Shown here in pieces: positions 1 to 64,000 of a stretch of DNA of 64,000 bases. Source of the stretch: Eubacteriaceae bacterium CHKCI004 (lineage in GTDB: Bacteria > Bacillota > Clostridia > Lachnospirales > Lachnospiraceae); contig FCNR01000063.1 in NCBI GenBank assembly GCA_900016875.1, positions 186,001 through 250,000 of the forward strand, read 5' to 3'. How positions within the stretch are numbered: the first letter of the stretch is position 1; each line of letters starts with the position of its first letter. A program made the translations under genes and the position numbers. The notes beneath the pieces are model-generated. The model was not told where the DNA came from. It searched no databases and was given only the letters and a program-made list of their open reading frames with translations.

Positions 1-879
1 TCAATTGGAGAAGTGTCAAAAATATGCTCTATCCCAATCAAAACTCTGCGGTATTACGATGAAATTGGATTGATGGTACCAGAGTTTCGGAATCAAGAGA
101 GTCGGTACCGTTATTACAGCAAACGGCAGATGGTGAATCTTTTTATTATCCGTCAGCTCAGAACATTAGGGTTTTCATTGAAAAATATAAAGGAACTGTT
201 TTCCGACCTGCATCTGAAAGATTTTGGAGAGAAGATTAATGAGCGACTGGAAGAAATTGATGAGGAGATTAAGGAAATGGAGAGAAAAAAGACTGCAGCT
301 CTCTATTTGCGTGACCGTATTGTGAAGGGCGGAGAGATTCTCGCCCATAGTGATGAAGATTTTGATAGTGCAAAGGGAGATTCGCTTGGACTCATTAATG
401 TGGAATATATTGTAAAGGGAACTTTGTATTACCGAAGAAGTATTATGAAAAAATATCAAAATGAGGAAGTGTCTTTGGAACGATGGATTGACATTACAGA
501 AAATTGTCAGAAAAACCATCTTTCTGTAGTCAGTCCCATTATCGTAACTTACTATGACAACGCTCTGGAACAATTTCTTTGTAAAGATTGCGATGTGGAA
601 TTTGGCGTGTTGGTAGAAAGAAATGAAAAGAATGATCAAAATCAGGGGAATGTCCAGATTCGTCCTTTTGGAGGTTTTGAGGCAGTGACAAAGGTCCATG
701 TTGGCAGCTATCGGAATATTATGTTGAGCCATGTACGTATGGTACAGTGGATCAATCAGAATGATTATGAGATAGTCGGCCCGATTTCAGAAGAGTTTAT
801 TGTTTCCCCGATAGATATCGACAATGAGGATGAACATATTACAAAAATCATTATCCCGATTAAAAAGAAAAAAGTATGA
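1..879 (+). CDS. MerR-family regulator with GyrI-like effector domain (5' partial)
   Basis: The reading frame is open from the first base. The window begins inside the conserved SIGEVSKI helix-turn-helix segment that normally lies a few residues after the start Met, so the true start is just outside the window; the GTG at 13 is internal. Residues about 1-70 form the MerR DNA-binding domain (TLRYYDEIGL, RYRYYS), about 70-105 a dimerisation coiled coil rich in Glu/Lys, and the last 150 residues resemble the BmrR/GyrI-like ligand-binding domain. Such proteins are one-component sensors that activate promoters with long spacers, often for drug efflux. No target gene is visible downstream; the next gene is convergent. 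Confidence 0.85.
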   Translation, partial: SIGEVSKICSIPIKTLRYYDEIGLMVPEFRNQESRYRYYSKRQMVNLFIIRQLRTLGFSLKNIKELFSDLHLKDFGEKINERLEEIDEEIKEMERKKTAALYLRDRIVKGGEILAHSDEDFDSAKGDSLGLINVEYIVKGTLYYRRSIMKKYQNEEVSLERWIDITENCQKNHLSVVSPIIVTYYDNALEQFLCKDCDVEFGVLVERNEKNDQNQGNVQIRPFGGFEAVTKVHVGSYRNIMLSHVRMVQWINQNDYEIVGPISEEFIVSPIDIDNEDEHITKIIIPIKKKKV

Positions 880-883
880 AAAT

Positions 884-962
884 ACCGCACCAAAAGAGAG
901 GATTTGGAATATCCGGTGAAAACGATTTATTCCGAAATGTATCTCATTGGTGCGGTTTTTTT
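884..962 (+). terminator. Long-loop terminator after the MerR gene
   Basis: ACCGCACCAA at 884-893 pairs with TTGGTGCGGT at 947-956 and is followed by a T run to 962. The stem is a perfect 10 bp but the loop is about 53 nt, so it may fold further inside. It separates the MerR gene from the convergent NRPS-like gene. Confidence 0.6.
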
Positions 963-1032
963 GTGACTGCCGGACTCTGACGCTTAAAATATCTGTGCCA
1001 GAGAATTTTTTTATTTTGGCCTTATATGGAGT

Positions 1033-4000
1033 TTACGCTTGCTTAATATAATGAATTTCTTTCGGTACAAGGCAGGCTTCCAGTTTTTCTTCAAGATAAG
1101 CCCTAAGCTTCTCCATGTCAGGTTCAGCGGCGCCGGTGATATCCGCGCAGAGGATCAGACGGTGCTCCGGTCCCCAGCATGTGTAGGCGGAAGCAGAGGA
1201 GATTCCGTCGTAACCGGTCAATGTATCTTCCAGCTTCTCAAGGTCAAGGTAATCACGGCCGGTAAGATTTTCCACCATGATGGTTCGTCCGCAGCGTTCC
1301 ATGATATCCAGAGAGCCATCCGGAAGGATTCTGGCATGAAGCCCTGTCTGATAAAGCATTCCACCGCTGTATGGATTGGTGATCCGGTCGCTCCATCCTT
1401 TTGTCGGATGATCCATGATATAGAGGGATCCCCATGCGCCGTATGGCTGTTTGCGGCAGGTCTCGTCAAAGACGTAGGCTTTTACCAGAGTGTCCGGTGT
1501 GACATCGTGAATCAGCGTGGAGCCGGCGGCTTCATTGACATCTCCGGCTTTCACAAAATAATGTTTCGGGAAAAGACGTTCCGGCAGATGCTTTTTCAAG
1601 CGGCGCACAGAAGGTTCTGTGAGCATAGCGTTGACAATGATGTCCATACATTCCATAAAGATCTCAAGCTGCTGTCTGTCAAAACGATTCTCCCAGTACC
1701 GGAGTTCATAGTAGTAGAATCCTTTTTTGTTGGACATGATCTGCAGATGGAACGGCAGAGAATCAAGCTGGATTGGTTCTCTTTCTGCCGGTGCACCGCC
1801 GATGTCATCAAGATTCAGAATATCACCCTGGTATTGAATGAACATTTCATCCGCGTGCAGAGTGGAAGTATGGCAGCGCATGGTCTCCATGATTTCACGG
1901 GCGTGTCTGCGCAGAAGCTGCGGTACAGTCTCATGAGGCACGTTGGTGTAGCGGAAAAGATAAGTGGTAAACAGGCAGCCGGCCAGTCTGGTCCAGCGGC
2001 TGTCGGTTCGCCCGCTGTGTATGCTGGTGCTGACCACATCTTTTTCGTTGGCGAAAATGCTGATACAGTAGTTATAAGCTGTCAGGAACATGACATTTTC
2101 AGATATTTTATTTTTCCGGCAGAAAGCGTTCAGCTGATTTGGACTGATGGTAAAACGACCTTTCAGAGAAGCGTTGACGCCTTTGTCCAGATCGTGGAAA
2201 TCTCTGCGGGTAAGGATGCTGTTAGATACTTTAAAGTCTTTCATCAGGTTCAGATAGTATGCCACATCCTGATCCCGTTTTCCTTTTTGATCCCGGGCTT
2301 TTTCGTCCAGAGCATATTCAAACATGGTGTAACTTTCTTTTTTCACCGGATTGCCCAGGTAAAGGCTGTTCAAGTCTTCAAAAAGAATCTGGAGAGTAAT
2401 GCCGTCGCCGACGATATGAGCGATATCCAGGAAAAGGAAATTGGCACTGTCAGTTTGATAAATACCTGCATGATAAAGCGGTTCATCTTTTCCATACATA
2501 AATGGTACTAACAGATTCTTTCTGGTTTCTGCAAATTCTTCATCGCTCTGACGGATGATCGGGATATTGATTTTCGCATCGTCATGACGGAAACTCTTAA
2601 ATACACCTTCATCCATCTGGATCACAGCCTTCAGACCAGGGTGTACATCAAACAGATCTTCTACCGCTTTCTGCAGACGGATGAGGTCCACGCTATTGTC
2701 AAGACGGATTAAAGAAGGCAGATTGGCAGTGGTATTGCCGCGCATTACATAAGCAAAATAAATCTGCAAATTGGTCAGCGGATAAACCGGGCGCACGGAA
2801 TAGTCTACTTTTTCTGCATTTTGTGTTTCCTTATAGTAGGTTTCCAGTTTTTCTACGGTGGCGTGAGCCATTAAATCGTCCAGGGTGATGGAGAAGTTCA
2901 TGTTGTCGGCCAGATCTGTGAGAAGCATGACGCTGCCCATGGAATCCATGCCGGCACGGTAGAAGTCGGTGGTAATGCCGAAATTCTGATGTCCCAGAAC
3001 AGCGGCCACACTGTCATATATCTGCTGCTGCAGATCGTTCTGCGGCATAACGATTTTTGCGCGCTGTTCGGCTTCCAGCTTCTTCTGGCTGAAATAATTG
3101 GAACGTTTAATTTTTTTGGATGTTGTCTTTTCAAACGGATCGCGTCGCACGCGGTAATTTAAGATTCTTTTGAAGGTAGGAAGCTGCTGATTGATTTTGG
3201 CAATGCTTTCACCTACAGCGCCCTCGATATCGGTGATGTCACTGGCTTCTGCGTATTTGAAGTTTGGATAAATCTCAGCAGTGATAGTGTCATTTTCTTC
3301 AAATACGAGGATGTCTTCCACGATAGCTTCATCGGTAAACATATTTTCAATCTGTTCCGGAGCTACATTTTCACCGTTACTTAATATAATCAGGTTTTTC
3401 TTTCGACCGGTCAGATACAGAAATCCCTCATCATCCACATAACCAAGATCTCCGGTACACAGCCAGCCGTCATCGGTGATGGCTTCCGCGGTATTTTCAG
3501 GATCCTTATAATATCCCATCATGACAGAAGGGCTTTGTACCTGAATTTCTCCGTCCACGATGCGCACCTGGCAGCGGTTGACGATTTTTCCCACGGAAGA
3601 AACCTTGTCCGGGCGGTCCCAGTCGGCAGCAGAGATAACAGGAGAACATTCGGACATACCGTAACCCTGTGCGATGGACATGCCCAGATCACGATAGTTC
3701 TCTGCCAGCTCCGGCGTCAGATAGCCGCCTCCGCAGCTTACCTTCCGCAGCCGTCTTCCGTAGACTTCCGCCTTTATTTCTTCATCACTTTTCTCAGGCT
3801 GCTGTTTTTTCAGAAGACAGTAACGGTTATAAAGAGCTTTTGCTACCATCGGCACAACACTGAAAGCCGTCGGTTCAAATAATTTAAGATGATCTACCAG
3901 TTTGCTCATGTCGCGGTTTAAGCACAGGAGACTGCCGTCGCGCATTGTTACCAATACATCGCTGTGTACACAGAATACATGATGGATTGGCAGAATGTTC

Positions 4001-4638
4001 AGATAAACTTCATTTTCCGTGAGTGCGGTGTCGGTGGTACAAAATGTATTGTCGATGAGATTGCGGTTGGAAAGCATGACGCCTTTGCCTTTTCCGGTAG
4101 TTCCGGAAGTAAAGAGAATCATGGCGCAGTTATTTTCCGATACGTTCGGCGTGGCGGTGCGTCCCGCAAATTCTTTTAAGATATTGTCAGAGCATGGCAC
4201 GTGTTTTCCGTGCTGCAGTGATATGTAAGATTTGATCCCAGGGCAGAGATTTTTTACGCCTTCTACCAGCGGCTGATGTTCCCAGTCATAAAAAAGAATG
4301 TCCACATCCGACCGGTTTAAGCAGTCGGCCAGCGTTTCCACATTCATCTGGATATCCAGAGGAACGACAGCGTTGCCGTTGGACATAACGCCCAGCATGA
4401 CGGCCAGATAGTGATGGCTGCTGCTTCCGAGCAGGCCCACCTGAATTCTGTGGCCGATGGAGGCGTCCTGTTCTTTGGTCCATGCAGCAATGGCGTGGCA
4501 CTCTCCCATAAATTGCCGGTAGCTGATATCAAAGACCATATCATTTTCCTCATAACGGAGGAAAACTCTGTTGTCATAATCTCTGCCGGCATGTTCTACC
4601 AGATCATAAATCGTTTTTGTGTTTTCGTAAGTAATCAT
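1033..4638 (-). CDS. NRPS-like enzyme: adenylation, carrier, condensation and a partial second adenylation domain
   Basis: A 1201-residue multidomain enzyme. An N-terminal acyl/aminoacyl-AMP ligase domain (about 1-530) has the nucleotide loop FTSGTTGKGKGVML, the TGDLGY motif and a KKIKR end. A carrier domain follows with GMDSM, its Ser566 being the predicted phosphopantetheine site. A condensation domain (about 620-1040) reads AHIVGDG (Asp745) where HHxxxDG is usual, so the first His is lost but the second is kept. The last 130 residues resemble only the back part of an adenylation domain (LYQTG, LPDGS). No thioesterase or reductase is present. The ATG at 4638 is preferred over the one at 4650, because GAGGGAG lies just upstream of it and nothing resembling a ribosome site precedes 4650. 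It is transcribed alone. The product is unknown; activation of an acyl or amino acid and one amide bond is an inference. Confidence 0.85.
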   Translation of the reverse strand: MITYENTKTIYDLVEHAGRDYDNRVFLRYEENDMVFDISYRQFMGECHAIAAWTKEQDASIGHRIQVGLLGSSSHHYLAVMLGVMSNGNAVVPLDIQMNVETLADCLNRSDVDILFYDWEHQPLVEGVKNLCPGIKSYISLQHGKHVPCSDNILKEFAGRTATPNVSENNCAMILFTSGTTGKGKGVMLSNRNLIDNTFCTTDTALTENEVYLNILPIHHVFCVHSDVLVTMRDGSLLCLNRDMSKLVDHLKLFEPTAFSVVPMVAKALYNRYCLLKKQQPEKSDEEIKAEVYGRRLRKVSCGGGYLTPELAENYRDLGMSIAQGYGMSECSPVISAADWDRPDKVSSVGKIVNRCQVRIVDGEIQVQSPSVMMGYYKDPENTAEAITDDGWLCTGDLGYVDDEGFLYLTGRKKNLIILSNGENVAPEQIENMFTDEAIVEDILVFEENDTITAEIYPNFKYAEASDITDIEGAVGESIAKINQQLPTFKRILNYRVRRDPFEKTTSKKIKRSNYFSQKKLEAEQRAKIVMPQNDLQQQIYDSVAAVLGHQNFGITTDFYRAGMDSMGSVMLLTDLADNMNFSITLDDLMAHATVEKLETYYKETQNAEKVDYSVRPVYPLTNLQIYFAYVMRGNTTANLPSLIRLDNSVDLIRLQKAVEDLFDVHPGLKAVIQMDEGVFKSFRHDDAKINIPIIRQSDEEFAETRKNLLVPFMYGKDEPLYHAGIYQTDSANFLFLDIAHIVGDGITLQILFEDLNSLYLGNPVKKESYTMFEYALDEKARDQKGKRDQDVAYYLNLMKDFKVSNSILTRRDFHDLDKGVNASLKGRFTISPNQLNAFCRKNKISENVMFLTAYNYCISIFANEKDVVSTSIHSGRTDSRWTRLAGCLFTTYLFRYTNVPHETVPQLLRRHAREIMETMRCHTSTLHADEMFIQYQGDILNLDDIGGAPAEREPIQLDSLPFHLQIMSNKKGFYYYELRYWENRFDRQQLEIFMECMDIIVNAMLTEPSVRRLKKHLPERLFPKHYFVKAGDVNEAAGSTLIHDVTPDTLVKAYVFDETCRKQPYGAWGSLYIMDHPTKGWSDRITNPYSGGMLYQTGLHARILPDGSLDIMERCGRTIMVENLTGRDYLDLEKLEDTLTGYDGISSASAYTCWGPEHRLILCADITGAAEPDMEKLRAYLEEKLEACLVPKEIHYIKQA

Positions 4639-4767
4639 AATCTCCCTCATTCAAAATAATGAATATTGCGTCGGGCAGAGCCGGATTCCTATATGTCAGG
4701 ATAATAAGTCTGTGGTTAGTATTATAGAATCAGGTTTTTCCCGGCTATTTCTTACTGTTACGCATTT

Positions 4768-4796
4768 ACTATAGCAAATACGGACAAAAATTGCAA
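4768..4796 (-). promoter_or_regulatory. Promoter of the NRPS-like gene
   Basis: Read on the minus strand, TTGCAA (4796-4791), a 17-nt spacer and an extended -10 TGCTATAGT (TATAGT at 4773-4768) form a good sigma-A promoter. It would give a leader of about 120 nt. The rest of the 314-bp gap 4639-4952 holds no gene; no clear hemW promoter was found in it. Confidence 0.6.
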
Positions 4797-4803
4797 TTTG
4801 TCC
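4782..4803. promoter_or_regulatory. Inverted repeat over the -35 box of the NRPS-like gene
   Basis: GGACAAA (4782-4788) and TTTGTCC (4797-4803) are perfect 7-bp arms separated by 8 bp, and they flank the -35 hexamer. The placement is that of a repressor operator. The binding protein is unknown. Confidence 0.45.
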
Positions 4804-4952
4804 ATCAAATTTTTTTGCCTTATTTTTGAAAAAAATCAGGGATGCAGACGTGTTTGTAAACAGAAAGAAAAAAGGAGGTACAGACAAAATAAAGGATAGT
4901 GGAAGTCCGGTACAGAAGATGATATAGTAAAGAAAAAAGGAGGAATCTGGCA

Positions 4953-6098
4953 TTGGAACTTTATATTCATATCCCTTTTTGTGTAAGAAAATGTAATTAC
5001 TGTGACTTTCTGTCCTTTCCGGCAGGATCGGAAAGTATCGAAAGTTACTGCCGGGCGCTGGATGAGGAAATTTGTCGGACGGCAGAAATCATATACGAAA
5101 AACAGGAAGACAGGAATACCGGAAGGATATCCACGATCTTTGTGGGCGGCGGTACGCCGTCGGTGCTTGCGCCGGAGCAGATACGCCGTCTGTTTTTCTG
5201 TCTGCGACAGAATTTTTCTATCAGCCCGGACGCGGAGATATCCATGGAGGCCAATCCAGGTACACTAACCCGGGAGAAACTTGCTGCCTGTATGGAAGCG
5301 GGCGTCAATCGTCTGAGTATCGGATTGCAGAGTTCTGACGACGCGCTGCTAAAGGTGCTTGGACGGATCCATACCTGGGAACAGTTTCTGGATAATTACC
5401 GGGAGGCAAGGAAGACGGGATTTCAGAACATCAATATCGATCTGATGAGCAGCCTGCCGGGACAGACTTTATCCGGCTATCTGAAAACACTTGAGCAGGT
5501 GACAGAACTCCGGCCGGAGCACATTTCCTCTTACAGCCTGATTCTGGAGGAGGGAACGCCGTTTTTCGATTCGGAGGATATCCGCAGGCGCCTTCCCGAT
5601 GAGGCAGTGGACAGGGAAATGTATGAGAGAACAAAAGAACTTCTTCATGAGAGAGGCTATGAACGGTATGAGATATCCAATTATGCAAAAGAGGGCTTTG
5701 CCTGTCGCCATAATATCGGCTATTGGGACGGCGTGCCGTATCTTGGTCTGGGACTGGGGGCTTCTTCTTATTATGATAATGCCCGTTTTTCCAACGAAAT
5801 TTCTATGAAAAAATATCTGGAGCATCCCTTTATTCCGTTTCAGGAGCGTCAGGATTATTATGTGACAGAAATAAAAGACCGGATAGAGGATTATATGATA
5901 TTCGGTCTGAGAAAAATGTCAGGCGTATCCTTATCCCGTTTTGCCGGAGAGTTTGGAGTTTCCATGGAAAAAATATATGGCGGAGTAATCCGCAGGTATG
6001 CGGACATGGAGCTTTTGGTCATGGAAGGAGACACTCTTCGGCTCACGGATGCCGGGATTGATGTGAGCAACCGGATTTTTGAAGAATTTCTATTATAA
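4953..6098 (+). CDS. hemW: HemW-like radical SAM heme chaperone
   Basis: A 381-residue radical SAM protein. The N-terminal CxxxCxxC cluster motif (CVRKCNYCDF) is followed by Phe where true coproporphyrinogen oxidase HemN has a fourth Cys, which is the HemW signature. The FVGGGTPS motif and the C-terminal HemN-type domain (YMIFGLRK, GVS) are present. Family members bind heme and a 4Fe-4S cluster and deliver heme to membrane targets rather than oxidising coproporphyrinogen. The start is TTG at 4953, chosen because AAAAAAGGAGG ends 9 nt upstream and the protein begins with the conserved MELYIHIPFC. It is divergent from the NRPS-like gene and convergent with the LysR gene, with 1 bp between the stops. 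Confidence 0.92.
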   Translation: MELYIHIPFCVRKCNYCDFLSFPAGSESIESYCRALDEEICRTAEIIYEKQEDRNTGRISTIFVGGGTPSVLAPEQIRRLFFCLRQNFSISPDAEISMEANPGTLTREKLAACMEAGVNRLSIGLQSSDDALLKVLGRIHTWEQFLDNYREARKTGFQNINIDLMSSLPGQTLSGYLKTLEQVTELRPEHISSYSLILEEGTPFFDSEDIRRRLPDEAVDREMYERTKELLHERGYERYEISNYAKEGFACRHNIGYWDGVPYLGLGLGASSYYDNARFSNEISMKKYLEHPFIPFQERQDYYVTEIKDRIEDYMIFGLRKMSGVSLSRFAGEFGVSMEKIYGGVIRRYADMELLVMEGDTLRLTDAGIDVSNRIFEEFLL

Positions 6099-6099
6099 C

Positions 6100-6975
6100 T
6101 TATAACTGCAGACTAAGAGATCTGTCCATGAGCTCAAGAAATCTTTTCAGCACCGGTATATCATGTTCATACCGGCAATAAATGCCGAAAGATACCTTTG
6201 GGAGATCGGTGACCGGGATATAGCACAGTTCATGATCCCGGGCTGCAGGGATATCCGGATAAACTGTATAGCCGATTTCCGCTTTGACAAGAGCAAAGGC
6301 GCTGTCTACGTTGTCGGTGAGGAAGCGGTTTTTAGGCGGAAGATTTATCAGAAGCTCATTCTGGACGGCAAAAAAGGAATCGGGTACCGGCCGGGGTGTA
6401 CAGGCGATGAAGTTTCCCTCAAGTTCTCTGGTGGTGAGCGTTTCATAACGGGACAGCGGATGGCCGGGAACACAGACGCAGGAGCAAGGCGCCAGACATA
6501 ATTCCCTGTAGAAGAGAGAGGAGCGCTTCTGTGTTTCTTTCAGCCCCAGAGCGGCATGAATCTGGTTATTTTCAATCAGATTTACAAGGGATGGAAAAGG
6601 AACCAGGCGGATATTGGGCCGGAGCAGTGGAAATTCTTCTGAGAGAACTTTCAGTACCGGCGGCAGCATCCGAAGCTCAATCTGATTATGGCAGCCCAGT
6701 TCCAGCGGCAGGAAGTGTTCCTGATTGCCTAGGCGTTCTCTGGCAGACATTGCAGTTTTTAAAATAAGCTGCGCGTCGGCAAGAAAAAGAACGCCCTCTG
6801 GAGTGATAGTGACATTTTTGCTGGTGCGGTTAAACAGTTTTACGTCCAGCTCTTTTTCAAGCGATTGAATCTGATGGCTGACTGCGGGCTGGGACATCTT
6901 CAGCACCGTGGATGCTTTGGAAAAGTTAAGATATTCGGCTACAGTGACAAAACATTCTAGTTGAATCGTATTCAT
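6100..6975 (-). CDS. LysR-family transcriptional regulator
   Basis: A 291-residue LysR-type regulator. Residues 1-60 are the winged helix-turn-helix (FSKASTVLKMSQPAVSHQIQSLE, then ELDVKLFNRTSKNVTIT). Residues about 90-285 are the periplasmic-binding-like effector domain. The gene is divergent from the MarR relic at 7264. LysR proteins usually act on a divergent neighbour, so its original target may have been the exporter operon now deleted. The 288-bp gap 6976-7263 is AT-rich and holds the start regions of both genes; no clean promoter hexamers stand out. Confidence 0.9.
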   Translation of the reverse strand: MNTIQLECFVTVAEYLNFSKASTVLKMSQPAVSHQIQSLEKELDVKLFNRTSKNVTITPEGVLFLADAQLILKTAMSARERLGNQEHFLPLELGCHNQIELRMLPPVLKVLSEEFPLLRPNIRLVPFPSLVNLIENNQIHAALGLKETQKRSSLFYRELCLAPCSCVCVPGHPLSRYETLTTRELEGNFIACTPRPVPDSFFAVQNELLINLPPKNRFLTDNVDSAFALVKAEIGYTVYPDIPAARDHELCYIPVTDLPKVSFGIYCRYEHDIPVLKRFLELMDRSLSLQL

Positions 6976-7263
6976 TTTTTAACCTCGTCTGTTATTTGCA
7001 AATGTTCAGGATGTTGCGGTCATGTCTTATTATAATCTACATATTTCTTAATATCAAAAACAAAATTGATATCTATAAAAAATTTTTATAGAAGATAAAA
7101 TTTTTGAATTTCACATTTCTTAAAAAACGAGTTAGAATCCCTCTGTGAACAGATTGTAAGTTAATGAACTGTTCGGTAAGAAACTATTTTGCGGATCAGG
7201 AAAATGCTGTATATGAATGCATTATAGTAAAAAACAGAAAAAGAACAGGAGGTGTTCGCAGTA

Positions 7264-7622
7264 ATGACCGATGATTTCAGAGCAGAAGAGCTGATTTATT
7301 TTATGAAGAAAATCGGGTTGGATCTGGCGGCGCTGATGGACTGCTGTCTCAGAAATGATGAACTCAGCGGAATTCAGGTTTATTTTCTCGTATATCTTCT
7401 GCGGCATCATTCGGAGGGGACCTACCTTACGGAGCTGTGCCGGGAGACAGGCATGTCCAAGGCAACGCTGTCTGCTCTGATCAAAAAGCTTAGAGAAAAA
7501 GATTATCTTTATTTTCGGGAGCGCCCGGAGGATATCCGGAAGAAAGAAGTGCTTCCCACCAAAAAACTCCTGGAAGAAAGCGAAGAGTTTTTTATCAAGA
7601 CAAGGCAGATGGAAGACGAGGT
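7264..7622 (+). pseudogene. MarR-family regulator, 3' end deleted
   Basis: The first 120 residues are a MarR-type winged-helix domain (YLTELCRETGMSKATLSALIKKLREKDYLYFRERPEDIRKKEV). ATG at 7264 has AGGAGG 11 nt upstream. After about 7622 the frame runs out of family and into an out-of-frame reading of an ABC ATPase (7623-8126), ending in a nonsense tail at 7821. The C-terminal dimerisation helix is therefore lost. The DNA-binding helices are intact, but the dimer interface is probably not, so function is unlikely. Confidence 0.8.
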
Positions 7623-8126
7623 CTGCGTCGCTCTCTGGGTATTGTACTGCAGGATACCCACTTGTTCACCGGCACTGTCATGGATAACATCCGTTACGGT
7701 AAACTGGACGCCACCGATGAAGAATGTATCAAGGCGGCCAGACTGGCCAACGCCGATGGATTTATCCGGCGTCTGCCGGACGGCTACGATACTATGCTCA
7801 CCGGCGACGGCGCCAACTTGAGTCAGGGCCAGCGTCAGCTTCTTGCCATCGCCCGCGCGGCCGTGGCCGACCCGCCGGCGCTGATTCTCGACGAGGCTAC
7901 TTCCTCCATCGATACCCGTACCGAGAAACTGGTACAGGACGGCATGGACGCTCTGATGAAAGGCCGTACCACCTTCGTCATCGCCCACCGTCTCTCCACG
8001 GTCAAGAACTCTGACTGTATCATGGTCATGGAACAGGGCCGCATCATCGAGAGAGGTACCCACGACGAGCTGATTGCCGCCAAGGGCAAATATTATCAGC
8101 TCTATACGGGTAATTTTGAGGAGTAA
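7623..8126 (+). pseudogene. ABC exporter ATPase, only the 3' third remains
   Basis: The frame opens at the junction with LRRSLGIVLQDTHLF and continues for 167 residues through the ABC signature (LSQGQRQ), Walker B (ALILDEATSS), H-loop (IAHRLST) and the normal C-terminus. The transmembrane domain and Walker A are missing and there is no start codon or ribosome site, so the product cannot work. It matches the second half-transporter of a MarR-ABC-ABC drug-export operon. Codon use is more GC-rich than in the MarR part. Confidence 0.85.
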
Positions 8127-8214
8127 ATACGAGAATGCATGATGAATTATTGTAAAGGAGCAAGTGTATATAATGGTTAAAACCGTTGCCTGACGGTAAT
8201 GTGTATTTTATTTA

Positions 8215-8270
8215 TGCAGAGCGGAAAGCTGTTTTATAATAGAAACAGGACTGTCCGCCCTGCATTTTTT
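8215..8270 (+). terminator. Terminator after the ABC exporter relic
   Basis: TGCAG-A-GCGGA (8215-8225) pairs with TCCGC-C-CTGCA (8254-8264), with an inner CTGTTT/AAACAG stem and a T run at 8265-8270. It is probably the original end of the lost exporter operon. The rest of 8127-8362 holds no gene. Confidence 0.7.
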
Positions 8271-8362
8271 ATCATTTGGATATATGTGGACATAAGGATA
8301 GAGTTATTGTAAAATATAAATAGCTAGTGTACTACAACATTGACGAGAAAGGACGGAAATTT

Positions 8363-9484
8363 ATGAAAAAATCTATCAAAATGGCTGTGCTGACTGCTGC
8401 CGCCTTTACTTTTATGGCAGGCGCCGGCATATCTGTGAAGGCAGCGGACAGCGTGGTGATCAATGAGGAAAATTTTGCGCCGGCAGTGATGGAATACGCG
8501 CAGGAGGCGGATACCAATGAAGACGGATTTCTCTCTTCGAAGGAAGCGTCAAAAGTGAAAAAGATGCGTTTTGACACACGGCAGTATATCGATTCGTTTC
8601 AGGGTATCAAATATTTCAAAAAATTGAAACAGTTCGATTATGAAGTAGCGGAGTATCAGCAGGACATGACGGCCGCGCCGGATTTGGATTTGAGCGGACT
8701 GAAGAAATTAGAAAATGTGTCGATATATTCCGAGAGTATGCATATTGGAACGATCAATCTGCAAAACTGCACAAAACTGCGGCAAGTGGGGATTGTTCCC
8801 GATTCGGAGCATATTGTTTATATTGACAGTATGAATTTGCAGGGATGCACAAATCTGGACTCCTTTGTATGCGGAGGCCAGATAGAACAGATCGATTTAT
8901 CCGGTTTAAAAAATTTAAAGTCTGTCATGTTTACCGGCGAAACGGAAACGCTGAATTTGGATCGCTGTTCCAAACTGAAAAATATGTATATCATCAGTGA
9001 TACTCTGAAGACATTGTCGCTAAAAGGGGTCAGAAATCTGAGAGGCATCACGATAAAAGCTGCTTCTCTGGAATCGCTGGATCTGAGTAAAAATTCCAAA
9101 TTAAAAAATGTGAATTGCCACTATACTCAGATTACTTCTCTGGACTTGAGCGGAAACAAAGATTTAAAGTATTTACATTGCCAGAACAACCGGAAATTAA
9201 CCAGCCTTGATGTGACTGGATGTACCAGCCTGAGATATCTTCGCTGCCATAATACTGCTCTGACAAAGATTAACGTAAAAACAAACAGAAATCTTGAAAT
9301 ATTAGGTTGTAAAAATACCAACATAACATCTCTGAATCTCAAAAAGAACAGAAAGTTAAGATTCTTAAGCTGTCTGGGAACCAAAGTACAGAAGCTGGAT
9401 CTTTCCAAAACCAGTATCAGGGGTGAAGGCAGACTGCGGTGTGAGAAGACAGTAGATGTTACTTATGCGGCAAGAAAAAATTAA
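8363..9484 (+). CDS. Secreted leucine-rich-repeat protein with EF-hand-like loop
   Basis: A 373-residue exported protein. The start is ATG 8363 (MKKSIKMAVLTAAAF...), with GAAAGGA 11 nt upstream; the open frame also reaches a GTG at 8327 with no ribosome site. A Sec signal peptide of about 29 residues ends near VKAAD. DTNEDGFLSSKE (about 52-63) is an EF-hand/dockerin-like calcium loop. From about residue 95 to the end come irregular leucine-rich repeats (LDLSGLKKLENV, LDLSKNSKLKNVNC, LDLSGNKDLKYLHC). There is no LPxTG or membrane anchor, so it is probably released. A binding or adhesion role is only inferred. The next gene is also a repeat-type secreted protein. Confidence 0.85.
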   Translation: MKKSIKMAVLTAAAFTFMAGAGISVKAADSVVINEENFAPAVMEYAQEADTNEDGFLSSKEASKVKKMRFDTRQYIDSFQGIKYFKKLKQFDYEVAEYQQDMTAAPDLDLSGLKKLENVSIYSESMHIGTINLQNCTKLRQVGIVPDSEHIVYIDSMNLQGCTNLDSFVCGGQIEQIDLSGLKNLKSVMFTGETETLNLDRCSKLKNMYIISDTLKTLSLKGVRNLRGITIKAASLESLDLSKNSKLKNVNCHYTQITSLDLSGNKDLKYLHCQNNRKLTSLDVTGCTSLRYLRCHNTALTKINVKTNRNLEILGCKNTNITSLNLKKNRKLRFLSCLGTKVQKLDLSKTSIRGEGRLRCEKTVDVTYAARKN

Positions 9485-9539
9485 ATGTATGGATAAATGT
9501 ATGGAGGGGCATTACAAGAAGGATAAGGAGGGAGAAAAA

Positions 9540-10622
9540 ATGAAGTTATTACAGGGAGTGATACTGGGCGGATGCCTGTTCCTGGGCCTGTTCTTTCTGC
9601 ATTCCTTTGACGCGAAGGCAGCGAGTGTGACCATGGATGGTGTACGTTACTGGTTGATAGACTGGGATTCCGAAGCGAAGGGACACGCAGAACTGGACCC
9701 GGATTCTGATCTTTCGGAAGTCTACATAAGAAATGAAGTGGAATTTCTCGGTAAATCCTATCCGGTGGGTTCATTCTGGTGGGATGAGGACGATTTTATG
9801 GTTGATTCCGATGATTCTTTTGGCGAAGGATGGGGGCAGGCGGATTTAAAAGAAACCAATACCGCCCACGAGTCTCTGAGAAAGATTACATTTGCTCCGG
9901 GCATTACAGTTCAGGGCAGAGCGATCAGTTTTAAAAAGCTGGAAGAAGTTGTGTTCGAGGGAGAAGTTTCCTATATGGATGAAGTCAGTTATTTTAACTG
10001 CCCGAAATTAAAAACAATTGTTCTTCCGTCCAGCTACGGGGAGCCGGTTTACAGATCAGAGTTTGGAATTGATATAAAGAGATGTCCGTCAGTACAGATT
10101 GTCGCGGATGAGTCCAACCCGCATTTCCAGGTCATCGATAACGACGTATATTCCAAAGATGGAACCATTCTTTATAACGTGACCAGCAGTGCTAAAACAT
10201 ACAAGGTGAAAGATTTTGTCCGTCACATCGGAGAATACGCTTTCAATGGAAACAATACAATCCGGTCCGTGACCATGCCGAACTCGGTGCAGACTGTCGG
10301 AAGATATGCCTTTGGTGAAATGAAGAAACTGTCTTCCATTCGTCTGAGCAAGTCTCTTCAGAAGCTGGAAGAGGGTGTGTTCCTTGGTTCAAAGAAGTTA
10401 AAGAAGCTGACTCTGCCAAAAAATATCAAGCGATTTGACGGGAATTTTGGCTGGAAAGAAAACAAATTTGAAAAATTAGTGATCCGCACCAAAAATATTA
10501 AAAAAGGATCGTTTTACGATCTCTCCAAAAAATGTACGGTGTATGTCCGGAACAAAAAGGTGAAAAGACAGCTTCGGAAATTTGATTTTGACGGAAAAAT
10601 TGTTGTGAAAAAGAAAAAATGA
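9540..10622 (+). CDS. Secreted BspA-type leucine-rich-repeat protein
   Basis: A 360-residue exported protein. ATG 9540 is preferred because AAGGAGGGAG precedes it closely and a signal peptide starts there (MKLLQGVILGGCLFLGLFF, cleavage near AKAAS). The longer frame would begin inside the upstream gene. The N-terminal part (about 30-200) is not recognised. The C-terminal half has LRR_5/BspA repeats (IGEYAFNGNNTIRSVTMPNS, VGRYAFGEMKKLSSIRLSKS), as in Bacteroides and Clostridia surface proteins. The end is strongly basic (KKKK). It lies 55 bp after the other repeat protein and is probably co-transcribed with it. Confidence 0.82.
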   Translation: MKLLQGVILGGCLFLGLFFLHSFDAKAASVTMDGVRYWLIDWDSEAKGHAELDPDSDLSEVYIRNEVEFLGKSYPVGSFWWDEDDFMVDSDDSFGEGWGQADLKETNTAHESLRKITFAPGITVQGRAISFKKLEEVVFEGEVSYMDEVSYFNCPKLKTIVLPSSYGEPVYRSEFGIDIKRCPSVQIVADESNPHFQVIDNDVYSKDGTILYNVTSSAKTYKVKDFVRHIGEYAFNGNNTIRSVTMPNSVQTVGRYAFGEMKKLSSIRLSKSLQKLEEGVFLGSKKLKKLTLPKNIKRFDGNFGWKENKFEKLVIRTKNIKKGSFYDLSKKCTVYVRNKKVKRQLRKFDFDGKIVVKKKK

Positions 10623-10719
10623 TAAATGGGGAAAGGGCTGCTGATGGCAGTCCTTTTCCACGTAAAAATGATAAGAAGATATTACGATGAAATATCGGAT
10701 GAGAGAAAGGAAAAATAAT

Positions 10720-11211
10720 ATGAACATCACAGTGAGAGAATACAATAATCAAGACCTTTCTTCTATAACTGCCATCTGGAACGAGGTGGTGGAGGAAGGC
10801 GTCGCCTTCCCTCAGGAAGAATCTCTCACCGCGCAGACCGGCGCGGAATTTTTTGCGCAGCAGAGCCATTGCGGCGTGGCGGAGGACACGGACACAGGAA
10901 ATGTACTGGGACTTTATATCCTTCATCCAAACAACGTGGGACGCTGTGGGCACATCAGCAACGCAAGCTACGCCGTGGCCTCCGAAGCACGGGGACAGCA
11001 CATCGGAGAGCTTTTGGTGCGGGACAGCATCGCACAGGCGCACAGACTGGGATTTCGTATCCTGCAGTTTAACGCGGTGGTAAAAACCAACGCCGGGGCC
11101 CGGCATCTCTACGAAAAGATCGGATTTAAGCAGCTTGGCGTGATTCCGGGCGGGTTCCGGATGAAGGACGGCAGATACGAGGATATCTGTCCTTATTATA
11201 TAGAAGTGTGA
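10720..11211 (+). CDS. GNAT-family N-acetyltransferase
   Basis: A 163-residue single-domain acetyltransferase of the RimI/Pat type. The acetyl-CoA loop is in SEARGQHIGELLV (R/Q-x-x-G-x-G/A type), and NAGARHLYEKIGF is the usual C-terminal motif. ATG 10720 is favoured over the in-frame ATG at 10687, because AGAAAGGA lies just upstream and the conserved MNITVREY start is there. The acceptor cannot be told. The gene stands alone between the repeat-protein genes and the heat-shock promoter. Confidence 0.85.
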   Translation: MNITVREYNNQDLSSITAIWNEVVEEGVAFPQEESLTAQTGAEFFAQQSHCGVAEDTDTGNVLGLYILHPNNVGRCGHISNASYAVASEARGQHIGELLVRDSIAQAHRLGFRILQFNAVVKTNAGARHLYEKIGFKQLGVIPGGFRMKDGRYEDICPYYIEV

Positions 11212-11255
11212 AGGATTTTCCTGAACTGTTAAAAATAAAAATTTGAAATTAATGC

Positions 11256-11284
11256 TTGACAAGAAATGTATATAGTGCTAAGTT
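11256..11284 (+). promoter_or_regulatory. Promoter of the hrcA-grpE-dnaK-dnaJ operon
   Basis: TTGACA at 11256-11261, a 17-nt spacer and TAAGTT at 11279-11284, preceded by TG to make an extended -10. The CIRCE operator follows 13 bp later. Confidence 0.7.
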
Positions 11285-11297
11285 ATCTATAAAGATA

Positions 11298-11324
11298 TTA
11301 GCACTCAACATAAACGAGTGCTAA
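11298..11324 (+). promoter_or_regulatory. CIRCE operator
   Basis: A perfect TTAGCACTC-N9-GAGTGCTAA, the consensus HrcA operator. It lies between promoter and hrcA, so HrcA with GroE represses the operon until heat or misfolded protein titrates it. Confidence 0.98.
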
Positions 11325-11349
11325 TAACTAAGAAAGAAGGGACACAGTT

Positions 11350-12402
11350 ATGAATCTGGATGAACGTAAGATGAAAATACTGAAGGCAATCATATCTACT
11401 TACCTTGAGACGGGTGAACCGGTGGGAAGCAGAACCATTGCCAGAGATTCTGATTTGCATTTGAGTTCTGCAACCATTCGTAATGAGATGGCAGATTTGG
11501 AAGAGCTGGGATATATTTTACAGCCGCATACATCTGCTGGCAGGATTCCTTCTGATTTGGGATACCGTTATTATGTGGATCATCTGATGGAAGAGAAAGA
11601 GAGCGAGTTTGCAGCCCGGGAGAATGAGCTTCGGAAGGAACGGCAGGCTCTCCTGCAGAAGATGGACCGTATGGAGGAAGTTCTTAAGAACGTGGCGGAT
11701 GTACTGGCGGCCAATACCAATTATGCCACTCTCATCACCACGCCGCAGATTAAGGAATCAAAGATAAAGTTCATACAGCTTTCCATGGTGGACAGCCGGA
11801 GACTTCTTGCGGTCATTGTTCTTGGCAATGACACGGTGCGGAATCTTCTGATGAATATCGAAGATCCTCTTGGCAATGACGAGATCCTTAAGCTCAACAT
11901 ATTATTGAATTCTTTCCTGCAGGGGCTGACGCTCAAGGATATTAATCTGGAGCTGGTGCATACCATGAAGGTGCAGGCAGGAATGCATGCCTCCATTCTG
12001 GAAGGCGTTTTTAATGGAATTGTGGAGGCGATACACGAAGCAGACGATATGGAGATTTACACCAGCGGCGCCACAAACATGCTGAAGTATCCGGAGCTGG
12101 TAAGTCCGGATCACACCATGGCGCTTCTTGATACTCTGGTGGAGAAGAAAGCTCTTGTAAAGCTTGTGGATGACACGGTGAACCAGGAGGAACGCCATGG
12201 AATCCAGGTTTACATCGGTAATGAGACCCCGGTGCAGACATTGAAGGATTGCAGCATCGTGACTGCGACCTATGAACTGGCGGAAGGGGGAACCGGAACG
12301 GTCGGTATCATCGGACCGAAACGGATGGATTATCAGAAGGTGGTAAATACTCTCAAGAATCTGACGGATGATTTAGATGAGATTTTCAATAATAAATCAT
12401 AG
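11350..12402 (+). CDS. hrcA: Heat-inducible repressor HrcA
   Basis: A 350-residue protein of normal length. The N-terminal winged helix (VGSRTIARDSDLHLSSATIRNEMADLEELGYILQPHTSAGRIPSDLGYRYYVD) is the HrcA DNA-binding domain, followed by a GAF-like dimerisation domain. It is the first gene of the operon, directly behind the CIRCE site that it should bind. ATG 11350 has AAGAAGGGA upstream. Confidence 0.98.
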   Translation: MNLDERKMKILKAIISTYLETGEPVGSRTIARDSDLHLSSATIRNEMADLEELGYILQPHTSAGRIPSDLGYRYYVDHLMEEKESEFAARENELRKERQALLQKMDRMEEVLKNVADVLAANTNYATLITTPQIKESKIKFIQLSMVDSRRLLAVIVLGNDTVRNLLMNIEDPLGNDEILKLNILLNSFLQGLTLKDINLELVHTMKVQAGMHASILEGVFNGIVEAIHEADDMEIYTSGATNMLKYPELVSPDHTMALLDTLVEKKALVKLVDDTVNQEERHGIQVYIGNETPVQTLKDCSIVTATYELAEGGTGTVGIIGPKRMDYQKVVNTLKNLTDDLDEIFNNKS

Positions 12403-12431
12403 AAAATAAATCACAGAAAGGTGGTACTTAA

Positions 12432-13088
12432 GTGGAAGAGAATAAAAAAGAATTCGACGAAAGTATCGTAGACGAAAACATTTCTGAAGCTGCTCAGGAT
12501 GAGGAGCAGAAGGAAGACGCTTCTGAGGAAGCGAATGCAGCTGAGACAGCGGAGGCTGCCGGCGATGCTGCAGAAGGCGAAGAAGAATCCGATGAGCCGG
12601 ACAGCAAGAAGAAAAAGAAGAAATCTGCCAGGGCTCTGGAGATAGAATTAAAGAAGAGCCAGGAGATGCTTGCCGATATCACGGACAAATATCAGCGGCT
12701 GATGGCGGAGTTTGAGAACGCCAGAAAACGTAATGCCAAAGAGCAGAGCCGCATGTATGATATCGGCGCAAAGGAAGTTCTCGCAAAGCTGCTTCCGGTG
12801 GTGGATAACTTTGAAAGAGGCTTGGATGCTCTCTCCGAGGAGGAAAAAGAGGGCGCATTTGCCCAGGGCATTGAGAAGATCTACCAGCAGCTCATGACCG
12901 TCTTTGATGAGATTGGCGTGAAAGCGATGGATGCAGCCGGTAAGGAATTCAATCCGGATTTCCACAATGCGGTGATGCATGTGGAAGATGAAGAACTGGG
13001 TGAGAACCTGGTAGTGGAAGAGTTCCAGAAGGGCTATATGTACAAAGACAGCGTGCTTCGGCACAGCATGGTAAAAGTTGCCAACTAG
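12432..13088 (+). CDS. grpE: Nucleotide exchange factor GrpE
   Basis: A 218-residue protein. The first 75 residues are very acidic and low in complexity, then a KKKKKK stretch. A long coiled coil (about 75-130) is followed by the GrpE beta domain (FERGLDAL, GVKAMDAAGKEFNPDFHNAVMHVE). It releases ADP from DnaK. The start is GTG at 12432 with AGAAAGGTGG 8 nt upstream. Second gene of the operon, 29 bp after hrcA. Confidence 0.97.
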   Translation: MEENKKEFDESIVDENISEAAQDEEQKEDASEEANAAETAEAAGDAAEGEEESDEPDSKKKKKKSARALEIELKKSQEMLADITDKYQRLMAEFENARKRNAKEQSRMYDIGAKEVLAKLLPVVDNFERGLDALSEEEKEGAFAQGIEKIYQQLMTVFDEIGVKAMDAAGKEFNPDFHNAVMHVEDEELGENLVVEEFQKGYMYKDSVLRHSMVKVAN

Positions 13089-13161
13089 AGCTGATGGAGC
13101 AGACCGCTGGCCGGTCGGCAAGATCAGTGATTACAGATATAGTTGATTTTAGGAGGAATGA

Positions 13162-15027
<1,866 letters not shown>

Positions 15028-15052
15028 AATCAGAATTCAATACAATGACAGA

Positions 15053-15087
15053 GGAAGAGGAGACGGGGCTGCCCTGTCCCCTCTTCC
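15053..15087 (+). other. GC-rich hairpin between dnaK and dnaJ
   Basis: GGAAGAGGAGACGGG (from 15053) pairs with CCTGTCCCCTCTTCC (15073-15087) with two mismatches. There is no proper T run, so it is more likely an mRNA-stabilising or attenuating hairpin that sets the DnaK:DnaJ ratio than a full terminator. Confidence 0.5.
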
Positions 15088-15174
15088 CTTGTCGTTCACC
15101 GGGTGAAATAATTTTCATCTGATATACGCTCCGCGAAAGACGCGCAGGGGCAAGCCTTGAATTTGGAGGATAGT

Positions 15175-16380
15175 ATGGCAGATAAAAGAGATTATTACGA
15201 GGTTCTGGGCGTAAATAAAAACGCCACAGAAAATGAAATAAAGCGTGCCTACCGGAAGGTGGCAAAAAAATATCATCCGGATATGAATCCGGGGGATAAA
15301 AATGCGGAAGAAAAGTTTAAAGAAGCTTCTGAGGCTTACGAAGTATTAAGTGACCCGGATAAGAGAGCCCGCTATGACCAGTTCGGCCATGCCGCCTTTG
15401 AGCAGGGAGGCGGAGGAGCCGGCGGATTCGGCGGATTTGATTTCGGCAGCGGAGATATGGGCGACATTTTTGGAGATATTTTTGGCGATTTCTTTGGCGG
15501 CGGCAGCCGCAGCAATGCCAGAAGAAACGGCCCGCGTCAGGGTGCGAACCTGCGGGCGGCTGTCCGTATTACATTTGATGAGGCTATCCGAGGCGTAGAC
15601 AAAGAGCTGGAGATTACCCTGAAAGAGAAATGTAACACCTGCGGCGGCAGCGGCGCCAAGCCGGGAACCAGTCCGGAGACCTGTTCCAAATGTAACGGAA
15701 CCGGTCAGGTGGTCTATACGCAGCAGTCCATGTTCGGCATGGTAAGAAATGTACAGCCGTGTCCGGATTGTAACGGAACCGGTCAGGTAATCCGTTATAA
15801 ATGTGCCGATTGCTCCGGAACCGGTTACATCAAGGTGCGCAAGAAGATTAAAGTTCCGATTCCGGCAGGTATTGACAACGGTCAGAGTGTGCGGATCCGC
15901 GAGAAAGGCGAGCCGGGTATCAACGGAGGACCGAGAGGAGACCTGCTTGTCAATGTAAATGTATCCCGTCATCCGAAGTTCCAGAGACAGGAATACGATA
16001 TCTTCTCCACGGAGCCGATTACATTTGCACAGGCAGCTTTGGGCGCTACCATTAAGATCGACACAGTAGACGGACCGATGGATTATACCATTAAGCCGGG
16101 AACACAGACTGATACGAAAATCCGTCTGAAAAATAAAGGTGTGCCTAGCCTTCGGAATAAAAACCTTCGTGGTAATCATTTTGTCACCCTGGTGGTACAG
16201 GTGCCGGAGCGCATGACAGAAGCGCAGAAAGAGGCGCTGCGCCGGTTCCAGGAGGCCATGGGAGAGGTGCCGCCAGCGCAGACAGATGCTTCAGGCGCAG
16301 CAAAAACAGAGCCGGAAAAGCATGAAAAGCATGAGAAACATGAAAGAAAAGGCTTCTTTGGCGGAAAGAAGAAGAAATAA
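15175..16380 (+). CDS. dnaJ: Co-chaperone DnaJ (Hsp40)
   Basis: A 401-residue class I DnaJ. The J domain (1-70) contains HPD ([11 protein letters not shown]), then a Gly/Phe-rich region (about 75-115), four CxxCxGxG zinc repeats ([32 protein letters not shown]) and the C-terminal substrate-binding domains. The tail is an unusual Lys/His/Glu stretch. ATG 15175 is chosen over the TTG at 15157, because GGAGGA is 4 nt upstream and [12 protein letters not shown] is the conserved start. Confidence 0.98.
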
Positions 16381-16391
16381 ATGGATGAGAC

Positions 16392-16423
16392 AGCTTCGCG
16401 GGAAATATCCCGCGGGGCTTTTT
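16392..16423 (+). terminator. Terminator of the heat-shock operon
   Basis: A 12-bp stem (16392-16403 with 16408-16419, including two G-T pairs), a 4-nt AATA loop and a T run at 16419-16423. Confidence 0.9.
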
Positions 16424-16470
16424 GAGTATTATTATAATTTCGATATCTATTATGAACAAAGGAGAACGTT

Positions 16471-17682
16471 ATGTCGGAAACAAAAAAGGAAAGCTTTTTG
16501 AAGAGAAAAAACGTTGAGATTTCTTTTAAACGGTATGGAATCGACGCCATGGGCGCCATGGCATTAGGCTTATTTGCATCTTTGCTGATTGGAACTATTT
16601 TTCAGACTATTGCGGAAAATATTGGCACTGCGGGCCTCATGGCTACTTTATCAGGTTTGAGTGGTGACGAATTATCCGCACAGACTGCGGCTCTTGGCGG
16701 TGTGGACAGCGTCTGCTGGGTGTTATACAGAATCGGTACTTACGCCACTGCCGTAACGGGAGCGGCCATGGCGGCAGCCATAGGGTATGCTCTGGACGCT
16801 CCGCCGCTGGTTCTGTTTTCGCTCTGTGCGGTCGGTCAGGCAACCAATACCCTGGGCGGCTCCGGCGGCCCTCTGGCAGTATTATTTGTGGCGATCATTG
16901 CCTGTGAATTTGGTAAACTGGTATCAAAGGAGACGAAGATTGATATTCTTGTAACGCCGGCAGTTACGATTGTAATCGGAACTCTTTGTGCAATGGTTCT
17001 GGCTCCAATCTTCAGAACCATCTGTGACGCCCTCGGAACTTTCATCGGATGGGCGACAAACCTGCAGCCATTCCTGATGGGAATCGTTATCTCAACAGTA
17101 GTGGGCATCGTACTCACTCTGCCAATCAGTTCCGCGGCTATCTGTGCGGCCATCGGAATCAGCGGCGGCGCAGTGCTGGCAGCTCTCGTAGATGGAACGG
17201 TCTCCATAGAGGTATGGAACGGTCTGGCGCTGGCCGGCGGAGCTGCCACAGTCGGCTGCTGTACACATATGCTTGGTTTTGCAACTCTCAGTTATCCGGA
17301 AAATGGCATCGGAGGATTTGTGGCGCAGGGTATCGGAACTTCCATGCTGCAGGTGCCGAACCTGATGAAAAAACCGGTGTTATGGCTGCCTCCGGTTATC
17401 ACATCCTCTATCCTGGGACCGATTGCAACCTGTGTCTTCCAGCTCAGAAATAACGGAGCAGCGATATCTTCAGGAATGGGAACTTCGGGTCTGGTAGGAC
17501 CGATTGGTATTATCACCGGATGGGGCAATATGCCGGAAGGCTATGCGGCCGGAGTAAAAGACTGGATCGGATTGATTCTCCTCTGTTTTGTTTTACCGAT
17601 TGTCCTCAACTGGTTCATCGGCAAGTTCATGAGAGCAAAAGGGCTCATCAAAGAGGGAGACTTAAAAATAGATCTTGGTTAA
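16471..17682 (+). CDS. PTS_EIIC_2 / PfoR-like membrane protein
   Basis: A 403-residue integral membrane protein with about ten hydrophobic segments rich in Gly and Ala, including GQATNTLGGSGGPLAVLF and GMGTSGLVGPIGIITGWG. These features match the stand-alone EIIC_2 family that includes PfoR of Clostridium perfringens. No IIA, IIB or phosphorylatable-domain gene lies beside it, so it is probably not a classical sugar PTS. Its substrate is unknown. ATG 16471 has AAAGGAGA upstream. A single gene between two terminators. Confidence 0.75.
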   Translation: MSETKKESFLKRKNVEISFKRYGIDAMGAMALGLFASLLIGTIFQTIAENIGTAGLMATLSGLSGDELSAQTAALGGVDSVCWVLYRIGTYATAVTGAAMAAAIGYALDAPPLVLFSLCAVGQATNTLGGSGGPLAVLFVAIIACEFGKLVSKETKIDILVTPAVTIVIGTLCAMVLAPIFRTICDALGTFIGWATNLQPFLMGIVISTVVGIVLTLPISSAAICAAIGISGGAVLAALVDGTVSIEVWNGLALAGGAATVGCCTHMLGFATLSYPENGIGGFVAQGIGTSMLQVPNLMKKPVLWLPPVITSSILGPIATCVFQLRNNGAAISSGMGTSGLVGPIGIITGWGNMPEGYAAGVKDWIGLILLCFVLPIVLNWFIGKFMRAKGLIKEGDLKIDLG

Positions 17683-17705
17683 GACAATTTGAAAGGAATA
17701 TCCCG

Positions 17706-17726
17706 GGCAGGCTTTGCCAGCCTGCC
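17706..17726 (+). other. Short hairpin after the EIIC_2 gene
   Basis: GGCAGGCT (17706-17713) and AGCCTGCC (17719-17726) form a perfect 8-bp stem with a 5-nt loop. No T run follows; it may protect the mRNA 3' end. Confidence 0.4.
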
Positions 17727-17747
17727 GCAGGATATGAGAGATAAGCA

Positions 17748-17781
17748 GAAAGCGCTGTGTATAGCATCACTTTCTTTTTTT
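17748..17781 (+). terminator. Terminator of the EIIC_2 gene
   Basis: GAAAG (17748-17752) pairs with CTTTC (17770-17774), with a short inner GCT/AGC stem, followed by T7. The rest of the gap 17782-17940 is AT-rich and shows no gene. Confidence 0.6.
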
Positions 17782-17940
17782 GTGCGCATTTTTATTTGCA
17801 GATTTTTATTTGCAGATGAATAAAAGAGTGCATTTTTTGTCATGCTTATGTTACAATAAACTATGTTTTTAACAGATTGGGAAATCCTGCCGTGCAGGAT
17901 TCTTTCTCATCACAGAAGAGAAATGGAAAGGAGATAATAT

Positions 17941-18264
17941 ATGTCGATGATAAAGATTACCGTAGATAATTTTAAAGAAAATGTACTGGAAGGAGCGAAG
18001 CCTGCTCTGGTGGAGTTTTCCGCCCCATGGTGTACTTACTGCCGCCGAATCGGGCCTGCCATGAAGAAAATCGCAGAACAGTATGCAGATACTATGGTAA
18101 CCGGCGAGATCAATATTGACGAGCAGGAAGCGCTGGCAGAAGAATACAAGGTGGAGGTCATCCCTACTCTGATGATATTTAAAGATGGAAAAATGCTCGG
18201 CAGTATTGTGGCTCCGGATTCCAAAGCGAAGATTGAAGCTTTTATCGCGGAACATCTGAAATAG
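17941..18264 (+). CDS. Thioredoxin with WCTYC active site
   Basis: A 107-residue thioredoxin fold. The active site reads APWCTYCRRIGP, so the usual WCGPC is changed to WCTYC while both cysteines remain. The cis-Pro motif is VIPTLMIF. GGAGAT precedes ATG 17941. It lies 14 bp before trxB and so forms a complete thioredoxin reduction unit. The altered CxxC dipeptide should change its redox potential; this is inferred from studies of the family. Confidence 0.92.
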   Translation: MSMIKITVDNFKENVLEGAKPALVEFSAPWCTYCRRIGPAMKKIAEQYADTMVTGEINIDEQEALAEEYKVEVIPTLMIFKDGKMLGSIVAPDSKAKIEAFIAEHLK

Positions 18265-18278
18265 AGGAGGATATATGA

Positions 18279-19202
18279 ATGGAACACATTTATGACGTTG
18301 TGATCATCGGAGGCGGGCCGGGCGGTTACACGGCGGCTCTCTATTGCGCCCGCGCCGGCATGGATACATTGATTCTTGAGAAACTGTCCGCCGGAGGACA
18401 GATGGCTCTCACCAGCCAGATCGACAACTATCCGGGATTCGACGAGGGCATCGACGGATTCGAGCTGGGTGAGAAAATGCAGCAGGGAGCCGAGAGATTC
18501 GGCGCAAAAACGGAGCTGGCGGAAGTGGAGAGCGTGCAGCTGGCCGGCGATGTGAAAGAAATCGTCACCAGCGAGGGAACGTTCCACAGCCGGACGGTGG
18601 TCATTGCCACCGGCGCCACGCCAAGGGAGCTGGGAATCGCTGACGAGGCGAAGCTGGTGGGCCGCGGCGTCAACTACTGTGCCGCCTGTGACGGTATGTT
18701 CTATAAAGGCAAAACCGTGGCGGTCATCGGCGGAGGCAATTCTGCCGCCGGCGACGCATTGCTTTTGTCCAAAATCTGTGAAAAAGTTGTGATCGTTCAC
18801 AGAAGGGACACACTCCGGGCAGAAAAAATCTACCACACCCCGTTGATGCAGGCGGAAAATGTGGAATTCTGCTGGAACAGCACGGTGGAAGCCTTCTTAT
18901 ATGAGGATAAGGTGAACGGAATCCGGGTGAAGAACAAACTCACCGGCGAGGAAAAAGACGTTGCCTGTGACGGCGTCTTCGTGAGTATCGGCCGTTCCCC
19001 GGCCACAGAACTTTTCAAAGGGCAGGTGGACATGGATAAGGCAGGATACATCATCGCCAACGAGACGACCAAAACCAGCGTGCCGGGCGTATTTGCCGTG
19101 GGCGACGTTCGTACCAAAGTGATGCGCCAGGTGATTACTGCCGCCGCAGACGGGGCAGTGGCGTCACATTTCATTGAAGAATATCTGGCAGAAAAAGAAT
19201 AG
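18279..19202 (+). CDS. trxB: Thioredoxin-disulfide reductase
   Basis: A 307-residue flavoprotein. It has an FAD-binding GGGPGGYTAALYCARAG, the redox-active CAAC (NYCAACDGMFYKG), an NADPH-binding VIGGGNSAAGDALLL and the C-terminal FAD motif GVFAVGDVR. It uses NADPH to reduce the thioredoxin encoded just upstream. GAGGAGG precedes the ATG. Confidence 0.96.
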   Translation: MEHIYDVVIIGGGPGGYTAALYCARAGMDTLILEKLSAGGQMALTSQIDNYPGFDEGIDGFELGEKMQQGAERFGAKTELAEVESVQLAGDVKEIVTSEGTFHSRTVVIATGATPRELGIADEAKLVGRGVNYCAACDGMFYKGKTVAVIGGGNSAAGDALLLSKICEKVVIVHRRDTLRAEKIYHTPLMQAENVEFCWNSTVEAFLYEDKVNGIRVKNKLTGEEKDVACDGVFVSIGRSPATELFKGQVDMDKAGYIIANETTKTSVPGVFAVGDVRTKVMRQVITAAADGAVASHFIEEYLAEKE

Positions 19203-19215
19203 AATGGATAGAATT

Positions 19216-20184
19216 ATGAAGTGGAATAAAATTACAATTGAGACAACGACAGCAGCCGAGGATATGTTAAGCTACGAGCTGCAGGAAATGGGCATCGAGG
19301 GTGTGGAAGTGGAAGACCATGTCCCGCTCTCAGAGGAAGACCGCAAGATCATGTATGTGGATCTTCTGCCGGACGAGATTGCGCCGGATGACGGAACCGC
19401 AAGAATCTCCTGCTACATCGACGAGCAGGAAGATCTCGATGAGATGCTGGACAAAATCCGTGCCAAAATCGAGGAACTCTCGGCATTTCTCCCTATGGGA
19501 ACCGGAAAGATTACTCTGGGAACCACCGAGGAAGAAGACTGGATCAATAACTGGAAAGCATTTTTTAAGCCGTTCCGGCTGGACGGCAACATCGTCATCA
19601 AACCGACCTGGGAGACCCTCGCCGATCAGAAAGACGACGATATCGTCATCGAGATCGACCCGGGAACAGCCTTCGGCAGCGGCTCCCACGAGACAACCAA
19701 GTTGTGCATTTCCCAGCTTAAAAAATACATAAAACCGGACACTGAGCTTCTGGACGTGGGAACCGGCAGCGGCATCCTCTCCATCATCGGACTCAAACTG
19801 GGCGCCCGCCACGCCATGGCAACGGATATCGACCCCAACGCCATCCGCGCCACGGAAGAGAACTTTGCCATCAACGGCGTCGCCGGACAGGCGGAAGTCC
19901 ACCGGGTCAACATCCTCGATGAAACCGAAGCCCGGGAATTCTACGAAAACAACCACGGCAAACGCTACGACGTCATCGTGGCGAACATCCTCGCTGATGT
20001 CATCATCCCCCTTTCGGGTATCGTAACCCCGCTTCTCACCGACGACGGCGTGTTCATCACCTCCGGCATCATCAACACCATGGAGGAAGCCGTGAAAGAA
20101 GCCATGCTCGCCAACAACTTCGAGATCCTCGAGATTCACCACATGAAAGACTGGGTGAGCATCACGGCGAAGCCGAAGAAATAG
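19216..20184 (+). CDS. prmA: Ribosomal protein L11 methyltransferase PrmA
   Basis: A 322-residue SAM methyltransferase. The N-terminal substrate domain is followed by the PrmA hallmark IDPGTAFGSGSHETTKLC and motif I LLDVGTGSGILSI, then VANILADVI. The start at 19216 (MKWNKITIETT) fits the family; an in-frame ATG at 19204 gives four more residues. Both have weak ribosome sites 2-14 bp after trxB, which suggests translational coupling. Confidence 0.95.
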   Translation: MKWNKITIETTTAAEDMLSYELQEMGIEGVEVEDHVPLSEEDRKIMYVDLLPDEIAPDDGTARISCYIDEQEDLDEMLDKIRAKIEELSAFLPMGTGKITLGTTEEEDWINNWKAFFKPFRLDGNIVIKPTWETLADQKDDDIVIEIDPGTAFGSGSHETTKLCISQLKKYIKPDTELLDVGTGSGILSIIGLKLGARHAMATDIDPNAIRATEENFAINGVAGQAEVHRVNILDETEAREFYENNHGKRYDVIVANILADVIIPLSGIVTPLLTDDGVFITSGIINTMEEAVKEAMLANNFEILEIHHMKDWVSITAKPKK

Positions 20185-20273
20185 AACGATACAGAGCAGA
20201 CGGATAAAAAGATTGCGCCTCCTTTTCTAAAGTAGTAAAATGTAGCTATATTCAGAAAGGGGGGCGTTTTTTT

Positions 20274-20896
20274 GTGGCAAGAATATTTAATGTGAACGGC
20301 GTATGCAGGCCGAACCGCCATTATATGGTCGATCTTTCTTCCAGACTGGCTGCTATCAAAAAAATAGTGGACGACGGAGCCTACTTTACAATTAATAAAG
20401 CACGTCAGTATGGAAAAACAACAATGCTGCAGGCACTGGCGCATTATTTGCTTTTCTGGTATCAAGACTCTGCAAACTGATGGATGAAAAGCTGGCAGGC
20501 AGCGAAGAATTTCCTTCAAAGAAATCTGTCTGGACAAAACAGGGATTTCTGGAAGCGGTAAAACTCCTGCTGGCTGAAAAAAACTCTTTATTTGAATCAT
20601 TGATAGGTAAACTCAACGATTATCCGGATTTGAAAAAAATGATTTATCAGCTTTTGTTTCAAGGTCAGACGATCACATATAATGCCGATGATTTCGCTAC
20701 AGATATGTTGCTTATGTTCGGTTTTGTGAAAGCGGAACGGGAAACTGTGCAGATTGCCAACCGAATCTTTGAGACCCGTCTGTACAATTACTTTTTGACC
20801 TTGCCGGAGGTACAGAACGGAGAAATGTACCGGCTGGCGCTCTGGAATAAAAATCAGTTTATCAAAAATGGAAAATTTATAAGTTCAGTTAAGTAA
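20274..20896 (+). pseudogene. AAA-ATPase-like protein relic
   Basis: Two pieces of one family are found in different frames. 20274-20480 holds the N-terminus with Walker A (FTINKARQYGKTTML). 20480-20896 holds a middle segment (MDEKLAGSEEFPS, LLFQGQTITYNADD, TVQIANRIFETRLYNYFL) typical of the AAA-ATPase-like proteins (PF09820) common in Lachnospiraceae. Most of the ATPase core between them and the C-terminal nuclease-like domain are gone, so this is a relic with at least one internal deletion and a truncation. Confidence 0.8.
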
Positions 20897-21044
20897 AGGC
20901 AGATTTCGTAAAAAAGACGAAATGTCTAATAAAAAGCGGCAGAAAATAAATTTCTGTCGTTTTTTTCATAAAAGAGATTGACAAAAACATAAAATCTGAT
21001 ATTCGTAAGTAGTAAGGAAAAAATTGATATGGGAGGAAAATATC

Positions 21045-21710
21045 ATGAGAGATTTATCAATTACACAGGAATACTTAATTTGTACATTAAATAAAAAAGG
21101 CGCGCTGCCTTCGGCCAATCCGAAAGCAGGCATCTGCATGATCATAGGCGGATTACTGGAGATGCAGATGGAAAAATGTATTTCTATGGAAGATAAGAAA
21201 GTGATTGTATCTGCAGAGCTGCCGGAGCATATGTCCTACCTTAAACCGCTCTATGATGTGATCAATCAGAAGAAGCCTATGAAGGCGCAGAAAGTGGTGG
21301 AAACATACTATGCTTCTTTTACTGGTAAAAAGCTGAATATGCTGTTGGATGCATTGCTGGATCAACTGAAGTCTGCTGAAGCAGTAGAACCTGTAAAAAC
21401 GGGGCTGTTGGGTAATAAAGAAGCTTTTGCACCGAAAAAAGAAGCGGTGACAGGTGTTATCGAAAAAATCCGTGCCGAATTGCTGGAAGATGGTGATGTA
21501 TCTGAAGATGTTATTGCACTTACCGTTTTACTGGATAAGTCCGGACAATTAAAAGAATATTTCTCAAAATATGAACAAAAAGAACTGAAAGAAAAACTGG
21601 AAGTCATAAGAAAATCAGAAGCAGGAACAACTGTAAAAGAATTACTCTGGTATATTGATTCACTGGACGCTTCCATTATGATTTCTACAATGATCTCTTC
21701 TACAATGTAA
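21045..21710 (+). CDS. GOLPH3/GPP34-like protein
   Basis: A 221-residue, mostly helical soluble protein. The order of elements (LSITQEYLICTLNKKG, GGLLEMQMEKCISM, a beta-rich VIVSAELP and a long helical tail) fits the GPP34/GOLPH3 family, named for a eukaryotic Golgi phosphatidylinositol-4-phosphate-binding protein; bacterial members have unknown roles. ATG 21045 has GGGAGGA upstream. It is followed 13 bp later by a small MerR gene, probably in one operon. The assignment rests on pattern memory and is moderately sure. Confidence 0.6.
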   Translation: MRDLSITQEYLICTLNKKGALPSANPKAGICMIIGGLLEMQMEKCISMEDKKVIVSAELPEHMSYLKPLYDVINQKKPMKAQKVVETYYASFTGKKLNMLLDALLDQLKSAEAVEPVKTGLLGNKEAFAPKKEAVTGVIEKIRAELLEDGDVSEDVIALTVLLDKSGQLKEYFSKYEQKELKEKLEVIRKSEAGTTVKELLWYIDSLDASIMISTMISSTM

Positions 21711-21723
21711 TGAAGGTGATAAA

Positions 21724-21978
21724 ATGTCAAGACAGAGAAGTATGGAAGTCATAGCTAACGCAGAATATGTGACCATTGGAGAACTGGTAAGGCTGACCGA
21801 CGTGAGATACAGCACGCTGAAATACTATACAGAAGAAGGACTCCTGTCTTTTGAGCAAGCCGAAGAGAACCTGACACGTCGCTATAAAAGAGAAGAGAGC
21901 ATGGCACAGATTCAAAAGATTAAAGAACTGCGTCAGGAAGGGAAATCCATAGCGGAGATCAAGGGAATATTGAAGTAA
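21724..21978 (+). CDS. Small MerR-type DNA-binding protein
   Basis: An 84-residue protein that consists of the MerR helix-turn-helix alone (VTIGELVRLTDVRYSTLKYYTEEGLLSF, then RRYKREESMAQIQKIKELRQEGKSIAEIKGIL). It has no ligand domain and no dimerisation coil of normal length. It sits 13 bp after the GOLPH3-like gene and probably regulates that pair. Confidence 0.85.
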   Translation: MSRQRSMEVIANAEYVTIGELVRLTDVRYSTLKYYTEEGLLSFEQAEENLTRRYKREESMAQIQKIKELRQEGKSIAEIKGILK

Positions 21979-22006
21979 AGTTGGAAGTTAAGACAGCATT
22001 ATTGGT

Positions 22007-22096
22007 GAAGCTCTGGGTGCCTGCACGCGGCTTTTTTAGAAAAACTTTAAATGTCTGCCTTCTCTAAAACAGCCTGTGCGGCATACCCAGAGCTTC
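22007..22096. terminator. 90-bp imperfect palindrome between convergent genes
   Basis: The outer arms GAAGCTCTGGGT (22007-22018) and ACCCAGAGCTTC (22085-22096) match perfectly. GGCTTTTTTAG (22029-22039) pairs with CTAAAACAGCC further in, and GCAC/GTGC pairs between. It lies exactly between two convergent genes and can act as a bidirectional terminator. The length also fits a small palindromic repeat element. Confidence 0.65.
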
Positions 22097-22103
22097 GTAA
22101 AGC

Positions 22104-22691
22104 TTAATTTTCCACTTCCGGCAATATTTCTACCTTTCCGGACCGGGTGTGATAGTAAGTCCCCACGATTTTCAGGCTTCCGTCTTTGATGGAAGTTTGA
22201 AGCAGGGGGCTTTTTTTGATTTGTTCCATGCTGTGGAAAATGTTCTTTTTCTCACAGCAGACAGGGTTGGTTTCCGTGCCGATGGCCCGGCGGATTTCAT
22301 CAGTGATATGTATGATGGAATCATGACCGGCATTGTGAATGGCGGCGTCCACGGCGCCGCAGCGGCTGTGGCCCATTACCATAATCAGTTTTACTCCCAG
22401 ATGTCCCGCGGCGTATTCGATGCTGCCCAGCTCAAAATTTCCGATGACATTTCCCGCCACCCGGATGGTGAATATTTCGCCGATGCCCACCATGAAGATT
22501 TTCTCCGGGATGACCCGGGAATCGGAGCAGGCGATGACAATGGCGTAAGGTTTTTGCCCATATTCATGGGTAAGAATCCGTATTTCCTCGGAAATGTCTC
22601 CTGTTCCCTCTTTCGCAATGAGATACTCTTTATTTCCCGCCATGAGACGGTTCAATGCAGTTTCGCAGTCTGTTACATTAATATGTTCCAT
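22104..22691 (-). CDS. Beta-class carbonic anhydrase
   Basis: A 195-residue enzyme with the zinc ligands of the beta class in place: Cys and Asp of ACSDSRV and the His-x-x-Cys of MGHSRCGAV. It interconverts CO2 and bicarbonate in the cytoplasm, supplying carboxylases. A single gene; its promoter would be in 22692-22850. Confidence 0.95.
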   Translation of the reverse strand: MEHINVTDCETALNRLMAGNKEYLIAKEGTGDISEEIRILTHEYGQKPYAIVIACSDSRVIPEKIFMVGIGEIFTIRVAGNVIGNFELGSIEYAAGHLGVKLIMVMGHSRCGAVDAAIHNAGHDSIIHITDEIRRAIGTETNPVCCEKKNIFHSMEQIKKSPLLQTSIKDGSLKIVGTYYHTRSGKVEILPEVEN

Positions 22692-22850
22692 GTTTTTTGT
22701 TCCTTTCCGTTAGTTTGTTACATTTTACCACAGAAAGCGACAGAGAGGCAGAGAAAGTTGACCTGTAAAAAACCCTTTCCAATTACCGGGTGAGTTGTGC
22801 TATAATAAATGCGTTTCAAAAACCGAAAAAAAGAGAATGGAAAGGTCAGT

Positions 22851-23597
22851 ATGTATCAGTTTTTTATTCAACCGGACAATATAACAGAAGACGATATTCT
22901 GATCACAGACGCTCAGGATGTCAACCATATAAAAAATGTACTGCGGATGAAAAAGGGGGAGAAACTTGCTCTCTGCTGCGAGGAGACAGGAAGAGAGTAT
23001 CTCTGTGCTGTGGCGGAGTTTGAGGAGAACGGTATTCGTGCTGCCATCGAGGATATCAACGGGCAATCCCGGGAGCTGCCGGTGAAGATTACATTGTTTC
23101 AGGGATTGCCGAAAGGCGACAAGATGGAGCTGATCATCCAGAAGGCGGTGGAGCTTGGCGCGGCGGAGATTGTTCCCGTGGCTACGAAGCGGGCTGTCGT
23201 GAAACTTGACGCAAAGAAGGCGGCAAAGAAGGTGCAGCGCTGGAATGAAATCGCCAAAAGTGCGGCAAAGCAGTCAAAACGAACCATGATTCCGGAGGTA
23301 AAGCCGGTGCTTTCCTGGCGGGAGGCTGTGGAATATGGCAAAAGTCTTGATATGCTTCTGCTTCCTTACGAAGATGCAGAAGGCATCGGTCATTCCAGAG
23401 AGGTGCTGGCTTCGGTGAAAGGAAGGCAGAGCCTTGGCATTTACATCGGGCCGGAAGGCGGCTTTCAGAAAGAAGAGGTGGAACAGGCCGCTGAAGCCGG
23501 CGCGCAGACCATCACCCTGGGCCATCGGATTCTCCGCACGGAGACGGCGGGAATGGCAGTGCTCTCTATGTTGATGTTTATGTTGGAAGAGGACTGA
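22851..23597 (+). CDS. rsmE: 16S rRNA m3U1498 methyltransferase RsmE
   Basis: A 248-residue SPOUT methyltransferase. It has an N-terminal PUA-like domain, FQGLPKGDKMELIIQKAVELG, and the C-terminal SAM knot (YIGPEGGFQKEEVEQA, LGHRILRTETAGMAVLSML). ATG 22851 is chosen because AAAGG lies upstream and MYQFFIQ is a normal start; the longer frame from 22809 has none. Confidence 0.95.
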   Translation: MYQFFIQPDNITEDDILITDAQDVNHIKNVLRMKKGEKLALCCEETGREYLCAVAEFEENGIRAAIEDINGQSRELPVKITLFQGLPKGDKMELIIQKAVELGAAEIVPVATKRAVVKLDAKKAAKKVQRWNEIAKSAAKQSKRTMIPEVKPVLSWREAVEYGKSLDMLLLPYEDAEGIGHSREVLASVKGRQSLGIYIGPEGGFQKEEVEQAAEAGAQTITLGHRILRTETAGMAVLSMLMFMLEED

Positions 23598-23630
23598 GAA
23601 TGGATTTTTTTGGCGGCAGGGAGGAATTCA

Positions 23631-23951
23631 ATGAAGAAAATCGGACTCGAGCCTAAACTAAAAGAAACAGGAATCAGGCCCATTGTAATAGAAGAAATCC
23701 GGAATTTTGCCCGGAAGAACGGGATAAAAAAGGTTGTGCTTTTCGGCTCCCGGGCCAGGGGAGATTACTGGAGAGCCAGTGATATTGATCTGGCGGTCTG
23801 GGGTGGAGATATCCAGAATTTTGCCTTTGATGTGGACGAAGAGACATCAACGCTCCTGAAATACGACGTGATCGACATGGACAAGGGAGTGCAGGAAGAA
23901 TTGCGGGAATCCATTGACAGGGAAGGAATTGTATTATATGAAGAAGTTTGA
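23631..23951 (+). CDS. MNT-type nucleotidyltransferase antitoxin
   Basis: A 106-residue minimal nucleotidyltransferase. LFGSRARGDYWRASDIDLAV holds the GSxRG motif and the metal-binding D-x-D. In MntA/HepT systems this protein AMPylates the HEPN toxin partner. GGGAGGAA precedes ATG 23631. The frame overlaps the next gene by 14 bp, the usual order for these pairs. Confidence 0.9.
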   Translation: MKKIGLEPKLKETGIRPIVIEEIRNFARKNGIKKVVLFGSRARGDYWRASDIDLAVWGGDIQNFAFDVDEETSTLLKYDVIDMDKGVQEELRESIDREGIVLYEEV

Positions 23952-24342
23952 TAATTATATTTCGAATCTTGCGGTACTCTGTAAAGCCGGTGAAGAAGAT
24001 TTGAGCAATGAATTTATTATCAGTGGAATTATCGATAAATTTTTTGTTCAATTCGAGCTGGGGTGGAAAGTGTTAAAAGAATTGCTTCGATATGAAGGAG
24101 TGGAGGCTTCGGCTGTCGGTTCACCCCGTGTGATCATTAAAGAAGCCTATAAGGTTTTTTCTTTTGTGGACGAGGCTGTCTGGCTTTCCATGCTCCGGGC
24201 CAGGAATGATATGACGCATATTTATGACGGGCAGGCTGCGGGACGTCTGGTGCAGGTTATTTTAAAAGAATACATTCCGGCATTTGCGAAATTAAAAAAA
24301 GATATTATGGAATATTATGGAGGAAACATCCCGGAGGTTTGA
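23938..24342 (+). CDS. HEPN toxin (HepT/HI0074-like)
   Basis: A 134-residue helical protein. LRARNDMTHIYD carries the R-x4-H motif of HEPN RNases. VQFELGWKVLKELLRYEG is typical of the nucleotidyltransferase-substrate-binding family. The start overlaps the end of the antitoxin gene (ATG 23938, stop of the partner 23949-23951), so translation is coupled. Expected to cleave RNA unless AMPylated or bound by the partner. The gap to 24430 shows nothing. Confidence 0.88.
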   Translation: MKKFDNYISNLAVLCKAGEEDLSNEFIISGIIDKFFVQFELGWKVLKELLRYEGVEASAVGSPRVIIKEAYKVFSFVDEAVWLSMLRARNDMTHIYDGQAAGRLVQVILKEYIPAFAKLKKDIMEYYGGNIPEV

Positions 24343-24429
24343 GAAAGGTGTCAATCGGAATCTGCAGGACGGGGAGTATGAAGCAAAAAACTGCCGGGAT
24401 TTGGTTTTAATCGAGAACGGAGGAACGAC

Positions 24430-25218
24430 ATGGTAGTAATTGATGAAAAGAAATGTATCGGCTGCGGTCTGTGTGCGGCCGATTGTATTGCCTTAAATAT
24501 TGAAGTGGAGGAGAAGGCCGGTGTCAAAAAGGAGTGTATGCAGTGCGGACACTGCGTGGCGGTCTGTCCGAAGGGAGCAGTCAGTATTCCGGAGTATGAT
24601 ATGGACGATGTGGAAGAATATGATGCGGACAGCTTTACTCTGCAGCCGGAGCAGGTGCTTCACAGCATGAAGTTCCGCCGGAGTATCCGGGATTATAAAC
24701 AGGAACAGGTGGAAGAGAGTGTGCTGCGTCAGCTGGTGCAGGCGGGCCGGTACACCGCTACGGCAAAAAACAGCCAGAGCAACGGTTTTGTGTTTGTGCA
24801 AAAGGAACTGACGACCCTTAAGGATAAGGTCTGGCAGTTTATTGACGACATTTCAAAGAAAGATATCAGGGAGATTGACAAAGCCCTTCTTCCGTACATT
24901 ATGTTTAATCAGAGGAGGAAAAAAGACGCTGCAGACGATTATCTTTTTAGAAATGCGCCGGCAGTGCTCTATATTGTGTCGGATTCCCCGTTGGATGCGG
25001 GACTGGCAGCGCAGAACATGGAGACTATGGCGGTTTCCCTGGGACTGGGCGTGTTGTATAATGGGTATTTGGCCAGAATCAGTGACGCCAATGAGGAGCT
25101 GAAACAATGGCTGGGCATCGGGGACCGGACTATCCGCGCTTGTATGCTTCTGGGATATCCGGCAAGACATTACGTCCGGACAGCGCCGAGAAAGGCACCG
25201 GATGTGATCTGGAAATAA
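24430..25218 (+). CDS. Ferredoxin-nitroreductase fusion
   Basis: A 262-residue protein. Residues 1-60 are a two-cluster ferredoxin (CIGCGLCAADC, CMQCGHCVAVCPKGA). Residues about 75-262 are an FMN nitroreductase domain (FRRSIRDYKQEQVEESVL, TAKNSQSNGFVFV, LGLGVLYNGY). It likely passes electrons from reduced ferredoxin to a small organic acceptor. ATG 24430 has GGAGGAAC upstream. It is probably co-transcribed towards aroC, 71 bp away. Confidence 0.9.
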   Translation: MVVIDEKKCIGCGLCAADCIALNIEVEEKAGVKKECMQCGHCVAVCPKGAVSIPEYDMDDVEEYDADSFTLQPEQVLHSMKFRRSIRDYKQEQVEESVLRQLVQAGRYTATAKNSQSNGFVFVQKELTTLKDKVWQFIDDISKKDIREIDKALLPYIMFNQRRKKDAADDYLFRNAPAVLYIVSDSPLDAGLAAQNMETMAVSLGLGVLYNGYLARISDANEELKQWLGIGDRTIRACMLLGYPARHYVRTAPRKAPDVIWK

Positions 25219-25289
25219 AAAAGTCGTTGTTTTTGCCCTGAATAGCGCATGGCTGAATAATTACAAAAAAAAACGAGAGGAGACCTACA

Positions 25290-26390
25290 ATGGCAGGTTC
25301 AACATTTGGAACATTATTTCGTATTACAACATGGGGAGAGACCCACGGAAAGGGCGTCGGCGTGGTGGTGGACGGCTGTCCGGCGGGGCTGCCCCTTTGT
25401 GAGGAAGATATTCAGAAGTATTTAGACAGAAGAAAACCGGGACAGTCCCGGTATACCACCAAGAGAAATGAGGGCGACCAGGTGGAGATTCTCTCAGGAA
25501 TCTTTGAGGGAAAGACCACGGGAACGCCGATTTCCATGGTGGTGTTTAATAAAGATCAGCGTTCTAAGGATTACTCCAACATTATGGACATTTATCGTCC
25601 GGGACATGCGGATTATACCTTTGACAGCAAATATGGTTTCCGGGATTACCGGGGCGGCGGCCGTTCTTCGGGCAGGGAGACCATCGCCAGAGTGGCGGGA
25701 GGAGCCATCGCGGCGAAGATTCTGAAAGAAATGGGAATAGAAGTTTTTGCTTACACGGAGGCAATCGGACCGCACAGCATTGATAAAGAACATTGGAATC
25801 CGTCGGTGCGGGATGAGAATCCATTTTATATGCCGGATGCCGAAGCGGCGGAGAAAGCTGCGGAATTTGTGGAACAGCGGATGAGGGAAAAAGATTCCTG
25901 CGGAGGCATCGTAGCCTGCCGGGTGAGCGGTATGCCTGCCGGCGTGGGCGAGCCGGTGTTTGATAAGCTGGACGCGAAACTGGGACAGGCAATCTTGTCC
26001 ATCGGGGCTGTAAAGGGCGTTGAGATTGGCGACGGATTCGCCGTCACCTGCTCCACAGGTTCTAAGAATAACGACCCATTCTGTATGCGGGATGGCAAGG
26101 TGGACAAGGAGACAAATCATGCCGGCGGAATCCTGGGAGGCATGAGCGACGGTACGGAAATTTTCCTGCGGGCGGCCTTTAAGCCGACGGCATCCATCGC
26201 CTCCACCCAGAAGACGGTGGACATCCACGGAGAAGAAAGAGAAATCAGTATTCACGGGCGCCATGATCCGGTCATCGTGCCGCGAGCCGTTGTTGTGGTG
26301 GAGTCCATGACTGCCATTACTCTGCTTGATGAGCTTCTTATGAACATGAGCAGCCGTCTGGATAAGATCAAGGAGTTTTATGAGAGATAA
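25290..26390 (+). CDS. aroC: Chorismate synthase
   Basis: A 366-residue enzyme of normal length. It has the family signatures GESHGK-like WGETHGKGVGVVVDGCPAG, RYTTKRNEGDQVEILSG, YRGGGRSSGRETIARVAGGA and the C-terminal HDPVIVPRA. It converts 5-enolpyruvylshikimate-3-phosphate to chorismate with reduced FMN. GAGAGGAGACC precedes the ATG. It heads a group with two hydrolase genes at short spacing. Confidence 0.98.
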   Translation: MAGSTFGTLFRITTWGETHGKGVGVVVDGCPAGLPLCEEDIQKYLDRRKPGQSRYTTKRNEGDQVEILSGIFEGKTTGTPISMVVFNKDQRSKDYSNIMDIYRPGHADYTFDSKYGFRDYRGGGRSSGRETIARVAGGAIAAKILKEMGIEVFAYTEAIGPHSIDKEHWNPSVRDENPFYMPDAEAAEKAAEFVEQRMREKDSCGGIVACRVSGMPAGVGEPVFDKLDAKLGQAILSIGAVKGVEIGDGFAVTCSTGSKNNDPFCMRDGKVDKETNHAGGILGGMSDGTEIFLRAAFKPTASIASTQKTVDIHGEEREISIHGRHDPVIVPRAVVVVESMTAITLLDELLMNMSSRLDKIKEFYER

Positions 26391-26404
26391 ATGGGGGATA
26401 TGGG

Positions 26405-27220
26405 ATGTTAGTAAAAGTTTTGATTGACAATATTTCAAAAAATGAATTGCTCTGTGAGTGGGGATTGTCGGTCTACATTGAGTACAGGGATAAAAAGATT
26501 CTGCTGGACGGCGGCACCTCGGGTGCTTTTGCCCGGAATGCCAGGATGATGGGCGTTGATCTGAATGCCATTGATTTTGGCGTGCTGTCCCACGCTCATT
26601 ATGATCACGCTGATGGCCTCGCTGCATTTTTTGAGGAAAACGACCATGCGCCGGTGTACCTGCGGGCCGGTTCAGAAGAAAATTGTTTTAAGAAAGAGGG
26701 AACGGGTTACAAATACATCGGTATCCGGGAAGGATTTCTGGAGGAATACGCAGACCGACTGAAATATGTGGAAGGCGATGTGGAACTGGCGCCGGGCGTA
26801 TATCTTCTGCCCCATAAAACAGAGGGACTTGAAAAACTGGGAGAAAAAGCCCATATGTACCGGGAGGCAGAGGGCCTCTGGTCGCCGGATGCCTTCACCC
26901 ATGAGCAAAGCCTTGTCTTTGATACCAGCCGGGGTCTGGTAATATTCAACAGCTGCTCCCACGGCGGTGCGGACAATATTATCCGGGAGGTGGGCGAAAC
27001 ATTTCCTGAGAAACCGATTTATGCGTTGTTCGGCGGACTGCATCTCCATGAATCCGCCGATGAAGACGTCCGGGCGCTGGCGGAGCGGGTTCGCCGAACA
27101 GGAATCCGGAAAATCTACACCGGACATTGTACCGGAGACCGCGCCCTGGAGATTCTCAAGGAGGAGCTGGGCGATACGGTGGAAGCCATCTATTCCGGGT
27201 TTACAGTTGATGATATGTGA
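26405..27220 (+). CDS. MBL-fold metallohydrolase
   Basis: A 271-residue metallo-beta-lactamase fold. LSHAHYDHADGL is the metal-binding HxHxDH. Further ligands are expected in SCSHGGADN and the final TGHCTGD. It resembles the bacterial and archaeal group related to dihydropterin-methyl-aminobenzene phosphate synthase. The substrate is unknown. It starts 14 bp after aroC. Confidence 0.85.
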   Translation: MLVKVLIDNISKNELLCEWGLSVYIEYRDKKILLDGGTSGAFARNARMMGVDLNAIDFGVLSHAHYDHADGLAAFFEENDHAPVYLRAGSEENCFKKEGTGYKYIGIREGFLEEYADRLKYVEGDVELAPGVYLLPHKTEGLEKLGEKAHMYREAEGLWSPDAFTHEQSLVFDTSRGLVIFNSCSHGGADNIIREVGETFPEKPIYALFGGLHLHESADEDVRALAERVRRTGIRKIYTGHCTGDRALEILKEELGDTVEAIYSGFTVDDM

Positions 27221-27245
27221 GACAAAAAGAAAGAAGGTAATATAC

Positions 27246-27818
27246 ATGGAAAAATTAGCGAGAGAAGATGCCTGGAGCTTGCTGACGGAGTACACGGAGA
27301 CTCCGGCTCTCCAGCAGCATGCGCTGATGGTGGAGGCGGTCATGCGGCATTTCGCAAAGTTGGCCGGAGAAGATGAGGAAGTCTGGGGAGTGGCAGGGCT
27401 GCTCCATGACCTGGATTATGAGAAGTATCCGGAGGAACATTGTAAGAAGGCCACGGAGATCATGGAAGAAAAGGGCATTGATCCGGTTTACATCCGTGCC
27501 ATGAATTGCCATGGCTATGGCATCTGCACCGATGTGAAACCGGAAAGCGCCATGGAAAAGACCCTTTACACTGTCGATGAGCTGACCGGGCTCATCCATG
27601 CGGCCTGTCTCATGCGCCCGTCCAAAAGTGTTCTGGATCTGGAGCTGAAATCTCTCAAAAAGAAATTTAAGTCCAAATCCTTTGCCGCCGGCGTGAACCG
27701 CGACGTAATCCGCCAGGGCAGCGAGATGCTCGGCATGGAACTGGACGATGTGATGCGGGAGAGCATTGAGGGACTGAAAGAGAGCGCCGACATCACAGGA
27801 TTGCGGGGAAATCTTTAA
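27246..27818 (+). CDS. HD-domain hydrolase
   Basis: A 190-residue HD-superfamily protein. The metal ligands are His of QQHALMVEAVMRHFA, HD of GLLHDLDYEKYPEEHC and a later Asp. Proteins of this size usually cleave phosphate esters of nucleotides or similar small substrates. ATG 27246 is preceded by GAAGGTAA; the open frame extending upstream lies inside the MBL gene. Last gene of the aroC group. Confidence 0.85.
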   Translation: MEKLAREDAWSLLTEYTETPALQQHALMVEAVMRHFAKLAGEDEEVWGVAGLLHDLDYEKYPEEHCKKATEIMEEKGIDPVYIRAMNCHGYGICTDVKPESAMEKTLYTVDELTGLIHAACLMRPSKSVLDLELKSLKKKFKSKSFAAGVNRDVIRQGSEMLGMELDDVMRESIEGLKESADITGLRGNL

Positions 27819-27851
27819 AGAGATTGAACGGGCTTTAATAACACACAAAAG

Positions 27852-27908
27852 AAAAACCCTAAAAATGAGGGATAAAATTGAAGAAAATCCCTTGTTTTTA
27901 GGGTTTTT
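27852..27908 (+). terminator. Terminator of the aroC group
   Basis: AAAAACCCTAAAAA (27852-27865) and the following GAGGGAT pair with ATCCCTT and TTTTTAGGGTTTTT. A long stem ending in a T run. Confidence 0.85.
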
Positions 27909-28017
27909 ATATGCTATTCTGAGGAAAACCTTATATGAAAGAACATCAGAGTTAAAATATAAATTGAGACAAATAAAAATAAGAGTGTTCATTTGCAACA
28001 GAAAGACGGGGTAAAAA

Positions 28018-28557
28018 ATGGAATTTGCAATTCAGAAAACGTTTTCTTCGGAAGAAATAAAGCGAATACGGAAAAAACTAAATTTGAAGCAGAAGGATTT
28101 TGCAAAATTAGTAAATGTGTCAGTCAAAACAGTAGAACACTGGGAAAGCAGCGGAGGAGAGGTAAAAGGGGCAGGAGCAGCTCTTTTGAACATTCTTCGG
28201 GAAAGAAGCTGGCTGTTGGAAGAGATGGAAATTCCGGAGAAAAAGATGCCTTTGCGTCTGAAATATTATCATGATGATCAATTATGTACGATTGTAGATG
28301 TGGATGACAGACAGCGTCAGATCCGTATAAAAAATTATGTCACAGATCCATTATTTTGCGCTTTTGGCAGAAACGAACATCCAGATTATAAAGATTATGA
28401 AGCATTTCTTGAATCACGGTGTTTTCCTTCGTCGCGGGATAAAATGAAAATCATATTGAAAGAACTGAATCTTCCTTTTTATGACCCGTTTATGATTATT
28501 CAGAAAACAAAAGGAAGAATGGCAGAAGACAGGTTTTGGATTCAGATTGAGAGGTAA
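28018..28557 (+). CDS. HTH (XRE-type) regulator with conserved C-terminal domain
   Basis: A 179-residue protein. Residues about 10-60 are a Cro/C1 helix-turn-helix (LKQKDFAKLVNVSVKTVEHWESSG). The C-terminal part (SRCFPSSRDKMKIILKELNLPFYDPFMIIQKTKGRMAEDRFWIQI) recurs in HTH proteins of Lachnospiraceae that often sit next to toxin-like genes. The partner here seems lost (see 28561-28674). ATG 28018 follows a weak GGGG stretch. Confidence 0.8.
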   Translation: MEFAIQKTFSSEEIKRIRKKLNLKQKDFAKLVNVSVKTVEHWESSGGEVKGAGAALLNILRERSWLLEEMEIPEKKMPLRLKYYHDDQLCTIVDVDDRQRQIRIKNYVTDPLFCAFGRNEHPDYKDYEAFLESRCFPSSRDKMKIILKELNLPFYDPFMIIQKTKGRMAEDRFWIQIER

Positions 28558-28560
28558 AAA

Positions 28561-28674
28561 ATGGTTATAATGGGTGAAAAAACGTACGTTTATTTTCCAA
28601 AAGAAATAAAAAACAGAGTGAAAGATATTCTTTTGCAGCAAAGAAGAAAATACTCTTATCTATTTTGTAGTTGA
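28561..28674 (+). pseudogene. 37-residue leftover after the HTH gene
   Basis: An ATG 3 bp after the HTH stop opens a 37-residue frame (MVIMGEKTYVYFPKEIKN...) that ends abruptly. The tight spacing suggests the first codons of a former partner gene. No family is recognised. The rest up to 28781 includes a CCCGTTCCA/TGGAACAGGG palindrome near 28704-28726 and no gene. Confidence 0.4.
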
Positions 28675-28781
28675 TGGGGCTGCGGCCACTGCGATTCCCG
28701 CTGCCCGTTCCATGTGGAACAGGGAGCGCGGATGCAGGAAATAAAAGAATATTTCGGAGAATAAAAAATCTTCGGGAGGCT

Positions 28782-29372
28782 TTATTTATTCTCGCCATTT
28801 GGCACTACGCTGGACATACCGTTGCAGATCAGCTTTGTGGCTACTTCTATCAGGTCTTCCAGAGGAAGTTTTTTGCCGTCGGCCACCCACTGGCGGTAGA
28901 GTAGCGTGGAGTTGGCGCCGTAGTAGGCAAAGACCAGGTTCTCCGCGTATTCGTCCATCTGGAAGACTCCTCTGTTGGTTTCCCGCCTGTGTTCCATTAT
29001 TTTTTTATTGATTTTTTCCCAGATAGGCTGATAGCTGCCGCTGCACAGAAGTCTTTCGTGGAAGAGCGGCATGTGTGCGGCGTGTTCAAAGAATAGCCGG
29101 ATTAACGCTCTGATGTCATTCATGTTGCTGTATGATACCTTTCTTTTAATAAAATTGTCGGCAAGTTCGTCCTGGAGTTCTTCCAGCAGGTCATCAAGCC
29201 CTGCGTAATGCAGATAAAATGTCTTCCGGTTAATCTGCGCCCGCGCAGTCAGTTCCTTGATAGTAATTTCATTATAATCTATCTCGCAGATCATTTCTTT
29301 GAATGTATGATGTATCGCTTCACGGGTTTTTCTCACCCGCAGATCTTCTTTTTTCCTGGTAGTTTCTTTCAT
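28782..29372 (-). CDS. TetR-family regulator
   Basis: A 196-residue regulator. Its N-terminal helix-turn-helix reads ITIKELTARAQINRKTFYLHYAGLDDLL. The C-terminal half resembles TetR_C_7/DhaS-like domains. The start is placed at ATG 29372, because AGGAGGTTTGAAAGAAAT precedes it; the longer frame to 29432 has no ribosome site. It is divergent from the flavodoxin gene, its likely target. Confidence 0.88.
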   Translation of the reverse strand: MKETTRKKEDLRVRKTREAIHHTFKEMICEIDYNEITIKELTARAQINRKTFYLHYAGLDDLLEELQDELADNFIKRKVSYSNMNDIRALIRLFFEHAAHMPLFHERLLCSGSYQPIWEKINKKIMEHRRETNRGVFQMDEYAENLVFAYYGANSTLLYRQWVADGKKLPLEDLIEVATKLICNGMSSVVPNGENK

Positions 29373-29450
29373 ATTTCTTTCAAACCTCCTGTAAATACAC
29401 ATGATTGCTGTCGTGTGCGGCATAAACCGCAAAAGAAAAAGGAGTGGTCA

Positions 29451-29479
29451 TTGCTTTTGACCCATAATCAAATTATAAT
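29451..29479 (+). promoter_or_regulatory. Promoter of the flavodoxin gene
   Basis: TTGCTT (29451-29456), a 17-nt spacer and TATAAT (29474-29479), in the divergent gap beside the TetR gene. Confidence 0.65.
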
Positions 29480-29552
29480 GCAAACATGAGGAAAAATCAA
29501 CACAAAGGAATTAAGTAACTGTATGTGGCTTATTGTGAAAGGAGATTCCCAC

Positions 29553-30017
29553 ATGAAAAGAAAACGAAGTATTGCAGCGATTTTAATGGCATGTTTCCTC
29601 GTTCTTGCAGCGGTCGGATGTTCATCCGGGCAGACGCCGTCCGGCACGTCCTCTCCGGCAGTGGAAGCAAGCACCGGACAGGAAAGTACCGGGCAGACAG
29701 AAGCAACCCAGGCGCCGGAGGATGCGTCTGCAGCAGAAAATAATACGACTGATGCGGCTGGTGGTAATGTTTTGGTAGCTTATTATTCTTACACTGGAAC
29801 CACCGAAGGAGTGGCACAGCAGATTGCCGATTTGACCGGCGGAACTTTGGCGGAGATTCAGCGGGTGGAAGATTACGGTGATCTGCAGGAAGAAGCGGAG
29901 GCAGAGATCAATGATGGCGTCCGCCCGGAGATTACCGTCAGCGTGGACAATGTGGAAGATTACGATACCATTTTCGTGGGATATCCTAAAATGGAGCAGG
30001 GTTATATCTGTGTATAG
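29553..30017 (+). pseudogene. Flavodoxin-like lipoprotein, truncated by the mobile island
   Basis: A lipoprotein signal (VLAAVGC, Cys lipidation site), a Ser/Thr/Glu-rich linker and then a flavodoxin domain (NVLVAYYSYTGTTEGVAQQIADLTGG with the FMN phosphate loop, YDTIFVGYP). The fold breaks off after GYP at about 29987, where the flavin-contacting tryptophan segment and the last beta-strands should follow. Instead the frame reads 10 unrelated residues to a stop. The remaining half cannot bind flavin normally. The break marks the probable left end of the integrated island. Confidence 0.8.
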
Positions 30018-30100
30018 CGGTGTATTGCGTGGAGGAAGGAGGGCGAATAGGTACAGGAAACACAACAGAAAGAAAAAGTGTGTATAGAGTAAGGTAGGAA

Positions 30101-30125
30101 CGACCATGAGAGTGGTCGCTTTTTT
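30101..30125 (+). terminator. Terminator at the left end of the island
   Basis: CGACCA-TGAGAG-TGGTCG with T6 following, before the first island gene. Confidence 0.75.
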
Positions 30126-30175
30126 TATGGGAAAAATCCCCCTATCCTACAAGCTATAAGGAAAGGATTTCAGAC

Positions 30176-30613
30176 ATGCAGGATACAGAGGCAGAAAAGA
30201 AAGAAATCAAACGCCGCTTCCAGCTCTGGATCAGACCGTCCACCTTGGAGCTGGCGGACACTCTCTATGAAAAAGACAACTGCGACAGCCGGAGTGAATT
30301 CATCGAAAAAGCAATCTTGTTTTATGCTGGGTACCTTTCCGCAGAGGACAACAAAACCTATCTCCCCAATATCGTCACCTCCACGCTGAAAAGCATTGTG
30401 GCGGAAAGTGATCATCGGCAGAACCGGATGATTTTCAAGCTGGCCGTGGAGCTGGCGGTCATGATGAATGTGGTCGCAGCGAATAACAACATCGATCCGG
30501 TGTTACTGGAACGCCTGCGGGGAGAATGTGTCAAGGAAGTCAAAAGGCTGAATGGCTCCTTCTCTTTTGATGATGCGGTGAGCTGGCAGAAAGGATGGGA
30601 AGAAAACGAGTAG
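30176..30613 (+). CDS. Ribbon-helix-helix mobilisation accessory protein
   Basis: A 145-residue protein. Its first half (RFQLWIRPSTLELADTLYEKDNCDSRSEFIEKAILFYAGYL) fits the ribbon-helix-helix fold. The rest is helical. Such proteins lie at the start of Lachnospiraceae mobilisation regions and probably help the relaxase bind oriT. GGAAAGGA precedes ATG 30176. Confidence 0.75.
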   Translation: MQDTEAEKKEIKRRFQLWIRPSTLELADTLYEKDNCDSRSEFIEKAILFYAGYLSAEDNKTYLPNIVTSTLKSIVAESDHRQNRMIFKLAVELAVMMNVVAANNNIDPVLLERLRGECVKEVKRLNGSFSFDDAVSWQKGWEENE

Positions 30614-30627
30614 CAATTGAAAACGAA

Positions 30628-30656
30628 TTGCAATCCCCGGTTCCTCTTGATATAAT
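30628..30656 (+). promoter_or_regulatory. Promoter of cargo unit A
   Basis: TTGCAA (30628-30633), a 17-nt spacer and a perfect TATAAT (30651-30656), 4 bp before the palindrome at 30661. Confidence 0.85.
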
Positions 30657-30660
30657 AATG

Positions 30661-30676
30661 GTTAGATATCACTAAC
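30661..30676. promoter_or_regulatory. GTTAG-N6-CTAAC operator, copy a
   Basis: GTTAG-atatca-CTAAC, placed over the expected transcription start of the methyltransferase gene. The same palindrome recurs at 32189, 49937, 53735 and 63018, and with one mismatch at 46170. Confidence 0.75.
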
Positions 30677-30704
30677 TCATTTGCATATAGGAGGATAGAT
30701 AGCC

Positions 30705-31514
30705 ATGTCCGAATTTGGTATAGTAGAAGATACAATGTTTATTCCTATGGTGGGAAGGATTTACGCCAGCGAAAAGTTTCCGGGTATTTTATATGATAAA
30801 AAAGCACTTTCATTAAAAGAAAAGCTGCCATCCGCACTGTTGGAAACAGGAAATCAAAGTCAATACACGCTACTGGCTTCTGCATCCCGTTCCGCTAATA
30901 TGGATCGGCATATCCAGAACTTCCTGAAACGTAAGCCGGATGGTGTTGTCATACAGTTGGGCTGCGGACTGGAGACAACATATGATCGCAATGACAATGG
31001 GCAAACCCAATGGTATGCTGTAGACCTTCCGAATGTAATCGAATACCGGCGCAGTTTGCTCCCGGAACCTGAGAAGGAAACTTATCTTTCAGGGGATGCT
31101 TTTTCAGACGGATGGCTCAGGCAGATCCGAAGGAACATGCCTGATACGCCTCTTCTGGTTACTGCAGGAGGTTTGTTCCATTACTTTCAAGAGGAAAAAG
31201 TTTTTGGCCTTCTGCAGATGCTGGAAGGTTTCGGGAATATAGAGCTTGTGTTTGATACGGTAAATAAAAGCGGCATGAAAATGTTGCAGAAGAAATATAT
31301 GAAGCAGATGGGACATGAAAATGCCCGAATGTTTTTTTATGTGAATTCGGCTGAAGATCTGGTTACCACACTAGGTAGAGGTGTCAAAGTATTGGCGGAT
31401 GAACCATATTACAAGTTTATCAAACGAGATGGATTAAAAATCATTACAAAAATCAGTATGGATATTTCAGATCGATTTGGAATGCTCAAAATGATCCATC
31501 TGGAGTGGAGGTAA
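30705..31514 (+). CDS. LCM-family SAM methyltransferase
   Basis: A 269-residue protein of the leucine-carboxyl-methyltransferase (PPM/LCMT) type. VIQLGCGLETTYDR is SAM motif I, WYAVDLPNVIEYRR motif II and LLVTAGGLFHYF a later core strand. Bacterial members methylate carboxyl groups of small molecules, often in natural-product pathways. ATG 30705 has AGGAGG upstream. It is the only intact gene of cargo unit A and is under operator copy a. Confidence 0.82.
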   Translation: MSEFGIVEDTMFIPMVGRIYASEKFPGILYDKKALSLKEKLPSALLETGNQSQYTLLASASRSANMDRHIQNFLKRKPDGVVIQLGCGLETTYDRNDNGQTQWYAVDLPNVIEYRRSLLPEPEKETYLSGDAFSDGWLRQIRRNMPDTPLLVTAGGLFHYFQEEKVFGLLQMLEGFGNIELVFDTVNKSGMKMLQKKYMKQMGHENARMFFYVNSAEDLVTTLGRGVKVLADEPYYKFIKRDGLKIITKISMDISDRFGMLKMIHLEWR

Positions 31515-32125
31515 TGTAAATATGGTGGTCATGATAGAAAGTCTGATTGGTATCTTATTATTCACAATCCTGATTGTGTCGCCGACGCTGAAAAATCCCC
31601 TTGCCTCAGTGGGAGATTATCCCCGGCCATAAGGGAGAAATGTATGGAATTAGGATTAATCGAAAAAAGAGAACAACGTTTCCCAGGTCAGATATCATCT
31701 AGAAAGGAATCGCCCTGCTTGCTTTTGTGTTCATCTTCGCTGTTATCCTGAAACAGTTTAATGGAGCGGATACATTCTGGAAAGGGGTTCGGGATTCCTA
31801 CATGATCTGGCTGATCATTGATTGGTATGATGCTCTTGTACTCGATAGCATCTGGTTTTGCCATTCGAAAAAAGTCAGGATACCAGGCACAGAGGATATG
31901 GAAGAATATAAGGATTACTGTTTTCATATTAAGCAGTCCTGTATTGGTATGCTTCTTGGCTTGCCCGCCTGTCTTGCAGTGGGAGTGATTACAGCAATCC
32001 TCTGATCAGCCATCAAATGATATAAAACAGAATATGATTCGCATTCAGTAGGAAATCTCTTACTATGTCTCCTGCTCTTCCTTTACTCTAAAATGGAAGG
32101 AGGTTTCTCATGACCCGCCATGTCA
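31515..32125 (+). repeat. Direct repeat, left copy (about 0.6 kb)
   Basis: It matches about 34425-35040. The repeat covers the membrane-protein gene, the following spacer with TGATCAGCCATCAAATGATA, the AAGGAGG ribosome site and the first codons of the relaxase. The left copy then breaks (MTRHVTIK and a stop). Confidence 0.88.
31522..32005 (+). pseudogene. Decayed copy of the four-helix membrane protein gene
   Basis: It reads MVVMIESLIGILLFTILIV and then stops, because one C is missing in the run near 31621. The remainder continues in another frame from 31727 to 32005 and is nearly identical to 34432-34917. The matching DNA begins just before the start codon. Confidence 0.92.
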
Positions 32126-32155
32126 CTATCAAATGATTAACAGGTAAAAAATGAA

Positions 32156-32184
32156 TTGCAGTCCTATACGTCTCCTGATATAAT
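32156..32184 (+). promoter_or_regulatory. Promoter of cargo unit B
   Basis: TTGCAG (32156-32161), a 17-nt spacer and TATAAT (32179-32184), with the same geometry as the unit A promoter. Confidence 0.85.
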
Positions 32185-32188
32185 ATTA

Positions 32189-32204
32189 GTTAGTTGTTGC
32201 TAAC
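32189..32204. promoter_or_regulatory. GTTAG-N6-CTAAC operator, copy b
   Basis: GTTAG-ttgttg-CTAAC, again exactly 4 bp after the -10 box. Confidence 0.75.
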
Positions 32205-32230
32205 CCGATTGTGTATAGGAGGGTACATCT

Positions 32231-32884
32231 ATGTTTACTGTTCGTCCATATAAGGAAGAAGATGCTGCGGCCTGCGGGAATTGCTTTTACGAAGGATTCT
32301 TTTCATGCCCTGTGGATCAGAACGATAAAATACTTCTGTGTGATTACGCACAGATCCTGATTGAAAAATGTAATTTTACCTATGTTGCGGAAGCGGAGGA
32401 TCATCAGGTCGTAGGATTTATCTGTGGAAAATATGATAAGCGTTTCAGCAAGGCTCTGGCAGCTCAGTATGAGACAAAAAAGCATTATGGCCGTTGGTGT
32501 AAAATGTTCCTCAAGTTCTATCTGAAAAGATATAAAATGTCAGCACCATTCCAGAAGCAGTTGGATGCCTTTTTCCGTCAGCTACAGGAAAGGGATAAGG
32601 AAACCGTTGGGAAATGCGATCTGGAACTCGTTGCCCTTTCGTCCAGAAGGAATTACAGAAAGGGGTTGGGAACCGCATTGGTCACACAATTTTTGAATCG
32701 GGCAAAAGCTGATGGAGCAGATCGTGTGCGGCTTTTTACGAACACTCTTGCATCGTGGGAGTTTTATGAAAAACGTGGATTTAAGAAAGTGGCAGAGAAG
32801 CCCTTTCAGGATGGCTCCGGCAATCAGTCCCTCGTTTATGAGTACGTTTTGAAGGAGAATGAATATGAAAAACACCATCTGTGA
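32231..32884 (+). CDS. GNAT-family N-acetyltransferase, cargo unit B
   Basis: A 217-residue acetyltransferase. The N-terminal MFTVRPYKEEDAAAC strand, the acetyl-CoA loop SSRRNYRKGLGTALV and the C-terminal WEFYEKRGFKKV are typical. A basic helical insert (about 80-115) is longer than usual. ATG 32231 has AGGAGGG upstream. First gene of unit B, overlapping the next by 20 bp. The substrate is unknown. Confidence 0.88.
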   Translation: MFTVRPYKEEDAAACGNCFYEGFFSCPVDQNDKILLCDYAQILIEKCNFTYVAEAEDHQVVGFICGKYDKRFSKALAAQYETKKHYGRWCKMFLKFYLKRYKMSAPFQKQLDAFFRQLQERDKETVGKCDLELVALSSRRNYRKGLGTALVTQFLNRAKADGADRVRLFTNTLASWEFYEKRGFKKVAEKPFQDGSGNQSLVYEYVLKENEYEKHHL

Positions 32885-33569
32885 AAAACTGATGTGGTCA
32901 GCGATGACACCTGCTATTTTCAAATATATCGCAGCCAATTGCAAAAATACGGATACATTCAGGGTGAAGAAGAAATCGCGTAAAAACTTTAAAGATATGT
33001 TGGTGAGGACACCCGACATAGGCGGTTTTACGAAAAATCCTCTGCGAATCTGTCTTTCCGGCGGAATTGTCTGGATGGCAGTTTATAAGGCAATGGATGG
33101 GGCGATGAGCCATGAGCAGTTCGGGGAAATGGTGACAGCCACGATGCAGGCGCCGCTCATTAAAAAAGCTTTCGGGAGTAAAAATCCATTTGATATGGAA
33201 TATCAAAAAAAGAAAGTCAAGAAGGACAGAATTGCAAATGCCATATCCGACAGCGAATTCAACTGGATGACGGAGACGATTCCCGGAAGGGATGCAGACG
33301 AATACACCATCAACTATCACAGGTGCGGCCTGTGTGCGCTTGGAAAACAGGAGCATTTGGAAGAACTGATACCCTATATGTGTGCCATGGATTTTATTTC
33401 TGCTGATCTCATGGGCGGCGTGTTATACAGGACAGGTACACTTGCAGAGGGCGCAGAAAAGTGTGATTTCTATGTTTGCAAAAAGGACTCTAAATGGGAT
33501 AAAGAAAGAAAATACGGACAGCAATCCAAGCTGCAAAAACAGGGAGAGTTGGGAAAGTGGAATATGTGA
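32865..33569 (+). CDS. 2-aminothiazoline-4-carboxylate hydrolase-family protein
   Basis: A 234-residue protein matching the ATC-hydrolase family (PF14196) by its C-terminal signature: a strand with YHRCGLCALGKQEHLEELIPYMCAMDF, then TLAEGAEKCDFYVCKK. The conserved Cys and Glu/Asp pattern is retained. The named enzyme opens the thiazoline ring of L-2-amino-thiazoline-4-carboxylate, but many members have unproven activity. ATG 32865 is chosen because AAGGAG is 7 nt upstream; the ATG at 32859 is too close. The overlaps with both neighbours suggest coupled translation. Confidence 0.78.
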   Translation: MKNTICEKLMWSAMTPAIFKYIAANCKNTDTFRVKKKSRKNFKDMLVRTPDIGGFTKNPLRICLSGGIVWMAVYKAMDGAMSHEQFGEMVTATMQAPLIKKAFGSKNPFDMEYQKKKVKKDRIANAISDSEFNWMTETIPGRDADEYTINYHRCGLCALGKQEHLEELIPYMCAMDFISADLMGGVLYRTGTLAEGAEKCDFYVCKKDSKWDKERKYGQQSKLQKQGELGKWNM

Positions 33570-34429
33570 CGGTTGCACAGGAGGGCTTCTATGGACTTTA
33601 TCATGTCCCTGTTAAGGATCATGATCCCAAAAAGGTCGTCATCGTAGTAGGCGGCAGCGAAGGGAATGAAAATATCCCGATGAATGTGGGTGCTATGTTT
33701 GCCAGGTGCGGCATCGCCGCGTTAGGTATTTGTTACTGGAACGTAGACGGGCTGCCGAAAGAACTGGTTCGGGTGCCTGTCGATCCATTTGAAAAAGCGA
33801 TCCTGTGGCTGAAAAACAAAGGATATGAAAAGATTATCATGTATGGCATTTCAAAAGGCGCTGAACTGGTATTGCTTTGCGCTTCTCTTATGCCGGATAT
33901 CTGCGGCGTTGTTGCCCTCTCCCCGATCCACTGTATATGGGGAGGCATGTACGGGAATAAAAGCATGGCATCGAAAACTTTTTCATCTGCCTCCGAATTC
34001 ACATACAGGGGAAAAGATTTTCCGTGTATGACAGCGCATCTGAAATATGGGCCGGCAATCCGGAACCTCATCCTCCATCAGCAGTTCGAGTTATCCTACA
34101 TCTACGAAGAACCGCTGAAACATTTTGATGAGGATACAGCCATTCATGTGGAGAACATTCAGGGAAACATTTTATTTATTTACGCAAAGGAAGATCTCAT
34201 GTGGCCCAGCAAAGAGGCAGTGGCATATATGGTAAACCGCCTGGAAAAACACCGGTTTGCTTTCCGGGTGGATGTCTTGGAATATGAAAAAGCAAGCCAC
34301 ATTCTTGTTCCATTAAATCCATCTAAGCTGAAAATGTTTAAAATTGAGAGACAATATCCGGAAGATTGCAGGCGCAGCCGTGAAGACGCTTTCCATAAAA
34401 CGATAAAATGGATATCGGAGGTAAAGTGA
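33557..34429 (+). CDS. Alpha/beta hydrolase of the BAAT C-terminal type
   Basis: A 290-residue hydrolase. GISKGAELVLLCASLMPDICGVVALSP contains the nucleophile elbow G-x-S-K-G-x-E-L of the acyl-CoA thioesterase / bile-acid-CoA:amino-acid N-acyltransferase family. Asp in FIYAKEDLMWPS and His in KASHILVPL complete a likely triad. The eukaryotic N-terminal domain is absent. It probably cleaves or transfers an acyl group. The GTG start at 33557 overlaps the previous gene by 13 bp. Confidence 0.82.
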   Translation: MEYVTVAQEGFYGLYHVPVKDHDPKKVVIVVGGSEGNENIPMNVGAMFARCGIAALGICYWNVDGLPKELVRVPVDPFEKAILWLKNKGYEKIIMYGISKGAELVLLCASLMPDICGVVALSPIHCIWGGMYGNKSMASKTFSSASEFTYRGKDFPCMTAHLKYGPAIRNLILHQQFELSYIYEEPLKHFDEDTAIHVENIQGNILFIYAKEDLMWPSKEAVAYMVNRLEKHRFAFRVDVLEYEKASHILVPLNPSKLKMFKIERQYPEDCRRSREDAFHKTIKWISEVK

Positions 34430-35040
34430 ATATGGCGGTCATGATAGAAAGTCTGATTGGTATCTTATTATTCACAGTTCTGATTGTGTCACTGACGCTG
34501 AAAAATCCCCTTACCTCAGTGGGAGATTATCCCCCGGCCATACGGGAGAAATGTATGGAATTAGGATTGATCGAAAAAAGAGAACAACGCTTTACCAGGG
34601 CAGATATCCTCCGAAAGGGGATCGCCCTGCTTGCTTTTGTGTTCATCTTCGCTGTTGTCCTGAAACAGTTTAATGGAGCGGATACATTCTGGAAAGGGTT
34701 TCGGGATTGCTACCTGATCTGGCTGATCATTGATTGGTATGACGCTCTGATACTTGATTGCATCTGGTTTTGCCATTCGAAAAAAGTCAGGATACCAGGC
34801 ACAGAGGATATGGAAGAATATAAGGACTATCGTTTTCATATCAGGCAGTCCTGTATTGGTATGCTTCTTGGCCTGCCCGCTTGTCTTGCAGTGGGAGCGA
34901 TTACAGCAATCCTCTGATCAGCCATCAAATGATATAAAACAGAATATGATTCGCATCCGGCAGGAAATCTCTTTCGAGGTCTCCTGCTTTTTCTTTACTC
35001 TAAAACGGAAGGAGGTTCCCCATGGCCCGTCTGGTCACCA
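34425..35040 (+). repeat. Direct repeat, right copy (about 0.6 kb)
   Basis: Partner of 31515-32125. This copy is intact: the membrane-protein gene is complete and the relaxase continues from it. Confidence 0.88.
34432..34917 (+). CDS. Four-helix membrane protein of unknown function
   Basis: A 161-residue protein with four hydrophobic segments: IESLIGILLFTVLIVSLTL, GIALLAFVFIFAVVL, a Trp-rich CYLIWLIIDWYDALILDCIWF, and CIGMLLGLPACLAVGAITAIL. A charged loop lies between helices 3 and 4. No family is recognised. ATG 34432 lies 2 bp after the hydrolase gene. The decayed copy at 31522 held the same last position in cargo unit A, so it goes with the cargo rather than the transfer genes. Confidence 0.75.
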   Translation: MAVMIESLIGILLFTVLIVSLTLKNPLTSVGDYPPAIREKCMELGLIEKREQRFTRADILRKGIALLAFVFIFAVVLKQFNGADTFWKGFRDCYLIWLIIDWYDALILDCIWFCHSKKVRIPGTEDMEEYKDYRFHIRQSCIGMLLGLPACLAVGAITAIL

Positions 35041-37970
35041 AATTTAAGTACCTGAAGCCGGATCAGGAAAAGCCCATCGGCGGGTATGCCACCTACATCG
35101 CCACCCGTGAAGGTGTGGAGAAGATCGATGAGTCTTTCAAGCTGGCTCCCGCAACAGTGAAACAACAAAAGCTCATCGAAAAGCTCCTGCGGGATTTCCC
35201 GGATAGTGCCACGATGCTGGAGTATGAGGACTACCAGAGAGAAAAGACCGTAGGAGTTGCCTCTGAATTTATCACCCGTGCCATTGAGGATAATGCCCAT
35301 GAGATCCTGAACCAGAGAACCTATGCCGACTACATCGGCACCCGGCCTGGTGCGGAACGGTTTGGCAGCCATGGGCTGTTCACGGATGATGGTGTCCAGG
35401 TCAAGCTGAAAGAGGTATCCCAGGAGCTGAACGCTCATCAGGGAAATGTGTGGACGCTTATCATTTCTCTGCGCCGGGAGGATGCGGAGCGCCTTGGTTT
35501 CAATACCGGCATCCGATGGCGGGATATGCTTCGGACGCAGACGCAGGCCCTGGCGGACAGCCTGAAGATCCCCATGGATCATCTGAAATGGTATGCTGCC
35601 TTTCACAATGAGAGCCATCATCCCCACATCCATCTGCTGGTGTACTCTACCGTCGAGAATGAAGGTTTCCTTACCAAACAGGGTGTGGCAAAGATGCGGT
35701 CTTCCCTGGCCAAAGATATCTTTGAGCAGGATCTGCTCTGCATTTATGAAAAGCAGACGGTTCAAAGGGATGAGCTGCGCCTGCACAGCAAGGAGCTGAT
35801 CGCAGAGATCGTTTCCCGCATCAATGCCGGAACCTATGATAATCCCAAGGTGGAAGAAATGCTGTTACGTTTAGCTGACCGGCTTTCTAAAACCAAAGGA
35901 AAAAAGGTCTATGGCTATCTGAAAGCAGATGTGAAAGCGTTGGTGGATGCCATCGTGGATGAGCTGGCTGCTGATGAAAAGATCGCTGCTCTTTACAATC
36001 TGTGGTACGAACAGAAAGAAGAAGCACTCCAGGTCTATACAGAAACACTCCCACAGCGGGTGCCGCTCTCACAGAATAAAGAATTCAAGCCGATCAAGAA
36101 TGCAGTGATACAGGAGGCCATGGGCCTTCATGCTGACCGGCAGGATGTGGAAGAACCGGCCCAGGCCGATGCTCCCGATCCGGAAATGCCAGAAGCTCCG
36201 GAATCAGATTCTCAGGCGGACGATCCCATCGAGCCAGATCCGCCTCCCGCCTTTCGATCTTATTCTGGCGGAAGGGGCCGGAAGAAAGATACCTGGTGGA
36301 CAGATGAATATAAGGCGGCCCGTGCCTTCCTCTATGGCACGAAGACATCCAAACCGGATTTTGAACAGGCTCTGGCCGCTCTGAAGAAAGAAGCTCTGCG
36401 TGGCAATGGTTTTGCCATGCATGATCTTGGGAAAATGGCTCTGGCCGAGCTTGGCTGTGAAAAGGATGAAGAACAGGCACAGGAATGGTTTCGGAAAGCG
36501 TTCTCTGCTTTCTGCGCCAGAGAGCCAAAGGAGGAAAAGCCAGGGTATCTCCGATACCGGATCGGCAAGATGTACGCCTTCGGCTATGGCGTGGATCAGA
36601 ACTATCTGAAAGCTGCCGAGTGGTATGGAAAATCGGTTGCAGAGGGAAATCCCTTCGCTGCCTATGCCTTGGGCAGTCTGTATCACCGAGGCCAAGGCGT
36701 GGATCAGGATGAAGAAAAAGCGTTTGATCTGTTTACCATGGCGGCCACAGATGAGAATAAGCCGAACGCTTACGCTCAGTATGAGCTGGGCCGGATGTGC
36801 CGGGATGGGATTGGCACTGCGCCGGATCAGGCAGCATCGGAACAATGGTACAGCCGAGCGTATCAGGGATTCCTGGAAATCGAACAAAACATGGCGGATG
36901 ACAAATTATACTATCGCCTGGGCCAGATGAACCTAACCGGCACAGGAACAAAGAAAGATCCGGATCAGGCCAGAACGTACTTTGAAAAGGCGGCGGAGCT
37001 TGGCAATGCCGACGCCATGTATGGCCTGGGGAAACTGTATCTGAGCAGAGATTTCTCTGGCCGGGATGTGAAAAAAGCAATCGACTATCTCATGGGCGCA
37101 GCGGGGAAAGACCATGATTATGCCATGTACACTCTCGGCAAGTTGTTTCTGGAAGGAAAAGAGATCCCTAAGAATCCGGAGTACGCTTTGCGCTGGCTGG
37201 AAGAAGCCGTGGAGAAAGAGAATCCCTATGCGGAATACCTCTTGGGGAAAACATTGCTTCAAGGTGTGAATCTTCCCCAGAACATTCCCCGTGCGGTTTC
37301 TCTTCTGGAACGAGCAGTGTCACGGAATAATCCCTATGCGGCGTATGCCTTGGGGAAGGCCCTGCTGGAAGGAACCGTTCTTCTACAGGATCTTCCAAGA
37401 GCTATGGAGTTGCTTGCTTTCTCTGCGGATCGAGGATTCTCCGCAGCGCAGTATCTGCTGGGAAAGGTCTTCTCCAATGGAGAGCTATGCCCGAAGGATA
37501 TCCCCAGGGCCATCCGCTATCTGACAAGGGCCGCTGAGCGGGATCACGAGTACGCACAATATCTTCTTGGAAAACTTTATCTGGCCGATGAAGGTATCCC
37601 CAAGAATGCGAAAGCGGCGCTATATTGGTTTACCAGGGCAGCGGATCAGGGAAACGCCTTCGCTCAGTATCAACTCGGCAAGTTGTTCCTGTATGGCCGG
37701 GAGGTGGAACAGAACATGGAAAAAGCCATTTCTTATCTGACCGCCTCTGCCGGTCAGGGGAATGTCTATGCTGCCCAGCTTCTCCATAGCGTCCACAGCA
37801 ACCGGAATTGGTCGGCGGCTCTGGGCAGCCTGCGGCTGTTACAGCATCTGGCCCGGATCATCCAGAACCGGATCGAGGACGAGCGCAAAAGCGGCAAGGG
37901 CGGGATAGATCGAAAGCTGAAGCGTAAGATCGATGAAAAGAAACAGGCCCATGGTTTGAAACAGGGCTAA
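35022..37970 (+). CDS. MobP-type relaxase fused to Sel1 repeats
   Basis: A 982-residue protein. Residues about 1-300 are a relaxase with the metal-binding HPHIH (His202, His204) in HNESHHPHIHLLVYS. Residues about 370-420 are an acidic, Pro-rich linker. From about 425 to 940 there is a long array of Sel1-like repeats of about 36 residues (AQYELGRMCRDGIG, AMYGLGKLYLSR, AEYLLGKTLLQG, AAYALGKALLEG and others). The end is basic. The relaxase nicks oriT and leads the strand out of the cell; the repeats probably bind a partner. AAGGAGG precedes ATG 35022. Confidence 0.9.
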   Translation: MARLVTKFKYLKPDQEKPIGGYATYIATREGVEKIDESFKLAPATVKQQKLIEKLLRDFPDSATMLEYEDYQREKTVGVASEFITRAIEDNAHEILNQRTYADYIGTRPGAERFGSHGLFTDDGVQVKLKEVSQELNAHQGNVWTLIISLRREDAERLGFNTGIRWRDMLRTQTQALADSLKIPMDHLKWYAAFHNESHHPHIHLLVYSTVENEGFLTKQGVAKMRSSLAKDIFEQDLLCIYEKQTVQRDELRLHSKELIAEIVSRINAGTYDNPKVEEMLLRLADRLSKTKGKKVYGYLKADVKALVDAIVDELAADEKIAALYNLWYEQKEEALQVYTETLPQRVPLSQNKEFKPIKNAVIQEAMGLHADRQDVEEPAQADAPDPEMPEAPESDSQADDPIEPDPPPAFRSYSGGRGRKKDTWWTDEYKAARAFLYGTKTSKPDFEQALAALKKEALRGNGFAMHDLGKMALAELGCEKDEEQAQEWFRKAFSAFCAREPKEEKPGYLRYRIGKMYAFGYGVDQNYLKAAEWYGKSVAEGNPFAAYALGSLYHRGQGVDQDEEKAFDLFTMAATDENKPNAYAQYELGRMCRDGIGTAPDQAASEQWYSRAYQGFLEIEQNMADDKLYYRLGQMNLTGTGTKKDPDQARTYFEKAAELGNADAMYGLGKLYLSRDFSGRDVKKAIDYLMGAAGKDHDYAMYTLGKLFLEGKEIPKNPEYALRWLEEAVEKENPYAEYLLGKTLLQGVNLPQNIPRAVSLLERAVSRNNPYAAYALGKALLEGTVLLQDLPRAMELLAFSADRGFSAAQYLLGKVFSNGELCPKDIPRAIRYLTRAAERDHEYAQYLLGKLYLADEGIPKNAKAALYWFTRAADQGNAFAQYQLGKLFLYGREVEQNMEKAISYLTASAGQGNVYAAQLLHSVHSNRNWSAALGSLRLLQHLARIIQNRIEDERKSGKGGIDRKLKRKIDEKKQAHGLKQG

Positions 37971-37983
37971 GAAAGGAGGTTCC

Positions 37984-39414
37984 ATGGCTACGACCTATAT
38001 TCACTTTACAGAAGAACAAAAAGATCAGGCCCGCCGCACGGATCTGCGGTCTTTCCTTCTCGGACAAGGGGAAAAAGTGGAGCGATCCGGATCGGAATAC
38101 AAATGGAATCATGGCGGAGAAAAGATTACGATCCGGGGCAATCTCTGGTTCAATCAATACAATCCGGAGGGCGGCGATGCCATTGCCTTTGCCAGAGCGT
38201 TTTATGGCCTAGATTTCCCAGAGGCCGTGAAGTTTCTCCTGGAGCAGCAAGGTGTTGTCATTCTCCCACAAAAGGGCGCACCAGCCAAGGAGAAAAAAAC
38301 CTTTGCCCTTCCAGAAAAGAATGAGGACATGCGGAGGGTTTATGCGTATCTTCTGAAAGCTCGATTTCTGGATCGGGAGGTTGTGAATGCCTTTGTCCGG
38401 GCTGGCCTGCTCTATGAAGATGCGGAATATCACAATGCGGTCTTTGTGGGAGTCGATGAAAATGGGATTGCCCGCCATGCCCATAAGCGAGACACCTACT
38501 CGGACAGCGGATTCAAGGGCAACGTAGACAGTAGCAATCCCGATTACAGTTTTCACTACATCGGGAAAAGCAACCGGCTGTATGCGTTTGAGGCCCCGAT
38601 TGATATGCTGTCCTATCTTTCTCTGCATAAGGAGAACTGGCAGGAACACAGTTATGTGGCACTCTGTTCCACAGCCACTTATGGGGCAATGCATATCCTG
38701 AAGGCGAATCCGCAGATTGATACCGTAATCACCTGCCTCGATCATGACAGTGCGGGTATCGAAGGGAACTACCGTCTGAAAGAACAAATCCTCCGACTTG
38801 GGGCCTATACGGTCATTGCGGAGCAGCCCCGTTTTAAGGACTGGAACGAGAGCCTCAAAAGCGAACATGGGTTGGAACCCATCCCCGGTACAGAGCATCC
38901 CGGCCTTCAGCGGATGCAAGGACTCTGCAAAGATTTATCCTCCACATTTATCGGCTGTAAGTGCTTAAAATATCCGCTGGACGAGCTGCAGAAACGACAT
39001 TGCAGAATCCGGGAATTGAAACAGAATGATTGGGAAGAACTGTTTATGCAATCCTATGAAATGGCGGGGATTGCTTTTTTATTGGGCCAGAAACAATTCG
39101 CTTCACTGGAGAAGTCCTACACAGCAGAACAATACGGAAAGATCCTGTTCCGTCTCTATGCGCCTCATCATGATAAGATCGGATACAAAGCCCGTATCTC
39201 TGAGATCGGGGATCGCCTGGGAGAAATCCGGCAGGCTTTTCAGAAAAATGAGATCCTGCCGGAATCCGCACAGATGGAACAGATCAAGAATACGCTCTCC
39301 CTGTCCGTGGACTGCCTGCGGCTGTATGCTTATGTAGAGCGTGAGCAACTGGAAATGCAAAGGAGGGAATCATCATGCCAAAACGAATCTTTATCAATGG
39401 CAATGCAGCAATGA
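37984..39414 (+). CDS. Toprim-domain primase of the mobilisation region
   Basis: A 476-residue protein. The N-terminal part (DLRSFLLGQGEKVERSGSEY, NLWFNQYNPEGGDAIAFAR) resembles the zinc-finger-like CHC2 fold and DUF3991. RLYAFEAPIDMLSYLSL and CLDHDSAGIEGNYRL are the Toprim Glu and D-x-D motifs. It likely primes the transferred strand. AAAGGAGG precedes the ATG, 13 bp after the relaxase. Confidence 0.88.
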   Translation: MATTYIHFTEEQKDQARRTDLRSFLLGQGEKVERSGSEYKWNHGGEKITIRGNLWFNQYNPEGGDAIAFARAFYGLDFPEAVKFLLEQQGVVILPQKGAPAKEKKTFALPEKNEDMRRVYAYLLKARFLDREVVNAFVRAGLLYEDAEYHNAVFVGVDENGIARHAHKRDTYSDSGFKGNVDSSNPDYSFHYIGKSNRLYAFEAPIDMLSYLSLHKENWQEHSYVALCSTATYGAMHILKANPQIDTVITCLDHDSAGIEGNYRLKEQILRLGAYTVIAEQPRFKDWNESLKSEHGLEPIPGTEHPGLQRMQGLCKDLSSTFIGCKCLKYPLDELQKRHCRIRELKQNDWEELFMQSYEMAGIAFLLGQKQFASLEKSYTAEQYGKILFRLYAPHHDKIGYKARISEIGDRLGEIRQAFQKNEILPESAQMEQIKNTLSLSVDCLRLYAYVEREQLEMQRRESSCQNESLSMAMQQ

Positions 39415-39422
39415 AAATCTGA
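39375..39422 (+). CDS. Possible 15-residue peptide (MPKRIFINGNAAMKI)
   Basis: An ATG with GGAGGGAA ideally spaced, inside the end of the primase gene in another frame, ending just before the coupling-protein gene. It may be a coupling leader or the remnant of a deleted small gene. Confidence 0.3.
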   Translation: MPKRIFINGNAAMKI

Positions 39423-39464
39423 TTGAAAAGGAGTGATACAGAAAACTGGAAAGCGTGTTGTCCT

Positions 39465-41117
39465 ATGGACAATATTGCAGCTCTCATTCTTGTGGCTGTT
39501 GTCATGCTTGGCGTCCTGGGCGGCGTCTCTTTGCTTGCCCATATGTACACGCTCAATATCAAGAGCAAGACCGTTGGCAATGGCCAGCACGGAACTGCGA
39601 GGTGGGCTACGAAATCGGAGATCCGGAAAACCTATAAACACATCCCCTTTGAGCCGGAGCAGTGGCGGCAAGGCAAACACTTGCCCAAGGATCAGGGAAT
39701 TGTGGTGGGATGCACCAGCTCCAGGGGCGGAACCACAGCCCTTATCGATACCGGCGATGTCCATGCCCTGATGATCGGCGCCGCCGGTGTCGGTAAAACT
39801 GCCTATTGGCTTTATCCCTGCATCGAATACGCCTGCGCTTCTGGTATGAGCTTTCTCTCAACAGATACCAAAGGCGATGTCATGCGGAACTATGGAACCA
39901 TCGCCAAAGAGCATTATGGCTATCAGGTATCGGTGATCGACCTGAGAAATCCAACCCGGAGCAATGGCAACAATCTGCTCCATCTGGTAAACAAGTATAT
40001 GGATCTGTACAAAGAGCATCCGAAAGAGCTGGTCTACAAGGCCCGCTGTGAGAAGTATGCCAAGATCATCAGCAAGACCATCATCCTCTCCGGGATGGAT
40101 GCGGCCAGCTTTGGCCAGAACGCCTATTTCTATGATGCGGCGGAAGGTCTGCTGACTGCGACCATCTTATTGGTCGCTGAGTTCTGCGAACCGGAGAAGC
40201 GTCACATCGTCTCCGTGTTCAAGATCATCCAGGAGCTGTTGGCTCCCTCGCAGAAAAAGGGAAAAAATCAGTTCCAGCAGCTCATGGAACTTCTGCCCGA
40301 TGACCACAAAGCGAAATGGTTTGCCGGGGCCGCCCTCAATACTGCCGAACAATCTATGGCCAGTGTCATGAGTACAGCCCTGTCCAGGCTAAATGCTTTT
40401 CTGGACTCCGAGCTGGAGCAGCTCCTATGCTTTGACACGGAGATTGATGCGGAGAAGTTCTGCCGGGAGAAATGTGCCATCTTCCTGATCATGCCGGAGG
40501 AAAATCCCAATACCTTCTTCATGATCTCCCTGATCATCCAGCAGCTTTACCGGGAGATCCTGGTCGTGGCGGATGAGATGGGCGGGAAACTGGAAAACCG
40601 CTGTGTGTTCTTCTGCGATGAGTATGGCACCCTTCCAAAGATTGAGAGCGCTGAGATGATGTTCTCCGCCTCCCGATCCCGCCGCCTGCAGATCGTGCCG
40701 GTGATCCAATCCTTTGCCCAGCTTGAAAAAAACTATGGCAAGGAAGGGGCGGAGATTATCGTGGACAATACCCAGCTCACCATCTTCGGCGGCTTTGCGC
40801 CCAACAGCTCTTCGGCGGAGGTGCTATCCAAGGCCCTGGGGAGCCGGACGGTCATGTCCGAATCGGTCAGCCGGGGGAAGAACGATCCGTCCCAATCCCT
40901 GCAGATGATGGAACGGGCGCTCATGACACCAGATGAACTCAAGAGCATGCCAAAAGGCCAGTTTATTGTGATGAAGACTGGCTTCTATCCCATGAAGGTT
41001 AAGTTGAAGCTGTTCTTCAAATGGGGCATCCAGTTTGAAGAAGAATATGTTGTAGAGGAAAAGGGCAACCGGAAGGTGGCCTATGCCGAGAAGCAGGAGA
41101 CCTGGACGGGATCGTGA
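39465..41117 (+). CDS. VirD4/TraG-type coupling protein
   Basis: A 550-residue type IV coupling ATPase. An N-terminal membrane helix (ALILVAVVMLGVLGGVSLLA) is followed by GTARWATKSEI, Walker A GAAGVGKTAYWL, FLSTDTKGDV and Walker B VFFCDEYGTLPKIE. It links the relaxosome to a conjugation pore supplied by another element. ATG 39465 lacks a clear ribosome site; an AAAGGAGTG with a GTG at 39433 opens only a different frame, so the start is uncertain. Confidence 0.9.
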   Translation: MDNIAALILVAVVMLGVLGGVSLLAHMYTLNIKSKTVGNGQHGTARWATKSEIRKTYKHIPFEPEQWRQGKHLPKDQGIVVGCTSSRGGTTALIDTGDVHALMIGAAGVGKTAYWLYPCIEYACASGMSFLSTDTKGDVMRNYGTIAKEHYGYQVSVIDLRNPTRSNGNNLLHLVNKYMDLYKEHPKELVYKARCEKYAKIISKTIILSGMDAASFGQNAYFYDAAEGLLTATILLVAEFCEPEKRHIVSVFKIIQELLAPSQKKGKNQFQQLMELLPDDHKAKWFAGAALNTAEQSMASVMSTALSRLNAFLDSELEQLLCFDTEIDAEKFCREKCAIFLIMPEENPNTFFMISLIIQQLYREILVVADEMGGKLENRCVFFCDEYGTLPKIESAEMMFSASRSRRLQIVPVIQSFAQLEKNYGKEGAEIIVDNTQLTIFGGFAPNSSSAEVLSKALGSRTVMSESVSRGKNDPSQSLQMMERALMTPDELKSMPKGQFIVMKTGFYPMKVKLKLFFKWGIQFEEEYVVEEKGNRKVAYAEKQETWTGS

Positions 41118-41371
41118 AGAAGTACCACCCGGAGTGGCTGATGGAGGATGCTCCGCCAGCAGAGGCCATCCCACCGGCTGGAGGGCAGGCACAGGCCATG
41201 ACGGAGCGAAATCAGCCATCCTCCAGGGAGAAAAGAAAAGGCGGCGGCACAGGGCTGCGGACTGCGCCAAGAGCCGCCAGACCGGAACGTAAGGCGGAGG
41301 AAGGCATACGGGAGAACCGGATGCTCCATCCGCCAAAAACTGTGGAGGTGAGTGAGGATGGGCAGGCTTGA
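41114..41371 (+). CDS. Small basic protein after the coupling protein
   Basis: An 85-residue polar protein rich in Pro, Arg and Glu. It starts at a GTG that overlaps the coupling-protein stop (GTGA), so it is translationally coupled. Members of this type follow VirD4 genes in Lachnospiraceae elements; the function is unknown. Confidence 0.6.
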   Translation: MKKYHPEWLMEDAPPAEAIPPAGGQAQAMTERNQPSSREKRKGGGTGLRTAPRAARPERKAEEGIRENRMLHPPKTVEVSEDGQA

Positions 41372-41617
41372 TTTTCTCTACTGCATGGAACTGCCGCACC
41401 GGGCTGTGGCAGTGTATTTGTATCTTTATGATCGGGCCAACCGGGATGGAGAATGCTGGCCCTCCATCCCGACCATTGCCCGTGAATTGAAACTTTCAGA
41501 ATCAACTGTGAGACGGCAATCCAGGACTTAAAAAAGGCAGAGCTTCTCGTCACTGAGCAAAGGTACCGTGTCAGGGGCGGCAAGAGCAGCCTGCTTTTTC
41601 AGATCCGGAAACTGTGA
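41358..41617 (+). pseudogene. HTH replication/transfer protein with one frameshift
   Basis: The frame from ATG 41358 reads a winged-helix start (MGRLDFLYCMELPHRAVAVY, SIPTIARELKLSESTVRR) and hits a stop at 41529-41531. Skipping one base after CGG restores AIQDLKKAELLVTEQRYRVRGGKSSLLFQIRKL to 41617. A single-base deletion therefore inactivates it, unless it is a sequencing error. The gap 41618-41775 has no gene. Confidence 0.85.
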
Positions 41618-41733
41618 CCGTGTAAAAATACCACCTTCCGCCAAGGGGCAACTGCGCCCTTTTGATGAAAGGTGGCACCTGGCATGATGACAGGAGAAGG
41701 TGAACTTCCCACTGTAAGAGATATTTACAGCAG

Positions 41734-41770
41734 AAAAAGAAGAACAGCAGCCTGAGTGGATCAGACTGCT
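41734..41770 (-). terminator. Terminator of cassette 1
   Basis: On the minus strand AGCAG-T-CTGA and TCAG-G-CTGCT pair, followed by a T/C-rich tail. The same hairpin recurs after the other two winged-helix genes (54725-54763, 63583-63623). Confidence 0.75.
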
Positions 41771-41775
41771 GACTC

Positions 41776-42207
41776 TTATTTTTCTGCTTGTACTTCAAAA
41801 CAGTATCCGACTTCCCGGACGGATCGGATGGTAAAGGGAGCATTGGGAGCTGCCTGGTACAGTTTTTCTCGTAGATTACAGATGTGAAAGCCGATGGTGT
41901 TGTTTTCACTACCAGACGGGCAATCTCCCCAAACCTTCTCATAAATCTGATTATAAGTAAGTACATGCCCCTTGTTGGCTGCAAGCAATAGAAGGATTTC
42001 GTATTCCTTCGCGGTGAGCTGAATCTCTTGGCGATTACGAAAAACTTTCCGCTTGCTTGGATAGATCTCCAGACCAGGGAGGGATAGCATCGGCTCCCTG
42101 GCCAATTCGTATGTTTCTATCTCCGGATGGCATTTCAGGATGGAAAGAATCTCATCGAATGCTTCAGAGTCTTGTTCTGACAATTCTAAGATGATTACTC
42201 GTCCGAT
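41776..42207 (-). CDS. PhoB-type winged-helix protein, copy 1
   Basis: A protein of about 143 residues. The C-terminal 95 residues are an OmpR/PhoB winged helix (LTAKEYEILLLLAANKGHVLTYNQIYEKVWG, IRSVREVGYCFEV). The first part has no receiver-domain phosphorylation site. The start is unusual. AGGAGG lies 7 nt before an ATC codon at 42207, and the paralogue at 55200 has the same arrangement. The first ordinary start is a TTG at 42183 without a ribosome site. It is last in the ABC-DtxR operon and overlaps the DtxR stop. Confidence 0.8.
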   Translation of the reverse strand: MGRVIILELSEQDSEAFDEILSILKCHPEIETYELAREPMLSLPGLEIYPSKRKVFRNRQEIQLTAKEYEILLLLAANKGHVLTYNQIYEKVWGDCPSGSENNTIGFHICNLREKLYQAAPNAPFTIRSVREVGYCFEVQAEK

Positions 42208-42587
42208 GGTACCACCTCCTGGTTGTTGCTTTCAGAAGACTTTTTAAGGCGTTCAAAACTTTCTGTGCTGATAACATGTTCTATTCGACAAGCATCGGCC
42301 TCTGCTGTTTTAGGATCTACCCCTAATGCTATAAGTCGTTCTGTAAAGAAACAGTGACGCTCATAAATTTGTTCCGCAACCTCACGGCCCACATCAGTCA
42401 AATGGAGAAAGTGATTTTCGTCCATTGTGAGAAAACCCCCTTCTTTTAGTGTATTGACCGCAACACATACGCTGGGTTTTGACACCTCCATGTGTCGGGC
42501 TACATCTACGGAGCGCACCATGCCCATCTTCTTGTGGAGAATAAGGATAGCCTCCAGATAGTCCTCCCCGGACGCATGAAGTTTCAT
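42195..42587 (-). CDS. DtxR-type metal-dependent regulator, copy 1
   Basis: A 130-residue protein. It has a winged helix (SVDVARHMEVSKPSVCVAVNTLKEGGFL) and a dimerisation domain with the metal motif DACRIEHV. Its Cys-x-x-Glu-His matches the iron-type site of DtxR/IdeR (Cys102, Glu105, His106) rather than the manganese type. The SH3-like third domain is absent. Iron-bound members repress uptake genes. AAGGGAGG precedes ATG 42587, 11 bp after the ABC gene. Confidence 0.9.
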   Translation of the reverse strand: MKLHASGEDYLEAILILHKKMGMVRSVDVARHMEVSKPSVCVAVNTLKEGGFLTMDENHFLHLTDVGREVAEQIYERHCFFTERLIALGVDPKTAEADACRIEHVISTESFERLKKSSESNNQEVVPSDE

Positions 42588-42598
42588 TAGAACCTCCC

Positions 42599-44347
42599 TT
42601 ACTGTATCCGCCAGCCCTCGGCTTGTTCGCGGATTTGGATAAACTTTTTGTAAGTACCTTCCTGTTGCAACAGTTCCTTATGTGTACCTCTCTGAGCCAC
42701 AGTTCCGCCATCAATCACAAGGATTTGGTCGGCGTTCTCAATCGTGGCCAGGCGATGAGCAATCGTAATAATGGTCTTGCCATGTGTCAGGGCAGAAATA
42801 GCTTCTTGGATCAAATGCTCATTCTCAGGGTCAATGCTTGCTGTTGCCTCATCCAAGATAACAATGGGAGCATCCTTGAGCATCGCCCTGGCGATAGAAA
42901 TTCTTTGCTTTTCACCGCCGGAAAGCGAAGATCCCCCTTCACCAATCACCGTGTCATATCCGTCTGGCAAAGCCATTATGAAGTCATGGCAGCGGGCCGC
43001 TTTTGCGGCGGCGACAATCTGCTCATCCGTAGCGTCCGGGCTGCCGAATTTAATGTTATTTTTGATGGTATCCCGGAACAAATAGACATTCTGAAAAACC
43101 ATGCTGATATTTTTGAGCAGACTATCGCAGGTAAATCTGCGAATATCCGTTCCACCAATGGTAATCGTTCCGCTGTTGACATCGTAAAAACAGGCAATCA
43201 GGTTACACAGTGTAGATTTTCCGCTGCCAGATGGCCCCACGATGGCCGTTGTGCTATTCTGCGGAATTTTGAAGTTCAGGTCATGCAGAACAATCCGGCT
43301 GTCATATCCGAAAGAAACATCCCTAAACTCAATATCATAGGATACCGGTTTTATGTCGGTGCCGTCCCGGTCGATATAGTTTACATTCTCCAACGCTTCC
43401 AGCTTATTCATGGCAGAGTCCACAACTCCAAGCATATGGGCCGCGTCATTGATATTCTCCACGCTGCCGAACATCACAAAAGAGAACAGGACAAACATCA
43501 GGAAGAACGCCATACTCATTTGTCCCTGCAATGCCTGCCATGCACAAATAAAGACAATTCCCATCGAAGCCAGTTTCAAGGCAAACAAATGCAGACAGTT
43601 AAAGGGAGTAAAGCCTTTTTCTACCTTGATATGAATATCTTTCAGGTCTTTACTGGCATTACGAAAGTTCTCGATAGAGGCTCCTTCCTGTCCAAAAGAC
43701 TTTACAATGGAAAGCCCCCGGATGTATTCAATCGCTGCGCCGGACATATCCTCCATTGCTTTATGGGTTGTTGCAGCGGTTTTTTCACTGTGTCTGCTGA
43801 TCCCCTGCAAAGCCAGCGCCGAAAGAGCAACGCCGACAATGGAAATAACCGCAGCAACGGGGCTGAAGAAGAGCAGGCATAAAACGATGGCAATAAACTT
43901 TGCGTATCCATTGATGATGACATCCACCATTTTCATACCCTGTAATTCCAAAGTAGACAATTCCGTGGTAACACCTGCCAGAATGTCACCCACACTGTTC
44001 TGCGAAAAGTACCCAAGGGGAACCCGTTTCAGTACATCGCCCAGATGAATACGCTGTCCGGCGGCCACTTCATATCCAATGCTTTCCTGCAATACTGCCC
44101 GGAGATAAGAAAGCAGGAAGTTCAGTGCAATCGAGCCAATAATGATCCCCAGCATTTGCCAGATTAAAACAGTATCAATCGCAGTATTCGTCCAGTATGC
44201 CTGGATTGCTTTATCCAGTGCGAATGCGGCTGCCATTGTAGGAATAGCAGTAGACAAACTGCTGAAAAAGGAACACACAGAACCAAGATAGAGGCGGCCT
44301 TTATATTTACCAGCCCATCGGATAATGCGTTTCATTGACTTAAACAT
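42599..44347 (-). CDS. Exporter-fold ABC half-transporter, cassette 1 (second of pair)
   Basis: A 582-residue protein with six membrane helices (1-310) and an ATPase domain (Walker A GPSGSGKSTLC, signature SLSGGEKQR, Walker B VILDEATASID, IAHRLAT). The start at 44347 follows AGGAGGTGGGTG, and the gene overlaps its partner by 8 bp. The pair, next to DtxR and AraC genes and ECF components, has the architecture of YbtP/YbtQ and IrtA/IrtB, which import iron-siderophores despite the exporter fold. Drug export is the alternative. Confidence 0.88.
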   Translation of the reverse strand: MFKSMKRIIRWAGKYKGRLYLGSVCSFFSSLSTAIPTMAAAFALDKAIQAYWTNTAIDTVLIWQMLGIIIGSIALNFLLSYLRAVLQESIGYEVAAGQRIHLGDVLKRVPLGYFSQNSVGDILAGVTTELSTLELQGMKMVDVIINGYAKFIAIVLCLLFFSPVAAVISIVGVALSALALQGISRHSEKTAATTHKAMEDMSGAAIEYIRGLSIVKSFGQEGASIENFRNASKDLKDIHIKVEKGFTPFNCLHLFALKLASMGIVFICAWQALQGQMSMAFFLMFVLFSFVMFGSVENINDAAHMLGVVDSAMNKLEALENVNYIDRDGTDIKPVSYDIEFRDVSFGYDSRIVLHDLNFKIPQNSTTAIVGPSGSGKSTLCNLIACFYDVNSGTITIGGTDIRRFTCDSLLKNISMVFQNVYLFRDTIKNNIKFGSPDATDEQIVAAAKAARCHDFIMALPDGYDTVIGEGGSSLSGGEKQRISIARAMLKDAPIVILDEATASIDPENEHLIQEAISALTHGKTIITIAHRLATIENADQILVIDGGTVAQRGTHKELLQQEGTYKKFIQIREQAEGWRIQ

Positions 44348-46121
44348 TGACACCCACCTCCTTTTTCTCGCCCACAGACCAGTTCTTTGCACCAATATGT
44401 GCCTGCCACATATCCGCATAAAGCGGGCAGCGTTCCAGGAGTTCCTCCTGCTTTCCGCAATCAACAATCTGTCCTTTCTTCAAAACGACAATCTGATCTG
44501 CGTTTTGAATGGTAGACAGACGGTGTGCAATCACCAGCAGGGTTTTTCCTTTGGAAAGGGCCATGATGGATTTCTGGATTTTATCTTCATTCTGCGGGTC
44601 AGTGAAGGCAGTTGCCTCGTCCAAAATCACAATAGGCGCATTTTTCAGGATTGCTCTCGCAATAGCAATTCGTTGCTTTTCTCCGCCGGAGAGCCGCTTG
44701 CCAGCGTCACCGGCCGGGGTATCATATCCTTTTTCCAGTCGAACAATGAAATCATCACAGCAGGCCGCTTTTGCGGCGGCATATACTTCCTCATCCGTAG
44801 CATTTGGATTACCCAGGCGGATGTTCTCTTTGAGAGAGCAGTTGAACAGGAAATTGTCCTGTGTCACGAAACTGACCAATTCGGAAAGCTGCCGGATGGA
44901 AAGTTCCTTGATATTCGTGCCGCCGATGGAGATGCTGCCGCCGGTCACATCCCAAAACCGGGCAATCAGCCGGGCAACGGTGGACTTGCCCCCGCCGGAT
45001 GGTCCAACCAGGGCTGTAAAACTTCCCTGCGGCATTTTCAGGCTGATGTCATGCAACACTTCGTTTTGCCCGGTGCCATCATAGGAGAAAGACACATCCT
45101 GTAAAACAATATCTGTGTGCCTGATCGGAACAGTTTTACCAGAGTCCAGCAATACAGGCAGGTTCAGAAGTTCATTTGCAGCTTCTACTGCATACTCCAT
45201 TGACTTTGCCTCGTTGATAAAAGTAGTAGCTTTCATCAGCGGGCCGACAATACTCAGCGAAAGAATAATTCCCATCGCCAATTCAGCAGGCGTGATACTC
45301 CCGCTCTGCGTCAGCAGCAAACCGATAGGAAGTACCCCCAACAGGGTGGTGGGCATAATCGCCATCATCAGGTTCATTGTTTTCCAGGTGCTTTTGAACC
45401 ACGCCAGAGTAAAATCCTTAAAGGACTTTACCGCTCCCACGAACTTCTCATAGGAACTGGTGCTTTGATTGAACGCCTTAACAACCTCAATGCCCTCTAC
45501 ATACTCAATAATGACATTGTTTACATGATTGTTTGCCTCCATATAAGCTGCGTACTGGCTGTTATAGTTCCGCATGAGAAAGAACATGGGGATCATAGAC
45601 AGAACCGGGGCGATCAGGACTGCAAGGCCCAAACGCCAGTCAATCGCCAACATCCAGATAAAAATAGCAACCGGAAGGAGCAGGTTCGATGTCAGCTCCG
45701 GGATCATGTGGGCCAGAGGCGGCTCCAAATCCTCTACCTTATCCATGATAATATTCTTCAAATAACCGATCCTTCGTCCCATTACTTCGCCAAGGGGCGC
45801 CCTCATCAGACGGTTTGCGATTTTCAGGCGAATGCCTTCCAGTATCGTGTAAGCGGAGATATGTGCCAAAATTGTGGAAATGCCAAAGCAGATGACACGG
45901 ATCAGGTATCCGCCTACTCCTACCAGACACCAGAGCATGATATTGTTCAAAGTAGCGGTCCGGTTAATGAACAGGAGTAAAATTTCATACACCGCCCAAA
46001 ACGGAACAAAGCCTCCGGCAACACTTAAAATGGCACACAAAACCGAGAGGGTCATTTTCCCTTTGCAGGGACCTGCAAAAGAGAAAAGCGTTTTGACCCA
46101 ATGCTCTTTTTGCTGCTTCAT
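44340..46121 (-). CDS. Exporter-fold ABC half-transporter, cassette 1 (first of pair)
   Basis: A 593-residue six-helix plus ATPase protein (Walker A GPSGGGKSTVA, signature RLSGGEKQR, Walker B VILDEATAFTD, IAHRLST). It starts the second operon of the cassette, after the AraC terminator and a variant GTTAA-N6-CTAAC palindrome. GAGAGGTGA precedes the ATG. It should form a heterodimer with the next gene's product. Confidence 0.88.
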   Translation of the reverse strand: MKQQKEHWVKTLFSFAGPCKGKMTLSVLCAILSVAGGFVPFWAVYEILLLFINRTATLNNIMLWCLVGVGGYLIRVICFGISTILAHISAYTILEGIRLKIANRLMRAPLGEVMGRRIGYLKNIIMDKVEDLEPPLAHMIPELTSNLLLPVAIFIWMLAIDWRLGLAVLIAPVLSMIPMFFLMRNYNSQYAAYMEANNHVNNVIIEYVEGIEVVKAFNQSTSSYEKFVGAVKSFKDFTLAWFKSTWKTMNLMMAIMPTTLLGVLPIGLLLTQSGSITPAELAMGIILSLSIVGPLMKATTFINEAKSMEYAVEAANELLNLPVLLDSGKTVPIRHTDIVLQDVSFSYDGTGQNEVLHDISLKMPQGSFTALVGPSGGGKSTVARLIARFWDVTGGSISIGGTNIKELSIRQLSELVSFVTQDNFLFNCSLKENIRLGNPNATDEEVYAAAKAACCDDFIVRLEKGYDTPAGDAGKRLSGGEKQRIAIARAILKNAPIVILDEATAFTDPQNEDKIQKSIMALSKGKTLLVIAHRLSTIQNADQIVVLKKGQIVDCGKQEELLERCPLYADMWQAHIGAKNWSVGEKKEVGVNV

Positions 46122-46157
46122 ATCAATTCACCTCTCTCGATCAATTTAGCCAGCAAA

Positions 46158-46192
46158 GAAAAAAGGATGGTTAATCTTCGCTAACCATCCTT
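46158..46192 (-). terminator. Terminator after AraC copy 1
   Basis: On the minus strand AAGGATGGTTA and TAACCATCCTT pair with a short loop, followed by TTTTTTC. The stem contains the variant operator at 46170-46185. Confidence 0.8.
46170..46185. promoter_or_regulatory. Operator variant, copy f
   Basis: GTTAA-tcttcg-CTAAC, one mismatch from the palindrome found in front of five other operons, 49 bp before the ABC start. It coincides with the terminator stem, so the match may be partly due to the hairpin. Confidence 0.45.
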
Positions 46193-46215
46193 AATGCTAT
46201 CACAATTTAATTTTT

Positions 46216-46245
46216 CTTTCCGCTCCACACGGCCTTTTTTATTCC
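46216..46245 (-). promoter_or_regulatory. 30-bp repeat, site 1 (candidate AraC site)
   Basis: It is nearly identical to 50016-50046 (shared TTTCCGCTCCA and CGGCCTTTTTTATTCC on the plus strand). It sits upstream of the ABC pair. A -10-like TAGCAT (46199-46194) lies 20 nt past its GCGG core, the same distance as in the second site. Confidence 0.55.
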
Positions 46246-46247
46246 AA

Positions 46248-47207
46248 TCAGATAATTGATTTTCGATATTCCAACGGCGTTTTCCCCATTGTCTGGTGAA
46301 ATGCGGATGCGAATTTGCTGGGACTGTCATATCCCACAAGTCCCGCAATCTCCGCCACCTTCAGCGACCTATCTGATTTCAGTAAAGAGGCAGCATAGTT
46401 CATGCGATAGTTTCTCATATATGTAAAAATCGGGCTGCCATATACCGATTTGAAACAGTTTTTCATGGGGGTCAGGGCAATATCAAACCGCGCGGAGAGT
46501 TCTTCCAGAGTATAGTTTTTTGTCAAATCCTGCGTCAGAAGTGCCTGGATCGCTTTGATTTTCTCAACCTGGCCTTTATAAAAATAGGGGCGTTCTTCTG
46601 TATGGCCTGAAAGTTCCAGCGCATCCAGATACAGCAGCAGCTCCAATACTTTGATCTTGAAATAGTCCTTTTTGATTTTGACCGGCACATTGTAGAGTTC
46701 GGAAAAAATATGCTCAATGGCCGGTTCTCCTGGAATGACATAAGGTGTACGGTCGCTGCAATACTTTTTCTGCAATTCATAAAGATCCACAGAAAAGCCT
46801 TTCATAGAGACTGGGATTTCCTTTGCCGCAGTCTCCATCTGAAAGCCAATGGAAATGCCGTGGTAGTGAGAAAGTGGAAATTCCACCTTGCCGGAATGAT
46901 GGATGCGGCGATCCACTCGAAGATCGCCAGCCTCCAAATAGCTAAAGGCATTTTGACCGACCTCCTGCTCAATGCGCCCTTCCCGGCAGTGGTCGATACA
47001 AAGCAGGTCCATATCTGTCTGGAAGCCCGAAACGCACTCCTTCATGTGGAAATCATTATACATGAGAAATACACCGGGAAAGACATGATAGAGCGTCATC
47101 ATGCCTTCGCCGGAGTTATCGCTTAAACGCATGACCTTGCAATCATCGGACTCGACCAGGTTTTGAACATTGGGGCCGTAGTACATTTCCCGGAACAGTT
47201 CCGGCAT
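46248..47207 (-). CDS. AraC-family regulator, copy 1
   Basis: A 319-residue protein. The C-terminal 100 residues contain the two AraC helix-turn-helix motifs (YTLEELSARFDIALTPMKNCFKSVYG, KVAEIAGLVGYDSPSKFASAFHQTMGKTPLEYR). The N-terminal 220 residues are a ligand domain of the kind found with siderophore loci (PchR/YbtA-like position). ATG 47207 is chosen because AAAGGAGG lies upstream. It is the last gene of the ECF operon and likely activates the operons in the presence of the loaded metallophore (inference). Confidence 0.88.
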   Translation of the reverse strand: MPELFREMYYGPNVQNLVESDDCKVMRLSDNSGEGMMTLYHVFPGVFLMYNDFHMKECVSGFQTDMDLLCIDHCREGRIEQEVGQNAFSYLEAGDLRVDRRIHHSGKVEFPLSHYHGISIGFQMETAAKEIPVSMKGFSVDLYELQKKYCSDRTPYVIPGEPAIEHIFSELYNVPVKIKKDYFKIKVLELLLYLDALELSGHTEERPYFYKGQVEKIKAIQALLTQDLTKNYTLEELSARFDIALTPMKNCFKSVYGSPIFTYMRNYRMNYAASLLKSDRSLKVAEIAGLVGYDSPSKFASAFHQTMGKTPLEYRKSII

Positions 47208-47212
47208 AGACG

Positions 47213-48616
47213 CTACCTCCTTTCTTTGGAGCATCCCTCCATATCAAATATTTTATCACAAGTCCGGCCCAAAAACTCAAAATCATGGGAAACAATGATG
47301 ATAACTTTATTTTCATCATTCAACTTGCGGATCATGTTGCTCACTTCCAGCATACGATGATAGTCCAGCCCACTGGTAGGCTCGTCAAAGACAAGCACAT
47401 CCTTGTCGGAGAGAATAGCGGTTGCCACCGCAAGGCGCTGCTTCTGGCCTCCTGACAGGGCCATCGGATGACGGTCTTTGAAATCCAGCAAATCAAAAGA
47501 CCTGAGAATTTCTTCAATCCGCTCCGGCGGACAATCCGGCTGCGCCAGTTCACATTCGTTCCATACGCTGTCTGAAAAAAGCTGATGGTTCACATCCTGC
47601 ATAACACAAAAGCTGGCCTTATTACGCTGTTTTGCTTTCAGTGTTTGCCCGTCCAGCCGGACTGTTCCATTCACTTCTTTCAAAAGCCCGCACAGGCAGC
47701 GCGTCATCGTCGTTTTTCCCGCGCCGTTATGACCGACAATCCCCAACACTTCGCCCCGTTTTGCAGAAAAGCCAAGACCGCTGAATACCGGCTGATTATC
47801 AAAGGCACAGGAAAGATTTTCTACAGACAAGCCTTCATGCGCCCCTTGCGGATCAGCGGGAGGTAACTCCAGTACAGGATGGACAAGACTTCTAAGCCCC
47901 ATCTTGATACGCTGCTCATCCGAAAGATTGCGAAACTCATCTCTTGAAAAAGTCTGAACAATTTTTCCTTTTTGAATGAAGATCGCCCGGTCAATCAGGT
48001 CCATCAGAAAATATAGACGGTGTTCGGCAATAACAACCGTCCGTCCTTCTTTTTTGATCTGAATAATCTGCTGGCGTAAAGTGTCAATCGCGTCGGCATC
48101 CAGATTTGCTGTCGGCTCGTCCAGCACAAAAACGGACGGGTTCATGGCATATACAGAGGCAAACGCAAGACTTTGTTTTTCCCCTCCAGACATGGAAAAA
48201 ATGTTTCTTCCCAAAAGCGATTTAATTTTTAAGGCGGAAACAGTGGCATCATATCGCTCTTTGATTTTACTTGGTTCGACACCCGCATTTTCCAGGCCAA
48301 AAGTGATCTCGCTGTCCGAGTCAATATTGAAAAACTGAGATTTCGGATTTTGGAACACAGAGCCAACCTGCTCTGCCAGCCGATACATTTCTGTTTTCGG
48401 TACTTCCATACCGTTTACAATCGTTGTACCGGATAAAGTGCCGCCCTCGACAAAATGAGGAATTAAGCCGTTAATCAGTTTTGTCACTGTTGTTTTGCCA
48501 CAGCCCGACTCCCCCGTAAGGACAACACATTCTCCCTGTTGGATATTTAGGTCAATATGGGAAAGCGTTCCCTGCTCTTTCTCATATTCAAACGATACAT
48601 CCTGAATTTGGATCAC
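47213..48616 (-). CDS. ECF double ATPase, copy 1
   Basis: A 467-residue protein with two fused ABC ATPase domains. The first has GESGCGKTTVTKL, MSGGEKQS and VFVLDEPTANLD. The second has GHNGAGKTTMTRC, LSGGQKQR and VLVFDEPTSGLD. It is the EcfA-A' unit of an energy-coupling-factor transporter. GTG 48616 has AGGAGG 8 nt upstream; the GTG at 48625 overlaps the ribosome site itself. Confidence 0.92.
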   Translation of the reverse strand: MIQIQDVSFEYEKEQGTLSHIDLNIQQGECVVLTGESGCGKTTVTKLINGLIPHFVEGGTLSGTTIVNGMEVPKTEMYRLAEQVGSVFQNPKSQFFNIDSDSEITFGLENAGVEPSKIKERYDATVSALKIKSLLGRNIFSMSGGEKQSLAFASVYAMNPSVFVLDEPTANLDADAIDTLRQQIIQIKKEGRTVVIAEHRLYFLMDLIDRAIFIQKGKIVQTFSRDEFRNLSDEQRIKMGLRSLVHPVLELPPADPQGAHEGLSVENLSCAFDNQPVFSGLGFSAKRGEVLGIVGHNGAGKTTMTRCLCGLLKEVNGTVRLDGQTLKAKQRNKASFCVMQDVNHQLFSDSVWNECELAQPDCPPERIEEILRSFDLLDFKDRHPMALSGGQKQRLAVATAILSDKDVLVFDEPTSGLDYHRMLEVSNMIRKLNDENKVIIIVSHDFEFLGRTCDKIFDMEGCSKERR

Positions 48617-48629
48617 ATGGAACACCTCC

Positions 48630-49316
48630 TTATCCCACTGTAATTGAAATCACACAGAAAACCACACCTGCCGCCAGACATAAAAAGTCCTGCACGCCGA
48701 ACTTCATTTCAATCATGCTTGTCTTTGGCGCAGGATTTTCAATGCCCCGCGTAACAGCGGCTGCGGACAATTCTTCCGCTGTCGTTGTTGCAGAAATCAT
48801 GGTCGGCACCAACAAGCACTCAATTTTTTGTACCCCATGAATATTACGGAGCTTCATGGCATCCCGGATATAGCCGGTTTCTTCTTTTAAGGCCGGAAAA
48901 TACCGGACGGTTACAGACAAAGGAATAATCAATCCCTGCGGGATATGCCATTTCCGAAGCGCAACCATCAATTCCCGGACGGGCGTTTTCTGTAAAACCA
49001 TCGTACCGACAATCAAACAAGGGAAAATCTTTCTTGCATAAGATACAATGATCGTGAAGCTGCTGGCTAAAATTTTCGGCCCGTTTGGGAATACATAGTA
49101 TTGCAGCGCCAGACAAATCCCAAATGCGATTGCCAGTTTGCCTGCGGATTTTTGGCACCCGCAGGCAACGATCAGCAGGAGCAGAAAAACAACCCATGTA
49201 ATTTCAACCCATACGGAGTGCTGGGTAAAGGCCACAATATTTGCCAGCACCAACAAAAGCAATTCCGTCCGTGGATCGAACCTTAATGTATGTTTTTTGC
49301 CCTCCCCATTCATCAC
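48630..49316 (-). CDS. ECF transmembrane (T) component, copy 1
   Basis: A 228-residue CbiQ/EcfT-type protein with about five membrane helices. The coupling-helix region AAAVTRGIENPAP corresponds to the Ala-Arg-Gly motifs that contact the ATPases. The start overlaps the S-component stop by 4 bp (ATGA). Confidence 0.9.
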   Translation of the reverse strand: MMNGEGKKHTLRFDPRTELLLLVLANIVAFTQHSVWVEITWVVFLLLLIVACGCQKSAGKLAIAFGICLALQYYVFPNGPKILASSFTIIVSYARKIFPCLIVGTMVLQKTPVRELMVALRKWHIPQGLIIPLSVTVRYFPALKEETGYIRDAMKLRNIHGVQKIECLLVPTMISATTTAEELSAAAVTRGIENPAPKTSMIEMKFGVQDFLCLAAGVVFCVISITVG

Positions 49317-49918
49317 ACAATTCCTGCCTTTACAAAGTGCTTTTTGAACAGACCTCTGGCAATAAATGCACCGATGATACCACCGATGATTGGAGCAACA
49401 AACAGAACGATTAACATTGCATTGGACGACAGAGCTTCAACTGCCGCAACATAATCAGCGGGCATTCCCTGTTCTGTAATCTGTGCCAAAAAATCGGCCT
49501 TAAATAACCAGATAGGAAGGGGAGAACCAACCATCCCCAGCGAAAAAATCACATAGGCAATCGAATTCCCCTTGAAGCTATTATACTTAGTCACTACTCG
49601 GACAACTTCAGCCAAAATGCAAGTAGAAGCCATCGAGATCAGGATCACCAGGGTAAATTGTCCAGTGACAAAATAGATAAGAGCAGTGATAAGCCCCATC
49701 AGGAAAACTGCACCCAGTTTTTGAACCTTTGCGACCATTAGCATAAAGGGAATACCTGCAAACACAGCAATGAAGCCAGGCATCAGCATCCAAAGAACAG
49801 GGTGAATGCCTCCAAGAAGCATGAAGGCAAAGTTGATGACAAAGTAGATTGCGGAAAAGATACCGATGGTAATAAGGTCTTTTCCTTTCAGTTTTTTGTC
49901 CGTACTTACTTCAGACAT
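49313..49918 (-). CDS. ECF substrate-binding (S) component, MptD/Trep_Strep type, copy 1
   Basis: A 201-residue membrane protein with six helices. LKGKDLITIGIFSAIYFVINF at the start and GGIIGAFIARGLFKKHFVKAG at the end match the Trep_Strep/MptD family of S components. It sets substrate choice; the context suggests a metallophore-related substrate. First gene of the ECF operon, with AGGAGG before the ATG. Confidence 0.88.
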   Translation of the reverse strand: MSEVSTDKKLKGKDLITIGIFSAIYFVINFAFMLLGGIHPVLWMLMPGFIAVFAGIPFMLMVAKVQKLGAVFLMGLITALIYFVTGQFTLVILISMASTCILAEVVRVVTKYNSFKGNSIAYVIFSLGMVGSPLPIWLFKADFLAQITEQGMPADYVAAVEALSSNAMLIVLFVAPIIGGIIGAFIARGLFKKHFVKAGIV

Positions 49919-49936
49919 TGAACATTCCTCCTTTTA

Positions 49937-49952
49937 GTTAGGTAGTGCTAAC
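49937..49952. promoter_or_regulatory. GTTAG-N6-CTAAC operator, copy c
   Basis: GTTAG-gtagtg-CTAAC, 18 bp before the ECF S start codon of cassette 1. Confidence 0.72.
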
Positions 49953-50015
49953 CCGTAGGCTTTTTGAAAGCGCCTTTCGGCGCTTACAGTAATTATCATA
50001 GCAGACCTGAAAAGT

Positions 50016-50046
50016 CTTTTCCGCTCCAATCGGCCTTTTTTATTCC
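50016..50046 (-). promoter_or_regulatory. 30-bp repeat, site 2 (candidate AraC site)
   Basis: Twin of 46216-46245. A -10-like TATGAT (50000-49995) follows its GCGG core after 20 nt. A GCGCC-GAAA-GGCGC hairpin lies between this promoter and the ECF S gene. Confidence 0.55.
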
Positions 50047-50080
50047 GATAAGACTTTTTAATAAAAGTAAGAGCATTGAA

Positions 50081-50143
50081 GGAAAAGAAACAACTCGCAT
50101 GAAAAGAGATTTTCTTTATCATACGAGTTGTTTCCATTTTCCT
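50081..50143 (-). terminator. Terminator of cassette 2
   Basis: On the minus strand GAAACAACTCG pairs with CGAGTTGTTTC, followed by TTTTCCTT. It lies shortly after the second ABC gene of cassette 2. Confidence 0.75.
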
Positions 50144-50164
50144 TTCTGACAGTGGGAGCAGCTA

Positions 50165-51913
50165 TTACATCCCCAACTTCCACTGTGACGTTTCTCTTTG
50201 AAGTTCAACCATACGCTGGTAAAGACCTCCCTGTTCCATTAGTTCTTGCGGCGTGCCCTGTTGAGCCACACAACCATTCTCCAGCACTACTATATGATCG
50301 GCACCGGCCACAGTACGCATCCTGTGGGCGATGACCAACACCGTCTTGCCTTGCAGCAGGCGGGAGAGAGCTTCCTGAACAGCACTTTCGTTTTCCACAT
50401 CCAGGCTGGCGGTTGCCTCATCCAGAAGAATGACAGGCGCATCTTTCAGAAGAGCTCGTGCGATGGAGATTCTTTGCCGTTCACCGCCGGAGAGGGTGGA
50501 GCCGTTTTCTCCGATCATGGTCTGATAACCCTGCGGGAGTTTTTGTATAAATTCATCGCATCGGGCAGCTTTAGCAGCAGCGATGACTTCCTCGTCTGTA
50601 GCACCCTGGCGTCCCAGACGGATATTTTCCATCACCGTATCCCGGAACAGCACCACATCTTGGAAAACCATGGAATAGTATGTTAACAGTGTCTCAGGAT
50701 CTACACCGGACACGTCCACGCCCCCAAGAGCAATTTTCCCTCTGGAAGCGTCCCAAAAACGGGCGGCCAGTTTACACGCAGTGGACTTTCCACCTCCGGA
50801 GGGACCAATAAGGGCGGTTACTTCTCCCTGTTTGGCGGTAAAGCTTACATCCTCCAGTACACCGTCCCCTTCCCGGTAGGCAAAGGATACGTGATCAAAG
50901 GTAATGTTGTAGTTTTCAGGCGTAAACTCTTTTGTACCCTCCTGTATCGGCTGTTCTAAAATGGAACGCATCCGTTCAATCTGCAGTTTCGTATTAAAGG
51001 TGGCGGCGATATTCTGCAGTACCAGCCCCAACGGGTCATAAAGCCTTGCGGCGGCAAAGAGGAATCCCAGAAAATAGAGAAAAGAAAGTTCGCTTGCTGC
51101 CAGAAGCGCTCCGCCAGTCAAAATAGTAGTGGCCAGCCCAAGGCGAAGGAAGGCTTGAGCGGAGCAGACAAATATACCGGTCGCCAGCTCTGAGTGGATG
51201 GAACCCTTTTCCATAGCAGCCAGCTTTTCCTCCAGTTTTCCCATGTAAGTTTCCTGTCGGTTGCATGCCTTAATATCCCGTATGGTTTCCAATCCTTCCT
51301 GGATACAGTCAGCGACAGCCCGCTTATTTAGAATATTCTTTGTACCGAAGGAATCCTGGATTTTCTTGCTCCCTGCTGTGAGCAGAATTGCCACCGGCAC
51401 CACCCACAGTACGGCCAGCGCCATCCGCCAGTCACAAAAGAACATAGCGATGCCGATCACAAGAGTGGAGAAAATGGATGCGAACAACTGTGGCACATAG
51501 TGGGAAAACATCTGATCCAGGCTGGAGCAGTCTGCGATCATGGTAGAGGTCAGGTCGCTTAGATCCCGGTTTCCGAAAAAACTCAATGGCAGTCGGCGCA
51601 AAGTCTCGGCCAGGCTTACCCGGCGATTGGCGCTCTCCTTATAGGTTGCCAGATAAAGCGAAGCATACTGGAACCAGTGAAGAATGAACAGCAGGATCAG
51701 GACAGCTATGCCAAAGCCTGCATAAATCCAAAAGCCATCCATAGGACTGCCTCCGTTTTCCATGGAATCCAAAAGATGCTGCACTGTAAACAGGACGGCT
51801 CCAACCGGAAACATCAGGCTTAAATTGCACACAAAGCACCAGATCACTGCTTTTACCAAATCGTTTGCTCCTTTTTCACTGAGCGCAAACAAATGTTGTA
51901 GTTTTTTTGTCAT
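50165..51913 (-). CDS. Exporter-fold ABC half-transporter, cassette 2 (second of pair)
   Basis: A 582-residue protein with six helices and an ATPase (Walker A GPSGGGKSTAC, signature TLSGGERQR, Walker B ILLDEATASLD, IAHRMRT). The start at 51913 (MTKKLQHLF) overlaps the partner's stop by 4 bp; the longer frame lies within the partner gene. It is less similar to the cassette 1 and 3 pairs than those are to each other. Confidence 0.86.
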   Translation of the reverse strand: MTKKLQHLFALSEKGANDLVKAVIWCFVCNLSLMFPVGAVLFTVQHLLDSMENGGSPMDGFWIYAGFGIAVLILLFILHWFQYASLYLATYKESANRRVSLAETLRRLPLSFFGNRDLSDLTSTMIADCSSLDQMFSHYVPQLFASIFSTLVIGIAMFFCDWRMALAVLWVVPVAILLTAGSKKIQDSFGTKNILNKRAVADCIQEGLETIRDIKACNRQETYMGKLEEKLAAMEKGSIHSELATGIFVCSAQAFLRLGLATTILTGGALLAASELSFLYFLGFLFAAARLYDPLGLVLQNIAATFNTKLQIERMRSILEQPIQEGTKEFTPENYNITFDHVSFAYREGDGVLEDVSFTAKQGEVTALIGPSGGGKSTACKLAARFWDASRGKIALGGVDVSGVDPETLLTYYSMVFQDVVLFRDTVMENIRLGRQGATDEEVIAAAKAARCDEFIQKLPQGYQTMIGENGSTLSGGERQRISIARALLKDAPVILLDEATASLDVENESAVQEALSRLLQGKTVLVIAHRMRTVAGADHIVVLENGCVAQQGTPQELMEQGGLYQRMVELQRETSQWKLGM

Positions 51914-53691
51914 ACCGCTTCCTCCTTTCCGACCTTCCACCTGGCGCTGCGCTGGTAATCTTCCCACATGGCAGTATAAACACCGCACAGTGCAAGCAGG
52001 CTTTCGTGGCTGCCCTGTTCGACAACTTTCCCGTCGCTCAGGACAATGATAGAATCTGCATTCTGTACGGTAGACAGTCTATGGGCAATCATCAATACGG
52101 TTTTGTTCTTTGTCAGCACTTCAAATGCTTTCTGAATCTGATATTCATTTTCCGGGTCAGCAAAAGCAGTGGCCTCATCCAGTACTACAATGGGAGCGTT
52201 TTTCAAAATGGCCCGCGCCAGAGCAATCCTCTGCTGTTCACCGCCGGAAAGATAAATGCCTTTTGTCCCAACCACAGTATCCAGACCCTGCGGCAGTTTT
52301 TGAAGAATATCATCGCACTGGGCGGCATGGGCGGCAGCCAGAACTTCATCTCTGGTCGCTTCTGGTCTGGCAGCCCGGATATTTTCCAGAAGGCTTTCCT
52401 TAAACAGCCGGGTATCCTGGAAGACAAATGCTACCTGACTCATCAGATCTTCTGTGTTCATCTCCCGGACATTGACTCCGCCGATTGCGACAGTACCGCT
52501 GTCCGTATCCCAGAAACGGGGGATCAGGCTAGCGGCTGTGGTCTTGCCGCCTCCAGACGGACCTACCAGCGCCGTCACCTGTCCAGGACGGACGGAAAAT
52601 GACACATTATCCAGAGCTGGCCGGTCTGCGCCTGGATAAGTAAAGGTCACATGGTCAAAGGAGATATTGGCATTTACCGGACGTTTCTGCATTTTTGATT
52701 CTTCCATGGGTTTCTGGCCGAGGATTTCATCCAGACGCCCCACAGCCTCGTCAGCTTCCATGATAGCCTCGCTCATATACATGATCCGGTTGATCATCTG
52801 GCCGCAGGCGGGAGCAAACAGGGCGTAGAAGATAAAGTTGACAAGCACTGTGCGTATATCTCCGCTGGAAGACAGCAGCAGTGCTGCCGGGATCAGCAGA
52901 GCGAAGGCTCCGTTGATAAAAGTCAGGAAACAGGTCTGTCCCACACGGCAGCTCATGGCATACTGGCTGGCCAGATCGCTGTAGTCTCTGATAGCGGCGT
53001 AAAAGGCTTTGAAGGAATAGACCGTCTGCTGGAACATCTTTACAACCGGGATGCCTCGGACATATTCCACCGCTTCGCCGCTCATGCGTTCAATTTCCTT
53101 CTGGTACCGATGGAAAAATCCGGCGTTCTTTCCTCCCATCATCATGCACATGGAAAGAAGGGCGAGGACCATGGTAAGCAGGCAAAGAAGCCCCATTTTC
53201 CAGTCAAAGAGAAACAGCATTACGATGGCAGCGATCGGGGTGACGATGGTTCCCGCCAGGTCAGGGAGTTTGTGGGCCAGCAGATCTTCCGTAAGTCCCG
53301 CATTGTCATCGATCAGTTTCCTGAGCCGTCCTGACAGATTTCCTGTAAAGAAACCCAGAGGCAGTTTCAGTACGTGATCCATCGCGGTACGCCGGATGTT
53401 CCGGGCGGTACGGAACGCAGCGATATGAGTTGACATGAGCGCCGCAAAATACAGGGCGATACTGCCGATGGCAGTCCATACCGCCGTCCAGCCCCAGCGG
53501 GCCAGGCCGGAGATCCCCTCAAGAGCGGGCCAGGACTCCAGTACATTCCTTGCTGCCAGCCAGACGCACACATAAGGGATCAGTCCCAGTACCGCAGACA
53601 GGGCAGAGAGGATACAGCCCAGCAAGGTGAGATTTTTGTGCCTGCCTGCATAGCTCAAGATGCGGGACAGGCTGCTTTGCTTCTTTTGCAT
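51910..53691 (-). CDS. Exporter-fold ABC half-transporter, cassette 2 (first of pair)
   Basis: A 593-residue protein. Walker A is GPSGGGKTTAA, the signature YLSGGEQQR, Walker B VVLDEATAFAD and the H-loop IAHRLST. The start is ATG 53691 or the adjacent GTG 53694, both within reach of AGAGGAGG. Operator copy d lies just upstream, so iron control like the other cassettes is likely; no AraC or ECF genes accompany this pair. Confidence 0.86.
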   Translation of the reverse strand: MQKKQSSLSRILSYAGRHKNLTLLGCILSALSAVLGLIPYVCVWLAARNVLESWPALEGISGLARWGWTAVWTAIGSIALYFAALMSTHIAAFRTARNIRRTAMDHVLKLPLGFFTGNLSGRLRKLIDDNAGLTEDLLAHKLPDLAGTIVTPIAAIVMLFLFDWKMGLLCLLTMVLALLSMCMMMGGKNAGFFHRYQKEIERMSGEAVEYVRGIPVVKMFQQTVYSFKAFYAAIRDYSDLASQYAMSCRVGQTCFLTFINGAFALLIPAALLLSSSGDIRTVLVNFIFYALFAPACGQMINRIMYMSEAIMEADEAVGRLDEILGQKPMEESKMQKRPVNANISFDHVTFTYPGADRPALDNVSFSVRPGQVTALVGPSGGGKTTAASLIPRFWDTDSGTVAIGGVNVREMNTEDLMSQVAFVFQDTRLFKESLLENIRAARPEATRDEVLAAAHAAQCDDILQKLPQGLDTVVGTKGIYLSGGEQQRIALARAILKNAPIVVLDEATAFADPENEYQIQKAFEVLTKNKTVLMIAHRLSTVQNADSIIVLSDGKVVEQGSHESLLALCGVYTAMWEDYQRSARWKVGKEEAV

Positions 53692-53734
53692 CACAAGAAT
53701 ACCTCCTCTACTTGTTGAAAATATTTATCATGAA

Positions 53735-53750
53735 GTTAGATATAGCTAAC
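53735..53750. promoter_or_regulatory. GTTAG-N6-CTAAC operator, copy d
   Basis: GTTAG-atatag-CTAAC between the TetR gene and the cassette-2 ABC pair. Confidence 0.72.
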
Positions 53751-53752
53751 TA

Positions 53753-53783
53753 CCATGCAAAAAAGATTGGGGCTATTGCCCCA
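53753..53783 (-). terminator. Terminator overlapping the TetR stop codon
   Basis: On the minus strand GGGGC-aata-GCCCC is followed by AATCTTTTTT. The first arm is coding and contains the last TetR codons. Confidence 0.7.
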
Positions 53784-54390
53784 TCAATTTCAGCCATCCG
53801 GCCGTGTAAAAATCCCGCAATTGATCCACATATCGCAGGGCTTTATCCCTTGGCATATCGTGTATCACGATCTCAAATACCCCGTTAAACATGCCGCTGG
53901 CAATGATATGGCACATTTGCTCATCCAATTCCGGGATGTTCCGTCCGAGGCGGCGGAGGACTTCCATATATTTTATCGTGTATTCTACTTCCACCTCCAC
54001 CATGTTATGAATAAAATGCTCATAGCTGGTGCCTTCTGACCGGCACAGCAACAGTTTTACCGGTTCCCGGTGCTGACAGATGTATTCCACCATCCAGTGG
54101 ATACAGTTCGAGGATTCCACTCCCATGTGGTCTGGCTGCTGTTCTTCGGGCAGCTCGGCGAAAGAGGTCTGGGCCTCCATAAACTTTCCCATGAGCGCCG
54201 CGGCATGAGGTTCCACAATGGCATTAAACAAAGCCTCTTTGCTGGAAAAATATCCATAGAAGGCGCCGGTGGTCACGCCGGCCTTTTTTACGATCTGACG
54301 AAGGGATGCACCCAGAAAACCTTTGTCAGAAAATTCCTCCATGGCGGTCTGCAAAATATTTTCTAATGTGGCAGATGATTTTTCCTCCAT
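53773..54390 (-). CDS. TetR-family regulator of cassette 2
   Basis: A 205-residue protein with an N-terminal TetR helix-turn-helix (GASLRQIVKKAGVTTGAFYGYFSSKEALF) and a helical ligand domain. ATG 54390 is preferred because GGAGG lies 7 nt upstream; ATG 54402 has none. It has its own promoter and palindromic operators and is separated from the ABC pair by a terminator. It may control itself and possibly the ABC pair. Confidence 0.9.
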   Translation of the reverse strand: MEEKSSATLENILQTAMEEFSDKGFLGASLRQIVKKAGVTTGAFYGYFSSKEALFNAIVEPHAAALMGKFMEAQTSFAELPEEQQPDHMGVESSNCIHWMVEYICQHREPVKLLLCRSEGTSYEHFIHNMVEVEVEYTIKYMEVLRRLGRNIPELDEQMCHIIASGMFNGVFEIVIHDMPRDKALRYVDQLRDFYTAGWLKLMGQ

Positions 54391-54402
54391 AATGTCCTCC
54401 AT

Positions 54403-54428
54403 ATAACAGTGTCATATAACAATGTTAT
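54403..54428. promoter_or_regulatory. Paired palindromes, probable TetR operator
   Basis: ATAACA-A-TGTTAT (54416-54428, perfect) and ATAACA-G-TGTCAT (54403-54415, one mismatch) lie side by side between the -10 box and the start codon. They differ from the GTTAG boxes. Confidence 0.65.
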
Positions 54429-54455
54429 TATATGTCGCAGAATAAGATTTGTCAA
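54427..54455 (-). promoter_or_regulatory. Promoter of the cassette-2 TetR gene
   Basis: On the minus strand a perfect TTGACA (54455-54450), a 17-nt spacer and a perfect TATAAT (54432-54427). Confidence 0.88.
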
Positions 54456-54470
54456 TAGGAGAGTATGTAT

Positions 54471-54513
54471 AAAAAACTCGCAGTTCAGAGTAATTAAACT
54501 CTGTCCTGCGAGT
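54471..54513 (-). terminator. Terminator after the small HTH gene
   Basis: On the minus strand ACTCGCAG and CTGCGAGT pair with an inner CAGAGT/ACTCTG stem, ending in TTTTTT. A related hairpin stands at 63337-63379. Confidence 0.8.
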
Positions 54514-54514
54514 C

Positions 54515-54685
54515 TTATTTTTCTTTTGCTATTTCTTCCGGTGGCACAAACTCCAGCAGATCACCGATCTCACAATTCAATACCGTACATAGTCGAGCGA
54601 GAACATCTATATCCAATCGAGTGATCTGGTTCCTGCAGTAGTTGTTGATCTGCGTCCGCTGCATCTCTGCCTGATGACTCAACAT
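54515..54685 (-). CDS. Small XRE-like HTH protein, copy 1 (possibly truncated)
   Basis: A 56-residue frame, MLSHQAEMQRTQINNYCRNQ..., ending LARLCTVLNCEIGDLLEFVPPEE. The recognition helix and C-terminal half of a small Cro/C1 domain are clear. The first helix looks short or shortened. No ribosome site precedes the ATG. The frame is open upstream. It follows the winged-helix gene in this cassette and in the next. Confidence 0.55.
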   Translation of the reverse strand: MLSHQAEMQRTQINNYCRNQITRLDIDVLARLCTVLNCEIGDLLEFVPPEEIAKEK

Positions 54686-54724
54686 ATTATCGAAGGATAC
54701 AAGTCGAATATAAATTATGAAGAA

Positions 54725-54763
54725 TAGAAAAGAAGAACAGCAGCCTGGGTGGATCAGACTGCT
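54725..54763 (-). terminator. Terminator of cassette 3
   Basis: The same AGCAG/CTGCT hairpin with T/C-rich tail as after the other two winged-helix genes. Confidence 0.75.
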
Positions 54764-54768
54764 GACTC

Positions 54769-55200
54769 TTATTTCTCTGCTTGTATCTCAAAGCAATATC
54801 CAACTTCCCGGACGGATCGGATGGTAAAGGGAGCATTGGGAGTTGCCTGATATAGTTTTTCCCGTAGATTGCAGATGTGAAAACCGATGGTGTTGCTCTC
54901 ACCTCCAGAGGGGAAGTCTCCCCATACCTTCTCGTAGATTTGGCTGTATGTAACCACACGCCCCTTATTGGCTGCGAGCAATAAAAGTATTTCATACTCT
55001 TTTGCAGTGAGTTGGATCTCTTGACGATCACGGAAAACTTTCCGCCTACTTGGATAGATCTCAAGACCAGGGAGGGATATCATCGGTTCCTTGGCTAATT
55101 CATATGTTTCTATCTCTGGATGGCATCTAAGAATAGAAAGAATCTCATCGAATGCGTCAGAGTCATGCTCTTGCAGATCTAAGATGATTATTCGTCCGAT
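54769..55200 (-). CDS. PhoB-type winged-helix protein, copy 2
   Basis: A protein of about 143 residues, close to copy 1 over its whole length including the part before the first Met (GRIIILDLQEHDSDAFDEIL). The first ATG in frame is at 55083 and would remove 39 conserved residues. AGGAGG stands 7 nt before ATC 55200. ATT at 55203 is the other candidate. A non-standard start codon is therefore likely. Confidence 0.78.
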   Translation of the reverse strand: MGRIIILDLQEHDSDAFDEILSILRCHPEIETYELAKEPMISLPGLEIYPSRRKVFRDRQEIQLTAKEYEILLLLAANKGRVVTYSQIYEKVWGDFPSGGESNTIGFHICNLREKLYQATPNAPFTIRSVREVGYCFEIQAEK

Positions 55201-55211
55201 AATATCACCTC

Positions 55212-55580
55212 CTAATGATTTTCCAAAGCAGCCTCTTTGAGCTTTCTGTAACTTGTTTCGCTGATCACATGTTCCAAGCGACAGGCATCCCGAGCTGCAA
55301 TATCTTCTGGAACGCCAACTTTTAATAGTTGCTGGGTAAAGAATTGGTGCTTTTCATAAACCTGACTGGCAATTGTTAAGCCTGTTTCTGTTAAGGAGAG
55401 TGTACCATCTGCCTGCTTTATCAAGTATCCCATTTTAGATAGTTCTTTAACAGCCCGACTAACAGAGGGCTTGGTAACACCTAAGTGTAGTGATATATCA
55501 ATATTACGAACATTCCCGTATTTTTTCTGAAGAATGTGTACGGTTTCTAAATAATCTTCCATGGATGATGTCAAGGCCAA
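55212..55580 (-). CDS. DtxR-type metal-dependent regulator, copy 2
   Basis: A 122-residue protein with winged helix VRNIDISLHLGVTKPSVSRAVKELSKMGYL and the iron-type motif DACRLEHV. The start is TTG 55580, because AGGAGG lies 7 nt upstream; the longer frame overlaps the ABC gene. It is clearly diverged from copy 1, so the two may differ in metal response or target. Confidence 0.88.
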   Translation of the reverse strand: MALTSSMEDYLETVHILQKKYGNVRNIDISLHLGVTKPSVSRAVKELSKMGYLIKQADGTLSLTETGLTIASQVYEKHQFFTQQLLKVGVPEDIAARDACRLEHVISETSYRKLKEAALENH

Positions 55581-55615
55581 TGGTGCACCTCCTCTCAACA
55601 GATATTTTTTTAACA

Positions 55616-57364
55616 TCAGGCAATACTCCAACCCTCTGCCTGCTCACGGATTGTAATGAAACGGTGATAAAGTCCTTCCTGCTGAACAAGCTGCTGATGT
55701 GTTCCTTTCTGAACAACTTGACCTTTATCCACCACTAAAATCTGGTCAGCGTGTTCAATCGTCGCCAGACGGTGGGCGATAACGATAACCGTTTTTCCAA
55801 TGGTCAATTCACTGATTGCCTGCTGGATCAGATGCTCATTTTCGGGGTCAATACTTGCTGTTGCTTCATCAAGAATGACAATGTTGGCATTTTTCAAAAT
55901 GGCGCGGGCAATAGAAATGCGCTGTTTTTCTCCGCCAGACAGCGTAGAGCCGCCCTCACCGATCACCGTTTCATATCCATCGGGAAGAGCCATAATGAAG
56001 TCGTGGCACCGAGCCTTTTTCGCAGCTTCTATAATTTCTTCCTGCGTTGCACTTGGATTGCCGAAACGGATGTTGTTTTCAATGGTATCGTGGAACAGGT
56101 AGACCTTTTGAAAGACCATCGAGATATTGCGGAGCAAACTGTCACAGGTCATGTTCCGCACATCCTCACCGCCTACTGTGACCTTGCCGCTGTCCACATC
56201 ATAGAAACGGGCAATCAGGTTGCAAATCGTGGTCTTGCCGCTGCCAGATGGCCCTACAATGGCCGTAGTGCTGCCCTGGGGGATGGAAAAGCTGATATTC
56301 CGCAAAACGGGAACTTTATCGTAGGAGAATGTCACATCACGGAAAGCAATGTCTGTGTTCTGCAAAGAAATATCTTTCCCGTCTTTGTCTATAATGTCAG
56401 CGTGTTCAATGCCGTCCAGTTTATCCAGCGTAGCATCAATAACCTCCAATACATGGGCGGCGTTGTTCATGGCTTCCACACTTCCAAAGATCATAAAGGA
56501 GAACATATCCAGCATGAGCATGGTAGGAAGTTCCATACTGCCGTTATAGGTCAGCCAAGCGGCCACAGCTACAATGGCAATGGAGGCGGCCTTCAGCGAA
56601 AACAGGTGCAGGCAGTTGAAGGGCATATATTCCACTTCAATTTTGATGTTGATTTTCTTGCTGTCGTTGTATGCTTTGCGGATACCGGCAATAGATACGC
56701 CTTCCTGCTTAAAGGCTTTCACCACCTGCATCCCTCGCAGATACTCGATGGAACTTTCCACCATATCATCCTGTGCCTTTTGATGGATAGGCGCGTTTTG
56801 GTGGCTGCGCGCCTCCAGCAGATGAAGAAACAGGGCTGACAGAAGGACACCAGCCAGAGCAATTCCTCCCGCCAGAGGGCTATAAAATGCAAGGAACAAT
56901 ATCAGGACGATAACGGTGATATAGCCATTAACAACGGTGTTGACCATATTCATGGTGAACATTTCCATAAACGAGAGGTCGGTTGTGGCCGCTGCGGACA
57001 GTTCTCCCATATTATTCTTACTGAAAAAGCCCAGCGATACCCGCTTCAAAATGTCTCCCAGCCGTATTCTCTCGTCAGCGGTTGCTTCATAACCGACACT
57101 TTCCTGCGTGATGGCTCGGAGATATGAGAACAGGTATCGGCCCAATACAGCTAAAATCATGGCCCCCAGCATGATCCAGATGTCCCGGCCCTCCAATGGT
57201 TTAACGCCACCCCAGTCATCCAGAACAGCACTTAATCCATTCGCGGCCAGCATAATAGGGATTGCGGTAAAAATGCTGTGGATGAAAGCGTAGATAAACC
57301 CGATGTAAATACGCCGTTTATATTTCCCTGTCCATTGGATCAGTCGATTTACAATCCGAAACAT
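55616..57364 (-). CDS. Exporter-fold ABC half-transporter, cassette 3 (second of pair)
   Basis: A 582-residue protein of exactly the same length as its cassette-1 paralogue. Walker A is GPSGSGKTTIC, the signature TLSGGEKQR, Walker B VILDEATASID. The start 57364 (MFRIVNRLIQW) follows AAAGGAGG, 1 bp after the partner's stop. Confidence 0.88.
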   Translation of the reverse strand: MFRIVNRLIQWTGKYKRRIYIGFIYAFIHSIFTAIPIMLAANGLSAVLDDWGGVKPLEGRDIWIMLGAMILAVLGRYLFSYLRAITQESVGYEATADERIRLGDILKRVSLGFFSKNNMGELSAAATTDLSFMEMFTMNMVNTVVNGYITVIVLILFLAFYSPLAGGIALAGVLLSALFLHLLEARSHQNAPIHQKAQDDMVESSIEYLRGMQVVKAFKQEGVSIAGIRKAYNDSKKINIKIEVEYMPFNCLHLFSLKAASIAIVAVAAWLTYNGSMELPTMLMLDMFSFMIFGSVEAMNNAAHVLEVIDATLDKLDGIEHADIIDKDGKDISLQNTDIAFRDVTFSYDKVPVLRNISFSIPQGSTTAIVGPSGSGKTTICNLIARFYDVDSGKVTVGGEDVRNMTCDSLLRNISMVFQKVYLFHDTIENNIRFGNPSATQEEIIEAAKKARCHDFIMALPDGYETVIGEGGSTLSGGEKQRISIARAILKNANIVILDEATASIDPENEHLIQQAISELTIGKTVIVIAHRLATIEHADQILVVDKGQVVQKGTHQQLVQQEGLYHRFITIREQAEGWSIA

Positions 57365-57365
57365 A

Positions 57366-59132
57366 TCAGTTACCTCCTTTCCCGGAACCGGCAGACCAGT
57401 TCTGCGCTCCGATATGCGCCTCCCACATATCCCGATAGAGAGAGTCGCCATCTAAAAGCTGCTGATGAGTACCTGTGTTCTCAACCTGCCCGTTTTGCAG
57501 GACAATAATCTGATCGGCATTTTTGATGGTGGACAGACGATGTGCAATGACCAGCAGCGTTTTCCCTTTTGTCAAAGCAGCGATAGACTGCTGGATTTTT
57601 TCTTCGTTCTCCTGATCGGTGAACGCGGTTGCCTCGTCCAAAATCACGATGGGGGCATTTTTCAAAATCATGCGGGCAATAGAAATGCGCTGTTTTTCAC
57701 CGCCTGAAAGCCGGTTCCCTGCATCCCCGGCCATCGTGTCATAGCCATTGTCCAATTTCTGTATAAATTCATCACAGCAGGCGGCTTTTGCTGCCGCATA
57801 TACTTCTTCGTCCGTAGCATCAGGGTTTCCCAGCCGGATATTTTCCTTGATGGAGCAGTTAAACAGGAAGTTATCCTGTGTAACAAAGCTGACAATATCG
57901 GCAAGCTGGGCCAGCGGCATACTGCGAATGTCCACACCGCCAATGGTGATCTTTCCATCGTTCACATCCCAAAAACGGGCAATCAAGCGGGCGATGGTGG
58001 ACTTGCCTCCACCGGACGGGCCGACGAGCGCCGTAAACTTTCCCTCAGGGATTTTCAGATTGATATGGGAGAGCACCTGCTTACCGCTTTCTTTATCATA
58101 AGAGAACGAAACATCCTGAAGTTGAATGTCTTTGGACTGCACCTCCACTGATTTTCCAGTATCGGGCAGTTCTTCCACATGGAGCAACTCGTCCACGTCG
58201 TGGACGGCGTATTCAATCGCCTTCGTCTCATTGATGTAAGTAGTAAAGTTCATCAGCGGGCCTACAATACCCAGCGAGAGGATTAGGCACATTGCAAGGT
58301 CCTGCGGCGTAAGGCTACCGTTCCAGTAGAGATACATACCAATCGGGAGCGTTCCCAAAAAGGTGGACGGTAGCACAGCAGCAACAAAGTTCATCACTTT
58401 CCAGGAACTTTGATACCATTTGAGGGTGTAGTCTTTGAAGGACTCTACCGCCTTGGTGAACTTTTCGTAAGAACTGGAGGACTGATTGAACGCCTTGATA
58501 ACTTCGATACCCTCCACATACTCCACGATCACGCCGTTCACATAGTTGTTGGACTCCATGTAATCAGCATAGAGCTTGTTAAAATTCTTCATCATCATAG
58601 CAAAAGCAATCAGAACGAAAGGCAGCGTGACCAGCATCGCCAGCGCCATGCGCCAGTCGATGCAAACTAGATAAACAAAGACTGCCACGGGGAGCAGCAG
58701 GTTGGAGATACACTCCGGGATCATGTGGGCCAGCGGCAGCTCAATCGTTTCCACCCGATCTACCAATACATTTTTCAGTTTACCCACAGACTCTCCGATG
58801 ACTGTCCCCAGCGGTGCTTTCATCAGCCGCTGGGCAAGAGCCAAACGAATATTCTCCAAAATGGTATATGCGGATATGTGGGACAGGCTCGTTGAAATAC
58901 CATAGAGCAAGAAGCGTATCGCATAAGCGCCAAGTCCAATCCAGCACCATCTCCAAACCTCTGCCATCACAGGTGAGCCGCCGATAAAGAGCGTGATAAT
59001 CTGGTAAACACTCCAATAGGGTATCAGTCCGGCAACCACACTGATGATCGCACATAAGACGGACAGGACAATCTTGCCCCGGCACTGTGAAGCAAAGGAA
59101 AACACAATAGAAATCCAGCTTTTTTGCTTCAT
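57366..59132 (-). CDS. Exporter-fold ABC half-transporter, cassette 3 (first of pair)
   Basis: A 588-residue protein. Walker A is GPSGGGKSTIA, the signature RLSGGEKQR, Walker B VILDEATAFTD. The second of two close ATGs (59132) is preferred, because AAAGGAGG lies 7 nt upstream. Unlike cassette 1, no GTTAG palindrome is seen before this operon. Confidence 0.88.
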   Translation of the reverse strand: MKQKSWISIVFSFASQCRGKIVLSVLCAIISVVAGLIPYWSVYQIITLFIGGSPVMAEVWRWCWIGLGAYAIRFLLYGISTSLSHISAYTILENIRLALAQRLMKAPLGTVIGESVGKLKNVLVDRVETIELPLAHMIPECISNLLLPVAVFVYLVCIDWRMALAMLVTLPFVLIAFAMMMKNFNKLYADYMESNNYVNGVIVEYVEGIEVIKAFNQSSSSYEKFTKAVESFKDYTLKWYQSSWKVMNFVAAVLPSTFLGTLPIGMYLYWNGSLTPQDLAMCLILSLGIVGPLMNFTTYINETKAIEYAVHDVDELLHVEELPDTGKSVEVQSKDIQLQDVSFSYDKESGKQVLSHINLKIPEGKFTALVGPSGGGKSTIARLIARFWDVNDGKITIGGVDIRSMPLAQLADIVSFVTQDNFLFNCSIKENIRLGNPDATDEEVYAAAKAACCDEFIQKLDNGYDTMAGDAGNRLSGGEKQRISIARMILKNAPIVILDEATAFTDQENEEKIQQSIAALTKGKTLLVIAHRLSTIKNADQIIVLQNGQVENTGTHQQLLDGDSLYRDMWEAHIGAQNWSAGSGKGGN

Positions 59133-59150
59133 TTCCATTCCTCCTTTAGC

Positions 59151-59188
59151 AAAATAATAGAGAGCATCAATCGACTTGATACTCTCTA
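59151..59188 (-). terminator. Terminator after AraC copy 2
   Basis: On the minus strand TAGAGAG-T-ATCAA pairs with TTGAT-G-CTCTCTA, followed by TTATTTT. Confidence 0.75.
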
Positions 59189-59243
59189 AGTATTGCAGAT
59201 ATTCATGTTGTCCGCCACTCTGCCCGGGCGGGTTTTACTCCAT

Positions 59244-60200
59244 TTAGATTTTAACTTTTCGATATTCCAGCGGCGTTTTTCCTTTTACCTTCTTGAATGC
59301 TTCGGAAAATTTGCTGGTATTCGTATAACCGACTTTTCCGGCAATCATCGTAATCGGTTCATCTGTCTGTGTCAAAAGAGAAGCTGCCAGGTCCATACGA
59401 TAATTTCGCATATAGGTATAAATGGCGGAGCCATACACGCCCTTAAAGCACTGCTTCAGAGCAGAAGTGGAAATATCGAACTTTTCAGAAAGCTCCTCCA
59501 TTGTGAAATGGTGCTCCGGCTCATTTGTCATAAACGACATGATAGCCTTGACTTTCTCTACCTGCGTTTTATAAAAATAGGGACGTTCCACACCTAAGAC
59601 CGTAGGGTCTACCGTCCTGAGCGTGACCAACAGTTCTAACACCTTTACCCTGAGATATTCCAGACGGATATTTTCCGGCACCTGGTACAGTTCCGAAATC
59701 ACATGGTCGGGAACGGAATTTCCGTGCATAATGAAAGGTCGAATCTTTAAGGTGAATTGCTGCTCGATTTGCTCCAGGTCAATGGAAAACAGGGACAGGA
59801 GATCCCCCAATCCCTCTACCGCTTCAGGAACAGAGATCGTAATTGTGATCCCGTGGTAATGGCTTACGGGAAAGCTGCAATGGTTGTTTTCCGTGGCAGA
59901 ACTGTCCAGCATAATATCGCCGGACGCAAGATAAAGATAAGCGCCATTGCTGACTTCCCACTCGACGCGGCCTTCTCTGCAATGGTGAATTGCAAAAGTG
60001 TGCGTATTTTGTTCAAACTTCCTTGACGGGCAGTGCTCCATGTGAAAATCATTATACATGACACCTATTCCGGGATATACTTCATAATAGGTTGCAGTTC
60101 CGTCTCCTGTTTCATTTTTCATTTGGTAGACCGAGCAGGATTCATCCCGGCAGAGCAAATTCATATTTTGCTGCGAGAAAAACAGGTCGCTTCTGTTCAA
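59244..60200 (-). CDS. AraC-family regulator, copy 2
   Basis: A 318-residue protein of the same architecture as copy 1 (N-terminal YNDFHMEHC and HHCREGRVEWEV; C-terminal FTMEELSEKFDISTSALKQCFKGVYG, ITMIAGKVGYTNTSKFSEAFKKVKGKTPLEYR). It begins at TTG 60200 with GAGGTGA upstream, 8 bp after the ECF ATPase gene. The divergence in the ligand domain suggests a different inducer. Confidence 0.88.
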   Translation of the reverse strand: MNRSDLFFSQQNMNLLCRDESCSVYQMKNETGDGTATYYEVYPGIGVMYNDFHMEHCPSRKFEQNTHTFAIHHCREGRVEWEVSNGAYLYLASGDIMLDSSATENNHCSFPVSHYHGITITISVPEAVEGLGDLLSLFSIDLEQIEQQFTLKIRPFIMHGNSVPDHVISELYQVPENIRLEYLRVKVLELLVTLRTVDPTVLGVERPYFYKTQVEKVKAIMSFMTNEPEHHFTMEELSEKFDISTSALKQCFKGVYGSAIYTYMRNYRMDLAASLLTQTDEPITMIAGKVGYTNTSKFSEAFKKVKGKTPLEYRKVKI

Positions 60201-60207
60201 ACTGAAA

Positions 60208-61671
60208 TCACCTCGATTCTATAAAAAAATTTTGGAGGCGCTGGAGCCCTGCGGCATCCAGTGCATATTGTTCCTGTACCATACCATGCTCCAAATGCAG
60301 AACATGAGTACAGCAACTGACGATCAGCTCATAATCATGGGTGATGACAAGAGATGTCTTTCCCATTTTCTGTATCGTCACAAGTTCATCAGCCACTTCT
60401 TTCATGTGCTGTAAATCCAGACCGCTGGTAGGTTCATCCAGCACTAAAATCTTACGCTCGGAAACAAGAGCGGTGGCAATCGCCACCCGCTGCTTCTGAC
60501 CGCCGGAGAGCGCCATCGGGTGCCGCTCCTTAAACTGTAACAAATCCAATCGGTCAAGAACTGCATCCGCCTTATCGGTAGCCGGTTCCGCCATGCTAAT
60601 GAGCATTTCTTCCTCTGTGCTTTCCGTAAACAACTGATGGTTAACATCCTGCATGACCATATAGCACAGGGACAGCCTTTGCTTTCTATTATACGGTTTT
60701 TCATCTATTTTCACAATGCATTTGCAATGCTTCTCCAATCCGCAGAGGCAACGGGCCAAGGTGGATTTTCCGGCTCCGTTATGACCGATCACTGCGATAA
60801 TGCCCGCCTGTGGCAGCGAAAGACTGTCAATATCCAGCGCATCCCTCTGCTTTGTATAAGCAAAATGAAAGTTCTCACATTCGATAGAACCACTGCTTGC
60901 AACAGGATGTGCTGTCACAGGGAACGCACCCAGGTCAAAAGGCCGCAGCCCCATTTCTGCCTGTTGCGTCACGGACAGTTTAAGTGCATCCAGAGCCGAG
61001 TAATCTTTTTCAATTTTCCCATCTTTTAGATACACAACACGGTCTATCAATTCTTTCAGATAATAGAGCCGATGTTCCGCAATAATAACTGTTTTCCCCT
61101 GCTGTTTCCAGATCTGGATCATCCGGCGTAGATCTTTTGTGGCTGACATATCCAGATTAGAAGATGGTTCGTCCAGAACGATGATGGGCGGATTACTGGC
61201 TGACACAGAGGCACAAGCAATTTTCTGCTTTTCTCCGCCGGAAAGAGAAAAGATATTTTTCCCCAGCAGATTGTCCATATCAAACTGCTCCGCAGTTGAT
61301 TTCACCCGCCGAATGATTTCTTCTTCAGGCAAACCCTGATTTTCACATCCAAAGGCCAGTTCGCTGGTAGAGTCCACCGTAAAAAACTGCGTGCGGGGAT
61401 TTTGAAAAACGCTCCCCACATATTTCGCTGTTTCATAGAGTGGAAGCCTGCTGATGTTCTTGCCATCCAGCAGGACTTCGCCGCTTAACTCGCCCTCATA
61501 ATAATTCGGAATCAGCCCATTCACCAACCGGGCCAGGGTTGTTTTTCCGCAGCCAGATTGCCCACACAAAAGGATAACTTGCCCGTCCGGGATGATTAAG
61601 TCAATGTTTACAAGCCCACCGGCATCCGTTCCCCCAGCATATCGAAAATTGATATTGCGAAGTTCAATCAT
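60208..61671 (-). CDS. ECF double ATPase, copy 2
   Basis: A 487-residue two-domain ATPase. The first domain has GQSGCGKTTLARL, LSGGEKQK and IIVLDEPSSNLD. The second has GHNGAGKSTLARC, LSGGQKQR and ILVLDEPTSGLD. The start is ATG 61671 (MIELRNINF), with AGGAGGAAGAAG upstream; the longer frame runs back into the T gene. Confidence 0.92.
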   Translation of the reverse strand: MIELRNINFRYAGGTDAGGLVNIDLIIPDGQVILLCGQSGCGKTTLARLVNGLIPNYYEGELSGEVLLDGKNISRLPLYETAKYVGSVFQNPRTQFFTVDSTSELAFGCENQGLPEEEIIRRVKSTAEQFDMDNLLGKNIFSLSGGEKQKIACASVSASNPPIIVLDEPSSNLDMSATKDLRRMIQIWKQQGKTVIIAEHRLYYLKELIDRVVYLKDGKIEKDYSALDALKLSVTQQAEMGLRPFDLGAFPVTAHPVASSGSIECENFHFAYTKQRDALDIDSLSLPQAGIIAVIGHNGAGKSTLARCLCGLEKHCKCIVKIDEKPYNRKQRLSLCYMVMQDVNHQLFTESTEEEMLISMAEPATDKADAVLDRLDLLQFKERHPMALSGGQKQRVAIATALVSERKILVLDEPTSGLDLQHMKEVADELVTIQKMGKTSLVITHDYELIVSCCTHVLHLEHGMVQEQYALDAAGLQRLQNFFIESR

Positions 61672-61684
61672 AGACTTCTTCCTC

Positions 61685-62407
61685 CTAACAAATAAAGAAA
61701 CCGACCCAACAGGGTATCGCCAGCAGGAAGAAAAAAACATCCAAAGGTCCAAACCCAATTTTACAAATATTTGTCCGTTTCTGCGGCGCTCCAAGCCCTC
61801 GCGTGAGAGCCGCCGCAGACAGTTCTTCTCCGATCTTGGCAATCGACATCATCAGAGGAACCACCCGGTATTCCAGCATCTTCATGGGACTGCGGAGAGT
61901 AGTGATGCCGCGCATCTTCATGGCATCCCGTATAGCCGCATATTCCTCTTTTACCGTCGGGAAGAAACGAAACACCACGGACACGGGGATTACTATTTTC
62001 TCGGGAACATGCATCCGCTCCATAGCTGCGACAAATTCGCTAACGGTTGTAGTGCTTACCAGATAATATCCCATAATAAATCCGGGAAGCATGTGCGTAT
62101 AAATCCCAACTGCGGCTCCCAGGATAAAATTCCATGTACCAGTGAGCAGCGGCAATACCGTTAATTCCAACGCAAACAAAATAGCGTATGTAACTGCAAA
62201 TCTGGCTGCGGCCACCCATTTCCTTGAAAGAAGTAAAAAAATGATGGGGCAAGCCATTAGACACGGACGGACAAAATTCATAAACCCGCCAGTGCCGCCG
62301 GTAATCATAATGGTGCTGACTGTAACAGTCAAAAACAGTTTTGTCCTCGGATCGGTGGGAATAACAGCTTTGCTTTCAAATTTTAGCGTTGTAACCGCCG
62401 CATCCAT
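61685..62407 (-). CDS. ECF transmembrane (T) component, copy 2
   Basis: A 240-residue CbiQ/EcfT-type membrane protein with coupling motif AAALTRGLGAPQ. Its ATG shares one base with the S-gene stop (TGATG). Confidence 0.9.
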   Translation of the reverse strand: MDAAVTTLKFESKAVIPTDPRTKLFLTVTVSTIMITGGTGGFMNFVRPCLMACPIIFLLLSRKWVAAARFAVTYAILFALELTVLPLLTGTWNFILGAAVGIYTHMLPGFIMGYYLVSTTTVSEFVAAMERMHVPEKIVIPVSVVFRFFPTVKEEYAAIRDAMKMRGITTLRSPMKMLEYRVVPLMMSIAKIGEELSAAALTRGLGAPQKRTNICKIGFGPLDVFFFLLAIPCWVGFFIC

Positions 62408-62997
62408 CAGGCAATCCCTGCCTTTTCAAAATGCTTCTTCAACACAGCTTTACCAAGAAGCGCCCCCAAAATGCCACCGATAAAGGTTACAACGAATAAA
62501 ACAGGGAACATCCAATTTGGGGTGTAGGACATAAGCGTATCTACATATTCCTGTCCATAACTACTTACAAGCGAAGCAAAGAACTCTGTGCGGGTGAGGA
62601 ACATCCGGCTCACATAACCCATGATCCAAAGGGAAAACACACCATTGGCAAGGAATGTGCATTTCCAACTTTGATATTTTCCGGCTCTTAAAATCAAATC
62701 GCTTGCAATGCCAAAAATAATCCCAGCAACCAGCACCAAAATTCCGCTACCCATGATCAAATTCAGTAAGCCAAGGATAATGCCGGTCAGTGATACCATG
62801 CCAAACTTCTTAACCTTTGTTAAGTACAGCATAAAGGGAATACCGCACAGGATGGGGCACACCAGTCCAAGCAACGGGATAAAGATAGGGATATATCCCA
62901 GCATCATACCCGCAAAGAAAATGACAAAATAGATGGCGGTGAAAATGCCCACATTGATAAGGTCTTTTGCTTGTAGCTTTTTGCTTTTTGTTTCCAT
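62407..62997 (-). CDS. ECF substrate-binding (S) component, MptD/Trep_Strep type, copy 2
   Basis: A 196-residue six-helix protein (LQAKDLINVGIFTAIYFVIFF ... GALLGKAVLKKHFEKAG). It is clearly related to copy 1 at the ends and different in the middle helices, where the substrate is bound. This suggests a related but not identical ligand. Ribosome site GGAGGTATG lies before the ATG. Confidence 0.88.
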   Translation of the reverse strand: METKSKKLQAKDLINVGIFTAIYFVIFFAGMMLGYIPIFIPLLGLVCPILCGIPFMLYLTKVKKFGMVSLTGIILGLLNLIMGSGILVLVAGIIFGIASDLILRAGKYQSWKCTFLANGVFSLWIMGYVSRMFLTRTEFFASLVSSYGQEYVDTLMSYTPNWMFPVLFVVTFIGGILGALLGKAVLKKHFEKAGIA

Positions 62998-63017
62998 TTA
63001 CACATACCTCCAGAGAA

Positions 63018-63033
63018 GTTAGCAAAAACTAAC
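63018..63033. promoter_or_regulatory. GTTAG-N6-CTAAC operator, copy e
   Basis: GTTAG-caaaaa-CTAAC, 20 bp before the ECF S start of cassette 3. The rest of the 382-bp gap 62998-63379 has a possible -10 (TATAGT on the minus strand near 63084), a 9-mer AGAGTGGCG at 63110-63102 also found before the cassette-3 ABC pair (59221-59213), and no gene. Confidence 0.72.
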
Positions 63034-63336
63034 CTATTGTGATTAAAAATGGCGAAGCAGAATTTCGCACAATCAGATTCTACTATAATCTAAACAGGCT
63101 ACGCCACTCTAAATAGATTGAAAATACTCCAAATGGTTTTTGATTTTCATATGTAATGTAAAAGAGCTGTAGCAACTTACAAATCATTATGATTTTTCGG
63201 GTTTATTAAAAAAACGTCTCCTGAACCGTGTTTTTCAATCCGTTATTTTTCTATAGACTTTTCCAAAAGGATAATGCCACTCGTTCTTTATTGTGGTCAG
63301 TATGGACTAATAAGTTCAGGAGAATTTCTACATAAA

Positions 63337-63379
63337 CAAAACTCGCAGCTTAGAGTAATTAAACTCTTTCCCGCGAGTT
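63337..63379 (-). terminator. Terminator after small HTH copy 2
   Basis: On the minus strand ACTCGC and GCGAGT pair around an inner AGAGT/ACTCT stem and end in a T run. Counterpart of 54471-54513. Confidence 0.75.
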
Positions 63380-63544
63380 TCATTCCTTCTTTTCTTCTGG
63401 TGGCACAAATTCCAGCAGATCACCAATCTCACAATTCAGTACAGTACATAAGCGTGCGAGAACATCTATATCCAATCGAGTGATTTTGTTCCTGCAGTAG
63501 TTGTTGCTCTGCGTTCGCTGCATCTCTGCCCGGTGGCTCAACAT
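63380..63544 (-). CDS. Small XRE-like HTH protein, copy 2 (possibly truncated)
   Basis: A 54-residue frame nearly identical to 54515-54685 (LARLCTVLNCEIGDLLEFVPPEE), with its own terminator behind it. Same lack of a ribosome site. Confidence 0.55.
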   Translation of the reverse strand: MLSHRAEMQRTQSNNYCRNKITRLDIDVLARLCTVLNCEIGDLLEFVPPEEKKE

Positions 63545-63582
63545 ATTATCGAAAGATACAAGTCGAATATAAATTATGAAGA

Positions 63583-63623
63583 ATAGAAAAGAAGAACAGC
63601 AGCCTGAGTTGGATCAGACTGCT
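63583..63623 (-). terminator. Terminator after winged-helix copy 3
   Basis: Third occurrence of the AGCAG/CTGCT hairpin with T/C-rich tail. Confidence 0.72.
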
Positions 63624-63628
63624 GACTC

Positions 63629-64000
63629 TTATTTTTCTGCTTGTACTTCAAAACAGTATCCGACTTCCCGAACGGATCGGATGGTAAATGGAGCATTGGG
63701 AGCTGCCTGGTACAGCTTTTCCCGAAGGTTGCAGATGTGAAAGCCGATAGTGTTGCTCTCACAGCCAGAGGGAATATCTCCCCATACCTTCTCGTAGATT
63801 TGGCTGTATGTAAGCACATGTCCCTTGTTGGCCGCAAGCAATAGAAGTATCTCGTATTCCTTTGCGGTGAGCTGAATTTCTTGGCGATCACGAAAAACTT
63901 TTCGTTTGCTTGGATAGATCTCAAGACCAGGGAGGGATAGCATCGGCTCCCTGGTCAGCTCATATTTTTCTATCTCTGAATGGCTTTGCAGGATGTCGAG
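63629..64000 (-). CDS. PhoB-type winged-helix protein, copy 3 (5' partial)
   Basis: It is open to the window edge. It carries the same domain as copies 1 and 2 (LTAKEYEILLLLAANKGHVLTYSQIYEKVWG). Nineteen codons before the first Met (DILQSHSEIEKYELTREP) still match the paralogues, so the gene starts outside. It shows that a further DtxR/ABC cassette probably follows. Confidence 0.85.
   Translation of the reverse strand, partial: LDILQSHSEIEKYELTREPMLSLPGLEIYPSKRKVFRDRQEIQLTAKEYEILLLLAANKGHVLTYSQIYEKVWGDIPSGCESNTIGFHICNLREKLYQAAPNAPFTIRSVREVGYCFEVQAEK

Follow-up and report, generated by a model that had tools for sequence, protein, structure and literature searches.

We found that a window of 64,000 nucleotides, the whole stretch of DNA analysed here, carries at about 30.6 to 63.0 kb a single mobilisable island that has been horizontally transferred and that probably serves as an iron-repressed, equibactin-type system for scavenging metallophores, most likely iron-loaded molecules of the thiazoline/phenolate (equibactin-yersiniabactin) type. 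The observations behind this reading are the gene order, a shared operator and its positions, the horizontal transfer, a search that found neither a multi-domain siderophore NRPS nor IucA/IucC, and a relative linked to NRPS genes. From them we infer iron as the signal, the ligand class, the direction of the ABC pairs, and the roles of the AraC proteins and linked enzymes.

The island encodes a MobL relaxase with C-terminal Sel1 repeats (35022 to 37970), a DUF3991/Toprim protein (37984 to 39414), and a type IV secretion coupling protein with T4SS-DNA_transf and TraG-D_C domains (39423 to 41117), all on the plus strand. About 32 kb, including the MobL relaxase gene, is 95 to 98% identical in Claveliimonas bilis, of which the cultured strain c-25 carries the island, whereas the enolase genes of the two genomes match at only 65 to 67%, indicating that the island has moved between genera. 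The relaxase, the coupling protein, and the near-identical copy in a distant host identify it as a mobilisable element, in agreement with the first-pass annotation.

Two cassettes lie on the minus strand, A at 41776 to 49918 and B at 54769 to 62997. In cassette A, the S component (Trep_Strep/MptD, PF09605; 49313 to 49918) is followed by a CbiQ T component (48630 to 49316), an AA' double ATPase (47213 to 48625), an AraC regulator (46248 to 47234), the fused permease-ATPases ABC1 (44340 to 46121) and ABC2 (42599 to 44467), a DtxR-family regulator (42195 to 42587), and a winged-helix protein (Trans_reg_C; 41776 to 42183). Cassette B has the same order: S (62407 to 62997), T (61685 to 62407), AA' (60208 to 61842), AraC (59244 to 60200), ABC1 (57366 to 59138), ABC2 (55616 to 57451), DtxR-family (55212 to 55631), and winged helix (54769 to 55083). 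Each AA' protein contains two ABC_tran stretches, and the adjacent S, T, and two-ATPase genes in both cassettes specify ECF transporters with dedicated modules. The modelled cassette B S protein matches solved S components, consistent with an S-component fold. Four more Trep_Strep genes are present in the same genome beyond the two cassettes. Between AraC and ABC1, both cassettes have a terminator-like hairpin (46192 to 46163 and 59188 to 59158), which in cassette A holds a one-mismatch operator (46170) within its stem; the hairpin search returned 31 sites against 19.2 expected, and any single site is therefore weak.

A TetR-ABC-ABC unit, also on the minus strand, separates the cassettes at 50165 to 54402. 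It comprises ABC2 (50165 to 51988), ABC1 (51910 to 53694), which is 56% identical to an ABC protein within another ECF cassette of the same genome, and TetR (53773 to 54402). Both the common cassette order, on which the domain matches agree, and the intervening TetR/ABC pair had been described correctly in the first-pass annotation. Its statement that every repeated gene is diverged held for S (40% protein identity between A and B), T (33%), AA' (43%), AraC (44%), ABC1 (63%), ABC2 (58%), and DtxR (45%), but failed for the three winged-helix copies, recent repeats that are 89 to 95% identical in protein and lie inside DNA repeats of 84 to 92%. The third copy (63629 to 64000, minus strand) had been read as the beginning of a further cassette at the right end of the window; instead, it opens a unit whose next genes encode a MATE pump, a TetR regulator, and a SAM methyltransferase. 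The first-pass likening to YbtPQ met with a mixed outcome. Among single half-transporters in the PDB, cassette B ABC1 was nearest to YbtPQ (323 and 292 bits for its two chains), followed by IrtA (up to 282 bits), with Sav1866 at 279 bits. For cassette B ABC2, however, Sav1866 and MsbA were the top half-transporters among the best 60 of 591 matches, and neither YbtPQ nor IrtAB was among those 60.

Five exact copies of the palindrome GTTAG-N6-CTAAC occur in the window, compared to 0.04 expected, and none of 100 shuffles reached five. One copy (30661 to 30676) lies directly after a TATAAT-like box and 29 bp before an LCM-family methyltransferase ORF, and a second (32189 to 32204) lies 27 bp before a set of GNAT, ATC, and BAAT genes. 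The other three are located 19 bp before the cassette A S gene (49937 to 49952), 41 bp before ABC1 of the TetR-ABC-ABC unit (53735 to 53750), and 21 bp before the cassette B S gene (63018 to 63033). Genome-wide, the exact operator was found 12 times and the reversed pattern 7 times. All 12 operators are close before ORF starts, 11 of them at 11 to 131 bp and the remaining one before a likely ABC1 start nested in a longer possible ORF. Nine of the 12 fall outside any ORF of at least 100 amino acids, while all seven control sites fall inside such an ORF (six of seven by a cruder test). The operator heads ECF and ABC operons, operons with methyltransferase or hydrolase genes, the enolase gene, a DtxR gene, and an operon of DUF3793 and flavodoxin; the last two are among its targets away from the clusters. 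Flavodoxin is a protein of iron scarcity. Across genomes, 33 S-component loci were compared: 15 had the exact operator, including 10 of the 27 that lie in other genomes, and none of the 33 had the reversed pattern.

The operator published for EqbA in Streptococcus equi has this palindrome at its core, and EMSA binding with Fe2+, Zn2+, or Mn2+ required the EqbA palindrome (PMC3672683). Its placement before target genes, together with a DtxR-family gene in the unit, points to a putative EqbA-type DtxR regulon. Both cassette regulators have iron-repressor domains at the N and C termini, and the cassette A protein carries D9, E12, H78, C100, E103, and H104. An ACR[IL]EH motif was found in all five DtxR-family proteins compared, its cysteine occupying the position of MntR Glu99; EqbA and DtxR have a matching cysteine (PMC3672683).

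The operator-bearing set reaches left to 30.66 kb and includes a plus-strand operon with an ATC_hydrolase-family (thiazoline) gene. The operator-linked genes here encode the LCM-family methyltransferase (PF04072; 30705 to 31514), a GNAT acetyltransferase (32231 to 32884), the ATC_hydrolase-family protein (32859 to 33569), and an alpha/beta hydrolase (BAAT_C; 33557 to 34429). After them comes a gene for a small protein without a Pfam match (34408 to 34917), a partial repeat of which lies at 31507 to 31978. The ATC_hydrolase-family protein belongs to PF14196 (E value of 2.6e-20; score of 74.1 bits, cut-off 28.1), and C156, C175, D178, T194, and C202 are kept in all 25 aligned rows. Distant members of this family also bear the operator, and ATC, LCM, methyltransferase, and hydrolase genes repeatedly co-occur with it in other genomes. 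No carrier-protein or ligase domain was found among the operator-headed enzyme genes of the window.

We found a single condensation-domain protein (PF00668) in the genome, an A-T-C NRPS encoded at 1033 to 4650 of the window, 26 kb from the island and with neither an exact nor a one-mismatch operator nearby. IucA/IucC (PF04183) was not found in the genome, and the island lacks the NRPS and helper enzymes of an equibactin-type biosynthetic locus. Since no recognised siderophore synthesis genes of the thiazoline/phenolate type were found, the host probably takes up metallophores produced by other organisms, and the earlier suggestion of uptake without visible synthesis genes stands. Overlooked in the first reading were the A-T-C NRPS, the four further Trep_Strep genes, the operator common to the cassettes, and the enzyme genes at 30.7 to 34.4 kb that carry it.

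In the proposed mechanism, DtxR-family repressors would occupy the operator at each promoter and keep the island off when iron is plentiful, and would be released when iron is scarce. The ECF module would then import the loaded molecule, with S binding the ligand and T and AA' powering transport, and each AraC protein would probably act as a ligand sensor that switches on its own cassette. The ABC1-ABC2 pairs most likely act on the same molecule. They may import it, like YbtPQ and IrtAB, or expel it once it has been stripped or modified. Findings in S. equi lean towards expulsion: the iron-import phenotype did not depend on the ABC pair eqbKL, which may export the product (PMC3672683), so that import is a candidate role for the exporter-fold pairs here. 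Processing of the imported molecule would probably fall to the enzymes encoded nearby: the methyltransferase, the acetyltransferase, the ATC_hydrolase-family protein, and the alpha/beta hydrolase. More tentatively, and as a possibility that we consider doubtful, the island may be a kit to import, dismantle, and discard thiazoline siderophores: the ECF module would import a foreign ferri-siderophore, the two hydrolases would open or cut it and free the iron, the methyltransferases (and acetyltransferase) would cap the freed thiol or phenol against iron rebinding, and the product would be discarded through either the MATE pump or the ABC pair.

Alternatively, the LCM and SAM methyltransferases, the ATC_hydrolase-family protein, and the alpha/beta hydrolases, perhaps together with the A-T-C NRPS, might form an unrecognised pathway for a small metallophore that the ABC pairs export. 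Such synthesis fits the finding that, in other genomes, the operator repeatedly accompanies ATC, LCM, methyltransferase, and hydrolase genes. It also fits genome G113, where an A-T-C NRPS, distantly similar (23% identity) to that of the window, lies next to an S-T-AA' set and starts 137 bp away from an operator. The distance of the window's own NRPS from the island and any operator, its status as the only condensation-domain protein in the genome, and the absence of carrier-protein or ligase domains from the enzyme genes make this improbable. We rate as marginally lower the idea of a detoxification set, made up of the ABC pairs, the MATE pump, and the modifying enzymes, against toxic chelators and antibiotics, with the ECF modules importing an unrelated nutrient. 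Methyltransferases, acetyltransferases, and hydrolases are common resistance chemistry, TetR-ABC and TetR-MATE units adjoin the cassettes, and cassette B ABC2 scored best with Sav1866 and MsbA among the half-transporters in the best 60 of 591 matches; but a single operator, matching the site of an iron-uptake repressor, is common to the ECF, ABC, and enzyme genes, and cassette B ABC1 is closest to YbtPQ and IrtA among single half-transporters.

Somewhat less improbable than these, yet still unlikely, is that the island serves Mn, Zn, Cu, or Co instead of iron, taken up as a free ion or with its own metallophore. The CbiQ-type T components and the MntR-like D9 are compatible with this, and for S. 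lugdunensis, where an NRPS accompanies an ECF importer, the published account reports no iron siderophore in vitro and raises another metal as one option (PMC12709192). Against it, EqbA, which shares the operator core, acts in iron accumulation, the ACR[IL]EH cysteine is that of EqbA and DtxR (PMC3672683), and a flavodoxin operon is headed by the operator.

If the favoured reading of an iron-repressed scavenging island is true, it provides a regulator site, an importer set, and candidate siderophore-processing enzymes for gut Firmicutes; commensals would compete for yersiniabactin-like molecules from other gut bacteria, and this ability would spread by island transfer. Were the dismantling kit also true, enzymatic iron release from yersiniabactin-like siderophores would be a route that gut commensals share via mobile islands. 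The operator is a direct handle for collecting the whole system across genomes. Our literature search on siderophore uptake and ECF transporters in Firmicutes retrieved no paper.

EqbHIJ of S. equi is an ECF-type importer. The equibactin locus eqbA-N, carried on the mobile element ICESe2, resembles the island by description in its three-gene importer eqbHIJ, which was needed for most equibactin-dependent iron accumulation, its fused ABC pair eqbKL, the DtxR-like EqbA, the identical operator core, and carriage on a mobile element (PMC3672683), so that the likeness drawn at first reading was well founded. Unlike the island, eqbA-N has its own NRPS (PMC3672683); the island, for its part, contains two stacked cassettes, both with an AraC gene, along with a third ABC pair, and its operator also heads genes for a methyltransferase, an acetyltransferase, and an ATC_hydrolase-family protein. 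YbtPQ and IrtAB, which import yersiniabactin and mycobactin, differ in that the ABC pair here is joined to an ECF importer. This combination had been thought little explored but is already on record in 023_CTn1, a mobile element, as the island is, of Clostridioides difficile RT023, whose annotated genes (ABC, ABC, AraC, ABC ATPase, Ecf cobalt-type component, and membrane protein) follow the island's ABC2-ABC1-AraC-AA'-T-S order; there, however, thiazolinyl imide reductase and other siderophore synthesis genes come next (PMC6814731). In a Thermacetogenium sp. UBA4966 MAG (L044), S-T-AA'-AraC-ABC1-ABC2 proteins 67 to 80% identical to those of cassette B are part of an NRPS cluster. That cluster differs in having cysE, thioesterase, PPTase, AMP ligase, and NRPS genes alongside and no DtxR gene seen, but, like the island, it carries the operator, here before its first gene.

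Cassette A (41776 to 49918) and cassette B (54769 to 62997), both on the minus strand, were delimited from the ORF list and Pfam scans. As the first-pass annotation had proposed, each encodes an S component (PF09605), a T component (CbiQ), an AA' protein (two ABC_tran stretches), AraC, ABC1, ABC2, a DtxR-family protein and a winged-helix protein, with a terminator-like hairpin between AraC and ABC1. Unit M (TetR-ABC1-ABC2; 50165 to 54402) sits between them. Every repeated gene had been described as diverged, which is correct for the A/B paralogues (33 to 63% identity) but not for the winged-helix genes, which are 89 to 95% identical. The proposed start of another cassette at the right edge was not borne out, because a third winged-helix copy is followed there by MATE, TetR and methyltransferase genes. 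The genome contains four more Trep_Strep sets (L008, L009, L010): three on contig C34, with methyltransferases between them, and one on C25, followed by winged-helix, methyltransferase, TetR and MATE genes, the companions found to the right of cassette B.

The palindrome GTTAG-N6-CTAAC was found in intergenic DNA upstream of both S genes. It matches in sequence the core of the 36-bp palindrome needed for binding by EqbA, the DtxR-like repressor of equibactin genes, according to the available text of PMC3672683. The window holds five exact operators against 0.04 expected, a number reached in 0 of 100 shuffles. Three of them lie upstream of cassette A S, unit M ABC1 and cassette B S, and two upstream of genes for an LCM-family methyltransferase (30705) and GNAT (32231), in each case 19 to 41 bp from the ORF start. 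Across the whole genome we found 12 operators versus 7 copies of the reversed control pattern, and 11 of the 12 are located 11 to 131 bp upstream of a correctly oriented ORF start. On C34, the twelfth is found 95 bp into the longest ORF that can be drawn for an ABC1 gene; GAAAGGAG and an ATG come after it, however, so the true start of this gene is probably downstream of the operator. The operators at 30661 and at enolase also fall inside short ORFs of the opposite strand (107 and 125 aa) overlapping the promoters; the remaining nine are in no ORF of at least 100 aa, whereas all seven control sites are inside one.

Nine of the 12 operators belong to two clusters, on C52 and C34, and the three outside them are found upstream of a DUF3793-flavodoxin operon, a DtxR-family gene and enolase. 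The first two targets fit an iron regulon. The enolase operator lies 16 bp upstream of the gene (L020), and in another genome (L118) a DUF3793 gene and an enolase-like ORF have two operators between them; these sites near enolase are accounted for by no iron model. Separately, a near-operator is present in a hairpin-forming, terminator-like stem upstream of ABC1 (46163 to 46192), and an operator lies within hairpin-forming sequence upstream of ABC1 at L008:11564. EqbA's own site is likewise a long palindrome (PMC3672683, available portion).

Searching 148 sampled genomes of the class for Trep_Strep (E <= 1e-15) gave 16 positive genomes, with 40 places listed. For 33 S loci, 27 from this search and 6 from CHKCI004, we examined about 1.5 kb per side. 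An exact operator was present in 15 of the 33 and the reversed control in none (19 versus 5 with up to one mismatch); outside the CHKCI004 genome, the count was 10 of 27. The distance to the S start was measured in 13 of the 15 exact loci, 12 of which have the site at -7 to 118 bp; in the remaining one (L002), the exact site is 1361 bp from the S start and a one-mismatch site is at 20 bp. The link between operator and S gene extends well past the window, though not to every member.

To the left of the interval originally annotated, the operator at 30661 heads the LCM methyltransferase gene, and that at 32189 heads genes for GNAT, a member of the ATC_hydrolase family (PF14196; the name refers to L-2-amino-thiazoline-4-carboxylate hydrolase) and an alpha/beta hydrolase. 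A search of 195 relatives with the ATC protein found matches in 22 genomes. Exact operators occurred in 9 of the 30 ATC loci given and exact controls in 0 (12 versus 4 with up to one mismatch). Three of the nine either belong to CHKCI004 or represent a single near-identical site that turned up twice (L077, L104), and at the other six the adjoining proteins are just 22 to 30% identical. The ATC gene is grouped with LCM and alpha/beta hydrolase genes near an operator in L100/L111, L106, L108 (which includes L099) and L112; ABC pairs are also present in L106 and L112, and the L106 hydrolase scores slightly under the Pfam cut-off. On C34, an operator heads a gene for a 172-aa protein that belongs to no family, together with membrane methyltransferase and LCM genes. 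Cassette B ABC1 as query gave 25 loci, 4 of which have an ATC gene within about 10 kb. Given these co-occurrences, the GNAT, ATC, alpha/beta hydrolase and LCM enzymes are very likely members of the transporters' regulon, in which they would have processing roles. C156, C175, D178, T194 and C202 are invariant across the 25 rows of the ATC family alignment; the protein model is confident (mean pLDDT, 90.2), and its PDB matches are weak. In a relative, an operator lies upstream of an LCM-ATC pair directly adjoining feoB (L111:1506-3602).

The five DtxR proteins compared (one from each cassette, two from C34 and one from C77) all contain ACR[IL]EH. In an alignment to MntR structures, the cassette A Cys aligns with Glu99 in MntR numbering, and Asp9 aligns with D8. 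EqbA and DtxR have Cys at the corresponding position (PMC3672683, as far as its accessible text goes). The site mixes an EqbA/DtxR-like Cys with an MntR-like Asp; iron is the likely, though not certain, effector metal.

The suggested resemblance of the ABC pairs to YbtPQ was seen for one partner of the cassette B pair. Cassette B ABC1 scored higher with YbtPQ (323 and 292 bits) than with any other single half-transporter in the PDB, followed by IrtA (up to 282) and Sav1866 (279); P-glycoproteins scored higher because two stretches match. For cassette B ABC2, however, the best half-transporters among the matches listed were Sav1866 and MsbA. EqbHIJ is an ECF-type system. In Streptococcus equi, deletion of eqbHIJ abolished most equibactin-dependent iron accumulation, while the iron phenotype did not depend on eqbKL, which may act in efflux (PMC3672683, part of the text). 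By analogy with these phenotypes, import would be assigned to the ECF module, and for the ABC pair efflux is slightly favoured over import.

A yersiniabactin-like pathway requires several cyclisation domains. The draft assembly encodes a single condensation-domain protein, an A-T-C NRPS (1033 to 4650) with no exact or one-mismatch operator nearby, and a genome search returned no IucA/IucC protein; therefore no such pathway is seen, in agreement with the initial reading that no biosynthesis genes are seen. Elsewhere, an A-T-C NRPS 23% identical to the window's (L119:2803-5796) adjoins an S-T-AA' set, and its start is 137 bp away from an operator. A siderophore as the putative ligand of cassette B is supported by a Thermacetogenium MAG (L044), since its cassette B relative (S to ABC2, 67 to 80% identity) lies among NRPS-cluster genes: one flank holds cysE, thioesterase, PPTase and AMP-ligase genes, and the other an NRPS that runs off the contig and has condensation, adenylation and carrier domains plus a weak thioesterase match. 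An operator precedes the first gene, and no DtxR gene was seen with this relative in L044. No NRPS-cluster relative of cassette A was found in a search that excluded a named-genome scan.

Domain searches identified a MobL relaxase, a Toprim protein and a coupling protein at 35.0 to 41.1 kb. Eight stretches of Sel1 repeats are present in the C-terminal half of the relaxase (35022 to 37970), to our knowledge an unusual feature in relaxases. Claveliimonas bilis c-25 carries window positions 32149 to 47260 at 94.8% and 47369 to 64368 at 97.6% identity, two collinear blocks with the 108 bases between them outside the comparison, and a full-length, 94% identical MobL; the CHKCI004 enolase gene is matched there by pieces alone, at 65 to 67%. 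Together with the relaxase and coupling protein, these near-identical blocks bear out a mobilisable island. Among seven genomes, a full-length MobL at 94% was found solely in C. bilis; the other six gave a 128-residue piece at 94% (one genome), partial or more distant matches (four) or no match (one). Mediterraneibacter glycyrrhizinilyticus An427 (enolase, 76%) carries 30444 to 35398 and 49828 to 63813 at about 98 to 99% and lacks the intervening stretch, and cassette B ABC1 is 90 to 98% identical in Merdimonas, Eisenbergiella, Anaeromassilibacillus, Lachnoclostridium and Blautia sp. An249 records. The tree places A and B in distinct clades with good support, as expected if they are no fresh duplication, and the B clade takes in members of other families. 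The separate clades and high-identity island copies indicate that the A/B split is old and the spread of the island recent.

The winged-helix genes lie within DNA repeats of 84 to 92% identity, recent direct repeats on the 3' side of three transport units (41735 to 42034, 54728 to 55027 and 63588 to 63887). These repeats may be recombination points, because shared blocks stop near them: one (L024) at 63813, within the third copy, and the C. bilis block 368 bases beyond the window, within the MATE gene. In a further 219-bp repeat (54532, 63391), 157 bases match part of an XRE gene at 93 to 94%, and this gene is whole at L007:3157-3507. A second recent repeat (31507 to 31978 and 34417 to 34890; 92 to 95%) brackets the GNAT-ATC-BAAT genes.

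The likeness to equibactin noted at first pass stands for the import system, in its way of working and operator core, but not for the synthesis locus: synthesis genes were sought and not found, so the island is not an equibactin-type synthesis locus. In Clostridioides difficile 023_CTn1 these transport genes occur in identical order, together with synthesis genes (PMC6814731, available text). As far as our literature searches show, the uptake-only stacked form, the enzyme genes headed by the shared operator and the recent transfer among gut genera are new.
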